Positions 1-64,000 of a stretch of 64,000 nucleotides of DNA are shown here, piece by piece. The notes beneath the pieces were generated by a model. That model worked only from the letters and a program-made list of their open reading frames with translations. It ran no database searches and was not told the DNA's origin. The position numbers and the translations under genes were made by a program. The stretch's first letter is position 1, and each line of letters opens with the position of its first letter. The DNA is from Tragulus kanchil (taxonomy: Eukaryota; Chordata; Mammalia; Artiodactyla; Tragulidae), in assembly GCA_022376925.1 (NCBI GenBank), contig JAIOJX010000032.1, forward strand, positions 172,137,979 through 172,201,978. Reading direction: 5' to 3'.

Positions 1-283
1 TAGACTCAGCAAACAAGTGTCGTCTGAGGGTTACTGGGGAGAAAGAAGCTGTAGGGAGCACGGACATCATCCCAGGAGGTCATCCTTTGAATTTATGGTT
101 TTCTCTAAGGAACAGTTCCAGGTCCTCAGCAGGTATTGGTGCTCCCTTGGCCTTACATTTTTTCTCTTATTTTAATAATTTTCCAATTCCCATCCTTTCA
201 TGTATTTGTGGTAGGACGATGGCCACACCCATGAGAGAGGGTGGACAGGTTTAACAATAAAGAAAAATAAAAATAACACTCCC

Positions 284-435
284 CTCCTCAAAGAGAATGC
301 CCAGCTAAATTTGAATTTCAGATAAGCAATAAATAATTTCTTTTGTACAGATAGACCCTGTGCAGTATATGGAACATACTCATATAAAAATTTTGGTTCT
401 TTAGCCAGTATTCATATTTAACCAGGTATCTAGTA
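284..435. repeat. Old dispersed mammalian repeat, copy 1
   Basis: The stretch around 'aatgcccagctaaatttg' followed by 'aatttcagataagcaataa' resembles a mammal-wide repeat whose consensus I remember in outline but cannot name with certainty. A diverged relative lies at 30603-30712 in this window ('gatgcccagggaaatgtg'). It is not coding. The first 280 bases of the window hold nothing I can assign. Confidence 0.4.
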
Positions 436-591
436 TGTGATCCACCAACGATTCTCTGAGCGACAGAGTGGACATGATTTAAAGTTGGGGTAGTTTAACA
501 GAACCATCTGGGGAACAATAGACTGGTTCCAAACTGGGAAAGGAGCACGTGGAGGCTGTAGACGGTCACCCGGCTTATGTAACTTCTAGGC

Positions 592-1467
592 AGAGGACAT
601 CACGCACAATGCTGGTCTGGATGAAGCACAAGCTGGAATCAAAATTGCAGGGAGAAATATCAGTAACCTCAGATGTGCAGATGACATCACCCTTATGGCT
701 GAAAGCAAAGAGGAACTAAAGAGCCTTTTGATGAAGGTGAAAGAGGAGAGTGAAAAAGCTAGCCTAAAACTCAACTTTCAAAAAACGAAGATCATGGCAT
801 CTGGTCCCATCATTTCATGGTGAACAGAGAGACAAACAGTGGAAACAGTGCCAGACTTTAATTTCTTGGGCTCCAGAATCATTGTGGATGGTGACTGCAG
901 CCATGAAATCTGACACTTGCTCCTTGAAGAAAAACTATGACAAACCTAGACAGCGTATTCAAAAGCAGAGACATCACTTTACTGACAACAGTCCATGTAG
1001 TCAAAACTATGGTTTTCCCAGTAGTCATGTATGGATGTGAGAGCTGGACCATAAAGAAGGCTGAGCGCCGAAGAATTGCATCAATTCTTTGATGCCTCTG
1101 AACTGTGGTGTTGGAGAAGACTTTTGAGAGTCCCTTGGACTGCAGGGAGATCAAACCAGTCAATCCTAAAGGAAATCAACCCTAAAAATTCACTGGAAGG
1201 ACTTATGGTGAAGCTGAAACTACAATACTTGGGTCAACTGATGTGAAGAGACGACTCACTAGAAAAGACCCTGATGCTGGAAAAAGAAGAAGGTAGAAGG
1301 AGAAGGGGACGACAGAGGATGAGATGCTGGGATGGCATCACTGAGTCAATGGACATGAGTTTGATGAAGCTCCAGGAGATGGTGAGGGACAGGGGAGCCG
1401 GGCATGCTGCAGTCCAAGGGGTCGCAAAGAGTCAGATATGACTGAGCGACTGAACTGAACTGAATTT
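592..1467 (+). mobile_element. BovB (RTE) LINE, 5'-truncated 3' part
   Basis: The plus strand carries the C-terminal part of the BovB ORF2 reverse transcriptase followed by the BovB 3' end. Near 668-690 a frame reads R-C-A-D-D, where BovB normally has R-Y-A-D-D, so the tyrosine of the catalytic box is changed to cysteine. Downstream, the frame continues with the characteristic 'aaaacgaagatcatggcatc' segment before breaking by indels and stops. The 3' terminus 'gactgagcgactgaactgaa' at 1442-1461 is diagnostic. RTE-clade elements insert by target-primed reverse transcription, which explains the missing 5' part. The open frames on the minus strand here are shadows. This copy is inactive. Confidence 0.93.
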
Positions 1468-1639
1468 AAGAGATGCTTAGATTTTACTTCTCCATCTTTT
1501 AAGTTTTGAAAGTGAGGCTGAAATATGTAATGTTTAAACATTTTCTTTTTACAAAAACCAATACTGCCATGCAGAGTGTAGAAGAAAGGACACAGGCTGT
1601 GTGTGATCAAAGAGTGTCAGGTCCTGATTTGACTGAAAG

Positions 1640-1995
1640 ACACCTGCTGTCTAATATAAGGTCCTGGCTCTGCCTCTCCATCTCTCTCTCATCTCTGCAT
1701 GGTAGGTGGCTGTGAATGGGGGTGCCATCAGCCATTTCTAGGTGGCAGCATGGAAAGCCAGCTGCTAGCAATGCCCCCTCTCTGCTCCAGTGCCCCAGGG
1801 CTCTGGATGGGGGCTCCTCTCTCCACCCTGGATCAGTCCTCTGGATTAAGGATGACCCTGACTCAGAGCAGAGCTCCCAGCCCATACTCGATGGCCACAT
1901 TCTGTAAGGGAAAGTAAGTCGGTGGTGGTGTAGGTCACTGAGGTTGGGGGTTGTCTTTCTGCAACATAGACAGGCTCATCCTGACTGGTACCCCG
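1640..1995 (+). mobile_element. Possible MaLR-type LTR remnant
   Basis: The 3' portion ('gtcactgaggttgggggttg', then 'tgcaacatagacaggctcat') resembles the end of MaLR/MLT1-like LTRs, where a 'cactgagatttggggg' motif precedes 'cagcataacctagcc'. The 5' boundary is unclear. Several overlapping short open frames here are on both strands and have no recognisable domain. Confidence 0.35.
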
Positions 1996-2454
1996 GGTCA
2001 GCATATCTTGGGCAAGGCCTCTACCTTCCATGATATGAATACATGGCACCCATATTTGAAAAGATAGGGATAGCACAACCCATCTTCTTGTATACAGTTT
2101 TAAATTTTGGAAGTAGTTTAAAACTCACGAGAAGTTGCAGAAATAGCCCAGTGTAGGCTGAGACATAAGTAAAGAGCATTAAACATAGTTTGTGGAAAAT
2201 CCTGGCTTGGTTCACCTGAGGCATAACTCCTCCTGGTAATCAATGGATGCGCTTAAAGTCGAAACAGTTGAAAGCTGGTTCTCGGAAAGTTCCCATAGTT
2301 TACTGGGGAGACAACAGCTCACATGACAAATGCCCAGCCTGCCGCTCGGCCACCACTGTCCCGTGTCCAGCCAGCAGCCCTGTTGAAGACGTATCTGCTC
2401 CTTATTAAATGCAAGTTGACATTTAAAGTTTCTTCTTTCCTTAGGGAACTGGTC
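1996..2454. other. Unassigned non-coding DNA
   Basis: I see no SINE, LINE, RNA gene or convincing open frame in this stretch. It leads directly into the first 1.1-kb duplication. Confidence 0.5.
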
Positions 2455-4656
2455 CAAAGGCTTATGTAAGTTTTCTCTCTTACACGCATTTAAAAAGCAT
2501 GTTAAAACAATACAGAATGTCTACTGAAACCACATGAGACTGAAAAAGCAGGCAGAAGCTCTTCTTTCCACATATAACATCTCCTTGATGGGCCAAGGTC
2601 TTTGGCTACGTACGTCCCTTTAGAAAGGTCTGTTCTGTGTCTGGGGCTGTCTGATGACAAGTCATCCCACGCCACGTTTTAGTCAAATGGGGTTTGCAGA
2701 CTCTCCCCCCTTAGAAAGGGGTGCTGTTAAGATGGGGACAGTTCAGCAGGGTCCCAGTGAACTCAAGGACTGAGAGCATTAGAGGGCAACACGATAGTTC
2801 ATGTGTTCGTTGGTCCCCATGTCCAAGAATGCCCACCTCGTCATGACGCATTTCTTAAGCGTTTCTCCATCTTGAAGTCCTCAGACTTTAGAATAAAAGG
2901 TTGGAATGCTTTCTCCCCCCAAAGTTACTTCTAGGTCAGGAACTCTGTGTTTGTAGATCCTCCGACATTGAGAGCATCCTCCTCATTTCCTCCCACTCAC
3001 CCGCGTGTCTGTGTACAAACCCTGGTCGACCACTGATTGCGTGCTAACAGGGCCCTGGAGAAAGACTCTGTCTCCCTTGGGAGTTCTGTTATTTTATCAG
3101 TCTTTTCACACCAGCATTTAAATCATTTCAGTATTTACGATTTTCCTCTTTTAAAGATAAGGCTAGACCCTTGAGCAAGAAAGATAGTGTGAGACGGGGA
3201 GAGGACTAGCATTATTTTTACCAGGGGCTGTTTGTTTCAAGTGACAGCTGAAGCCTCTAACAAATGTTGGCTTATCTTCTGCTGCATTTCAGTGCCTCTA
3301 GGAGGTGGATTTACTGGTTCCCGGGCTTGTGCCACACCTTGGCTCCTGTGATGCAGCGACCATAGCCTGTTTCTTGGACAATTTCCATGTATTATCTGAT
3401 TTTTTTTTTTTTTTCCTGGATGTGCTTTTTAAATGCCATGCTTTGATTTGGAGCATGATCTCAGAAGCTTCCAGCGGTTGCCTGTTCTGCTCTTGGATCC
3501 ATTCCAAGTTGCTGAGCTTTCTGGGCAGAGGATTTCTATCCAGGTGGTGGAAAATCAAAGGCTTATGTAAGTTTTCTCTCTTACACGCATTTAAAAAGCA
3601 TGTTAAAACAATACAGAATGTCTACTGAAACCACATGAGACTGAAAAAGCAGGCAGAAGCTCTTCTTTCCACATATAACATCTCCTTGATGGGCCAAGGT
3701 CTTTGGCTACGTACGTCCCTTTAGAAAGGTCTGTTCTGTGTCTGGGGCTGTCTGATGACAAGTCATCCCACGCCACGTTTTAGTCAAATGGGGTTTGCAG
3801 ACTCTCCCCCCTTAGAAAGGGGTGCTGTTAAGATGGGGACAGTTCAGCAGGGTCCCAGTGAACTCAAGGACTGAGAGCATTAGAGGGCAACACGATAGTT
3901 CATGTGTTCGTTGGTCCCCATGTCCAAGAATGCCCACCTCGTCATGACGCATTTCTTAAGCGTTTCTCCATCTTGAAGTCCTCAGACTTTAGAATAAAAG
4001 GTTGGAATGCTTTCTCCCCCCAAAGTTACTTCTAGGTCAGGAACTCTGTGTTTGTAGATCCTCCGACATTGAGAGCATCCTCCTCATTTCCTCCCACTCA
4101 CCCGCGTGTCTGTGTACAAACCCTGGTCGACCACTGATTGCGTGCTAACAGGGCCCTGGAGAAAGACTCTGTCTCCCTTGGGAGTTCTGTTATTTTATCA
4201 GTCTTTTCACACCAGCATTTAAATCATTTCAGTATTTACGATTTTCCTCTTTTAAAGATAAGGCTAGACCCTTGAGCAAGAAAGATAGTGTGAGACGGGG
4301 AGAGGACTAGCATTATTTTTACCAGGGGCTGTTTGTTTCAAGTGACAGCTGAAGCCTCTAACAAATGTTGGCTTATCTTCTGCTGCATTTCAGTGCCTCT
4401 AGGAGGTGGATTTACTGGTTCCCGGGCTTGTGCCACACCTTGGCTCCTGTGATGCAGCGACCATAGCCTGTTTCTTGGACAATTTCCATGTATTATCTGA
4501 TTTTTTTTTTTTTTTCCTGGATGTGCTTTTTAAATGCCATGCTTTGATTTGGAGCATGATCTCAGAAGCTTCCAGCGGTTGCCTGTTCTGCTCTTGGATC
4601 CATTCCAAGTTGCTGAGCTTTCTGGGCAGAGGATTTCTATCCAGGTGGTGGAAAAT
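2455..4656. repeat. Tandem duplication 1 (about 1101-base unit)
   Basis: Copy 1 is 2455-3555 and copy 2 is 3556-4656; both begin 'caaaggcttatgtaag' and end 'caggtggtggaaaat'. The offset stays at 1101 bases from one end to the other. The unit holds no repeat family or gene I recognise; it includes a T-run at about 3400-3416, repeated at 4501-4517. The junction shares only the 6-base word 'caaagg'. It matches the other 17 duplications in length but not in sequence, and is probably an unmerged contig overlap. Confidence 0.95.
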
Positions 4657-4797
4657 GAGAACAGAACCTGTGAGGACCGGAGATGGATTATTCTGTGATG
4701 AACTGTAATCAATATCTGATGAACTTGAGCATGAGGAAAGATGAGCTAATGAGCTTTCAGGTTGTTCCTGAGGATCTTGGAAAACTACTTAGATGTA

Positions 4798-5004
4798 GGG
4801 CTTCTCCAATAGCTCAAACGGTAAGGAATCTGCCTGCAATGTGAGAGACCTGGGTTCGATCCTTGAGTCAGGAAAATCCCGTGGAGAAGAGCATGGCAAC
4901 CGACTCCGGTATTCCTGCCTGGCAAATTCCATGAACAGAGGAGCCTGGCGGGCTCCAGACCATGCGGTCACAGAGAGTCAGACACGACTGAGCGACAAAC
5001 ACTT
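4798..5004 (+). mobile_element. Bov-tA SINE
   Basis: A tRNA-like head with degenerate A box (about 4811-4830) and B box ('gggttcgatccttgagtc', about 4852) runs into the BovA body: 'gcatggcaaccgactccg', 'ttcctgcctgg', 'cagaggagcctgg' and the terminal 'cagacacgactgagcgac'. It is full length and plus strand. The internal promoter boxes are those of an RNA polymerase III SINE, not of a functional tRNA gene. Confidence 0.92.
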
Positions 5005-5157
5005 CCACTTTACTTTCACTCTGATGTGCCCCAACCGTGTCTTCTGACGGGCTTTTGTGTCAGCCCTGCATACTGAATGGCGCTCTCTTCCTGCCTTCAT
5101 CACGTCCGGTTGACATGACAAAATAGCATACACTGCGTGGCTTAAAAATGACCATTT

Positions 5158-5322
5158 AGGGACTCCACAGGTGGTGCAGTGGTTAAGACTTCACCCTCCA
5201 GTGCAGAAGGGGCAGACTTGATCCCTCGGGAGCTGGGACCCCACAGACCTTATGGCCAAAAAACCTAAACATAAAACAGATGCAGTATTGTCACAAATTC
5301 AATAAAGATTTTTAAAAAATGA
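5158..5322 (+). mobile_element. CHR-type tRNA-derived SINE
   Basis: It opens 'agggactccacaggtggtgc' followed by 'agtggttaagacttc', a B-box-like 'gacttgatccctcgggagct' and a tail 'ggccaaaaaacctaaacata'. This is the CHR-2-like layout of cetartiodactyl SINEs. The subfamily name is uncertain. Confidence 0.75.
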
Positions 5323-5329
5323 AAACCAG

Positions 5330-5640
5330 AAATGAACATTTGTGTCTTACGGTTCTTGAGGTTGAAGGTCTGAGATCACGGTGCAAGAGATGTGATGCCT
5401 AGAGAGGACCCAGTTCCTGGTTTGCAGACGGCCACCTTCTTGCTGTGTCCTCTCGTGATGGAGAGAGAGCTCTGGTCTTTTCATCCCACTTAGAAGGGTC
5501 CCCGTCCCATCTTGGAGGCTCAGCCCTCAAGACCTCATCTGATTCCCTCCTAAAGAGCCCACCTCCAGATACCATCCCACGGGGATTGTGTTTGGACGTT
5601 TGGATTTGGGGGATGCAAACGTTTGGTTTGTAGCATGTCC
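5330..5640 (-). mobile_element. MaLR-like LTR remnant, antisense
   Basis: Phrases such as 'cttacggttcttgaggttga', 'ccaccttcttgctgtgtcct', and 'gagcccacctccagatacca' match the antisense of a common mammalian LTR-type repeat. The right part, from 5418, is also in tandem duplication 2 and reappears at about 6522-6730. The family name is tentative. Confidence 0.45.
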
Positions 5641-7607
5641 TTTTCATCCCCTTTCCTCCTAACTTCACCAAGCACCTCTTCCTGCTTGGCTGCAGGCTGA
5701 GGCTTTTCATGTTGAGGAGACCTGGTTCCTGCCTTCCTACCAGACACATTCCATAGAGCCAGATGGTAAACCAATCCTCATGAGTCAGTGCTGCGGGGCT
5801 GAGCTGGAGGTGCGTGCCGGTTGCTTGTGGTCCCTCCTGGAGGCGTGGGATGAGCTCCTGCGTTCTCCGGAGAGCAGAGAAGTTACATCGAGTCTCAGCA
5901 GAATGTAGCCGTGGGAGAGGACACGGCTTGTTTAGGCGAATAAGGCTGACCTCTTTTGGGTCACGGAAACGTGGCGGCCAGTGCACCACAGGTCAGATGG
6001 AGCGTGCCCACATCAGGCCTTGAAAGCTGAACTAGGTGGTTTGGAGAGTATAAATTAGTGACAGAAAGAAATCTTCAAAATCTCTAAAATGTCAGCATTT
6101 TAAACACAATCCACACTTCTAAATAACCCATGGGACAGAAAAGATATCTTAGGGACAATCAAAGCAATTTTTGAGTTGAGTGAAAACCTGACCACAGTGC
6201 ATTATAATGAGTGAAATGAAGCTGAAACACTGATAGGGGGGAAGATGTATCACTTTAAATATTTATATTAGAAGGGAAGAAAAATCTGAAATCAGTTACT
6301 ATTCTAAACTAGAGGGAAAAAGAGCAAGTTACAGTCAAAATGAGTAGAAATAGATAATATGACAGATAATGCCAATGTTCTGTGTGCTCAGTTGTGTCTG
6401 CATCTCTGCGACCCCCTGGATCGCAGCCTGCCAGGCACCCTGTCCATGGGCTTTCCCAAGCAAGAATCCTGGAGTGGGTTGCCATTCCTTTCTCATGGAT
6501 CACGGGAAGTTGGCTGGCCTTTGGTTTGCAGACGGCCACCTTCTTGCTGTGTCCTCTCGTGATGGAGAGAGAGCTCTGGTCTTTTCATCCCACTTAGAAG
6601 GGTCCCCGTCCCATCTTGGAGGCTCAGCCCTCAAGACCTCATCTGATTCCCTCCTAAAGAGCCCACCTCCAGATACCATCCCACGGGATTGTGTTTGGAC
6701 GTTTGGATTTGGGGATGCAAACGTTTGGTTTGTAGCATGTCCTTTTCATCCCCTTTCCTCCTAACTTCACCAAGCACCTCTTCCTGCTTGGCTGCAGGCT
6801 GAGGCTTTTCATGTTGAGGAGACCTGGTTCCTGCCTTCCTACCAGACACATTCCATAGAGCCAGATGGTAAACCAATCCTCATGAGTCAGTGCTGCGGGG
6901 CTGAGCTGGAGGTGCGTGCCGGTTGCTTGTGGTCCCTCCTGGAGGCGTGGGATGAGCTCCTGCGTTCTCCGGAGAGCAGAGAAGTTACATCGAGTCTCAG
7001 CAGAATGTAGCCGTGGGAGAGGACACGGCTTGTTTAGGCGAATAAGGCTGACCTCTTTTGGGTCACGGAAACGTGGCGGCCAGTGCACCACAGGTCAGAT
7101 GGAGCGTGCCCACATCAGGCCTTGAAAGCTGAACTAGGTGGTTTGGAGAGTATAAATTAGTGACAGAAAGAAATCTTCAAAATCTCTAAAATGTCAGCAT
7201 TTTAAACACAATCCACACTTCTAAATAACCCATGGGACAGAAAAGATATCTTAGGGACAATTAAAGCAATTTTTTTGAGTTGAGTGAAAACCTGACCACA
7301 GTGCATTATAATGAGTGAAATGAAGCTGAAACACTGATAGGGGGGAAGATGTATCACTTTAAATATTTATATTAGAAGGGAAGAAAAATCTGAAATCAGT
7401 TACTATTCTAAACTAGAGGGAAAAAGAGCAAGTTACAGTCAAAATGAGTAGAAATAGATAATATGACAGATAATGCCAATGTTCTGTGTGCTCAGTTGTG
7501 TCTGCATCTCTGCGACCCCCTGGATCGCAGCCTGCCAGGCACCCCTGTCCATGGGCTTTCCCAAGCAAGAATCCTGGAGTGGGTTGCCATTCCTTTCTCA
7601 TGGATCA
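5418..7607. repeat. Tandem duplication 2 (about 1104-base unit)
   Basis: Copy 1 is 5418-6502 and copy 2 is 6522-7607, separated by about 19 bases that match neither flank (6503-6521). Both begin 'tggtttgcagacggccacct' and end within a Bov-tA at 'tctcatggatca'. Differences are mostly single-base changes in homopolymer runs: a G-run at 5580-5583 against 6682-6684, a G-run near 5609, a T-run near 6170 against 7269, and a C-run near 6440. Most lie near the left of copy 2 or the right of copy 1. Confidence 0.95.
6386..6502 (-). mobile_element. Bov-tA SINE, truncated at duplication junction
   Basis: The antisense BovA body ('tgtgctcagttgtgtctgca', 'gaatcctggagtgggttgcc') stops abruptly at 6502 where tandem duplication 2 turns over. 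The complete version is at 7487-7675. The truncation is a junction effect, not a biological 5' truncation. Confidence 0.88.
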
Positions 7608-7675
7608 AACCCGTGTCTTTTGTGTCTCCTGCATTGCCAGCAGATTTTTTCCTGCTGAGCCAACAGGGCACCCCA
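7487..7675 (-). mobile_element. Bov-tA SINE
   Basis: Full antisense copy: BovA body first, then the reverse complement of the tRNA-like head ('tctcctgcattgccagcaga', 'cctgctgagccaacagggca'). It interrupts the sense L1 ORF2 remnant. Confidence 0.92.
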
Positions 7676-7984
7676 AGATAGGTAAGAGCAGAAGTAAGTG
7701 AAAGAACGGTGAGAAAAATACAGTAAAGGATATCTACATAACCAAAAGCTGCTTCTCTGAAAAGATCAGTGCAATTAATAAGCATAGAATTTTAAAAAAA
7801 AAGCATAGAATAAAACTGAGGAAGAAGAGCAGAGGTAGAGATGACTAATGTTCGGAGTGACAGAGGGGAAAATGTTACAGGTCCTACAGACAGCAAGAGG
7901 ATAACATGACAGCAGAGTGAGCAGCTCTGGGCCACACAGCGACAGCTCAGATGAAGTGGACGTGTTTGTTACATCAGATGTTTC

Positions 7985-9015
7985 AAAAGTTGAAGTATAG
8001 TTGATTTACAGTGTTGTGTTAATTTCTACTGCCCAGCAAAGTAACTCAGTTATACATGTATATACATTCTTTTTCATATCCCTTATGGTTTATCACAGGA
8101 TACTGACTGTAGTTCCCTGTACTATACAGTAGGACTTTGCTGTTTATCTGTTCTAAATATGGTGGTTTGTATCTGCTAATCCCAAACGCCCAATCCATCC
8201 CTCCCCTCCCCGACCCCCTCACCTTGGCAACCACAGGTCTGTTCTCTAGGTCTGTGAGTCGGTTTCAGCTTTATAGGTATGTTTTATAGATAGGTTTTAT
8301 AGGTCTGTGGGTCTCTTTGGGTTTTATAGGTAGACTCTTTTGTGTATTATTTTAGACTCTACCTATAAGTGACATCATATGGTATTTTTCTTTTTCTGAC
8401 TTAGTATGATAATCTCTTGAATCTGATGATCTTTTGAAAAGCAGAGACATCACTCTGCTGACAAAGGTCAGTATAGTCAAGGCCATGGCCTTCCCAGTGG
8501 TCACGTAGGTCGTGAGAGCTGGACTGTGAAGAAGGTGAGTGACAAAGTTTTTGTCTTTAAACTGTGGTGCTGGAGAAGACTCCTGAGAGTCCCTTGAACA
8601 GCAGGGAGATCCAACCAGTCACTCTCAAGGGAAACCAGCCCTGGGTAGTCCCTGGAGGGACTGACGCTGAAGCTCCAGGATTTTGGTCACCTGACGCAAA
8701 CAGCCGAGGCATTGGGAAAGTCGCTGATGCTGGGGAAGATGGAGGGCAGAAGAGGAGGGTGTCAGAGGATGAGATGGTTAGATGGCATCAGTGATGGACC
8801 TGAGCTTGGGCAAAGTTCGGGTGTGGTGAGGGCCAGGGAGGCCTGGCACGCTGCAGTCCATGAGGCTGCCAAGAGCTGGACATGACTGGGCTGCTGAACA
8901 ACAACAACAAATGGTAATCTTTAGTTCCTTCCATGCTTCTGAAAATGGCATAATTTCATTCTTTTTTGTGACTGAGTAATATTCCATTGTGTGTATGTAA
9001 AAATGGACACATATT
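7985..9015 (-). mobile_element. Ruminant L1 3' end, antisense, split by BovB
   Basis: 'ttgatttacagtgttgtgtt', 'gttccctgtactatacagta' and 'tgacttagtatgataatctc' are the antisense of the ruminant L1 3' region. The element resumes at about 8913 with 'tcattcttttttgtgactga' and 'gtaatattccattgtgtgta'. The gap is filled by a BovB tail (8436-8912), so BovB inserted into an existing L1. Confidence 0.8.
8436..8912 (+). mobile_element. BovB LINE 3' fragment
   Basis: It starts within the ORF2 C-terminus ('aaaagcagagacatcactct') and runs to the BovB 3' end ('gctggacatgactgggctgc'), followed by an (AAC)n-like tail at 8896-8912. It is inserted in an antisense L1. A plus frame of 76 codons at 8564-8794 is a remnant of the BovB ORF with frameshifts. 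Confidence 0.88.
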
Positions 9016-9203
9016 TCTTTTTTAATATTTTGTTTGCTTGACATGTTTCTGAAAGACAAAAATAGCCAACACTGATTTAATAAGAAATAAAACAACAAAA
9101 GTAACTCCATAGCTATTACTTTCATTGAATTTATAATAACACACCTTCCTGCAAGGATTCCAATTTAAACGGCCTCACAGGTGAATTATAGCAAATAGTT
9201 AAG

Positions 9204-9322
9204 TAATGGCAACCCATTCCGGTATTCCTGCCTGGAGAATCCCATGGACAGAGGAGCCTGGTGGACTAACAGTCCATGGAGTCACAAAGAGTTGGACGCG
9301 ACTGAAGCGACTTAGCAAGCCA
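9204..9322 (+). mobile_element. BovA SINE fragment
   Basis: Only the BovA body is present ('aatggcaacccattccggta' to 'ttggacgcgactgaagcgac'); the tRNA-like head is missing. It lies between two diverged copies of a 73-base L1 segment. Confidence 0.88.
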
Positions 9323-10071
9323 TCAATAATAGCACACTTTCCTGTAAAGATTCCAGTTCAGATAGCGTCACTAATGAATTATAGCAAGTATTTAAGTATT
9401 GATGTTAATCCTACACAAATTCTTTCAGAAAAACACAGGAAGATGGAAACACTTTTAAACTCATTTTGCAAAGTCATATTAGCTCAGTGCCAAGCCCAGA
9501 TGATGTCTTTGTAGGAAAATGACAGACCATGTCCCTCATATACTTAGAAGAAAGAACCCTTAATGAAATGAAATCAAATCTAACAATGCAATAAATTGAT
9601 AATACACTGTGATCAGTTGGGATTGCTCTAGAAATATAAGGTTGGTTTGACATTAAAAAAAATAATGTAATTTATCATATTCATAGGACAAAAGAGAAAA
9701 ACCATATGATCATATCAGTTGTTTCAGAAAAAGTATTTGACAAAATTCAGCACTTATTAATGAACTAGAAATAGTGGGGAGTTTCCTTAATCCTATGAAG
9801 AGCATTTTTGGAAAACCTAAGCTAGCATCATACTTAATGGTAAAGGACTGAATACTTTCCTCCTTAAACGAAGAAAGCAGAAAGATGTTCACTCTTTCTA
9901 CTATTTTATTCAACATTTTATCGTTGTCATACCCAATACAATAAGGGCCATATGGAAAAATGATAGGCATTCAGATAGAAAAAGACAACCATCTGTATTC
10001 ACAGGTGACTGACTGTATACGAAGAAAATCCTAAGGAAGCTGTCTTTAATCTCTGTGTCCTGGGCTTAGTT

Positions 10072-10205
10072 GATTCAGACCTGTTGAACTCTGTGCTGCC
10101 CTATGGACTGTAGCCCGCCAGGCTTCTCTGCCCTTGGGATTCTGCAGGCAAGAATACTGGAGTGGGTAGCCGTGCCCTTCTCCTGGGGATCTTCTCTGGA
10201 GATCT
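10072..10205 (-). mobile_element. Bov-tA SINE, partial
   Basis: Antisense BovA body ('ggactgtagcccgccaggct', 'aagaatactggagtgggtag') within the L1 ORF2 remnant; the head is truncated after 'ctcctggggatcttc'. Confidence 0.87.
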
Positions 10206-10807
10206 TCCCTATCTTTAAAGTTTACTAGAATTAATAAGTGCCCTTAGGAGGATTTTAGAATACCTATAGTATCCCTGTATACTGGTTGCTAATTTATAGT
10301 AGCTTAAGAAAAACTTGGAATAATCAGGGATAAATTGAAGAAAATATGCAAAGATCCAAATACTGAAAGTTACGATACATTTCTGAACAAAATTAAAGAA
10401 GAGGTGAGTAAATAGAGATCCTTTCTGTGGACTGGAAGACTCAGTAATATCAAGATGTCCATCCCTAGCGAGTCTGAGTTGTGGCTGAAAGTGACAGTTG
10501 ATTCTAAAACACATGTGGAGATTTAAAGGACTGAGGGTAGCTGGAGCGTTCTGATTGAGCCCAGCCGTGCGGGAGGGCTTCAGCTGCCAGAAGTTGAGCC
10601 CCGCGGTCAAGCTACATGGCTCAAGAGTGTAGTATCGGCAGAAGACATACAGGTCAGTGGAGCAGAAGAGAGTCCAGAAACAGGCGGTCAATTGATTCTT
10701 GATGAACGTGCCAGCTTTTGGTGAAAAGCTTCTCAGAAAATGTCGCTGAAACAACCAGCTGGCCATGGAACAATACAACACCAGGCTGCTGTCTCATGTT
10801 ATATTTT

Positions 10808-11006
10808 TGTTGTTTATTGCTAGGTCGTGTCTGAGTCTTTGTGAACCTATGGACACTAGCCCACCAGGCACCTCTGTCCACGAGATTTCCCAGGCCAGAA
10901 TACTGGAGTGGGTTGCCATTTCCTTCTCCAGGGAAGCTTTCTGACCCAGAGATCAAGCCCATGTCTGCTGCCCTGGCAGGAGGATTCTGTACTGCTGAGC
11001 CCCCAT
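10808..11006 (-). mobile_element. Bov-tA SINE
   Basis: Near-complete antisense copy, from 'ttgctaggtcgtgtctgagt' to the head 'tctgtactgctgagccccca'. It interrupts the L1 ORF2 C-terminal region, which resumes at about 11007. Confidence 0.9.
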
Positions 11007-11335
11007 GATATATGCAAATGGTTAACTCTAAATGGAGCATAGACCTACACTTAAAATCTGAAAGAATGAAACTTCTGGAAGAAAACATTGGAAAAACCCC
11101 GTGAGCTTGGAGTAGGCAAAATTTTCTTAGGACACATATACACAAACCAAAAATTAATTTGGAGTGTATCAAAAGTATAAGCTTGCTTTTCAGAATACAC
11201 TAGTAAAATTACAAGGTAAGACAAAGAACAGGAGAAAATATTCCTCGTACATATCTTACAAAATCCTGTATTTAGAATATAGATAGAACGTTTAAAACTC
11301 AGTAATATGAAGACAGATCCCTTTAACATTAGGAG

Positions 11336-11989
11336 AATTTATCTGGCAACTTAAAATGGGCTTGTTTTGTCCTATGTACATCATACCTTTAATTGCCTGA
11401 AGTGTATGTAGATATTTCCTTTGGTCCTTCTGCTTCCATTTAAGATAGAGTCCCCAAAGATGAATTTATCATCATGCCTGAAACAGTTAAAAAACTAAGA
11501 ATAAACACCAGGCACAAGCTATAAAACAGTGATTTTCAAAGCACTGGGAAATCACCCAACGGAGGACATAGATCTCCGAGAAATGCTTAGTGAGCCCGGG
11601 GACTGCCCAGTTTACTTACTGCCTTGACAACGTGCCTGGGCGGAGCCTGGGTGACTTGCCGAGCTGAGGACAAGGAGCTGAGAGTCTGGGGGGCCTGAGG
11701 TGGCTGACGTGGGCAGGGTAGCCCCTTGGAGAGCAGGGGTCGGCACGTGGCGGTGTCCTGAGAACCGCAGGAGTTCCTTCTGGAGTGCTTAGCAGGGCGG
11801 GATCAAGTGCTGAATGCCTCCAACAAGCACGCACACAGGACCAGGACGAGTACCTGCTCCTATCAGCTGGACTGGAAAGCTCATACTTATGGGCATCGGT
11901 AGCCTTCTGTGGACAGTCTTCCTAGTGGGAAATAATTAGATTCAGACTGAGAGCTGTTCCAGACCCACCTAATAAATCATGAAAAAAGA
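11336..11989. other. Unassigned, probably degraded L1 sequence
   Basis: AT-rich on the left and GC-rich between 11610 and 11830. I suspect old L1 5' sequence but cannot prove it. No convincing gene. Confidence 0.4.
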
Positions 11990-12362
11990 GCTGATAATCA
12001 CCTTTTCCCAAGGAACTTACTAGCATCCTCAAGTTATGCCAAGAAAGTGCAAGAATATTTATAGAAATAAAAAAGTCCAGCACTTAACAAGGTAAAATGC
12101 ACGGCGTCTGGCACCGAATTCCAGATTATCGGATGTGCAAAGAAACATGAAAGTATGACTGTGGTATGACTGTGACCCATTATGAGAATAGTTAGTCAAC
12201 CCATCAACCCATCAAAATCAACCCAGACCAACTCATGTGTTAGATTTAGCAGATGAGGACATTAAAATGTTACCATAACTGTATTCTGTATGTTAAAAAA
12301 AAAAATGCTCAGGAGAGACCTGGAATGTAAGAATGACCTGGGTGAAACTTGGAGACGAACGC
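11990..12362 (+). mobile_element. Old L1/HAL1-like ORF1 upstream part, sense
   Basis: 'agatttagcagatgaggaca' and 'ttaaaatgttaccataactg' follow the L1ME/HAL1 ORF1 N-terminal region, and 12303-12362 ('gctcaggagagacctggaat') continues it. The element stops at an inverted L1 block and appears to resume at 13236 after skipping roughly 300 bases of the expected consensus. Confidence 0.6.
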
Positions 12363-13228
12363 CACCTTGTACGAGACGAGAAGTGCACTGGGCTGCTGGG
12401 TCCTTTCTCTCTCTGTTCTCCTTCTGGGACCCCTATAATGTGAATGTTGGTGTGTTTCATGTTGTCCCAGAGGTCTCTTAGGCTGACTGCCTTCATTTTT
12501 CAAAATTCTTTTTTCTATATTCCTTTTCCTGGCAGAGAATTCTGCCATTCTGTCTTCCAGGCCACTTGTCTGTTCTTCCGCCTCAGTCAGCCTGCGATCG
12601 ATTCCTGCTAGCATCTTGTTCGTCTCGGTTTGTCCTTTAGTTCTTCTGCGTCTTTGGTAAATGTTCTTGCGTCTTATCCATTCTTTTCCCAAGACCCTGG
12701 ATCGTCTTCACTATCTTTATTCTGAATTCTTTCTCTGGAACTTTCTCTACCTCCACCCACTTCATTTAGCTGTTTTTCTAGGTTTTATCTCCTCCCTTCG
12801 TCTGGGGTATAACCCTCTGCCTTTTCATTTTGATGAGCTTTCTACGGTGTGGTTTTTGCTCTGGCAGCTGTAATTGTAGTTCTTCTTGCTTCTTCTGTGT
12901 GCCCTCTAGTAGGCTGAGGCTTAGAGGCTTGTGTAAGCTTCCTGAAGGGAGGGCTGGTGATGGAGAAACTGGATCTGGCTCTGGTGGACAAAGCCACACT
13001 CAGTAAAACTTCAGTCCAGTTGTCTGCTTGTGGGTGGGGCTGTGCTCTCTCCCTATTAGCTGTCGGGCCTAGGTGACCAGGCCGGCAGTCTGTACCCTCT
13101 TTGGCAGGGTTAAATGGTGACCTCCAAGAGGGCTCACACTGAGGAACACCCCCTAGCTCACTGCTGCTGCCAGTGTCCCTGTCCCTGTGGGATCCACCGC
13201 TGGCCCACGCCTCCGCCGGAGACCCTCC
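12363..13228 (-). mobile_element. L1 5' UTR plus ORF1 N-terminal half, inverted
   Basis: On the minus strand, 12690 down to about 12390 encodes an L1 ORF1p-like coiled-coil segment (heptads around 'RRLTEAEEQTSGLEDRMAEF'), then, after a frameshift, 'LRDLWDNMKHTNIHIIGVPE' followed by G-E, the conserved start of the ORF1p RNA-recognition region. The ORF1 part ends there. To the right, 12760-13228 resembles an L1 5' UTR in antisense. A 5' L1 fragment lacking its 3' end is unusual. Confidence 0.7.
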
Positions 13229-13235
13229 AGCAAGA

Positions 13236-13865
13236 GTAACTATTTGAAGAGATAATAGCTGAAAACTTAGTTAGCATGGGAATAGAAATAGTCAACCAAG
13301 CACAGGAAGTGCAGAGAGACCCAGGCAGGATAGACCCGAGGAGGAACACATTGAGACACGGTAATCAAACTGACAAAAATTAAAGGCAAAGATAAAATAT
13401 TAAAAGCAACGTGGGGAAAACAACAAATAACATGCAAGGGAATTCCCCATAAGGTTGTCAGCTGATTTCTCAGCAGAACCCCTACAGGCCAGAAGGGCAC
13501 AGTGTGCTTAAAGCGATGAAAGGCGAGAACCAGAACCAAGAATCTTCTACCCAGCAGAGCTCTCCTTAAGATTTGAGAGAGAAATCAGAAGCTCTTCAGA
13601 CAAGCGAAAGTTAAGAGAATTGAGCACCGTCAAACCAGCGTCACAACAAACGCTAAAGGAACTTCTCTAGGCAGGAAACACGAGAGAAGGAAAAGACCTG
13701 CAAAAAATAAACCCCAGACAGCTAAGAAGATGGTAATAGGATCATCATATTGATAATTACCTTAAATGTGAGCATATTAAATGCACTAACCAGGAGACTT
13801 GGACTGGCTGGGTGGATAAAAATGTGCACATGTGTGGGCTTCCACCTACCACGTCACTCTGCACA
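13236..13865 (+). mobile_element. L1/HAL1-like ORF1 C-terminal part and ORF2 start, sense
   Basis: 13243 onward reads F-E-E-I-I-A-E-N-L in plus frame, the segment that normally follows 'VPEGE' in L1/HAL1 ORF1p. Next come 'aacccctacaggccagaagg' and 'tctacccagcagagctctcc', and at 13750-13815 an ORF2 start-like frame ('ITLNVSILNAL'). Stops and frameshifts are present. Part of it is repeated at 14462-14970 by tandem duplication 3. Confidence 0.65.
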
Positions 13866-14003
13866 CCCCCCAAACTGTATGTAATTATCTTATATAGCTG
13901 GGTTAATCGTGTTGCCATTATGGCTTGCAATTGTAATTATCTTTTAGTTTTTGTCTGGCTACTGACGGTGAAAACTGATACACATCTTTCACTACTGTGC
14001 CTA

Positions 14004-14208
14004 CATGCTCAGTTGCATCAGGCGTGTCCGACGCTCTGCGGCCTTGTGGACTGTAGCCCACCAGGCTCCTCTGCCTATGGGGCTCTCCGGAAGGAACACC
14101 GAAGTGGGTGCTATGCCCTCCTCCTCCTCTTTCCCGCCCAGGGACCCATCCCGCGTCTCCTGTGTCTGCTGCACTGGCAAGTGGGTTCTTTACCACCTGG
14201 GAAGCCCA
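14004..14208 (-). mobile_element. Bov-tA SINE (copy 1 of duplication 3)
   Basis: Antisense Bov-tA from 'catgctcagttgcatcaggc' to 'taccacctgggaagccc'. Several substitutions mark it as an older insert. Its twin at 15109-15313 is the same element repeated by the duplication. Confidence 0.9.
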
Positions 14209-15108
14209 CTGTTATGATTATGAAGCTGTTATTCATTTTAATGCCATTGTGCCATGATTGGTCAACAGAAAACAATAGTTTCTCTAAAACTGCCATTTAA
14301 TGGAAAAACCTGTAATCACTTTAAAATCCAGATGTACTTTAGAATTATCTTGGAATTTTCTGAAAACTACAAATGCCCAGGTTTTGTTTTTAATCAGATG
14401 CGATTCTGATGAGCAACCCGGTTTGGGATAAACAACAAATAAAAGAAAAATGCAAGGAATTCACGGTAATCAAACTGACAAAAATTAAAGGCAAAGATAA
14501 AATATTAAAAGCAACGTGGGGAAAACAACAAATAACATGCAAGGGAATTCCCCATAAGGTTGTCAGCTGATTTCTCAGCAGAACCCCTACAGGCCAGAAG
14601 GGCACAGTGTGCTTAAAGCGATGAAAGGCGAGAACCAGAACCAAGAATCTTCTACCCAGCAGAGCTCTCCTTAAGATTTGAGAGAGAAATCAGAAGCTCT
14701 TCAGACAAGCGAAAGTTAAGAGAATTGAGCACCGTCAAACCAGCGTCACAACAAACGCTAAAGGAACTTCTCTAGGCAGGAAACACGAGAGAAGGAAAAG
14801 ACCTGCAAAAAATAAACCCCAGACAGCTAAGAAGATGGTAATAGGATCATCATATTGATAATTACCTTAAATGTGAGCATATTAAATGCACTAACCAGGA
14901 GACTTGGACTGGCTGGGTGGATAAAAATGTGCACATGTGTGGGCTTCCACCTACCACGTCACTCTGCACACCCCCCAAACTGTATGTAATTATCTTATAT
15001 AGCTGGGTTAATCGTGTTGCCATTATGGCTTGCAATTGTAATTATCTTTTAGTTTTTGTCTGGCTACTGACGGTGAAAACTGATACACATCTTTCACTAC
15101 TGTGCCTA

Positions 15109-15313
15109 CATGCTCAGTTGCATCAGGCGTGTCCGACGCTCTGCGGCCTTGTGGACTGTAGCCCACCAGGCTCCTCTGCCTATGGGGCTCTCCGGAAGGA
15201 ACACCGAAGTGGGTGCTATGCCCTCCTCCTCCTCTTTCCCGCCCAGGGACCCATCCCGCGTCTCCTGTGTCTGCTGCACTGGCAAGTGGGTTCTTTACCA
15301 CCTGGGAAGCCCA
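15109..15313 (-). mobile_element. Bov-tA SINE (copy 2 of duplication 3)
   Basis: Identical in structure and flanks to 14004-14208, so it is the same insertion seen twice rather than an independent event. Confidence 0.9.
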
Positions 15314-15539
15314 CTGTTATGATTATGAAGCTGTTATTCATTTTAATGCCATTGTGCCATGATTGGTCAACAGAAAACAATAGTTTCTCTAAAACTGCCA
15401 TTTAATGGAAAAACCTGTAATCACTTTAAAATCCAGATGTACTTTAGAATTATCTTGGAATTTTCTGAAAACTACAAATGCCCAGGTTTTGTTTTTATCT
15501 CCAAAGCTCCAGATGCGATTCTGATGAGCAACCATGTTT

Positions 15540-16940
15540 AAAACCAATTGGGCTGTATGGTAATCTTTTATCTAGTTTGTTTTACTTTTTCTACTTCACG
15601 TTCAGTGACCCCATTTCATTCAGTTGATAGTTTCCAATTTCTTTGTCTCATTTTTCTGTTGCTCTTTCTCAAGCCTCTATCAAATGTAGTAGAAAAGCTT
15701 TTGTATGCATACATGTATGCATAAGTACTGTATATGATATATATATTTTAGAAAATTTATGAATTTTTGCCTAGCTAAAAAATTTATAGCATTTTGGTTT
15801 CACTTGTTTAAGTATGAATAGAATGCTAGATTTCTAATTTATATTCACTCAAAACTTTGATGTAGTTCCATTTATTCTAGCACCTAATATTACTGCTAGA
15901 AGTCTAGAAAGCTTATTATCTTAGTGATTAAAAAATTTTTTTGAATGAGGCTTGAAACTTCTAATCCAAGTCTGGGAATATAAAGAAATACTATGTTAAA
16001 AAACAAACAAACAGGAAATTAACATGTGATACAATATTATTAATTAAAGTACAGATTTTATTCAAATTTCACAAAATTTTATGCTAGTGACCATTATTTG
16101 TTTTCATACCTTATTTAAGATTCCGTGTTGTATTTCGCTGCATTGAGCAGCTTCAAATGCATGCATGCAACAAATTCTGATAAATTCTCATTTTTATTCT
16201 GTTACAAATATTTTCTACTTTTTCCTGTTATGGACTCTTAGATAAACCCATCATTTAAAAGGGGACATTTAATTTACAAACACATGGGGTTTTAAAAATA
16301 CCTTCGATATTAATTTCTCATTTAAATGCTTTCTTCCCTGTAATAAGCCTCTATGTTTTTTCAGTCTTTTAACTTGACTGAGGCTTTCAGTGACTAAGTC
16401 ATCAATGATCTCTCTTGATAAATTTCACATTGCACTTGAAAATATGTGGCTTATTTTAAAATATCTTTTGATAGTGATTTCTAATGTAATTCCACAGCCA
16501 GAGAACAAATTTATGATTTCAGTACCTTTAGACCACGACATTTTTGCACCTTGTTTTGCATCTCTGGTGTCTCACGGTTTATAATCTGTGGGAACCTGAA
16601 TAGAATGTGTATCCTGCTGTTGTGTGAAAATTGTATAATCTTAGCTATGTTGAATTGGTTCACAGTGATTCTCAGGTCTACTATATCCTCCTACTTTTCT
16701 ATTCATTTCTATTGATTTTTGAAAGTTTTGATATTGAAACTCCAACTAAAACTCTTAATTTATCTGCTTAAAAAGTAATTGTAATATATAGTGGAACTAT
16801 ATGTAACTTTGTTCTGTATTTTGCCAGCCTCCTGTAAATGTATGATCATACTTTCATAATTTAAAAAATAAGAAAAAAAATAAGTACACCAGATTGGATT
16901 AATAGGAAATCAGCTTACAGAAGAGGAGGTTAAGAAGCTC
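15540..16940 (-). mobile_element. Old AT-rich L1, antisense (ORF2 region)
   Basis: 'gaatgtgtatcctgctgttg', 'ttctcaggtctactatatcc' and 'gatattgaaactccaactaa' correspond to the antisense of an old L1 ORF2 region, where human L1M reads 'gtatattctgcagttgttgg'. The left part (15540-16030) is AT-rich and less certain; it includes a perfect 20-base palindrome at 15704-15723. Confidence 0.55.
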
Positions 16941-18253
16941 GAAGACATAACAATAGAAACTATCCATGTGGCTCAGATGGTAAAGGATGTGCCTGCAATG
17001 CAGGAGACCTGAGTTCAGTCCCCGGGTCGGGAAGATCCTCTGGAGAAGGGAATGGCAACCCATACTAGAATTCACGTCTAGAGAATTCCATGGACAGAGG
17101 AGCCTAGCAAGCTACAGTCTAGGCGCAAGAGGTCCAGGGGAAAAAACAAAAAAAAATTTGATACAATATTATTAATTAAAGTACAGATTTTATTCAAATT
17201 TCACAAAATTTTATGCTAGTGACCATTATTTGTTTTCATACCTTATTTAAGATTCCGTGTTGTATTTCGCTGCATTGAGCAGCTTCAAATGCATGCATGC
17301 AACAAATTCTGATAAATTCTCATTTTTATTCTGTTACAAATATTTTCTACTTTTTCCTGTTATGGACTCTTAGATAAACCCATCATTTAAAAGGGGACAT
17401 TTAATTTACAAACACATGGGGTTTTAAAAATACCTTCGATATTAATTTCTCATTTAAATGCTTTCTTCCCTGTAATAAGCCTCTATGTTTTTTCAGTCTT
17501 TTAACTTGACTGAGGCTTTCAGTGACTAAGTCATCAATGATCTCTCTTGATAAATTTCACATTGCACTTGAAAATATGTGGCTTATTTTAAAATATCTTT
17601 TGATAGTGATTTCTAATGTAATTCCACAGCCAGAGAACAAATTTATGATTTCAGTACCTTTAGACCACGACATTTTTGCACCTTGTTTTGCATCTCTGGT
17701 GTCTCACGGTTTATAATCTGTGGGAACCTGAATAGAATGTGTATCCTGCTGTTGTGTGAAAATTGTATAATCTTAGCTATGTTGAATTGGTTCACAGTGA
17801 TTCTCAGGTCTACTATATCCTCCTACTTTTCTATTCATTTCTATTGATTTTTGAAAGTTTTGATATTGAAACTCCAACTAAAACTCTTAATTTATCTGCT
17901 TAAAAAGTAATTGTAATATATAGTGGAACTATATGTAACTTTGTTCTGTATTTTTCCAGCCTCCTGTAAATGTATGATCATACTTTCATAATTTAAAAAA
18001 TAAGAAAAAAAATAAGTACACCAGATTGGATTAATAGGAAATCAGCTTACAGAAGAGGAGGTTAAGAAGCTCGAAGACATAACAATAGAAACTATCCATG
18101 TGGCTCAGATGGTAAAGGATGTGCCTGCAATGCAGGAGACCTGAGTTCAGTCCCCGGGTCGGGAAGATCCTCTGGAGAAGGGAATGGCAACCCATACTAG
18201 AATTCACGTCTAGAGAATTCCATGGACAGAGGAGCCTAGCAAGCTACAGTCTA
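16027..18253. repeat. Tandem duplication 4 (about 1132-base unit)
   Basis: Copy 1 is 16027-17121 and copy 2 is 17159-18253. Both begin 'tgatacaatattattaatta' and end inside a Bov-tA at 'gctacagtcta'. The 37-base filler (17122-17158) is A-rich and ends in an A/T run. The offset is 1132 at both ends; one visible difference is 'ttttgccagcc' (16818) against 'tttttccagcc' (17950). Confidence 0.95.
16967..17121 (+). mobile_element. Bov-tA SINE cut by duplication junction
   Basis: Plus-strand head ('atgtggctcagatggtaaag', 'gagttcagtccccgggtcgg') and body up to 'gctacagtcta', then lost at the junction of tandem duplication 4. The complete version is 18097-18296. Confidence 0.9.
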
Positions 18254-18296
18254 CAGGGTCGCAAAAAGTCAGACACGACTGAGGAACTAACACACA
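18097..18296 (+). mobile_element. Bov-tA SINE
   Basis: Complete plus-strand copy from the head ('gtggctcagatggtaaagga') to 'cagacacgactgaggaacta'. It is inserted in the HAL1-like ORF1 remnant. Confidence 0.92.
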
Positions 18297-18607
18297 TATG
18301 CAGTGAAACATGCAGAGAAAAATAACAGAGCATCAGTCACCTGTGGGAAGACTTCAAGTGGCCCAAAATAAATAGAAGAGGAGTCTTTGAAAACAGAGAG
18401 GGATGGGAGATAGGAAAGGCAGAGAGAAACAATGGCCCCAATTTTCCAAATTCTATGAAAACTATCAACCTGTGGACCTGAGAAGCTGCATGAACCCCAA
18501 GGACAAGAAGTATGATGAAAACCACATGGAAGTACATCATTGTCAAACTGGGTTAAAACCAATAAGGAGAACGTATGATAAGGAATCAGGCAAAAGATGC
18601 ATTATAG

Positions 18608-18882
18608 GGCTTCCCTGGTGGTCCAGTGGGTAAGGACGCTGCCTTACAGTGCAGGGGGCGCTAGTTCGATCCCTGGTCTGGGAAGATCCCATGTGCCGCA
18701 GAGCGGCTGGACTGATATGTCCAACTACTGAGCCGGAGCTCTGGGGCGCATGTGCCCAGAGCCAGTGCTCTGAAGGGAGAGAGGCTGCTGCAATGGGAGG
18801 TCTACATGGGTCAAAGAACAAAGATGGAAATAAATGAAAGACTAATAGAAGTGGTCAAAAAAAAAAAAAAGAAAAAAAAAAA
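18608..18882 (+). mobile_element. CHR-type SINE
   Basis: Full-length plus copy: 'gggcttccctggtggtccag', B box 'ctagttcgatccctggtctg', then 'cagagcggctggactgatat', 'aatgggaggtctacatgggt' and an A-rich tail broken by single Gs. It is inserted in the HAL1-like ORF1, which resumes at about 18883. Flanking 'gcattata' and 'gcattaga' may be the remains of a target-site duplication. Confidence 0.8.
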
Positions 18883-18997
18883 AACCACGCATTAGATGTG
18901 GAAGAACAAAGATTAAAAATGACAGATTTCTGTGAGAATGATGTGAGAAGGGAAATATCTTTATTTATTTATTTTAATTGGCATATAATTGGATTAG

Positions 18998-19112
18998 GAA
19001 ATGGTAATCCACTCTAGTATTCGTGCCTGGAAAATTCCATGGACAGAGCAGCCTGGTGGGCTACAGCCCATGGGGATGGTCACAAAGCGTCGGATGTGAC
19101 TGAATGAGCATG
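18998..19112 (+). mobile_element. BovA SINE fragment
   Basis: BovA body only ('aaatggtaatccactctagt' to 'gcgtcggatgtgactgaatg'), inside antisense L1. Repeated at 20112-20226 by tandem duplication 5. Confidence 0.87.
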
Positions 19113-19206
19113 CAGCACAGAGTATAATTGCTTCACAGCACAGTGTCAGCTTCTATTGTACCACAGCGTGGACCTGCTCTATGTATACATACATCCCCTC
19201 ATTCTT

Positions 19207-19541
19207 TTTTTTTTTTTTTAACAGTTTTTATTATTTCTTTTCTTCTTCTTCTTCTTCTTTTTTTTTTTTTTAAATTTTGGCCTCTTATTGATATGTTTAT
19301 CCATTTATTTTCACCTATCTTTATTCTTTGACTTGTGTGGGCCTCCCATTGCAGTGGCCTCTCTTGTTGCAGAACACCAGTTCTGGGCACATGTGCCCCA
19401 GAGCTTTGGAGCACATAATTGGACACCCTGGTCCAGCCACTCTGTAGCACATGGAATCTTCCTGGGCCAGGGATCAAACCGGTGCCCCTTGCATTGCAAG
19501 GCGGAATCTTTACCCACAGAACCACCAGGGAAGCCCTATCA
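19207..19541 (-). mobile_element. CHR-type SINE with target-site duplication
   Basis: Antisense copy: a T-rich tail with a (TTC)n stretch (19207-19273), body 'gggcctcccattgcagtggc', and the head ending 'accaccagggaagccc'. The 10-base word 'cctcattctt' occurs just before (19197-19206) and just after (19542-19551), a plausible target-site duplication in the L1 host. Copy 2 is at about 20322-20654. Confidence 0.82.
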
Positions 19542-19721
19542 CCTCATTCTTGAACCACCTTCCCACCTGTCTAGGTCATCGCAGAGCACTGAGCTGAGCT
19601 TCCTGTGCCTGAGAGCAGCTTCCCATGGGCTACCTGTTCCCCCAAAGCGGTGGGTACACGTAGGTGCTGCTCCCAGTTTGTCCCACGTATGATAAGGAAT
19701 CAGGCAAAAGATGCATTATAG

Positions 19722-19996
19722 GGCTTCCCTGGTGGTCCAGTGGGTAAGGACGCTGCCTTACAGTGCAGGGGGCGCTAGTTCGATCCCTGGTCTGGGAAGA
19801 TCCCATGTGCCGCAGAGCGGCTGGACTGATATGTCCAACTACTGAGCCGGAGCTCTGGGGCGCATGTGCCCAGAGCCAGTGCTCTGAAGGGAGAGAGGCT
19901 GCTGCAATGGGAGGTCTACATGGGTCAAAGAACAAAGATGGAAATAAATGAAAGACTAATAGAAGTGGTCAAAAAAAAAAAAAGAAAAAAAAAAAA
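19722..19996 (+). mobile_element. CHR-type SINE (copy 2 of duplication 5)
   Basis: Same insertion as 18608-18882, repeated by tandem duplication 5; head, body and A-rich tail agree almost base for base. Confidence 0.8.
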
Positions 19997-20111
19997 ACCA
20001 CGCATTAGATGTGGAAGAACAAAGATTAAAAATGACAGATTTCTGTGAGAATGATGTGAGAAGGGAAATATCTTTATTTATTTATTTTAATTGGCATATA
20101 ATTGGATTAGG

Positions 20112-20226
20112 AAATGGTAATCCACTCTAGTATTCGTGCCTGGAAAATTCCATGGACAGAGCAGCCTGGTGGGCTACAGCCCATGGGGATGGTCACAAAG
20201 CGTCGGATGTGACTGAATGAGCATGC
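20112..20226 (+). mobile_element. BovA SINE fragment (copy 2 of duplication 5)
   Basis: Same element as 18998-19112, seen again in the second copy. Confidence 0.87.
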
Positions 20227-20321
20227 AGCACAGAGTATAATTGCTTCACAGCACAGTGTCAGCTTCTATTGTACCACAGCGTGGACCTGCTCTATGTATA
20301 CATACATCCCCTCATTCTTTT

Positions 20322-20654
20322 TTTTTTTTTTAACAGTTTTTATTATTTCTTTTCTTCTTCTTCTTCTTCTTTTTTTTTTTTTTAAATTTTGGCCTCTTAT
20401 TGATATGTTTATCCATTTATTTTCACCTATCTTTATTCTTTGACTTGTGTGGGCCTCCCATTGCAGTGGCCTCTCTTGTTGCAGAACACCAGTTCTGGGC
20501 ACATGTGCCCCAGAGCTTTGGAGCACATAATTGGACACCCTGGTCCAGCCACTCTGTAGCACATGGAATCTTCCTGGGCCAGGGATCAAACCGGTGCCCC
20601 TTGCATTGCAAGGCGGAATCTTTACCCACAGAACCACCAGGGAAGCCCTATCAC
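20322..20654 (-). mobile_element. CHR-type SINE (copy 2 of duplication 5)
   Basis: Same element as 19207-19541, with a shorter T-run at its left end. Confidence 0.82.
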
Positions 20655-21110
20655 CTCATTCTTGAACCACCTTCCCACCTGTCTAGGTCATCGCAGAGCA
20701 CTGAGCTGAGCTTCCTGTGCCTGAGAGCAGCTTCCCATGGGCTACCTGTTGCCCCCAAAGCGGTGGGTACACGTAGGTGCTGCTCCCAGTTTGTCCCACC
20801 TACCTCTTTCCCCTGTGTCCACAAGTCCATTCTCCAGGTCTGCATCTCTATTCCTGCCCTGCGAATAGGTTCAGCTCTTCCACTTTTCTATATCCATGCA
20901 TATTGTTTTTCTCTTTCTGTCTTATTCACTCTGTATGACAGACTCTAGGTCCATCCACATCACTACTGATGACCCAGTCTTGTCCCTTTTCATGGCTGAG
21001 TAATATTCCGCTGCATATATGTGCCACATCCTCCTTATCCATGCCTCTGTTGATGGACATTTAGGTTGCTTCCACATCCTGGCTGTTGTAAACAGTAAGA
21101 GCAATATCTT

Positions 21111-21554
21111 GAAAGTACGGCGAGAACGCATTCTCAATCTAGCATTCTGTGTACCAGCAACATATTTTTAAAAAGTGAAGAGGGTTTCAGACATGCAAGA
21201 TCCAAAGGTAGTCATCAGCCGGCAGGCATGGCAGGAGGTGTAAATGCAGTGCATCAGGCAGAAAGAAAACAAGGCTGGACGCAATCGGGACCGACACAGA
21301 GGAAGGAGGAGCAGTGACCGTGGTGGTGACATGGGCAGACATGCAAGACATTTTCTTACTCCTTCCATCTCCTCGAAGGAGAGCCGGCTGTTTGAACAGA
21401 TTGTCACAATGTGTTGTGGGGTGTCCAACACACGTGTACATCCCATGTGTGAAACAACGGTCTAAAGGCTGGGTCGGGAGAATGGAAGCAAGTGTCTTGC
21501 ATATGCAATGGCAGACTGAAAATGGGCCCCAGAGAACCTTGGGGGACGATCAAC
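21111..21554. other. Unassigned non-coding DNA
   Basis: I see no repeat family or gene that I can name. Short overlapping open frames on both strands lack domains. Confidence 0.45.
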
Positions 21555-21560
21555 TATTCT

Positions 21561-21768
21561 ACAGCTTCACTGGTGGCTCAGTGGAAGAAAATCTGCCTGC
21601 CAGTGTAGGAGAGGCAGGCTTGATCCCTGGGTCAGGAAGGTCCCCTGGAGGTGGAAATGGCAGCCCACTCCGGCATTCTTGCCTGGGAAATCCTGTAGAC
21701 AGAGGAATCTGGTGGGCTAGAGTCCACAGGGTTGCAAAAGAGTCGGACATGACTTAGCAACTAAATAA
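21561..21768 (+). mobile_element. Bov-tA SINE
   Basis: Complete plus copy from 'cagcttcactggtggctcag' through 'ggcttgatccctgggtcagg' and 'ccactccggcattcttgcct' to 'cggacatgacttagcaacta', followed by an (AAC/AAAAC)n tail to about 21787. Confidence 0.93.
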
Positions 21769-21974
21769 CGAACAACAAAAACAACAGTATTCTATACCTG
21801 GGTACTTGAGCATACACGTGTGTCCAGACTCATGTGGAGATTTAGAATGAGTCCATTTTATTGTACGTTAATAACACCCTTAATCCCCAAAGTGGGTTAA
21901 AAGTATCTCTTATGTTATTATCATCGTCATCCTCCTCCTCCTTCCCACGAATACCACAGCAGAAGCAGGAGCAA

Positions 21975-22185
21975 CGTTTATCAATAGTCATGATGTGCCA
22001 GGAGCCAGTAAGCGCTTTATGTGTGTTGGATCTTTTAATTGCCATTTCGTAAGCACATGAGTCATTTCATTACCTCCAATTTAGTGATGAGGAAACTCAG
22101 GCTTTCAGAATTTGAGGTGGAGATTTCATTTCTGGCCGTGCACCTCAGGAGGCCAGAGTGTTAGCTCTACCACTGTGCTTTCCCC
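21975..22185 (+). mobile_element. MIR SINE
   Basis: 'atgatgtgccaggagccagt', 'aagcgctttatgtgtgttgg' and 'gatgaggaaactcaggcttt' are the core of a mammalian-wide interspersed repeat. It is diverged, as expected of an ancient insertion. Confidence 0.75.
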
Positions 22186-22269
22186 CTTTCACAGGAATAA
22201 CAGTTGTATTTCTATGTGAAAGAGGGTCTCAGAGCTCAAAGCCCAGTGCACATGTCCATCAGGAGCGTG

Positions 22270-22490
22270 GGATGGACGTCACACACACTACCGCATGTGC
22301 GACAGGTGACCAGCAAGGACCTGCCGTCCAGCGCAGGGAACGTGGCTCGATCCTCTGTGATAACCTGTGCGAGGAAAGAGTCTAAAAGAGAGAGACTACA
22401 TGTTTACGTACAACTGAATCGCTTTGGTGTCCACTTGAAACCAACAATATGGTAAATCCACGGGACACCAGTAAAAATTTTTAAAAGGAA
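22270..22490 (+). mobile_element. Ruminant L1 3' end, sense
   Basis: 'gtgaccagcaaggacctgcc', 'agcgcagggaacgtggctcg' and 'cgtacaactgaatcgctttg' are a diverged sense copy of the L1 3' region, ending 'ccagtaaaaatttttaaaag'. Its antisense relatives lie at 7985 and 63003. Confidence 0.65.
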
Positions 22491-23859
22491 ATAACAGGGA
22501 AAAAATGTAAATGCTATGCAAATTGTTATCATTCTCCCCCAAAGCGCCAGAGACCCTGTCTTGGGAAAGCTCGTCTGGTCTGTACTTGACTCAGGATGCT
22601 TCCCGTCTGAAGGCTTGAGACATTAAAGAGAGGGTGACGGTTACAAAAGCCTTCCCGAAGCCCTCCTGTCCAGAGGGCGCGGCTGGTGCGGGCCGAGGCT
22701 CAGAAAAGAAAGGCACAACGTTATCTTCAAAATGAGGGGAGGATCAGCCTTTCCTTTGATCATTCAGAAAGTATGTAGGACTGTATGCACGCTAAGACCT
22801 CCGTTAAGCAGGGAAATCCGAGTGGAAACCCACGCATAAATCCATATCCACACGCACACGGAAAAACAGGGCTGGAGAGAAATGCACATGCAGATGAAGG
22901 TATTACTTTATGAGTTGGGACTGTGTGTGCTTTATACCCCTTTCTTCCTTACATTTGTGACTGTTTTGCATATTTTCTGGAGTCAGCAAGTGTTGCTCAT
23001 ATAGTCAGAAAAGCATTGGTTTTAAAGGAAATCAAAAGAGCTTTTAAAGGAATTAAGTGCTGCAGAGACAGGATTCCAGCCCTAGATGTGGGGGCTTAAG
23101 TGAGATGAAGGCTTTCTTGGAACACAGGGGTGTGAGCGGTCTGGGTCCGCCATGGAGCGTATCTGTGAGGTTTGAGATGTGCTATCTGGTGGACGACTGC
23201 CAGCACTCCCAGCGTCCCTCTGGGAGGATGCAGGAGTCCTCGGAGAGACCGAGGCTCTGCTTACGAAACACTCGGGCTTCCTTCTCACCCACTGCTGGGG
23301 GCCGCCTCAGAATGCTGAGTGTCCAAATGTTTTCAGTGACTTTTATTTTCTCTGTTCATTTTCCACGTTTACTTCTACTAGTTTGGCCTGTCACTGTCAA
23401 ATCAGAAGACCCGTGGCACTGATGCAATCTCATCCTTCTTTTCATTGTGCGGCCCCTCCTCCTTTAGCGAGCTGCTTAAGAATGGGCGGTGTTGGAGGGG
23501 AGCGGAGAGAGCAGCGGGCAGGAGGGAGCTCTGCGCTCCTCGTCCACCTCTCACCTCCGTGGCTTTGAGGCATTACCTAACCTTGCTGAGCCTTGGTTTC
23601 TGTTTAATCAATCCTCTTCTTTATCATTGTTTAAAATACGTGACTCATAGGAAAACATATATGTCACGTGTATTTAAGGTGTAGAGTGATAACCATGAAC
23701 CGGTTAACGTGGGTCCTTCTCTATGCTGTCTGCCTGCCCTAGAGGTAAACTCCATCAGTTTCTTTACTCTTACTTAAAGAAAAAAAGGCCTCACTTGTGT
23801 ATTCACGCTTAAGTACGTGTTTATTTGCTTTTGGGTTCTAAAAATGCCATGTTGCTGCA
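22491..23859. other. Unassigned, single-copy-looking DNA
   Basis: No repeat that I can name and no supported gene. Open frames at 23057-23422 and 23179-23568 (plus) overlap in different frames and have no recognisable domain, splice context or start signal. Confidence 0.45.
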
Positions 23860-24401
23860 TGTAGCTGTAGTTTGTTTATCATCATTGATACATAATATCC
23901 TGCCGTGAGGGATGCTTCACTCCGTTTTTCCTGTGGATACACCTCGTAGTGAGACTGTCAGGTCCTTAGGTATGTGAATGATCAGCTTTCGAAAATGATG
24001 ATGAATTGTTTTCCAACATACCTGTTTCAGTCCATACTCCTGGCAATGCGTGAGGGCATCTGTCTGTCTGTGCCCTCGCCAGCGCTCGGTGCAGTCCGAC
24101 GTCTACATTTTTGCCGACAGAGTGTGAAGTGGTGGCTTATCAAAGTGAGCCTGATGTGCATTTTCTGATCGTTAATGAAATTGAGCTCCTTTTCATGAAT
24201 ATGTTGGGATTTGTGCTTCTTCCGTAAAATGCCAATTAACATACTTTACCTGGTTTTTGCTTAGACTTTTGGTTTTATTTCCTTTTGCCTTGAAGGAGTG
24301 TTCCTTAAAGACCAATTCTCTGTTCTTTAGAGGACAGTGTGTCCCAAACATTATGTACCAGTTGGTGGCTTTCATTTTTACTATTTTATGGTAACTTTAA
24401 A

Positions 24402-24533
24402 AAAATACTTATTTATTTGGCTGTGCCCAGTCTTGGTTGCAGCATGTGGAATCTAGTTCCCTGATGGGGATCAAATACGTGACCTCTGCACTGGGAGCGC
24501 AGTCTCAGCCACTGGACCGCCAAGGACGTCCCT
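24402..24533 (-). mobile_element. CHR-type SINE, antisense
   Basis: 'ttggctgtgcccagtcttgg', 'gcatgtggaatctagttccc' and 'ggaccgccaaggacgtccc' are the antisense body and head of a CHR-2-like SINE. Repeated at 25532-25663 by tandem duplication 6. Confidence 0.75.
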
Positions 24534-25531
24534 TATGGCAACATTTGGCGAACATAAATTATTAACTGTAATAACTTAAATTTTATTAATATTTTATTTT
24601 ATGTTAGTACTTTTGGTGTCTTAATAAATACTTTCTTACACTAAGATAAAAATATTGTTTTTTATTTTCTTCTTAGAGTTTTTTGGTTTTCCATATTTCA
24701 CCCTTTAATCTATGGAGGATTGACTTTTGTTAATGGTTTAAGTTGGAGGTTGAATTTCATTTTCCCCCATCTGAACAGCTATTGGCGGCAGCATCTTTGG
24801 CTATGTGGTTCTTCCTGCCTCCACTGACCTGCAGAGCTGCCTTTCTTCCATCTCAGAGTTCAACCTGTGTGGGGGTCGGTTAGAGGCGCTGTGTTCTGTT
24901 CTGGCGCCGTTTTGTTTCTCTCTGCACCAATATCACACTGCTGTATTTGCTTGACTCTATAAACAACCACAACACATCAGGACACATCTAGCTCGTTCTT
25001 GAAAAGCACCTTATTCCTTTGCTTTTCTCTAGACGTTTTAGGATCAGCTTCACTCGTTTTCCTGTGGATACACCTCGTAGTGAGACTGTCAGGTCCTTAG
25101 GTATGTGAATGATCAGCTTTCGAAAATGATGATGAATTGTTTTCCAACATACCTGTTTCAGTCCATACTCCTGGCAATGCGTGAGGGCATCTGTCTGTCT
25201 GTGCCCTCGCCAGCGCTCGGTGCAGTCCGACGTCTACATTTTTGCCGACAGAGTGTGAAGTGGTGGCTTATCAAAGTGAGCCTGATGTGCATTTTCTGAT
25301 CGTTAATGAAATTGAGCTCCTTTTCATGAATATGTTGGGATTTGTGCTTCTTCCGTAAAATGCCAATTAACATACTTTACCTGGTTTTGCTTAGACTTTT
25401 GGTTTTATTTCCTTTTGCCTTGAAGGAGTGTTCCTTAAAGACCAATTCTCTGTTCTTTAGAGGACAGTGTGTCCCAAACATTATGTACCAGTTGGTGGCT
25501 TTCATTTTTACTATTTTATGGTAACTTTAAA

Positions 25532-25663
25532 AAAATACTTATTTATTTGGCTGTGCCCAGTCTTGGTTGCAGCATGTGGAATCTAGTTCCCTGATGGGGA
25601 TCAAATACGTGACCTCTGCACTGGGAGCGCAGTCTCAGCCACTGGACCGCCAAGGACGTCCCT
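25532..25663 (-). mobile_element. CHR-type SINE (copy 2 of duplication 6)
   Basis: Same insertion as 24402-24533. Confidence 0.75.
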
Positions 25664-26570
25664 TATGGCAACATTTGGCGAACATAAATTATTAACTGTA
25701 ATAACTTAAATTTTATTAATATTTTATTTTATGTTAGTACTTTTGGTGTCTTAATAAATACTTTCTTACACTAAGATAAAAATATTGTTTTTTATTTTCT
25801 TCTTAGAGTTTTTTGGTTTTCCATATTTCACCCTTTAATCTATGGAGGATTGACTTTTGTTAATGGTTTAAGTTGGAGGTTGAATTTCATTTTCCCCCAT
25901 CTGAACAGCTATTGGCGGCAGCATCTTTGGCTATGTGGTTCTTCCTGCCTCCACTGACCTGCAGAGCTGCCTTTCTTCCATCTCAGAGTTCAACCTGTGT
26001 GGGGGTCGGTTAGAGGCGCTGTGTTCTGTTCTGGCGCCGTTTTGTTTCTCTCTGCACCAATATCACACTGCTGTATTTGCTTGACTCTATAAACAACCAC
26101 AACACATCAGGACACATCTAGCTCGTTCTTGAAAAGCACCTTATTCCTTTGCTTTTCTCTAGACATTTTAGGATCAGCTTGTCAATCTCATGAAAAGCCC
26201 AGTTGAAGCTGTGATTGGAACTGCAGCCCGCCTTTCAGGAAAGACTGACATCTCCATGATGTGGAATGTTTCTATCCATGAACATGGACTGTCTCTCCCT
26301 TTACTCAAGCACTCATTCATCAGTTTCAGCAGAGTTCAAAAACTCTGGAGTTCCGTAGATGTTAACGTGTACAGATAACATCCGTTTCTGATTAGATTCG
26401 TTCCTGGATGCCTTCTGACTTTGGTCACTATTGTAAAAGGTGTCTTTCTTTTTATTAATTGACTCCAAGTGTTTGCGGATGGTGTATACTAATGCAGTTC
26501 ATATTTGTTGATAGCCAGCACCTTGCTAAACTTACTACTCTAATAATATTTTATTTCAGTTCTTCTGAGA

Positions 26571-27550
26571 CTCCATGCAAAGTACTATCTCATTTTCTTT
26601 ATTTAAAAATAGATATGATGATGATCATACTAATTCACCTGTTTATAACTTACACAAGTCATACGTGTAACATGCTTAGAATTCTGAGCCATGTGTATTG
26701 TTCCCATTATTCTCAAAGTAATGCTTTTATTGCTTTTTATGAAAAATTTACATGTACCTTATAAAAACCAAAGAAATACAGAGACTGCAAATAGAAAACC
26801 AGCACATCGCTCAGAAACACGTAGGGCAATATTTGCTGAACCTCATGCCAGATTTTTCTAGATAGACAAGATGAAATACTTATTATAAAAGTAATATCAT
26901 TTTTTCATGATTAAAAATATTCAATTTTAATTTGATTTGACTTTTAAAAACAGGGAAGAAAATCTGATGGCATGGCGGAACTTTAATTTCCTCACCACAA
27001 GAGATCTCAATCTTTAATGATCTTACTTAAGAAAAAATTTTTAAGAAACGATTAATAGGTGAGTCATCAGGCTGTTTTTCAAGCATATGTTTTGCTTTTC
27101 TGCAGCAGGTCCTGACTCCCCACTGTAAAAACAGGGTGAGTGGTCTCTCACACAGCTCCACCCCTCCTTTTCTGTATACCTATTTTTGTTACATCTAATT
27201 TCTATTTGGTTATATGTGCTTAAAGGATACATTGTTCCATTTTAGTCCTAGTTGTGAGTGTTTGCATCACCAACCAGCAGTGCTTTTGCCCTATGGCCAG
27301 AGTTCTTTGTTTTGGCTTCTCTTTTGTTGGCGTGAATTTCTTGTCCAATGTTTCTTTCAAGAAGGATTTCTTGGGTTTTTATTACTGAACTCTTCTGTAT
27401 TTGAGAATGTCTGACTTTTCTTCCTGAAGGACCATTTGGCAATCACTTTTTCCATCTGAGCCCTTGTAGGCGTTGCTCTTTGGATGATTGTAAAGTTAAT
27501 GTGTGTGGGGTTTTTTTCCCTCTTGTAGTTTATGTGCTTTTCCCCCAGTT
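26571..27550. other. Unassigned AT-rich DNA
   Basis: AT-rich with no repeat boundary that I can defend. No supported gene. Confidence 0.45.
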
Positions 27551-27575
27551 GCATGCTTAAAGAATTAATTCTTTA

Positions 27576-27763
27576 ATGCTAGTGGTAAAGAACCTGCCTG
27601 CCAGTGCAGGAGACATAAGAGATGTGGGTTTGATCCAATCCCCTGGAGGAGGGCATGGTAACCCACTCCAGTATTCTTGCCTGGAGAATCCCATGGACAG
27701 CCCTGGGGGGCTGCAGTCCGTGGAGTCACAAAGAGTCAGACACAGCTGAAGCAGCTTAGCACA
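27576..27763 (+). mobile_element. Bov-tA SINE with target-site duplication
   Basis: Truncated head ('tgctagtggtaaagaacctg') and full body ('taacccactccagtattctt' to 'gtcagacacagctgaagcag'). The flanking words at 27551-27576 ('gcatgcttaaagaattaatt' then 'ctttaa') and 27764-27789 ('gcatgctcaaagagttaatt' then 'ctttaa') differ at two positions and look like a target-site duplication. Confidence 0.92.
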
Positions 27764-27799
27764 GCATGCTCAAAGAGTTAATTCTTTAACACTTATGTT

Positions 27800-27968
27800 T
27801 AGGGATTTCCCTGGGGTCCAGTGGTGAGGACTTCGCCTTCCAATGCAGGGAGTGCAGCTTCACTCTCTGATCTGGGAGCTAAGATTCCCACATACCTCCC
27901 AGCCAAAAAAACCAAAACATAAAACAGAAGCAATATTGTAACAAAATAAATAATAAAGACTTTAAAAA
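27800..27968 (+). mobile_element. CHR-type SINE
   Basis: 'agggatttccctggggtcca', 'tgaggacttcgccttccaat', then a tail 'aaccaaaacataaaacagaa'. It resembles the element at 5158-5322. Confidence 0.78.
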
Positions 27969-27970
27969 TC

Positions 27971-28140
27971 CGTTCAGTTCCGTTGCTCAGTCGTGTCTGA
28001 CCCTTTGCGACCCCGTGCACTGCAGCCCACCAGGCTTCCCTGTCCTTCGCCATCTCCCAAAGCTTGCTCGAGCTCATGCCCATTAACCCAGTGATGCCAT
28101 CCAGCCTTCTCGTCCTCTGTTGAGCCCTTCTGCTTCTGCC
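27971..28140 (-). mobile_element. BovB LINE 3' end, antisense
   Basis: 'cagttccgttgctcagtcgt', 'gcagcccaccaggcttccct' and 'aacccagtgatgccatccag' are the antisense BovB 3' terminus; it breaks off at about 28140. Repeated, with an 8-base loss, at 29063-29220. Confidence 0.88.
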
Positions 28141-28645
28141 TTATATTTTCCCCACATCAGGGTCTTTAAAAATGGTGCAGGTCAAAGAAATATTAAGAAA
28201 ATGGATGTTTAATTCATCTTTTTTGTATCAAGAAATAATCTTTTTTCCTGGTACACGTGTGTTCTTTCAACAGGTATGTCCACTTCTTTATTCATTTTGG
28301 GAAAAATTTCATGTGCTGTATCTTGGAGTGGCTTCTTCAGTTCCGCTGGCCACCTTGGGGACATGTTTCCTTCCTCTGGAACACAATGCGTGGCCTCTGT
28401 GTTCACCATCCTCCCCTGGGTTACCTTTATCCTTTTCCCTTCGCACGTTCTGCGCCTGCCTCGGATATTAGCTCCCTGTCATCTGATTTTTAGCCATGTC
28501 TAGTCTCTTCTTGAGTGTGGTCTATGTATTAGATCTATAAATCATCTCTGTGTTTGGTTCCTTGGCTGGGAAATATTATTCCTTGATTTTCTAATCTCAC
28601 TTTTTGGTTTTTGTGTAGTTGCACTCGTTTTTAAATATACGTTTA

Positions 28646-28778
28646 GGGACTCCCTTGGTGGGCCAGTGGTTAAGACTGTCCGCTCCCATTGCAAGTGGTA
28701 TGGGTTCAATGCCTGGTTGGGGAGCTAAGAGCCTGCATGTCACGCAGCACAGCCTAAATACATAAATACATAAAAGAT
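28646..28778 (+). mobile_element. CHR-type SINE
   Basis: 'agggactcccttggtgggcc', 'agtggttaagactgtccgct', and tail 'taaatacataaatacataaa'. The same insertion recurs at 29726-29858 through tandem duplication 7. Confidence 0.77.
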
Positions 28779-29062
28779 ATATTTCGTGTGCAAAACTCAC
28801 AGGGCGTCTGATTCTGTGTCTCAGGCCGTGTTTCCTTCTAGACTGTGTCCTTCAAGTGTGTCGCACGCGTCCCTCCTCCCTCGTTGGTCTCTGCTCCTGC
28901 CCACTTCCTTTCCTCAGACTGTCTTTGCTTGTGGCCCCACCCTTCTTTCTGTCTCTCATCAGAGGCTGCTCGGTCCGCCCTTCCTGTTCGGGTGATACAT
29001 CCTCCCATTCTAGCTGGGACTCGTTTGTCTTTCCCTCTCTGAAGTGGGCGGTCAACCCTCAG

Positions 29063-29220
29063 CAGTTCCGTTGCTCAGTCGTGTCTGACCTTCCCGTGCA
29101 CTGCAGCCCACCAGGCTTCCTGTCCTTCGCCATCTCCCAAAGCTTGCTCGAGCTCATGCCCATTAACCCAGTGATGCCATCCAGCCTTCTCGTCCTCTGT
29201 TGAGCCCTTCTGCTTCTGCC
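29063..29220 (-). mobile_element. BovB LINE 3' end (copy 2 of duplication 7)
   Basis: Same fragment as 27971-28140, with a short deletion next to the duplication junction. Confidence 0.87.
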
Positions 29221-29725
29221 TTATATTTTCCCCACATCAGGGTCTTTAAAAATGGTGCAGGTCAAAGAAATATTAAGAAAATGGATGTTTAATTCATCTT
29301 TTTTGTATCAAGAAATAATCTTTTTTCCTGGTACACGTGTGTTCTTTCAACAGGTATGTCCACTTCTTTATTCATTTTGGGAAAAATTTCATGTGCTGTA
29401 TCTTGGAGTGGCTTCTTCAGTTCCGCTGGCCACCTTGGGGACATGTTTCCTTCCTCTGGAACACAATGCGTGGCCTCTGTGTTCACCATCCTCCCCTGGG
29501 TTACCTTTATCCTTTTCCCTTCGCACGTTCTGCGCCTGCCTCGGATATTAGCTCCCTGTCATCTGATTTTTAGCCATGTCTAGTCTCTTCTTGAGTGTGG
29601 TCTATGTATTAGATCTATAAATCATCTCTGTGTTTGGTTCCTTGGCTGGGAAATATTATTCCTTGATTTTCTAATCTCACTTTTTGGTTTTTGTGTAGTT
29701 GCACTCGTTTTTAAATATACGTTTA

Positions 29726-29858
29726 GGGACTCCCTTGGTGGGCCAGTGGTTAAGACTGTCCGCTCCCATTGCAAGTGGTATGGGTTCAATGCCTGGTTGG
29801 GGAGCTAAGAGCCTGCATGTCACGCAGCACAGCCTAAATACATAAATACATAAAAGAT
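29726..29858 (+). mobile_element. CHR-type SINE (copy 2 of duplication 7)
   Basis: Same insertion as 28646-28778. Confidence 0.77.
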
Positions 29859-30144
29859 ATATTTCGTGTGCAAAACTCACAGGGCGTCTGATTCTGTGTC
29901 TCAGGCCGTGTTTCCTTCTAGACTGTGTCCTTCAAGTGTGTCGCACGCGTCCCTCCTCCCTCGTTGGTCTCTGCTCCTGCCCACTTCCTTTCCTCAGACT
30001 GTCTTTGCTTGTGGCCCCACCCTTCTTTCTGTCTCTCATCAGAGGCTGCTCGGTCCGCCCTTCCTGTTCGGGTGATACATCCTCCCATTCTAGCTGGGAC
30101 TCGTTTGTCTTTCCCTCTCTGAAGTGGGCGGTCAACCCTCAGCA

Positions 30145-31256
30145 TCCTTGGGACACTGGTTCCAGGAGCCCCCTGGACACCCCATCCCTTGTGTGCTCAA
30201 GTCCTTTACGTACAATGGAGCAGCAAGGTGAACAGCTTGCCCACTGAACCTGGAGTTTTCTTCGCCCCAGATGCACCCAGGCGGGGTCAGGCGCTCACAC
30301 TGGTTGACTCTGCAGATGTGAGTACCATGGATACGAAGCCCACAGAGAGGGAGCCCGCAGACAGGGTGAATGGGCTACACTTTGAAGCTCTGTGTCCCTC
30401 TGAGGTTTCCTGACATCTGAGCTTGTGAGCAGTGAGAGGGCAACAAGCGGTACACTGCCAAGACTGAGTGCCGTTGGCACAAAGAGCCCCAGCTCTGACA
30501 CCTTCCCTGCATGTTCTGTCCCAGGGCCCACGGACCCGGCCAGGGCACGTGCTTCCTCCCACGGGCACCAGACGGTTGGTCCAGCTCAGCACAGGGAGCC
30601 AGTAGGGTTACCAGATAAAGTGCAGGATGCCCAGGGAAATGTGAATTTGAGATTAGCCATGAAGAATTGTTTAATATAATCATAAATGGGATGCTCGGGC
30701 ACACTTTAGTGCTCTAACTCTGGCAACCCCATGCTCTGGAAAGCATCTTTCCCCCTGCTGAGCTCCTTCTAGTACGCAGAGACTTCTGCTCTTGAGGGTT
30801 TTAGCTTCACTTTTTGCCTGGTGGCTGTGCCCTCCTTCCCCACAGACCCTGTTGCAGGAGCCATGTGAGAATTCTCAGCATTAATCCTCAGCCTTAATAT
30901 CTTTCCTCGGAAAAGCTTCCCGGGGTGAAGGGTGGGGTCAGAAAGCCCACGTGTTGTGCCAAACTGGAATCTCCTGCCTTTCTCCTGGCTGCCCTTTCCA
31001 GTGTTTCTGGCACGGGCAGTGATTGCTGGTGAGTTCTGTTTTTATGATGTTTTTTTCAATCTTTTGGGTATTGGAATACAGCAAGTCAGTGAAATTACTT
31101 TATTTTGCCATCTTTGCCCAGAAGTAGTAGTGCTCCGTTTAAGTGTTTTGGGGTTGGTTTATTTATTTGTTTATTTATTTATTTTTTGCTTTTATTTTTG
31201 AATAAATGTCATTTCACTTCTTTTTAAAATATTTCTTTCTTTCTTTGACTGCACTT
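30145..31256. other. Mostly unassigned DNA with one old repeat
   Basis: At 30603-30712 lies a diverged relative of the repeat at 284-435 ('ataaagtgcaggatgcccag'). A T-rich (TTTA)n-like stretch is at 31158-31200. Nothing else is assignable. Confidence 0.4.
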
Positions 31257-31434
31257 GCCTTCCCAGGTGGCTCAGTGGTAAAGAACCCACCTGCCATTGC
31301 AAGAGATGCAAGTTCGATTCCCAGGTCGGGAAGATCCCCTGGAGGAGGAAATGGCAGCCCACTCCAGTGTCCTGCCTGGAGAATCCCATGGGCAGGGGTG
31401 TGTGTCCTTGGGGTTGCAAAGAGCGGGGACACAG
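31257..31434 (+). mobile_element. Bov-tA SINE
   Basis: Plus copy from 'gccttcccaggtggctcagt' to 'gttgcaaagagcggggacac', with the expected B box 'gttcgattcccaggtcggga'. The 3' end is worn and runs into a CHR remnant. Confidence 0.9.
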
Positions 31435-31449
31435 CTTTGTGGGAGAAGG

Positions 31450-31556
31450 CATGCAATGGTCTTCGCTGTGGCATGTGGGATCTAGTTCCCCGACCAGGGG
31501 TTGAACCTGCATTGGGAGCATGGGGTCTCATCGGCAGGACCACCAGGGAAGTTCTG
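31450..31556 (-). mobile_element. CHR-type SINE remnant, antisense
   Basis: 'tggtcttcgctgtggcatgt', 'gggatctagttccccgacca' and 'gcaggaccaccagggaagtt' are the antisense head region. Repeated at 32524-32630. Confidence 0.77.
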
Positions 31557-32523
31557 CCCCCTCTAACTGTGCATTTATCTGACTACTTCGTGAGGGTTTA
31601 CCTTGCATCCTGTGCCCCTGAGGGAGAGGCAGTGATCCGGGAGGTCTCGCTCGTGTGACGAGGCTGACAGACGCCGGGAAGGATGCACACGTTGTCACAC
31701 TTCTCATCTCTCCAGTAGCCTGAGAGCCCCTTCAAGGCAGGAAGGGGACACGGGGCCCCTCCATTCTCACGAGGAGGTGCCCCAAATGCTCATTGTCACA
31801 CAGATGGTGGAACAGCGCCTGAGACGCAGGGTTGCAAGAGTAAAGGAGGATCTCTGGGTTTGGTAAGATGTGAGGGGACAAGGACATCAGGGCCCCTATG
31901 CCGCGACGGCCAACGCGTCGTGGGCGCACACGGATGGACACACTGGCCCTGCCCGCCGGGGAATGGGGATGGAACCCGTCCATAACTGAGCGTCCCAGCT
32001 CGGGTTTCACTTCTGTTACCATAACCAGATGCTCGCTGAGTGGATGGGTTCTAGGAACAAACCATCAAGACAACGCTGCAGAGGTAGGAAACGTGTCCCA
32101 GGCAGTGGGACTCAGGACTCAATGAGACCTAGTGGGTTTCCACGGAATTTATCATCAGACCGGGGGAGGGAGGAGAGTCAAGCAAGCCTGTGGGCGCAGC
32201 GGGGCTCAGGGCGTCAGAGATAGCTGGACGGGCGCTGGACGGCCAGCCAGGAGGACGCCGCAGGAGGGGCAGACAGCGCCGCGTGGAGGAGATGCCCGAG
32301 TGGCTTCCAGGGCCTCTCAGCGCTGGCTAAGGGAGGAATGCTGCAGGGGGGAAAGACGCAGAGGTGTGACCCGCAGGGTCTGTTCCTGGAGCAGTCGGTG
32401 GGGCCTGGGGGAAGCAGGGGGGAGGGGCTGTGAGTCTGCAGGCCATGCTGAGGGCTTGGACGGAAGTCAGCATAGGGTCCTGGACAGGATGGGCATGGCT
32501 GGCGGGATCTTTGTGGGAGAAGG

Positions 32524-32630
32524 CATGCAATGGTCTTCGCTGTGGCATGTGGGATCTAGTTCCCCGACCAGGGGTTGAACCTGCATTGGGAGCATGGGGT
32601 CTCATCGGCAGGACCACCAGGGAAGTTCTG
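32524..32630 (-). mobile_element. CHR-type SINE remnant (copy 2 of duplication 8)
   Basis: Same insertion as 31450-31556. Confidence 0.77.
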
Positions 32631-33593
32631 CCCCCTCTAACTGTGCATTTATCTGACTACTTCGTGAGGGTTTACCTTGCATCCTGTGCCCCTGAGGGAG
32701 AGGCAGTGATCCGGGAGGTCTCGCTCGTGTGACGAGGCTGACAGACGCCGGGAAGGATGCACACGTTGTCACACTTCTCATCTCTCCAGTAGCCTGAGAG
32801 CCCCTTCAAGGCAGGAAGGGGACACGGGGCCCCTCCATTCTCACGAGGAGGTGCCCCAAATGCTCATTGTCACACAGATGGTGGAACAGCGCCTGAGACG
32901 CAGGGTTGCAAGAGTAAAGGAGGATCTCTGGGTTTGGTAAGATGTGAGGGGACAAGGACATCAGGGCCCCTATGCCGCGACGGCCAACGCGTCGTGGGCG
33001 CACACGGATGGACACACTGGCCCTGCCCGCCGGGGAATGGGGATGGAACCCGTCCATAACTGAGCGTCCCAGCTCGGGTTTCACTTCTGTTACCATAACC
33101 AGATGCTCGCTGAGTGGATGGGTTCTAGGAACAAACCATCAAGACAACGCTGCAGAGGTAGGAAACGTGTCCCAGGCAGTGGGACTCAGGACTCAATGAG
33201 ACCTAGTGGGTTTCCACGGAATTTATCATCAGACCGGGGGAGGGAGGAGAGTCAAGCAAGCCTGTGGGCGCAGCGGGGCTCAGGGGGTCAGAGATAGCTG
33301 GACGGGCGCTGGACGGCCAGCCAGGAGGACGCCGCAGGAGGGGCAGACAGCGCCGCGTGGAGGAGATGCCCGAGTGGCTTCCAGGGCCTCTCAGCGCTGG
33401 CTAAGGGAGGAATGCTGCAGGGGGGAAAGACGCAGAGGTGTGACCCGCAGGGTCTGTTCCTGGAGCAGTCGGTGGGGCCTGGGGGAAGCAGGGGAGGGAG
33501 GGGGGCTGTGAGTCTGCAGGCCATGCTGAGGGCTTGGACGGAAGTCAGCATAGGGTCCTGGACAGGATGGGCATGGCTGGCGGGATCTTTGTG

Positions 33594-34500
33594 CCGCTGC
33601 CTCCTTGAGAGAGGGTTCCCAGGTTTGCCCAGAATAACTGGGCTCACACCACGTTCCCGCTAACCGCTAAACATTCGGGGAAACATGAGCAATTCTGTAG
33701 CTAAATTCCTGTCCAGCCGGAAAAGCTGTTGCCCCAGCTTTTGGGGTTGAAGGAGGAGAAGGCGAAGAGGAGAAGTCAGCCCTCGCTTATCTGGACAACA
33801 CCCTCCCTGACCTTTCTGCCTCTGTGAGTCAGCAAGCATAAGCGGCTAGTCTGTTTATAGATAGGCAATTTGTCCTTTCAGTTCTGGTAACTCCAGAATC
33901 ATCCAAAACACTCTTGATTTTTCTTCTCTACTTTTGTTAATCGCTAACTGGAAACACACTGTCAGAATTCTCTTTGTAGATACATAAGATGGCATGATTT
34001 TCTCCAAAAATGAGTTCCAGGAAGAAAGCTTGTGAGCCTTGCTGTCTCTGGGTGAGGTCCACCCTGAAAAGTCGCTGGGGAAGATGTCAGGGCCTGTCCC
34101 AGGCGAGTGCAAGTGAATGGTGTGGACTGAGAAGGTGCATGTTTGGAGCAGGTGTCCACATCCCGTGGACAAGCACTTCACCAGGATGCTCTGCTCTGCA
34201 CTATGCTGAAGGTGGGACAGAGGCTTTGGTCCTTGAGCCCTGGGAGCTTCTGGTCTAAAAGCGGACAGGAACTAAATATGCGTGTCGGTCGTGAGATTGC
34301 AAGTGACAGCCAGCATGCCCAGTACCGTCTGTTGCCTACAGCACGCCTTGCCTGGGGTGGAAAGAGGACTCTGCTCTTTCCTTTTGGAATCCTGGGATTC
34401 TGCGATGCAGTGGGCAGGGGCCAGGGCCATCAAAACCAGAGCCCCCACCATAAACTCCTGCTGCGTCATGCAGTCTTAGCTCTGAAGTATTAAACCTACT
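33594..34500. other. Unassigned non-coding DNA
   Basis: No repeat or gene that I recognise. Frames at 34143-34493 and 34010-34258 overlap on the same strand and show no domain. The body of tandem duplication 8 (31560-32508) is likewise unassigned and rather CpG-rich at 32190-32300. Confidence 0.4.
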
Positions 34501-34544
34501 TTGAAATAACAAAGAAGAAATCTGAAACAGTACATAGTGCATGT

Positions 34545-34965
34545 GAGGGTCTTCCAAAAATCCACGTTCATTCAGAATCTCAGAATGTGACCTTATTTGG
34601 AAACAAGATCCTTGCAAATGTCCTCAAAGTTTGGCTGGAGATGCGATTGTACTGGGGTTGGCTGAGCCCTAAATGCAATGACTGGTGTCACTGCAAGAGA
34701 TGGAAAAGGACACAGGGAGGCACAGAGAAGGAGCCATGGGAGGACAGAGTCAGAGGCCGGGGGGATGCTGCCACGGCGCCAGGACTGGGAGCCACTGGAA
34801 GCTGGAAGAGGAGCTCCTGGGAGGGAGCGTGGCCCTGCCCTGGAGACGCCTCGTCTGTGGACTTGGAGCTTCCAGACCTGCGTGCAGAGCCTCGACTGTT
34901 TTAAGCCACCGCATTTGTGGCAGATTTTTTACAGCAGCCACAGGAAACCAACACACAAAGTTATC
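34545..34965 (+). mobile_element. MaLR/MLT1-like LTR, sense
   Basis: 'cagaatgtgaccttatttgg' and 'aaacaagatccttgcaaatg' near the left, then 'atgactggtgtcactgcaag', 'aaaaggacacagggaggcac', 'ggacttggagcttccagacc', and the 3' part 'ttttaagccaccgcatttgt' and 'cagcagccacaggaaaccaa' follow the layout of a MaLR LTR. Three overlapping plus frames here are chance. Confidence 0.6.
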
Positions 34966-35289
34966 TTTTTTTATATAACAGAAGTAACATGAATTTTATT
35001 GTAGAAATCTTTAAAAACCCAGAAAAGGCACAAAAAGAAAAGACAAAGAAAATACTTATTTTGGTACAGGAAAGGGGGCAGATGCTGCTCAGGGTCTCCA
35101 TGCAGGATCAGAGGGGCAGCTGATACCACGCGGGGACCTTGAGGTGTGGGCCGGGGGAGCCTCCCACGTGTCCCTGTACTCATACACAGCAAGGCTGGCG
35201 CGCTCTCCCTCTCTCTGTTAGGCCCAGATGTGTGGTCAGTATTTCGGGCTCTGTGGGCCCCATCTGAGTCTGTCTGGGCTGCTGAAATA

Positions 35290-35732
35290 GATCACTTTTG
35301 CTGACAAAGGTCCCTGCAGAGCTATGGTTGTTCCAGTAGTCATGTACAGAGTATGTGAGAGTTGGACTCTAAAGAAGGTTGAGTGCGGAAGAACTGATGC
35401 CTTTGAACCGTGGTGCTGGAGAAGACTCTTGAGAGTCCCTTGGACAGCAAGGAGCTCAACCCAGACCATCCTAAAGGCAATCAGCCCTGAATATTCACTG
35501 GAAAGAGTGATGAAGTTCCCATACTTTGGCAACTTGATGTGAAGAGCTGACTCACTGGAAAAGACCCGGTTGCTGGGAAAGGTTCAGGGCAAAGGAGAAG
35601 GGTGTTAGGAGATGAGATGGTCAGATAGCATCACTGACTCAATGGGCATGCATTTGAGCAAGCTCAGGGAGATAGTGGGCAGAGGAGCCTCGCGGGTGCA
35701 GTCCATGGGGTCGCGAGAGTCAGACACGACAG
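35290..35732 (+). mobile_element. BovB LINE 3' fragment
   Basis: From 'tgctgacaaaggtccctgca' through 'ggtgctggagaagactcttg' and 'gacaagc'-less degraded ORF to the 3' end 'ggggtcgcgagagtcagaca'. Frames are broken. It is inserted at the left edge of an antisense LTR-like repeat that follows at 35735. Confidence 0.88.
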
Positions 35733-35734
35733 CA

Positions 35735-36005
35735 ATAAGGATGGCAGCAGATTACTGTAGGCCGGTGGCTTATGAACAGCAGAAATTCCTCGCCATTCTG
35801 GAAGCTGGAAGTCTAAGACCAAGGTCCTGGTCCATTTGGTTTCTGGTGGCGATCTGCTTTCAGGTTCAGTGGCCAACTTCTCTCTGTGCCTTTACCTGGC
35901 AGAAGGGGCAAGGGGGCTCTCTGGGCCCCCGTTAATGAGGACTTTGATCTCACTCTTGAGGCTCTGCCCCTGTGTCCTTACCTCCCCGAGGAGTGCCGCC
36001 ACCCG
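35735..36005 (-). mobile_element. MaLR-like LTR, antisense
   Basis: 'cagcagaaattcctcgccat', 'tctggaagctggaagtctaa' and 'actttgatctcactcttgag' are the antisense of LTR-type repeats of the kind seen in sense at 34545. The pieces are diverged and the right end is indefinite. Confidence 0.5.
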
Positions 36006-36235
36006 TACCTCCTCCGTCTGGGGCCTGACGATTTCAGCCTGCAGCTTCTGGGGAGAGGCTCAAGCTCTCAGACCACGATGATCCCACGACTGGCAATTCC
36101 GCACTACCAACAACATCGGCCGCTGTGTGTCCATCAGCGGGCGTGGTTGTGTGCCAATAAAACTTTATTTACAAAAATCCAGCGGTGAGTTGGATTTGGC
36201 CCTTGGGCTGAGGTTTGTGGACCTCTGATTGGAGC
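36006..36235 (+). repeat. Old mammal-wide repeat fragment
   Basis: 'caataaaactttatttacaa' followed by 'gatttggcccttgggctgag' and 'gtttgtggacctctg' is a widely dispersed mammalian repeat that I believe is a DNA-transposon-type element; I do not assert a family name. Confidence 0.4.
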
Positions 36236-38415
36236 GGTCTGGGGAGGAGTTTGGCCGACATTTATTTTTCAAGCACTTTGGTTTCTGTGACTCTGGTCCC
36301 TACACTAGAGGTTCCTGAGGGGACACAGCCCGCTGAGCTGGCGCGGAAGCTCCACGGTGAGCTTGTCTTCTGGAAGAGCTCCCTGGGACGGGCGTGTGAG
36401 GGGGCTGCAGGGGCCTGGGCAGGCTCACGGGTGGACGGAGGCTCTCCGCCTGTGGCTCAGAGGTTGTGGTCACGGGGAGCCTCCTTGGCTTTTCTGTTTT
36501 CACCATTTCTCCTGGTAGAGACCTTCCCCGGCCGTGGCCAGAGCTGTCCCAGGACCTGACCTGGGCCTCCCTGGGATGGTCCAGGAGCCAGGAGGCAGCC
36601 TTCTGTGCTGAGCAGCAGTATTCCTGGCCAGACGTGAAAGAACGAATGAGAGCAGCCTGTTTTCTCCAGGCAACTTATCCCGAGTAAGTGGGCATCTAGC
36701 AAAAGCCCCTCTGCGGTGCTTCCGTCCCACCCTGCTCTTTCCCCGCATCCGCCTCATCTCGACCAAGTCTGACACTCCGGGGGCGGGTTGCGGGGTTCAC
36801 CGGGCGGGTGCCCTGAGCCCCTCCTGCTGGGTGCTGCTGCTACTCATCCTGTGGAGTCAGCCTCCGGCGCGAGGGCGGCGTCTCGTGCTCACAAGGGCTG
36901 TGGGCGAGGGATGAGGCCGAGGCCAAAGGGGGACCCGCCCGCGGGTGGGCAGCACCCGGGTTCCCTCCTCCCCGCGGTGCCCGAAGGCTGGGCTTGGCTG
37001 GACACGGTGTTCTCTGCAGCATCAGACCCGAGTTGTGTAACCCTGTGGCCACGCGGGGTGTGTGGGATGCTGAGCGTGTGGGGCTTCGCGGGGGTCAGGG
37101 CGGGTGAAGCCCAGCCCCAGGCCTGAAGCATCCTTGGCCAGCAGCCCCCTCGCCCTCGTGTGAACCGGAGCGGGAGGCGCCGGCCTGGAGGCTTCAGGTG
37201 GTTTATGGAGGGTGGAGCCCTGGGCGAGCCCGTCAGGGCAGCGCTTCTAACGCCCGCTGGCCCTTCTGCAGGCCCTTGGCTTGGCCTGCTGCTTTCTGGG
37301 CCATCGCCACCCCTCTCCTGAGTGTGCTCACTCTTTCTTAGGGGCTGTAGGAGCAGGTGGTGTACGTTGTCTCTTCCCTTGGTGGCGGCTTGGCAGACTC
37401 ACCTGGGGAGGAGGAGCGACCACACAGAGGCGGTGGGGAAGCGCGGGCCTCGTCACACTCGCCTGCGCCCTTGGGCCCGGCCAAGCCTGGAGTCAGGGCC
37501 TGGGCCAGGAGGCGGCTGACCCGCTTGCTGAGATTTTCCAAAACACTATTATTCGTGATGAGCTTTGGCACACCCGGGCCTAGGGAAGGGGGCTGCCGGG
37601 CCACCTCTGGAGCGAGTGGTTCAGAGGCAAGAGCTATCTGGCTTGTGGTCGGGCCCCCTGGCACCCTCCAGCCTTTCCATCTTAGGCGTCGCTCATTGGG
37701 AAACATGGAAACCACGCTGAGATCCCCCGAGACACTGGCCTCCACGCACATCAACAGAGCCGCTCCAGGGGAGAGGTTCCTCTGGCTGTGGGGCCAGCCA
37801 GGCAGCAAGCCCGGCCCGGAAGCCCACACAGGGCTGAGCCTCCGCTGAAGAGGAGGCTCCTGGGGTCCCCTGCCCATCCTTTGTGGGAAGAGATGTGCTT
37901 CCCTCCCACGCCTCGCCCACCTGCCGCCACAAAGGAGATGCTGACAGAACCCGGCAGGGCTTACCGATGACAGCCTCCCAGCGCCTGTGGGTGTGAACGT
38001 GGCCTGGCCAAGGCTGCTGCAGTCCCTGCTGGGAGCTGGGCCAGGCCCTCTGAGGAGCTCAGCAAAGCCGACCCTGAGAAGAGGCTCTTGAGGAGGGAGC
38101 ATAGCGGACCAGTGGCTGGGGAGGCGGGCGGGCGCCCTGCGCAGAGGGAGCTGTGCGTGGAAAGCTTGGAAGCAGAACGCGGGGTGCCAGGCAAAGCGTC
38201 TCGGGCGGCCTCCAAAACAGCCCGCCCGGGAGAGGTAAGGAGACGAACGGGGAGAGTTTCAGGAGCCACACCGAAGCTTTCAGGCCTTGTTCTCAAAGCC
38301 TCATACGAGAAGCCTCATAAGAGAAGATGCCGTGGGCCATTTGGCACTAGGGCTAACGCTTTCGTGGATGAGGACCCCTGCCCTAGTCCACCCGCCCCAT
38401 GACCTGCTGGCTCAT
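36236..38415. other. GC-rich DNA, no supported gene
   Basis: GC-rich, with a CpG-dense patch at 36775-37010. The longest open frame of the window (254 codons, minus strand, 38102 down to 37338) lies here, but it is low in complexity, rich in proline, glycine, arginine and serine, and matches no family I know. Frames are also open on the opposite strand over the same DNA. A small exon could be hidden here; nothing in the sequence proves one. Confidence 0.4.
36775..37010. promoter_or_regulatory. Short CpG-rich patch
   Basis: I count about 19 CpG dinucleotides between 36781 and 36995, in DNA of roughly 70 percent G+C. That is high for mammalian DNA outside islands, although the patch is shorter than a typical island. 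No start site, TATA box or first exon is evident beside it. Confidence 0.35.
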
Positions 38416-38418
38416 TAG

Positions 38419-38945
38419 AAGTGAAAGTCCAACTCTCTGCGCCCCGTGGACTGTAGCCCACCAGCCTCCCCTTTCTGTGAAATTCTCCAGGCAAGAATAC
38501 TGGAGTGTTGGGTTTCCCTGGTGGTCCAGTGGGTAAGGACACCGCCTTGCAGTGCAAGGGGCGCTGGTTCGAGCCCTGGCCTGGGAGGATCCTGCGTGCC
38601 GCGGAGCGGCTGGACCAATGTGTCCAATCACCGAGCCGGAGCTCTGGAGCGCATGCGCCCAGAGTCGGCGCTCTCCGACAACAAAGGCCACTGCGATGGG
38701 AGGCCCACACGGGCCAAAGAACAAAGACGGATGAAAATAGATGAATGAAAGACCAAGAGAAGTGGCCTGCCCGTCCCCCTCCCTCCCTACCCCACCCCCC
38801 AAAAAGATAAATAAAATGTTTTTTTTTTTTTAAAAAAAAAAATACTGGAGTGTGTTTCCTTCTCCAGGGTATCTTCCTGACCAGGGATGGAACCTGGGTC
38901 TCCCATATTGCAGACAGATTCTTTCCTGAAATCCTGAGCAGTGGG
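38419..38945 (-). mobile_element. Bov-tA SINE split by a CHR insertion
   Basis: Left half 38419-38507 ('ggactgtagcccaccagcct', 'gcaagaatactggagtg') and right half 38841-38945 ('gtttccttctccagggtatc', 'ggatggaacctgggtctccc', 'ttgcagacagattctttcct') form one antisense Bov-tA. The 12-base word 'aatactggagtg' appears at both edges (38496-38507 and 38841-38852) as the target-site duplication of the inserted CHR. Confidence 0.9.
38510..38840 (+). mobile_element. CHR-type SINE nested in Bov-tA
   Basis: 'gggtttccctggtggtccag', 'ctggttcgagccctggcctg', 'gtgccgcggagcggctggac', 'aaaggccactgcgatgggag' and a tail with C-rich and T/A runs. It is longer than the other CHR copies because of the C-rich insert before its tail (38770-38800). 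Being inside a Bov-tA, it must be the younger insertion. Confidence 0.85.
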
Positions 38946-39042
38946 CACCATCCTCTACCTCAGTCAGGCGCCATGCGGGATTCTGAGAGAATGTTGGGGA
39001 AAGACTGCTGGCGCTGACAGGTGCTGACCTGCAGCACTGACC

Positions 39043-39210
39043 TGTGTTAGGAACCGGGCCTCACAGCCGGAGGTGGGGCGCAGGTGGATGGGAGGTAGAC
39101 CTGAAACCTGCTCCCATCTCCCTGCGCCCCAGGTCTGTGGAAAAGTTGTCTTCCACGCAACTGGTCCCTGGTGCCAACAAGTGTGGGGACCACGGCTGTA
39201 GAGCATGCAG
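39043..39210 (+). mobile_element. MER1-like hAT-Charlie DNA transposon remnant
   Basis: 'ctgtgttaggaaccgggcct', 'cacagccggaggtggggcgc', 'gcgccccaggtctgtggaaa', 'agttgtcttccacgcaactg' and 'gtccctggtgccaacaagtg' match the two ends of a MER1-type non-autonomous element with its middle missing. Repeated at 40200-40367 by tandem duplication 9. Confidence 0.65.
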
Positions 39211-39773
39211 GGCTCCCCCAGACTTGGCGAGTTCAGCTCCCCCTAGGGCCTCTGACGCTGAGTGACAGCAGAAGGAACAGGACAGGGGAGACAGAAGGGT
39301 GATTCCTCCCAGCCTCTGCAGACTCACTCCCCCGGGGCTGGGACTCTCCGAGGCCTCGGGCGGGGAGCAGCGCCCCACTTGCCGGAATGGACTTTGCCAG
39401 CCCCAAGGCCAGAGCCCTGGGTCGGCAGTGCGTTTCTGAATGCTCAGGAGGTCTTAGGAGGGATTCACTGATGGGAAGGCTGGTGGAGGGCGACCTGGGG
39501 ACATCTTCTGCAGAACACAGGGCCCAGGAGACTCTTGTGGGAGAACACTGAGTGCCCAGACCAGGTGCCTCGAGATGCTCGACGGGCGGGCGGTAGACTC
39601 CAGCTCACGGTGGGGAACTCGGAGGCAGACACGAGAGCAGAACGAGGAGATGGCACGGGTGCACTTGGAAGAGCTGAATGGTGGGGAGAGCACGGAGTGC
39701 TCTGTTGACCTTGTTCCCCAGGCCCGAGTCTGGGCACTGTCAGAGTAGGGGCTGGGGCTCTGGAGCAGAAGGC

Positions 39774-40102
39774 GGACCAATGTGTCCAATCACCGAGCCG
39801 GAGCTCTGGAGCGCATGCGCCCAGAGTCGGCGCTCTCCGACAACAAAGGCCACTGCGATGGGAGGCCCACACGGGCCAAAGAACAAAGACGGATGAAAAT
39901 AGATGAATGAAAGACCAAGAGAAGTGGCCTGCCCGTCCCCCTCCCTCCCTACCCCACCCCCCAAAAAGATAAATAAAATGTTTTTTTTTTTAAAAAAAAT
40001 ACTGGAGTGTGTTTCCTTCTCCAGGGTATCTTCCTGACCAGGGATGGAACCTGGGTCTCCCATATTGCAGACAGATTCTTTCCTGAAATCCTGAGCAGTG
40101 GG
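39774..40102. mobile_element. CHR and Bov-tA remnants (copy 2 of duplication 9)
   Basis: 39774-39998 is the CHR SINE without its head, and 40000-40102 is the right half of the antisense Bov-tA. The missing left parts are a junction effect of the duplication. Confidence 0.85.
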
Positions 40103-40199
40103 CACCATCCTCTACCTCAGTCAGGCGCCATGCGGGATTCTGAGAGAATGTTGGGGAAAGACTGCTGGCGCTGACAGGTGCTGACCTGCAGCACTGACC

Positions 40200-40367
40200 T
40201 GTGTTAGGAACCGGGCCTCACAGCCGGAGGTGGGGCGCAGGTGGATGGGAGGTAGACCTGAAACCTGCTCCCATCTCCCTGCGCCCCAGGTCTGTGGAAA
40301 AGTTGTCTTCCACGCAACTGGTCCCTGGTGCCAACAAGTGTGGGGACCACGGCTGTAGAGCATGCAG
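40200..40367 (+). mobile_element. MER1-like remnant (copy 2 of duplication 9)
   Basis: Same element as 39043-39210. Confidence 0.65.
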
Positions 40368-40937
40368 GGCTCCCCCAGACTTGGCGAGTTCAGCTCCCCC
40401 TAGGGCCTCTGACGCTGAGTGACAGCAGAAGGAACAGGACAGGGGAGACAGAAGGGTGATTCCTCCCAGCCTCTGCAGACTCACTCCCCCGGGGCTGGGA
40501 CTCTCCGAGGCCTCGGGCGGGGAGCAGCGCCCCACTTGCCGGAATGGACTTTGCCAGCCCCAAGGCCAGAGCCCTGGGTCGGCAGTGCGTTTCTGAATGC
40601 TCAGGAGGTCTTAGGAGGGATTCACTGATGGGAAGGCTGGTGGAGGGCGACCTGGGGACATCTTCTGCAGAACACAGGGCCCAGGAGACTCTTGTGGGAG
40701 AACACTGAGTGCCCAGACCAGGTGCCTCGAGATGCTCGACGGGCGGGCGGTAGACTCCAGCTCACGGTGGGGAACTCGGAGGCAGACACGAGAGCAGAAC
40801 GAGGAGATGGCACGGGTGCACTTGGAAGAGCTGAATGGGTGGGGGAGAGCACGGAGTGCTCTGTTGACCTTGTTCCCCAGGCCCGAGTCTGGGCACTGTC
40901 AGAGTAGGGGGCTGGGGCTCTGGGGAGCAGAAGGCGG

Positions 40938-41858
40938 CGGCTGTGCACCAAGGGGGTGGCTCTGGGTATAAAGCCTGGAAGCCTGGGCGATCCGCAGCTG
41001 GTTGACCCTCCCATTTTGCAGAGAAAGGAAACTAGCCTCAGTGACGTCCAGCTGAGTTCAAGTCTTCTCCGCTCTGTATCTGGTGGAGCGAGGCTCCTAG
41101 GAGCGGCATCGTTCTGTTGGGATGAGGGAACAGTAGGTCCTGATTGCTCAAGATGTGTCAAAGGTTTCCAGGCCCTCCTTGAAGAGAGCTGTGGGACAGC
41201 CTTCCTCAGCTCCATCCCCTCTGGCCCCTGCTGGAAGCTTCAGCCCCGGCTGCCACAATATTGCACAGCGCTCCTAGCCTGGTGGTGGGCGGGCTGCCGA
41301 ACTCCATTCTCCATTGGTGGTGTGCTCTCCTTTCTTCTCTGGCCTTTCCTTTCAGGAGGAGAGCGTGCATTTGGGTCCCTCCAGGTCCGTGAGTCTAGGC
41401 TGCTCACATGCACAGCCCAAGGGCCAGGTACCCCTGCTCCCATGGATCCTGTGCCATGTGCTCAGTGGCCGGTGGCCGATGCTGAGTGTCTCTCCCCATC
41501 AGCTCCGGACACCCAGCCATGCGGACGAGCCACCTCTGTTCCCCAGGCCCCTGAGCGACTTCTGACCTTAATCCACCTCTTTGGTAAGATTTAGCAATTA
41601 CCGAGCTTGAGACAGCTGTGTGCCAAGAAGTTCAAAGCATCTTCCTACCTCAGCCCATTAATCCCATTAGCATCTCAGGGAGAGCGGAAGGCACCGGCCG
41701 GGTCCTGTGACTGCCAGCCACCGGCCACAGTGCTCGTCGGGTGGAGGGAGGGGGAGGGCAAATCGCGCCGAGAGGACTTGGCCCGCAGGTCCTCACGGAG
41801 TCCACAGCAGGCCTGGAAAGGAAGCTAAGTTTCCCAACTCAGGCCAAGGACTGTGTTG
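40938..41858. other. GC-rich unassigned DNA
   Basis: A plus frame of 212 codons (40956-41594) is open but shows no domain, signal peptide or biased composition typical of a real exon. No repeat recognised. I treat it as a chance frame. Confidence 0.4.
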
Positions 41859-44064
41859 ACAGTGCAGGCGTCCTTAGAAAATGGCATTGTCTCCATCTCG
41901 AAAGACGCCCCTCCCACCCTGCGTTGAGGCTGTTGTCCATACCTAAGTGCTGGTGAGGCGAGTCCTGTCTGCCCTGAGCTCCCAACAGAGGAGTTTGAGG
42001 ACCACTAGGGGCAGCCGGGGTGGGGGGCGCCCTCCTTTCTCTGAGCACCAGCTCCCGGAGCACTCTCCCCCAGAGAGGGTTTGGCCTTGGAGCAGTGGAG
42101 GCAGCCCCGGGCACCTGCGTGGGGCGCGCCCCAGCTGGTTGGTCCCCAGGGCGCTACCTAGGGGCAGAGCCTCTCCGGGGGTGCGCTCGGGAGGGGACCC
42201 GCCCGCGGAGGCGGCTGGGTGAGCAGCGCTCTCTCCGGCCTGTGCGGCCCCGGGCTCTCAACTTTCTATATTGTTGCTCTCCACATTGGCTATTGTTTTT
42301 AGTGTTCAGCCTAATTGTAGTCCAAGAACTTGGTGAAGCTGGAGAAGCTTCTTAAACCTTTTTTTTCCTTTTTGTAAACAAGTAAGCTTTTCTTGCCAGA
42401 TGTTTCATTTTCGCTGGTTCTTGAGGGGCTGCGCCGTTGAACTGTCCGGCTGGAACTGAATAAATCTTTGTTTTATGGCTTCTCTGCTCCTTTGCAACGA
42501 AGGGCCTCGGGAAGGAATCGGATCTTTTAATCCTTCTGGCCTTAGCCTCAGATGACCTCGTGGGTGCACCGTGTGCTGAAAAGTCTTAGATATGTTTTTG
42601 TGGCTGACCTGACAGCACGTTCCCGAAATCCAGGCCCCTGATAGCAGGCAGGTTAGCCGTGTGGGGGTGGAATAACCAGGCGTGGGTCAGTAGCCACCCC
42701 CATCAGGGCGCCCTCAAGAACCAGAAGCATTTCTCTGTTGGGAACATGCACCATGTGTCTTGCGTGATTAGAGTGCCTTGCTGTGACTAAGGGGACTTCC
42801 CAGGGGGCGCTAGTGGTAAAGAACCCACCTGCCAGTGCAGGAGACGTAAGAGACACAGCTGAGTTCCCGCAGAGCTCAGGGGGAGGAAGATGCCTCGAGG
42901 GGCATTCCCATCCAGTATTCTTGCCTGGGCAATCCCATGGACAGAGGAGCCTGGTGGGCTACAGTGCAGGCGTCCTTAGAAAATGGCATTGTCTCCATCT
43001 CGAAAGACGCCCCTCCCACCCTGCGTTGAGGCTGTTGTCCATACCTAAGTGCTGGTGAGGCGAGTCCTGTCTGCCCTGAGCTCCCAACAGAGGAGTTTGA
43101 GGACCACTAGGGGCAGCCGGGGTGGGGGGCGCCCTCCTTTCTCTGAGCACCAGCTCCCGGAGCACTCTCCCCCAGAGAGGGTTTGGCCTTGGAGCAGTGG
43201 AGGCAGCCCCGGGCACCTGCGTGGGGCGCGCCCCAGCTGGTTGGTCCCCAGGGCGCTACCTAGGGGCAGAGCCTCTCCGGGGGTGCGCTCGGGAGGGGAC
43301 CCGCCCGCGGAGGCGGCTGGGTGAGCAGCGCTCTCTCCGGCCTGTGCGGCCCGGGCTCTCAACTTTCTATATTGTTGCTCTCCACATTGGCTATTGTTTT
43401 TAGTGTTCAGCCTAATTGTAGTCCAAGAACTTGGTGAAGCTGGAGAAGCTTCTTAAACCTTTTTTTTCCTTTTTGTAAACAAGTAAGCTTTTCTTGCCAG
43501 ATGTTTCATTTTCGCTGGTTCTTGAGGGGCTGCGCCGTTGAACTGTCCGGCTGGAACTGAATAAATCTTTGTTTTATGGCTTCTCTGCTCCTTTGCAACG
43601 AAGGGCCTCGGGAAGGAATCGGATCTTTTAATCCTTCTGGCCTTAGCCTCAGATGACCTCGTGGGTGCACCGTGTGCTGAAAAGTCTTAGATATGTTTTT
43701 GTGGCTGACCTGACAGCACGTTCCCGAAATCCAGGCCCCTGATAGCAGGCAGGTTAGCCGTGTGGGGGTGGAATAACCAGGCGTGGGTCAGTAGCCACCC
43801 CCATCAGGGCGCCCTCAAGAACCAGAAGCATTTCTCTGTTGGGAACATGCACCATGTGTCTTGCGTGATTAGAGTGCCTTGCTGTGACTAAGGGGACTTC
43901 CCAGGGGGCGCTAGTGGTAAAGAACCCACCTGCCAGTGCAGGAGACGTAAGAGACACAGCTGAGTTCCAGGGTCAGGAAGATGCCCTCGAGGGGGGCATG
44001 GCTACCCACTCCAGTATTCTTGCCTGGGCAATCCCATGGACAGAGGAGCCTGGTGGGCTACAGT
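41859..44064. repeat. Tandem duplication 10 (about 1102-base unit)
   Basis: Copy 1 is 41859-42960 and copy 2 is 42961-44064. Both begin 'acagtgcaggcgtccttaga' and end inside a Bov-tA ('ctggtgggctacagt'). Copy 1 is corrupted over its last 100 bases (42863-42915), where copy 2 has normal Bov-tA sequence. The third copy of this stretch (45100-45160) agrees with copy 2. The unit is CpG-rich at 42110-42250 and otherwise unassigned. Confidence 0.95.
42795..42960 (+). mobile_element. Bov-tA SINE, corrupted and cut at junction
   Basis: Head 'gggcgctagtggtaaagaac' and body to 'cctggtgggct'; the middle (42863-42915) does not fit the Bov-tA consensus, unlike the two later copies. See tandem duplication 10. 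Confidence 0.88.
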
Positions 44065-44106
44065 TCATGAGGTCGCAACGAGTCGGACATGACTGAAGCG
44101 ACTGAG
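43894..44106 (+). mobile_element. Bov-tA SINE
   Basis: Complete plus copy: 'gggcgctagtggtaaagaac', 'gagttccagggtcaggaaga', 'ctacccactccagtattctt', 'agtcggacatgactgaagcg'. The same insertion is at 45036-45248, and a damaged partial version at 42795-42960. Confidence 0.93.
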
Positions 44107-44979
44107 CACGCATGCAGTCTGAGGAAGCCCAAGGCTGCCCTGTTTCCAGCTGGACACTCCCTTCCAGAGCCGAGCCCTGAGTCCAGGCGTGTGCAAAGCT
44201 GCTTCCTCAGGACGGCCTCTCGAGGCCCCCAGAACAGGTCTCATGAGGAGTGGGCTGGGGTTTGGGATGACACGGCAGTAGGTGAAAGCTTGAGGCATGG
44301 TGAAATGTTTTCGTGGTTCTGGGAGAGCCGGCTGATTTCAGCTATTTTTACTTCTAAAAGGACCCTGGCACCGGGACAGCCTTGTAAAGTCTGCTGTGAG
44401 TGATACAACTGCGCCGGCCGCAGAGCGCTGCAAGCACTGGAGGAGCCGGGGAGAAATCCAGGCTTGCTCTTTGGACCGTTTTTCATCTGGGAGGAGACAA
44501 TGCTATTGCTCAATTTTGAAAGCTGAGTTTTTAGACCTGGCGACACAGCAGACCGCAGGGCTGGCCTGGGGCAAGACGGAGAGAGAGGCGGCGCCCGGGG
44601 CTCCTCTGTACCCCCGTGCCTAGCGGGGCTGCCCGGGAAGCCCCCGTCCGCCACTGTCGTGTCTCAGGCTCTGGTCGCTGAAGTGCAGCCAGTTTACCGA
44701 CTCGTGTCCCCTCTCTCTGGAAGGGAACCTCCTCGCTCCTGGCTTCCTTCCTTGCCTGCTTGGTACCTTTGCTTCCTGTCGTCTCACACGGACGCTGTCA
44801 CGACATCGTGTCCACTCTGCCTCAGTGACGCCCTCGCTCAGTCCCCCATCACTCAGACTGTGCTCACAGCCTCCTGACCGCCCAGCCTGCGTCTGAGCTC
44901 TCTGGGCTTTGTCTGTCGGCATCTGCTGCTGGTAACTTTCCCTAAACCTGGCCCTGACGGTGGCCCTCCACACTCCTCA
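44107..44979. other. Unassigned DNA inside duplication 11
   Basis: No repeat that I can name. Open frames of 137 codons (44654 down to 44241) and 117 codons (44973 down to 44620) on the minus strand overlap plus-strand frames and have no domain. They recur at 45796-45383 and 46115-45762 only because of the duplication. Confidence 0.45.
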
Positions 44980-45035
44980 GTTGGGAACATGCACCATGTG
45001 TCTTGCGTGATTAGAGTGCCTTGCTGTGACTAAGG

Positions 45036-45248
45036 GGACTTCCCAGGGGGCGCTAGTGGTAAAGAACCCACCTGCCAGTGCAGGAGACGTAAGAGACACA
45101 GCTGAGTTCCAGGGTCAGGAAGATGCCCTCGAGGGGGGCATGGCTACCCACTCCAGTATTCTTGCCTGGGCAATCCCATGGACAGAGGAGCCTGGTGGGC
45201 TACAGTTCATGAGGTCGCAACGAGTCGGACATGACTGAAGCGACTGAG
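45036..45248 (+). mobile_element. Bov-tA SINE (copy 2 of duplication 11)
   Basis: Same insertion as 43894-44106. Confidence 0.93.
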
Positions 45249-46384
45249 CACGCATGCAGTCTGAGGAAGCCCAAGGCTGCCCTGTTTCCAGCTGGACACT
45301 CCCTTCCAGAGCCGAGCCCTGAGTCCAGGCGTGTGCAAAGCTGCTTCCTCAGGACGGCCTCTCGAGGCCCCCAGAACAGGTCTCATGAGGAGTGGGCTGG
45401 GGTTTGGGATGACACGGCAGTAGGTGAAAGCTTGAGGCATGGTGAAATGTTTTCGTGGTTCTGGGAGAGCCGGCTGATTTCAGCTATTTTTACTTCTAAA
45501 AGGACCCTGGCACCGGGACAGCCTTGTAAAGTCTGCTGTGAGTGATACAACTGCGCCGGCCGCAGAGCGCTGCAAGCACTGGAGGAGCCGGGGAGAAATC
45601 CAGGCTTGCTCTTTGGACCGTTTTTCATCTGGGAGGAGACAATGCTATTGCTCAATTTTGAAAGCTGAGTTTTTAGACCTGGCGACACAGCAGACCGCAG
45701 GGCTGGCCTGGGGCAAGACGGAGAGAGAGGCGGCGCCCGGGGCTCCTCTGTACCCCCGTGCCTAGCGGGGCTGCCCGGGAAGCCCCCGTCCGCCACTGTC
45801 GTGTCTCAGGCTCTGGTCGCTGAAGTGCAGCCAGTTTACCGACTCGTGTCCCCTCTCTCTGGAAGGGAACCTCCTCGCTCCTGGCTTCCTTCCTTGCCTG
45901 CTTGGTACCTTTGCTTCCTGTCGTCTCACACGGACGCTGTCACGACATCGTGTCCACTCTGCCTCAGTGACGCCCTCGCTCAGTCCCCCATCACTCAGAC
46001 TGTGCTCACAGCCTCCTGACCGCCCAGCCTGCGTCTGAGCTCTCTGGGCTTTGTCTGTCGGCATCTGCTGCTGGTAACTTTCCCTAAACCTGGCCCTGAC
46101 GGTGGCCCTCCACACTCCTCAGTGGCTCCCTATTGCCGGGAGAACTCTGTTCCATATGCCCTGGGCTCTGGCCACACTGGTCAGAGGCTCCTGCACCCCT
46201 CTCCCGATCACTGCTCACTGTTGGGACCTAGGGAATGTTTCGAGGCTTTGCAGAATGGACACCCGGACCTCATGACTGAGTCCCTTTCCAAACCCACCCA
46301 GAGGTGGGAAGGATGATGCACAAAGGGAGGAAATGGATGGGCATGAGGCGCCTTCTGGAAAACAGACTGCAGAAATGAGGCATC

Positions 46385-46575
46385 AGGTGGCACAGCTGGC
46401 AAAGAATCCACCTGCAATGCAAGAGACAATGCAAGGTTTGATCGCTGGGTCGGAGGAGGAAATGGCAGCCCACTCCAGTACTCTTGCCAGGGAAATCCCG
46501 TGGGCAGAGGAGCCTGGCAGGCTGCAGTCCACGGGGCTGCAAAGCATCAGACGTGACTAAGCACACACACACAGA
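46385..46575 (+). mobile_element. Bov-tA SINE
   Basis: Plus copy with head 'ggtggcacagctggcaaaga', body 'ggcagcccactccagtactc' and 3' end 'catcagacgtgactaagcac', followed by a short (AC)n tail at 46562-46574. Its last 54 bases recur at 47653-47706 by tandem duplication 12. Confidence 0.92.
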
Positions 46576-46837
46576 TTCCAGGGGTGTGGTGTGAAGGGGT
46601 CAAGAGATTCTTGGCGGCTCCCACATCAGGAGCTAGTTTCTGTTCCCCCATCTCTTGAATCTAGGCCTATGACTTGCTCTGACCAGTAGAACACGAAGAA
46701 AATGAGGCCTCCAGAGACGTGCTGTTTCTCCCGTGGCTGCCCAGGGCAAGTGGCTTTGCCCCTGGGGCTGGAGAGACCAGGTGGGGCAGAGACCAGCCCT
46801 CCCAATGGAGGCCGAGCCGGCTCGCGTAGGCCCAGAG

Positions 46838-46893
46838 CGCTACAGTCCACAAAACGTCGGACACGACTGAGCGACTAACACTTTCACTTTTTC
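46838..46893 (+). mobile_element. BovA 3' end fragment
   Basis: Only the terminal 'gctacagtccacaaaacgtc' and 'cacgactgagcgactaacac' remain, likely a strongly truncated SINE. Repeated at 47969-48024. Confidence 0.8.
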
Positions 46894-46989
46894 AAGGCTC
46901 ATCCCCTTAGTCGCCTGTAGCACGCCTTTATTCCTTTTTATGGGCGAAGGACCCAGTTTGTTTGGCTCAGCTGACCGTGTTTGATTGTG

Positions 46990-47168
46990 TGTATTGTAAG
47001 GGCTCCGATGTACTAGGGACCATTCTAAGTGTCTCGTTTTATTTACTCCATGGTTCCCTGTTGAGCTCAGAGCTGCTTTTAACCTGTGTTTGGCTGAAGA
47101 GGGACCCGAGGAGCGAAGAGGATACGTGCTCCGTGGAAGTCACACAGCTGGTGAAAAATGCTCACAGA
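46990..47168 (+). mobile_element. MIR SINE
   Basis: 'cgatgtactagggaccattc', 'taagtgtctcgttttattta' and 'gtcacacagctggtgaaaaa' follow the MIR order, diverged. Repeated at 48121-48299 by tandem duplication 12. Confidence 0.6.
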
Positions 47169-48786
47169 TGTTAAGGAGAGAGCTGCCCTCTCGCCCCTGG
47201 GCCGGGCTTCTCTGAGGTTTCCAGGTGGGGAAGGACGCTAGGTGCTGGAGGCTCTCTCGCCCTCACCTTTGTGTAGGAAGCCCAGCGGTCCACCAAGCAT
47301 GTGCAGCAACACGATTGTGTTATTTGTTTTAAGAGGTTTGGTATTTTTTCTGATCATCATAATAATACCTATTTGTAAAAATTTAGACAAATCCAATGAA
47401 AAGAAAATGAGAGCCGATGATTTAAAAAAAAAACAACAAAGAACAGGAAGGCAGGAAGCCCAACTGGAAAAGGCAAGAGCTGCAGGAGTGGAGGGAAGTC
47501 CACTGTGATGGATCGGGAGAAGGGTGATGCGTGGAGGAAGTGTCCCAGAGACTTATTTGTGGACATTAGCGATAAAAGAATAGAGATGTTTAAATAATTA
47601 ACAAAGCCATTTTGACATCGATGCGTCAAAAACTCCTTGGCATCAAAGCAGCCTGCAGTCCACGGGGCTGCAAAGCATCAGACGTGACTAAGCACACACA
47701 CACAGATTCCAGGGGTGTGGTGTGAAGGGGTCAAGAGATTCTTGGCGGCTCCCACATCAGGAGCTAGTTTCTGTTCCCCCATCTCTTGAATCTAGGCCTA
47801 TGACTTGCTCTGACCAGTAGAACACGAAGAAAATGAGGCCTCCAGAGACGTGCTGTTTCTCCCGTGGCTGCCCAGGGCAAGTGGCTTTGCCCCTGGGGCT
47901 GGAGAGACCAGGTGGGGCAGAGACCAGCCCTCCCAATGGAGGCCGAGCCGGCTCGCGTAGGCCCAGAGCGCTACAGTCCACAAAACGTCGGACACGACTG
48001 AGCGACTAACACTTTCACTTTTTCAAGGCTCATCCCCTTAGTCGCCTGTAGCACGCCTTTATTCCTTTTTATGGGTGAAGCACCCAGTTTGTTTGGCTCA
48101 GCTGACCGTGTTTGATTGTGTGTATTGTAAGGGCTCCGATGTACTAGGGACCATTCTAAGTGTCTCGTTTTATTTACTCCATGGTTCCCTGTTGAGCTCA
48201 GAGCTGCTTTTAACCTGTGTTTGGCTGAAGAGGGACCCGAGGAGCGAAGAGGATACGTGCTCCGTGGAAGTCACACAGCTGGTGAAAAATGCTCACAGAT
48301 GTTAAGGAGAGAGCTGCCCTCTCGCCCCTGGGCCGGGCTTCTCTGAGGTTTCCAGGTGGGGAAGGACGCTAGGTGCTGGAGGCTCTCTCGCCCTCACCTT
48401 TGTGTAGGAAGCCCAGCGGTCCACCAAGCATGTGCAGCAACACGATTGTGTTATTTGTTTTAAGAGGTTTGGTATTTTTTCTGATCATCATAATAATACC
48501 TATTTGTAAAAATTTAGACAAATCCAATGAAAAGAAAATGAGAGCCGATGATTTAAAAAAAAAACAACAAAGAACAGGAAGGCAGGAAGCCCAACTGGAA
48601 AAGGCAAGAGCTGCAGGAGTGGAGGGAAGTCCACTGTGATGGATCGGGAGAAGGGTGATGCGTGGAGGAAGTGTCCCAGAGACTTATTTGTGGACATTAG
48701 CGATAAAAGAATAGAGATGTTTAAATAATTAACAAAGCCATTTTGACATCGATGCGTCAAAAACTCCTTGGCATCAAAGCAGCCTG

Positions 48787-49273
48787 GCTAGTGTCGTGTG
48801 AGAGGCAGTCTAAATCCAAGAAAGGAAGACAGTACTGGCTGGGACTGTCCTCTAACATCTGTGGGGCTGAGAAAGAGGGCGGATACGCCCAACGGTACGT
48901 CCAGGCCCGTGTGTGCCAGAGACCTATGCTCTTCCAAGTAATGGCCCGTGAGCGCTTCCCCGCTGCTCTCTGAGGCAGGTGTCTCCAGCTGGGGCAGGTG
49001 AGGGGCAGCAGCAGCTGCCCTCTGCGATGTCGCAGCCCCCCGTTTCCTGACGCTCCACCTTGTGCTGTTCTTGCAGCCTTGCAGTGTCCTCCTTGGATAA
49101 GCTACGAAAGCCCTTTAGGGCCCTGGTTGGCTTGGGCAAAAGGTTGCCTAAGGATGACTCATGACAAGTTGAAGAATAGCTCAAGGATTCTCTCCCGCTC
49201 ATGGTTTCCCCACCATGATCTCTACTTGATGCTCAAGGACATCAGCGTCTTGTCCATGTCTCTTTGTCGTCAT
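48787..49273. other. Unassigned non-coding DNA
   Basis: No gene or repeat recognised. Overlapping frames at 48924-49202 (minus) and 48998-49303 (plus) show no domains. Confidence 0.45.
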
Positions 49274-51460
49274 CTGATCTTACTGTCAGTGGTTTTGAAG
49301 TGACATCCCCCGCCAGCTCCATGAAGTGTCCTCCTGGCCGAGCTCCCCTGACTGCTCTGGGCTTATTTACACACACACTAAGGCAAGAACGGACGAAGAA
49401 AGTGAGGCGTAATGCTTTGTCAGCAAGGGTGCATGGTTTGAAGTCCGAGGAAAACTAGTGCACAGGAAGTGCTTGCCAATTCTTACAACACGGAGCTGAT
49501 TTCTCAGCGCCCAATGCAGAGAGAAGACTGTCCACCCACAGGATAGTCACGGCGCTTGCCATAACCTCTTTCCCTTCGCCCTGAACTTTATCCTCTGAGC
49601 CACTGGCTGGGAGGGCCGGAGTGTCTTCAGGGTGACCAGATCATGGCTCCTCTGACAAATCAGCTTTCCCAGGAGGCCATCTGGCTGAAGGACACATACA
49701 TGGTTTTAGAGATGGGGGTCCTTAACCTCCTGCTTCATATCCCAGGAATGGCAAGAGGTCTCTTTAAAAACATAGCCATTCACACAGCGCCAAGGAAAGG
49801 AGAGGATCTTAGAGACCAAGGTGGAAAAGATTCTTTACGAGGGGATGGGAGAAAGTATGAAAGGAAGACCAGGGGGACCCCCTCCTCCCAAAGAGGGACT
49901 CATGGTTTTGTTGAGGCATCAGTCTGCTCACTGAGTGTGGCCCACCGAGTCTCTTTGAAAATAGATACTATACATGCATGGTTTTTAACTCTCCTTCCCC
50001 TCTTTTTTAAAATCAAAAGATGTTGTCATGGGACAGATAGAACTTTTGACCAAACTTAGGGTCATGAATTTAAAAAGCAAACAGGGACTAATTGCCTCTA
50101 TAAAACAAGAGCTTAAAGCAGAAAAGGACATCAGGGAAGATTTGGCAAGAGAGAAGGCAACAAGATATTCATTTGGAGAATGCAGGAAAATGTGGAAGAG
50201 AAAAATCCAACTGTTTAAAGTTATAAAGGGCATGTTGGAAGCAGCACAAAGAACAGACACAGCCGAAAACCCAGCAGGGTGTGTGGAGGAAGGACTGAGA
50301 AGGAAATACGGAGAGATGGAAGTAAACAAGCCATTTAAGAGGATTTGGAAGCAGTAAAAGAAAGCTGATCTTACTGTCAGTGGTTTTGAAGTGACATCCC
50401 CCGCCAGCTCCATGAAGTGTCCTCCTGGCCGAGCTCCCCTGACTGCTCTGGGCTTATTTACACACACACTAAGGCAAGAACGGACGAAGAAAGTGAGGCG
50501 TAATGCTTTGTCAGCAAGGGTGCATGGTTTGAAGTCCGAGGAAAACTAGTGCACAGGAAGTGCTTGCCAATTCTTACAACACGGAGCTGATTTCTCAGCG
50601 CCCAATGCAGAGAGAAGACTGTCCACCCACAGGATAGTCACGGCGCTTGCCATAACCTCTTTCCCTTCGCCCTGAACTTTATCCTCTGAGCCACTGGCTG
50701 GGAGGGCCGGAGTGTCTTCAGGGTGACCAGATCATGGCTCCTCAGACAAATCAGCTTTCCCAGGAGGCCATCTGGCTGAAGGACACATACATGGTTTTAG
50801 AGATGGGGGTCCTTAACCTCCTGCTTCATATCCCAGGAATGGCAAGAGGTCTCTTTAAAAACATAGCCATTCACACAGCGCCAAGGAAAGGAGAGGATCT
50901 TAGAGACCAAGGTGGAAAAGATTCTTTACGAGGGGATGGGAGAAAGTATGAAAGGAAGACCAGGGGGACCCCCTCCTCCCAAAGAGGGACTCATGGTTTT
51001 GTTGAGGCATCAGTCTGCTCACTGAGTGTGGCCCACCGAGTCTCTTTGAAAATAGATACTATACATGCATGGTTTTTAACTCTCCTTCCCCTCTTTTTTA
51101 AAATCAAAAGATGTTGTCATGGGACAGATAGAACTTTTGACCAAACTTAGGGTCATGAATTTAAAAAGCAAACAGGGACTAATTGCCTCTATAAAACAAG
51201 AGCTTAAAGCAGAAAAGGACATCAGGGAAGATTTGGCAAGAGAGAAGGCAACAAGATATTCATTTGGAGAATGCAGGAAAATGTGGAAGAGAAAAATCCA
51301 ACTGTTTAAAGTTATAAAGGGCATGTTGGAAGCAGCACAAAGAACAGACACAGCCGAAAACCCAGCAGGGTGTGTGGAGGAAGGACTGAGAAGGAAATAC
51401 ACAGGATGAGATGGAAGTAAACAAGCCATTTAAGAGGATTTGAGAATGGGAAGGCAGTAA
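49274..51460. repeat. Tandem duplication 13 (about 1091-base unit)
   Basis: Copy 1 is 49274-50364 and copy 2 is 50365-51460. Both begin 'ctgatcttactgtcagtggt'. The last 55 bases of copy 1 (50310-50364) are rearranged relative to copy 2: 'atacggagagatgg' against 'atacacaggatgagatgg', and a shortened end near 'aggatttggaagcag'. The third copy at 52497 agrees with copy 2. The unit contains two non-repeat open frames (138 and 109 codons, plus strand, 49643-50059 and 50028-50357). I do not recognise either, and they overlap. Confidence 0.95.
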
Positions 51461-51795
51461 AAAGGATCCCAAATACTTGTACCCAACATGTCTGAAGAAT
51501 AAAGGAACATAAGTCATGAAAGATAGAAAAGAAAAATGATAATTTAAGAAATTTTTCTGGCAATAAAAAGGAGACTTGAGGGAACATTGTATCCCAGGGA
51601 AATTAGTACAAAGGTCACCACTAAGGCATTCCTGATTAAAGTTATTAAATTTCGAAGATGAGGGAATCAAGGAAAAATAGGTCACCTAGGAGGGGAGACC
51701 CATCTGTCTTTCTTCAGTCATCTCCCACCCAGAAGAGACAGGAGGAATGCCGGTGACTGCCAGAAATACATTTTACACCTAACCAAAGTGTCACA

Positions 51796-51993
51796 TGCTA
51801 GTGGTAAGGAAGCTACCTTCAAGAGTAGGAGACATAAGAGACATGAGTTCAATCCCTGGGTCAGGAAGGTCCCCTGGAGGAGGACATGGCAACCCAGTCC
51901 AGAATTCTTACCTGGAGAATCCCATGGACAGAGGAGCCTGGTCGGGTACAGTCCACGGGGTCGCAAAGAGTTGGACACGACTGAGCACACACG
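51796..51993 (+). mobile_element. Bov-tA SINE
   Basis: Plus copy: 'gctagtggtaaggaagctac', 'gagttcaatccctgggtcag', 'ggcaacccagtccagaattc', 'tggacacgactgagcacaca'. Repeated at 52899-53096. Confidence 0.92.
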
Positions 51994-52898
51994 TGTGCCA
52001 AGTGTCCCTCAGACACAAAGAGGACAGGCCCTGGTGAATAGGTAAGAACTCGAGATGTGTGGTTTATTTGAGCCTTCCTTGAAAGAAGCTACTAGAGGCA
52101 GAATCTTAGCTAATCGAGGTCCTGAAAGAAGAGAACTGGCTCTGGGTGTTGCGTCCATTTAACTCTAGGGTTAGGTCATAAGGAGGTGATGAAAATATTC
52201 CGGCTGAGAGAGAAAGTGAATAGTGTGGGAGAGAGGAGTGTCTGGAGCAATGCCCTAGGGGGATGTGGAGAGATGGTTCTGGAACACAGGTGGAAAGGTT
52301 TCAGGTTGGGACAGGAGAAGTTCATCTCTGGAAATAGGAACACAGGTTGAGCGTGTGGGAGCAGGTGCTGGCAGGTGGTGGACGTGAGCATGGAAGGAGA
52401 GCTATTTGGCCTCTGGCCACTTCTCCGTGAAGGGTGGTGGAAACGATGAGCATGAGGAGCATCCCAAAGCAGGGGTTTGGAGGAAGGACTGAGAAGGAAA
52501 TACACAGGATGAGATGGAAGTAAACAAGCCATTTAAGAGGATTTGAGAATGGGAAGGCAGTAAAAAGGATCCCAAATACTTGTACCCAACATGTCTGAAG
52601 AATAAAGGAACATAAGTCATGAAAGATAGAAAAGAAAAATGATAATTTAAGAAATTTTTCTGGCAATAAAAAGGAGACTTGAGGGAACATTGTATCCCAG
52701 GGAAATTAGTACAAAGGTCACCACTAAGGCATTCCTGATTAAAGTTATTAAATTTCGAAGATGAGGGAATCAAGGAAAAATAGGTCACCTAGGAGGGGAG
52801 ACCCATCTGTCTTTCTTCAGTCATCTCCCACCCAGAAGAGACAGGAGGAATGCCGGTGACTGCCAGAAATACATTTTACACCTAACCAAAGTGTCACA

Positions 52899-53096
52899 TG
52901 CTAGTGGTAAGGAAGCTACCTTCAAGAGTAGGAGACATAAGAGACATGAGTTCAATCCCTGGGTCAGGAAGGTCCCCTGGAGGAGGACATGGCAACCCAG
53001 TCCAGAATTCTTACCTGGAGAATCCCATGGACAGAGGAGCCTGGTCGGGTACAGTCCACGGGGTCGCAAAGAGTTGGACACGACTGAGCACACACG
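52899..53096 (+). mobile_element. Bov-tA SINE (copy 2 of duplication 14)
   Basis: Same insertion as 51796-51993. Confidence 0.92.
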
Positions 53097-53190
53097 TGTG
53101 CCAAGTGTCCCTCAGACACAAAGAGGACAGGCCCTGGTGAATAGGTAAGAACTCGAGATGTGTGGTTTATTTGAGCCTTCCTTGAAAGAA

Positions 53191-55363
53191 GCTACTAGAG
53201 GCAGAATCTTAGCTAATCGAGGTCCTGAAAGAAGAGAACTGGCTCTGGGTGTTGCGTCCATTTAACTCTAGGGTTAGGTCATAAGGAGGTGATGAAAATA
53301 TTCCGGCTGAGAGAGAAAGTGAATAGTGTGGGAGAGTGGAGTGTCTGGAGCAATGCCCTAGGGGGATGTGGAGAGATGGTTCTGGAACACAGGTGGAAAG
53401 GTTTCAGGTTGGGACAGGAGAAGTTCATCTCTGGAAATAGGAACACAGGTTGAGCGTGTGGGAGCAGGTGCTGGCAGGTGGTGGACGTGAGCATGGAAGG
53501 AGAGCTATTTGGCCTCTGGCCACTTCTCCGTGAAGTGTCGGCTCAGAGTGAGAATGAAAAAAGTGTCAGGATTTGAGGAGAGAGGAGAAGATGGGAAACA
53601 GTCATTTGGGTCATGGGATGTAATGTATTATTTGGTTCATTAATTGAATTATTTCCAAAATGATACCTTTCCATTCTAGAATTGTCGTGTTGGCTTGGTC
53701 ATTCCTTATATAGAGCCTTGTTGACTTATCTTTATAGAGTTTGTCCTTTTGTTAACATATTCTGCCTGCCTATCCTATTCCTCTTTCTGCTAATTCTCGT
53801 GTCTGGAGTCCTCAGGGTCTAAATCTTTTTGTGGTGTCCACTGACGGCTGTGTGGGGCCACCGCCTCTGTGCACGCTGATCTTCATGAACTCCTATTAGC
53901 TTTTTGCTTTGTGGAATTCTGGTGATCCAGACAGAGAAGGGTTTCTCTCTGAGAGGACTTGCAGCCCACTCTCTACCCTCGGGAGGCCTGGACCCTGTGG
54001 GGGGCCCCAGGCTGAGTCCGGTGCTGTGGAGCCCTGTCCTGAGGCAGCCTTGATGTTGGTGCCTTTGGGGGGCCTCACGTAGCCCCCACTTTCTTTAGCT
54101 CCAAGCTTTCACCTGTTCTACCTCAGGCTGGCTCCTCTCTTATTGTAGGGGGTAGATGCTGATCTTAAGAGAATTCACCTACTTCCTATGAGTCCAGCAA
54201 GGCACCCAAAGGGCTTCCGCCTCTTTTTAATCCTTGCAGATCCAGGATCTGGTCTCTTCCCAGGGGGTCCGGGGCAGCTTCTTTTTTCCCAAAGGCTACT
54301 AGAGGCAGAATCTTAGCTAATCGAGGTCCTGAAGAGAACTGGCTCTGGGTGTTGCGTCCATTTAACTCTAGGGTTAGGTCATAAGGAGGTGATGAAAATA
54401 TTCCGGCTGAGAGAGAAAGTGAATAGTGTGGGAGAGTGGAGTGTCTGGAGCAATGCCCTAGGGGGATGTGGAGAGATGGTTCTGGAACACAGGTGGAAAG
54501 GTTTCAGGTTGGGACAGGAGAAGTTCATCTCTGGAAATAGGAACACAGGTTGAGCGTGTGGGAGCAGGTGCTGGCAGGTGGTGGACGTGAGCATGGAAGG
54601 AGAGCTATTTGGCCTCTGGCCACTTCTCCGTGAAGTGTCGGCTCAGAGTGAGAATGAAAAAAGTGTCAGGATTTGAGGAGAGAGGAGAAGATGGGAAACA
54701 GTCATTTGGGTCATGGGATGTAATGTATTATTTGGTTCATTAATTGAATTATTTCCAAAATGATACCTTTCCATTCTAGAATTGTCGTGTTGGCTTGGTC
54801 ATTCCTTATATAGAGCCTTGTTGACTTATCTTTATAGAGTTTGTCCTTTTGTTAACATATTCTGCCTGCCTATCCTATTCCTCTTTCTGCTAATTCTCGT
54901 GTCTGGAGTCCTCAGGGTCTAAATCTTTTTGTGGTGTCCACTGACGGCTGTGTGGGGCCACCGCCTCTGTGCACGCTGATCTTCATGAACTCCTATTAGC
55001 TTTTTGCTTTGTGGAATTCTGGTGATCCAGACAGAGAAGGGTTTCTCTCTGAGAGGACTTGCAGCCCACTCTCTACCCTCGGGAGGCCTGGACCCTGTGG
55101 GGGGCCCCAGGCTGAGTCCGGTGCTGTGGAGCCCTGTCCTGAGGCAGCCTTGATGTTGGTGCCTTTGGGGGGCCTCACGTAGCCCCCACTTTCTTTAGCT
55201 CCAAGCTTTCACCTGTTCTACCTCAGGCTGGCTCCTCTCTTATTGTAGGGGGTAGATGCTGGTCTTAAGAGAATTCACCTACTTCCTATGAGTCCAGCAA
55301 GGCACCCAAAGGGCTTCCGCCTCTTTTTAATCCTTGCAGATCCAGGATCTGGTCTCTTCCCAG
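53191..55363. repeat. Tandem duplication 15 (about 1100-base unit)
   Basis: Copy 1 is 53191-54263 and copy 2 is 54295-55363, with a filler at 54264-54294. Both begin 'gctactagaggcagaatctt' and end 'ctggtctcttcccag'. Copy 2 lacks four bases near its left end ('tcctgaagagaact' against 'tcctgaaagaagagaact'). The unit's first 345 bases also occur at 52088-52432. It holds no gene or repeat that I recognise. Confidence 0.95.
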
Positions 55364-55428
55364 TGGTCCCCAGGTCTTACAAAGGTAAAAGGGGAAACTG
55401 AGCTTTCACTTTGTGCCCTTTGAAACGT

Positions 55429-55641
55429 GCTGCTGTTTTAGTCGCTAAGTTCTGTCCGACTGTTTTGAGATCCCATGGAGTGTAGCCCACCAGGCTCTTC
55501 TGTCCATGGGATTTTCCAGGCGAGAATACTGGAGCAGATTGCCATTTCCTTCTTCAGGGGATCTTCCTGACCCAGGGATCAGTTCTGGGTCTCCTGCATT
55601 GGTAGGCGAGCTCTTTACCACTGAGCCACCAGGGAAGCCCC
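55429..55641 (-). mobile_element. Bov-tA SINE
   Basis: Complete antisense copy: 'gtgtagcccaccaggctctt', 'gagaatactggagcagattg', 'ggtctcctgcattggtaggc', 'tgagccaccagggaagcccc'. Not duplicated. Confidence 0.94.
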
Positions 55642-57300
55642 ACAACTATTTATTATCTACCAGAGTAAATAAAATAAATGATCGAAGTAGGTGGCTGAGA
55701 GGAGTGGTACACATTGGTCTGTGATGAGAACACGAAGTCATGTTTTTGGGACTCTGCTCCGAGCAGGCCGAGTTGGGAATTAATGCCCACAGCCCCTCGT
55801 ACGCACCACACCGTGTTCTTTACAGACTGCCTTGCACCTGATGCCATTTCCTAGGACGTGCCTTTTCGGGTCCTGCCTTGTCTAGGGCGCCCACTTCTTA
55901 AATGCTTGGCCTAGCTCGCCTGCTCTGGGAGCTCTCCTGCTCCAACCATGAGCTCCCAGGCTGGCCTTCCTCTTCTCCCTCATCTCCTCCTCGTAGCAAA
56001 GCAGCCAGGAAACTGCAGGTGCACAGCTTTCTGTTGGGATGAATGAACTAGGGGATCTAGAGGGCCTCTGGTTGCTCTTCGGTTTGCCCATCTAAGACAC
56101 TTTTTTTTTTTTTTTTTTTGGCATTTATGAACAAATTGCCTACAAAAGCAAAGCACCAAAGCCAGAGAGGCATGCATTCCAGAACTTGCCCGGCCCAGGA
56201 AGCCTGAGTTCCTGGCACCCAGATGGCGTTGGCAGGTGCTGTGAGCCAGATCCCCACGTGGGCGCCTCTGGCGATGGTGATCTGGGGCCTGATGGGAATG
56301 TGGGGGAGAGAGAGGAATGCTCATTTAGGAATGAGTTGTGGTTATGGGGGCAAGGTTGGACAGTGTTGCACTCAGCCTTTCCGGAACCGGCTGAGGGACT
56401 GTGTCCAAGAGAGGAAATGCTGCAAGAGTCAGCTGAGTTCTGGTCAAAACCTTGAGCCCATTGACGTGGCCTTTTATCTCCTTTTGGGCAGCTCAGGGAG
56501 CAAACGAGGACTTGGTAGGGTCAAGTTTATGTCTCCTTGTAGATCTTCCTTACTGTGAAGGCTGACACTGGCCCAGCCTTTCCTGCAGCTTCCCCTGTGG
56601 GTACCGAGAAGTCCAGAAATGACCCTGACCATCTGAGATGGCCCTCCTGAGTCAGAAGGTGGGGGATGCGCAGTGCTTATCTGAGGGTTCAAGTGGGTTG
56701 CTTCTCTGTCCCCATTTTCCAAGCAGCAGGAGGGGGACCTTTGGGGGTAGCTACAGGTCAGGATTGCTGGCTCCTACACCTTTAACATCAGCTGCGTCTG
56801 CATCTTCTGGAAGGAGGCTTTGTCCCTGCCCTCGTTTGAGACCTAGGTCCACCCATGTGCTTGTAGAATTAGCACACTTCTGGGACCAGGTACAGTGCTG
56901 TGGTGACCTGAGACTGTGGGACCTACTGGTCCACAGGGTCCCGGGCGTGACCCACAGAGGGTGGGACGCACACCAGGCTGACGATGCAAGCCAGGCACAG
57001 TCCCAGATCTGACCTTGATCCGAGGAAGAGGTCCCGGGGCATTACCTTTTTGAAAATAAGTATGAGCAAACTTTTGAGCCCAATCTCCTCAAACTGATAG
57101 CCATTAGCTGGGCAATCAGGGGTGACTGGAACAGGGGGAGAGGAAGCTTGTACGAGTCTGAGTCCTGTGGAGCAGGCAAGGCTGGGTCTTCTGGGAGCCC
57201 CGGAGGCCAGGCTTGGCCTAGGAGCAGCTCTGAGACCCTGGTGTCCTGCTCAGAGGCTGTTTCTCAGTCTTCAAGATGGGCGTGGCTTCACTGAGTTCAC
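55642..57300. other. Unassigned non-coding DNA
   Basis: A T-run lies at 56101-56120. Open frames, the largest 124 codons at 56638-57012 on the plus strand, show no domain. The MIR-like phrase 'gtttctcagtcttcaagatg' at 57260-57280 is too short to call. Confidence 0.4.
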
Positions 57301-58822
57301 AGAAGTTACATGTAATTTTTAAATTGTTTTTTAGCTTTATTGAAATATAACTGTTTCAATAAACTGTACCTATTTAAAGTAGACAACGTCATGTTCATGA
57401 GACTGTTGTTCAGTCGCTAAGTGTGTCTGACTCTTTGCGACCCCAAGGTCTGCTGCACGCCAGGCTCCTCTGTCCGCCACTGTCTCCCAGAGACAGTGTC
57501 TCCCACTGTCTCTCAGATTCATTTCTATTTAATCTGTGATGCCATCCAACCATCTCATCCTCTGCTGCCCTCTTCTCCTTTTGCCTTCGATCTTTCTCAG
57601 CTGGGATCCTTTCCAATGAGTCATCTCTTCACATCAGGTAGCCAAAGCATTGGAGCTTCAGCTTCAGCCCTTCTAATGAGTATTCAGGATTGATTTCCTT
57701 TAGGATTGAACGAGCTGCCGGATTCCCTTTCCAATGAGTCATCTGAGATGGCCCTCCTGAGTCAGAAGGTGGGGATGCAGTGCTTATCTGAGGGTTCAAG
57801 TGGGTTGCTTCTCTGTCCCCATTTTCCAAGCAGCAGGAGGGGGACCTTTGGGGGTAGCTACAGGTCAGGATTGCTGGCTCCTACACCTTTAACATCAGCT
57901 GCGTCTGCATCTTCTGGAAGGAGGCTTTGTCCCTGCCCTCGTTTGAGACCTAGGTCCACCCATGTGCTTGTAGAATTAGCACACTTCTGGGACCAGGTAC
58001 AGTGCTGTGGTGACCTGAGACTGTGGGACCTACTGGTCCACAGGGTCCCGGGCGTGACCCACAGAGGGTGGGACGCACACCAGGCTGACGATGCAAGCCA
58101 GGCACAGTCCCAGATCTGACCTTGATCCGAGGAAGAGGTCCCGGGGCATTACCTTTTTGAAAATAAGTATGAGCAAACTTTTGAGCCCAATCTCCTCAAA
58201 CTGATAGCCATTAGCTGGGCAATCAGGGGTGACTGGAACAGGGGGAGAGGAAGCTTGTACGAGTCTGAGTCCTGTGGAGCAGGCAAGGCTGGGTCTTCTG
58301 GGAGCCCCGGAGGCCAGGCTTGGCCTAGGAGCAGCTCTGAGACCCTGGTGTCCTGCTCAGAGGCTGTTTCTCAGTCTTCAAGATGGGCGTGGCTTCACTG
58401 AGTTCACAGAAGTTACATGTAATTTTTAAATTGTTTTTCAGCTTTATTGAAATATAACTGTTTCAATAAACTGTACCTATTTAAAGTAGACAACGTCATG
58501 TTCATGAGACTGTTGTTCAGTCGCTAAGTGTGTCTGACTCTTTGCGACCCCAAGGTCTGCTGCACGCCAGGCTCCTCTGTCCGCCACTGTCTCCCAGAGA
58601 CAGTGTCTCCCACTGTCTCTCAGATTCATTTCTATTTAATCTGTGATGCCATCCAACCATCTCATCCTCTGCTGCCCTCTTCTCCTTTTGCCTTCGATCT
58701 TTCTCAGCTGCGGGATCCTTTCCAATGAGTCATCTCTTCACATCAGGTAGCCAAAGCATTGGAGCTTCAGCTTCAGCCCTTCTAATGAGTATTCAGGATT
58801 GATTTCCTTTAGGATTGAACGA
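56630..58822. repeat. Tandem duplication 16 (about 1107-base unit)
   Basis: Copy 1 is 56630-57713 and copy 2 is 57740-58822. Both begin 'catctgagatggccctcctg' and end 'ctttaggattgaacga'. The left end of copy 2 is shortened ('gtggggatgcagtgc' against 'gtgggggatgcgcagtgc'); near the right end of copy 1 'cagctgggatcc' differs from 'cagctgcgggatcc'. The 26-base filler (57714-57739) looks like a damaged repeat of 'cctttccaatgagtcatc' (57607). Confidence 0.95.
57399..57713 (-). mobile_element. BovB LINE 3' end, antisense (copy 1 of duplication 16)
   Basis: 'gttgttcagtcgctaagtgt', 'gatgccatccaaccatctca', 'gagtcatctcttcacatcag' and 'agtattcaggattgatttcc' are antisense BovB. The element is cut at 57713 by the duplication junction; its fuller version is 58505-58880. 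Confidence 0.9.
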
Positions 58823-58880
58823 CTTGACCTCCTTGCTGTCCAAGGGACTCTCAGGAGTCTTCTCCAGCACCACAATTGGA
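58505..58880 (-). mobile_element. BovB LINE 3' end, antisense (complete version)
   Basis: Extends past 58822 with 'gacctccttgctgtccaagg' and 'cttctccagcaccacaattg', then returns to antisense L1 sequence. Confidence 0.9.
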
Positions 58881-59720
58881 AACCATAACTACAGTCAAAT
58901 GATGAATATAACTATCACTTCCTAAAGCTTCCTTGAACTCCTTGTAATCCATCCCCCATCTTACCCTTCCTCAGATAACCACTGTCTTCTGGTCTCTTTA
59001 TTCTGCTGCATTGACCTCTATGTTATATATCATCATGCTATTGTCTATATACACATATATACCTATACGTTAATATGATACTGTCTTGATCAGTGTAATT
59101 TTGTAATAAATCATGACATTTATTCCTTTAAGCTCTCTGAGTTTGTTCATTTTTCTCCCCAAAGTCTGTGTTTGTATGGAATTAGTCTAGATGCATGTGT
59201 TCTAATGTATTTTGAAGTCAGCTAATCCATTTTTACAGTAAATTTGCTGAGATTTTGATTGAGATGATATCAGATCTGTACGTGCACTTGGGGACAACTG
59301 ACTCTGCTCCCCCGTGAGTGCACTGCTCCTGTCCGCTCACAGAGGTGTTCCTCTCCCACTGTTTTGTCATCCTCTGTGTCGTTTGTACTTTTGCCAGATT
59401 CATCCTCAAGCATTTTATCTGTTTTGCTTATGTTTGAATAATTTTATTTCTTTAATTTCCATTTCTTTCTGTTTACTAGTTAATATATAGCAATATATAG
59501 AATAGTTAATGTTAACATACAGAACTGTATTTATTGACTTGTATCTTGCAAACTTGGCAAACTCACTCATTAGTTCTGGTGGTTTTTGTTTTTGTAGATT
59601 CCTTAGGATTTTCTGTGTTGAAGGCCATGTCTATGAGTAGTTACAACAGTTTCATGTCTACCTTTAAACTACGTATGCCTTTATTTTCTCCCTCTGCAGT
59701 TTGGCCTTAGTGTACATGTG

Positions 59721-59944
59721 TGCATGGTCAGTCACTTCAGTTGTGTTCGACTCCTTGTGATCCCATAGACTGTAGCCCATCAGGCTCCTCTCTCAGTCCA
59801 TGGGGTTCTCTAGGCAAGAATACTGGAGTGGCTTTCCATCTCCTGCTTCAGGGGATCTTCCCAACCCAGGGATGGAACCTGTGTCTCCTATAGCCTCCGC
59901 ATTGGCAGGTATATTCTTTCCCGCTTGAGCCGTCTGGGAAACCC
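59721..59944 (-). mobile_element. Bov-tA SINE
   Basis: Antisense copy from 'gtcagtcacttcagttgtgt' to 'ttgagccgtctgggaaaccc', with the insertion 'tagcctccgcattggcaggt' in the head. Inserted in the antisense L1; 'ttggcctta' precedes it. Confidence 0.92.
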
Positions 59945-60837
59945 CTTTTGCGGTAGCTAGAACCTCCAATATTGCACTGAATAAAAATGCTGAGAACAGA
60001 CATCCTTATCTTGTTCCTGAGCTCGGGAACGTGTAGTCTTCTACCCTTAGTGATGTCAGCTGCAGCCTTCTTGTAGATGCTTTTCTTCGGGCTGAGAAAC
60101 TTCCTCTAATATTAATTTGCTGACAGTATTTATAAGGAATGAGGTATTAGATTTTGTGAAATGAGTCTCTTATGTTTATTGATATGATCATCTTTTTTTA
60201 CTCCTTTATTTTGATAATGTGATGAATTATAGTATTTGATTTTCAAGTGTTAAGTCAACCTTGCCTTCTTTCATAAGCCCCATTTGGCCACAATGTAGTA
60301 TCCTTTTTACCTATTGTTAGATTATATATGCTCAAGTTTTGTTAAGAATATTTACATCTATGTTCATGAGGGATATTTCTCTGTAGTTTCATGTAGTGTT
60401 TCTGGTTTTGCTATCAGGGTAATGCTGACCCTGTACAAGTTAGAAAATGTCCCTTCCTCTTCCGTTTTTTGGAAGTATTTGTGTAGAAGTGATTTTGTTT
60501 CTTTCTTAAGTGGTGATTGAACTCTAGTTAAGCCATCTGGGCCTGGGATGGCTCTCTGTGAGAAGGATTTTAAGTACAAATTCAACTTCCTTAATAGGTA
60601 TAAAGCTAACCCATTTAGATTGCCTATTTATTCTTGAGTGAACTCTGGGAGTTTGTATCTTCTGATATTTTCCCTTTTCATTAAGTTATTGAATTTATAT
60701 AAAGTTGCTCATAATATTCTCTCAGTATTATTATTTTTGCCTATAGGATTTGTAGTGGTGTTGCTCCTCTCCCTTATTTCTGATATTGGTAATTTCTTTT
60801 TTCTCTCTCTTTCTCCAGATCAGTTTGGCTAAAGGTA

Positions 60838-61045
60838 AGGGCCTCTCTGGTGGCTCAGATGGTAAAGAATCCACCTGCAGTGCAGGAAACCGATGTTCGA
60901 TCCCTGGGTTGGCAAGATCCCCCAGAGAAGGGAATGGGCATCCACTCCAGTATTCTTGCCTGGAGAATTCCATGAACAAAAGGGCCTTGCAGGCTACAGT
61001 TCATGGTGCTACAAAGAATCAGACACAACTGAACGACTTTCACTT
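60838..61045 (+). mobile_element. Bov-tA SINE
   Basis: Complete plus copy: 'agggcctctctggtggctca', 'gatgttcgatccctgggttg', 'gcatccactccagtattctt', 'atcagacacaactgaacgac'. It interrupts the L1 motif 'tttggctaaag' / 'tatcaatttg'. Repeated at 61933-62140. Confidence 0.93.
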
Positions 61046-61300
61046 TATCAATTTGATTGATCTTTTCAAATACTTAGCTTTGGGCTTCATTGTTTTATAT
61101 CATTTTTCCTTTCCCATTTCCTGATATTTATCTTACTTTTTCTCATTTCTTAAACTGGAAGCTCAAATTATTGTTCCAAGAATATTTTTTTTAAGTTATA
61201 TGTTTAGTTCTATAAATTTCACCTTAAGTACCGTTTTAACTTCATCTTACACATTTCAACATACCGCTTTTGCTTTCATTCATATCAAAGTATATTCTAG

Positions 61301-61520
61301 TGCATGCTAAGTCACTTCAGTCTTGTCTGACTCTTTGTGACCCTATCGACTGTAGCCTGCCAGGCTCCTCTGTCCATGGGGTTCTCCGAGCAAGAATGCT
61401 GGAGTGGGCTGCCATTTCCTCCTCCAGGGGATCTTCCTGACCTGGGGATTGAACCTGAGTCTCCTGCGGCTCCTGCACTGCAGGCAGATTCTTTGCCACT
61501 GAGCTACCGGGGAGGCTCTA
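61301..61520 (-). mobile_element. Bov-tA SINE
   Basis: Complete antisense copy: 'gcatgctaagtcacttcagt', 'gactgtagcctgccaggctc', 'agaatgctggagtgggctgc', 'ctgagctaccggggaggctc'. It carries the insertion 'cggctcctg' in the head. Repeated at 62396-62615 and, in part, at 63639-63752. Confidence 0.93.
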
Positions 61521-61932
61521 TATTTTAATATTCCTTGTCATTTCTTCTTTGACCCATGTGCTACTTAGAAGAATATTATTTAGTGTCCAAATATTGGGGA
61601 ATTTCTAGATTTCTGTCAGGTATTGATTCCTAGTTAATTTCATGGTAGGAAATTGCATTATTTGAAGTTTACAAATTCAACTTCCTTAATAGGTATAAAG
61701 CTAACCCATTTAGATTGCCTATTTATTCTTGAGTGAACTCTGGGAGTTTGTATCTTCTGATATTTTCCCTTTTCATTAAGTTATTGAATTTATATAAAGT
61801 TGCTCATAATATTCTCTCAGTATTATTATTTTTGCCTATAGGATTTGTAGTGGTGTTGCTCCTCTCCCTTATTTCTGATATTGGTAATTTCTTTTTTCTC
61901 TCTCTTTCTCCAGATCAGTTTGGCTAAAGGTA

Positions 61933-62140
61933 AGGGCCTCTCTGGTGGCTCAGATGGTAAAGAATCCACCTGCAGTGCAGGAAACCGATGTTTGATCCCT
62001 GGGTTGGCAAGATCCCCCAGAGAAGGGAATGGGCATCCACTCCAGTATTCTTGCCTGGAGAATTCCATGAACAAAAGGGCCTTGCAGGCTACAGTTCATG
62101 GTGCTACAAAGAATCAGACACAACTGAACGACTTTCACTT
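61933..62140 (+). mobile_element. Bov-tA SINE (copy 2 of duplication 17)
   Basis: Same insertion as 60838-61045. Confidence 0.93.
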
Positions 62141-62395
62141 TATCAATTTGATTGATCTTTTCAAATACTTAGCTTTGGGCTTCATTGTTTTATATCATTT
62201 TTCCTTTCCCATTTCCTGATATTTATCTTACTTTTTCTCATTTCTTAAACTGGAAGCTCAAATTATTGTTCCAAGAATATTTTTTTTAAGTTATATGTTT
62301 AGTTCTATAAATTTCACCTTAAGTACCGTTTTAACTTCATCTTACACATTTCAACATACCGCTTTTGCTTTCATTCATATCAAAGTATATTCTAG

Positions 62396-62615
62396 TGCAT
62401 GCTAAGTCACTTCAGTCTTGTCTGACTCTTTGTGACCCTATCGACTGTAGCCTGCCAGGCTCCTCTGTCCATGGGGTTCTCCGAGCAAGAATGCTGGAGT
62501 GGGCTGCCATTTCCTCCTCCAGGGGATCTTCCTGACCTGGGGATTGAACCTGAGTCTCCTGCGGCTCCTGCACTGCAGGCAGATTCTTTGCCACTGAGCT
62601 ACCGGGGAGGCTCTA
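62396..62615 (-). mobile_element. Bov-tA SINE (copy 2 of duplication 17)
   Basis: Same insertion as 61301-61520. Confidence 0.93.
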
Positions 62616-62774
62616 TATTTTAATATTCCTTGTCATTTCTTCTTTGACCCATGTGCTACTTAGAAGAATATTATTTAGTGTCCAAATATTGGGGAATTTC
62701 TAGATTTCTGTCAGGTATTGATTCCTAGTTAATTTCATGGTGGCCAGGAAACATAACTTGCATTATTTGAATTC

Positions 62775-62860
62775 TTGTAAATTTACTTATTTTACTTTTG
62801 TTTTTATTTATTTTATTTTATTGTTTACTTTATTTTATTTTTACTTATTTTACTTTAATT
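62775..62860. repeat. AT-rich simple-sequence tract
   Basis: An irregular (TTTTA)n-like tract. It appears again at 63913-64000 through tandem duplication 18. Confidence 0.85.
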
Positions 62861-62861
62861 T

Positions 62862-62998
62862 TTCTGGAGCTCATGTGGCCAGAGCCGGTGCTCTGCAATG
62901 AGAGAGGCCACTGCGATGGGAGGCCCACACAGGCCAAAGAAGAAAGATGGATAAATGAAAGACCAATAGAAGTGGCCAAAAAAAAAAAAAAAAGGCAA
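62862..62998 (+). mobile_element. CHR-type SINE, 3' part
   Basis: 'agccggtgctctgcaatgag', 'aggccactgcgatgggaggc', 'cacacaggccaaagaagaaa' and an A-run tail (62979-62993). The tRNA-like head is missing. Confidence 0.82.
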
Positions 62999-63002
62999 AA
63001 CA

Positions 63003-63638
63003 CCCAATGTTACTGGAGTATAATTGATTCACAAAATTGTGTTAGTTTCAGGTATATAGCAAAGTGATTCAGTTGTACATATACATATGTTCATTCTTTT
63101 TCCATTTTTTTTTCTATAAAGGAATACCAAGCAGAATATCGAGTTCCCTGTGCTATATAGTAGGTCTATTGATTATCTGCCTTATATACAGTAGTGTATT
63201 TCTGTTAATCCCAACCTCCTGATTTATCACTCCCCTCCACATTTCCTCTTTGGTAACCATAAATTCATTTTCAATATCTGTAAGTCTGTTTATGTTTTGT
63301 ATATGAATTCATTTGTATCATTTTTAAGTTAAATTCCACAGAGGAGTGATGTCATATGATATTTGTAGTTCTCTAACTTATTTCACTTAGTATGATAAGC
63401 TCTAGGTCCATCTATATTGCTGCAAATGTCGTTATTTTATTCGTTTTCATGGCTGAGTCCTTATTCCATTGCATATGCATACTGCATCTTCTTTATCTCC
63501 TCCTCTTTCGCTGGACGTTTAAGTTGCTTCCCTTCCATGGCTGTTGTAAACAGCGCTGCATAGAATTCTGTGGTGAATATGGCATGTGTCTTTCAGTTTG
63601 GGTTTTCCTGGATATATGCCCATAGCAGGGATTCTAGA
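63003..63638 (-). mobile_element. Ruminant L1 3' end, antisense
   Basis: 'ctggagtataattgattcac', 'gttccctgtgctatatagta', 'cacttagtatgataagctct', 'tcatggctgagtccttattc' and 'ggctgttgtaaacagcgctg' follow the antisense L1 3' region in order, with less divergence than the old L1 to its left. It ends at the junction of tandem duplication 18. Confidence 0.85.
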
Positions 63639-63752
63639 ATGCTGGAGTGGGCTGCCATTTCCTCCTCCAGGAGCCTGGGGATTGAACCTGAGTCTCCTGC
63701 GGCTCCTGCACTGCAGGCAGATTCTTTGCCACTGAGCTACCGGGGAGGCTCT
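63639..63752 (-). mobile_element. Bov-tA SINE, partial (third copy)
   Basis: Head half of the antisense Bov-tA at 62396-62615, starting mid-element because of tandem duplication 18. Confidence 0.9.
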
Positions 63753-64000
63753 ATATTTTAATATTCCTTGTCATTTCTTCTTTGACCCATGTGCTACTTA
63801 GAAGAATATTATTTAGTGTCCAAATATTGGGGAATTTCTAGATTTCTGTCAGGTATTGATTCCTAGTTAATTTCATGGTGGCCAGGAAACATAACTTGCA
63901 TTATTTGAATTCTTGTAAATTTACTTATTTTACTTTTGTTTTTATTTATTTTATTTTATTGTTTACTTTATTTTATTTTTACTTATTTTACTTTAATTTT

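Follow-up and report, generated by a model that had tools for sequence, protein, structure and literature searches.

Head-to-tail duplications of about 1.1 kb recurring in the Tragulus kanchil assembly GCA_022376925.1: a very likely case of untrimmed overlaps between consensus pieces

Introduction

Two described systems come closest to the duplications analyzed here, which were followed from a stretch of 64,000 nucleotides (C2:172137979-172201978, hereafter the window). The first is known in the literature of the Vertebrate Genomes Project as homotype false duplication. Adjacent, near-identical copies derived from unmerged overlaps, and not from biology, are the trait which it appears to share with the present case. 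In contrast to it, the duplications reported here recur every few kb, have a near-constant length and show no gap characters between the copies in the window, where N characters are absent altogether.

The second system is the long-read assembler wtdbg2 with its consensus step, wtpoa-cns. In wtdbg2, neighboring units share a node, overlap between nodes is allowed up to about a quarter, the minimum node distance is set at about 768 raw bases and overlaps are normally merged in the consensus step. The present duplications resemble what such a layout would leave behind, with overlaps slightly longer than 1 kb, a smallest step below the length of one unit and errors at the ends of pieces. They differ in that overlaps which are normally merged there are unmerged in the present assembly. 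According to the account of a user, the graph points of wtdbg2 are 1024-bp read segments (PMC7506008), and a passage in another source describes contigs output as overlapping read sequences, the consensus being made by wtpoa-cns (PMC9915519). In a cursory literature search for wtdbg2 along with false or tandem duplication and for wtdbg-based ruminant assemblies, we recognized no paper describing such a failure. As detailed below, comparison of the sequences leads us to consider it very likely that the duplications are an assembly artefact, consisting of untrimmed overlaps of consensus pieces, and not a real feature of the genome.

Duplicated Units in the Window and Its Flanks

Self-comparison of the window displays the pairs directly. 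Exact 24-mer self-matches delineate 18 main head-to-tail pairs with near-identical copies, and all 18 pairs of near-constant offset announced in an earlier note were thus recovered, at offsets of 1074-1162. Additional short triple copies are found at offsets of 2203-2243, since neighboring units slightly overlap. The units, given as copy 1 / copy 2 in window coordinates, are the following:

1-673: copy 2 of a 19th pair, copy 1 being outside the window on its left side, at about -1500 to -412
2455-3555 / 3556-4656: pair 1, identical and abutting
5418-6502 / 6522-7607: pair 2
13357-14418 / 14462-15533: pair 3, bases missing near the end of copy 1
15998-17121 / 17141-18253: pair 4, bases missing near the start of copy 2
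18571-19686 / 19685-20799: pair 5
23914-25050 / 25047-26180: pair 6
27975-29064 / 29063-30144: pair 7, bases missing near the start of copy 2
31435-32515 / 32509-33593: pair 8, junction overlap of 7 bases (32509-32515)
38612-39775 / 39774-40937: pair 9
41859-42965 / 42961-44064: pair 10, end overlapping pair 11 (short triple copy)
43838-44981 / 44980-46123: pair 11, identical
46517-47655 / 47648-48786: pair 12
49274-50347 / 50365-51442: pair 13
51364-52432 / 52468-53535: pair 14, end overlapping pair 15, giving a triple copy
53191-54263 / 54295-55363: pair 15
56630-57713 / 57740-58822: pair 16
60575-61666 / 61670-62771: pair 17, end overlapping pair 18, giving a triple copy
62488-63624 / 63636 to about 64764: pair 18, copy 2 running past the end of the window

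The pattern is not confined to the window and crosses both of its edges (1-673 on the left and to about 64764 on the right). In an 84-kb tract composed of the window with 10 kb of left flank and 10 kb of right flank, the 19th pair occupies 8500-9588 / 9585-10673 (tract coordinates) with 0 differences. This tract contains 22 plus-strand self-matches of at least 200 bases and at least 97% identity, 21 at offsets of 1074-1163 and one at 2207, the latter being a triple copy. Three weaker self-matches (106-111 bases, 78-94% identity) lie at other offsets between 900 and 1400. The second copy represents 24.4 of 84.0 kb (29%), in good agreement with the share of near a third estimated previously.

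A satellite or repeat family was considered and rejected, the units being unrelated and the strong plus-strand self-matches, triple copy aside, all falling in one offset range; matches due to chance or to an ordinary repeat family would be expected at many different offsets.

Length, Identity and Polarity of the Copies

In total, 66 pairs were found, of which 53 that are complete and abutting were kept; nine touching the end of a stretch were excluded, as were four with non-abutting matches (L007 4555, L023 1898 and two in L014 broken by masked N). Although their sequences are unrelated, the 53 pairs have offsets of only 1063-1194 (median 1110, mean 1119, sd 33). Unit length showed no significant relation to GC content or compression ratio, and the rise predicted with homopolymer content was not significant either (rho 0.22, p 0.12).

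The two copies of the 53 pairs are 99.2% identical overall and 99.71% identical once 100 columns at either end are set aside, the middles of the units containing 140 differences in 48,364 columns (0.29%). Some pairs are identical and others are not, and the differences are not spread evenly but concentrate at the ends of the units. Their distribution is polar. Counted over the first 100 columns, the middle and the last 100 columns, copy 1 has 3, 24 and 65 gap events, and copy 2 has 40, 14 and 5 (Fisher p 2e-21). A looser alignment, which ran beyond the unit ends, gave 30, 32 and 122 for copy 1 and 91, 21 and 53 for copy 2, a polarity of the same direction and less sharp. Losses in copy 1 thus concentrate toward its end, those in copy 2 toward its start. 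A consensus is usually worst at the ends of its pieces. With one piece closing on copy 1 and the following piece opening with copy 2, losses of both kinds would fall at piece ends. A biological duplication offers no reason for such a direction.

Retention of both alleles of each segment side by side, i.e., haplotype (heterotype) false duplication, could account for the divergence of the unit middles, which is within reach of allelic differences. It does not predict a length of about 1.1 kb in every pair, a floor in the spacing of the units (see below) or polar end differences, and four of the 53 complete pairs show no difference whatsoever between copies. We therefore regard it as very improbable.

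Spacing and Junctions of the Units

Once the second copies are collapsed, the distances between successive unit starts range from 723 to 6835 over 40 spacings, four of the initial 44, including three below 700, having been removed as they derived from units cut by the start of a stretch. None of these 40 spacings is below 700, compared with 9.6 expected under random placement with the same mean, and neighboring units in this set overlap by at most about a third.

Spacing also bears on gap filling, in which sequences of fixed length, about 1 kb, bordering a gap on either side would have been inserted along with the filling and so doubled. By our reasoning, such a step would likewise predict head-to-tail copies throughout the assembly, a near-constant length and errors at the edges of the fill. 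It further predicts two duplications per gap and hence an alternation of short and long spacings, which is not seen: the 84-kb tract provides 21 spacings, with a lag-1 correlation of 0.06 (P 0.71 by permutation for a correlation this low). In addition, flanks cut from a draft would have a constant length, yet the offsets vary over 1063-1194, and a gap would be required every few kb. Gap filling accordingly keeps an outside chance.

Examination of the four boundaries of the units revealed no base preference or motif at any of them. At the 26 clean junctions, with copies that adjoin or overlap, the shared sequence spans 0-10 bases, and 17 of these junctions share at least 2 bases, compared with 17% expected (p 7e-8, for a null from which real duplications are excluded; a null still containing them gives P 0.04 for the mean shared length). 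The remaining 27 junctions, with 2-67 bases between exact boundaries, are not scorable. This sharing would fit a stitcher accepting a tiny end overlap and would also fit microhomology-mediated duplication. The excess of shared bases there may be a clue to how joins were picked during stitching.

Junction sharing is the point in favor of genuine tandem duplications of about 1.1 kb, joined by microhomology and generated genome-wide by an undescribed process. Microhomology is expected of some duplication mechanisms only, and it is found here; biological tandem duplication would also be expected to give non-polar differences and a length varying with mechanism or locus, and the pairs display polar differences and a near-constant length. 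Moreover, most of the sampled stretches would require one event per 2.5 kb or so of collapsed sequence, the boundaries carry no sequence signal, and the copies, 99.7% identical in their middles, have lost bases chiefly where copy 1 ends and copy 2 begins. To our knowledge, no process produces a single length on unrelated sequence. We do not think that junction microhomology rescues a biological reading, given the density of the pairs and the polarity of the errors, and genuine duplication appears to us extremely improbable. The same extreme improbability attaches to its most specific form, a genome-wide burst of microhomology-joined tandem duplications of nearly fixed length (about 1.1 kb) in one ruminant lineage, with a chromatin or replication unit perhaps setting the length.

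Recurrence in Other Sampled Stretches

The assembly comprises 3.167 Gb in 32 contigs, 16 of which exceed 70 Mb when C32 is counted (about 171 Mb, by subtraction). The same kind of pair was found in all 17 further ten-kb stretches, 13 of them on C2 (the two window flanks among these) and four on C1, C3, C5 and C15 (one per contig), as well as in two of four six-kb stretches (one pair each on C4 and C10). Only two of these 21 stretches lack a clear pair: L021 (C7:30000001-30006000, 6 kb), in which no pair was found, and L023 (C20:100001-106000, on a 251-kb contig), where only a weak match of 287 bases, left uncounted, was detected. Among the sampled contigs, pairs are therefore present on C1, C2, C3, C4, C5, C10 and C15. 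Since their density and uniformity are so high, the duplications belong to the assembly and not to a locus.

In 19 stretches, the second copy makes up 27.4% of 150,250 positions, an estimate which omits the window and its two flanks (L003 and L004), skips the first 1250 bases of each stretch and draws 11 of its 19 stretches from the contig of the window. Subtracting this share would reduce the assembly from 3.167 Gb to 2.30 Gb. Ruminant genomes are about 2.6-2.7 Gb. The collapsed estimate falls below this size, which counts against the artefact account.

Runs of N occur in two of the sampled stretches, at 915-977, 2013-2075, 2607-3233 and 8886-9560 in L014 and at 7054-7117 in L003. The 63-base run of L014 recurs in the two copies of one pair and so may represent masking after assembly rather than a gap.

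A Possible Origin in the Assembler Layout

The earlier note had proposed that short contigs were joined without trimming their overlaps. Recurrence across the sampled assembly, motif-free boundaries and the polarity of the differences between copies all support untrimmed overlaps. As for the joined objects, layout units of one assembler are perhaps a better description than short contigs, because a length of about 1 kb seems to set both the unit length and the minimum spacing.

A mechanism can be proposed on this basis. A long-read assembler would put its contigs together from consensus pieces in series, adjacent pieces sharing one overlap which would be fixed in read coordinates at about 1 kb. 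At many joins, this overlap would be left unmerged and would stand in the contig two times, first closing piece A and then opening piece B. The tool might be wtdbg2 or a predecessor with its consensus step, in which nodes correspond to 1024 bases of raw read and adjacent layout units share a node. With reads that on balance drop bases, as nanopore reads do, 1024 raw bases would translate into about 1.06-1.19 kb of consensus. Recurrence in the sampled stretches, the length and spacing statistics and the polar end errors are observed directly; which tool and what kind of reads were used, and why the stitching failed, is inferred. The units exceed 1024 by 4-17%, and the node reading needs a net base loss of 4-14% in the reads, a loss for which the homopolymer trend given above provides no significant sign. 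The spacing floor of 723 compares with 768 raw bases, or about 830 when scaled by the median unit, and four of the 40 spacings are below 830. Overall, we lean slightly toward an origin in a layout of the wtdbg2 type.

Under the reading as untrimmed overlaps, the 1.1-kb blocks almost certainly carry no biological significance. Their consequences for users of the assembly could nonetheless be considerable. If a share of 27% holds throughout, about 0.87 Gb of false sequence would be present in a chromosome-scale assembly, with 1) false exon duplications, 2) broken gene models and 3) wrong spacing. The signature itself, a near-constant offset of just over 1 kb combined with polar errors at piece ends, provides a cheap screen for other assemblies.

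Other Content of the Window

Apart from the duplications, the window contains SINE fragments with 3-15 occurrences each when up to 2 substitutions are allowed, which we take to be typical of ruminants; the source is thus probably a ruminant with few chromosomes. A search for RNA families in the window gave 0 matches at gathering score, and the 196 open frames of at least 90 aa in the window, inspected by eye only, led to no gene being identified. ARAGORN made two tRNA calls on the + strand, at 18610-18686 and 19724-19800, with the anticodon left undetermined by the program. These calls lie in the two copies of pair 5 and probably correspond to a tRNA-derived SINE, counted twice through the duplication.
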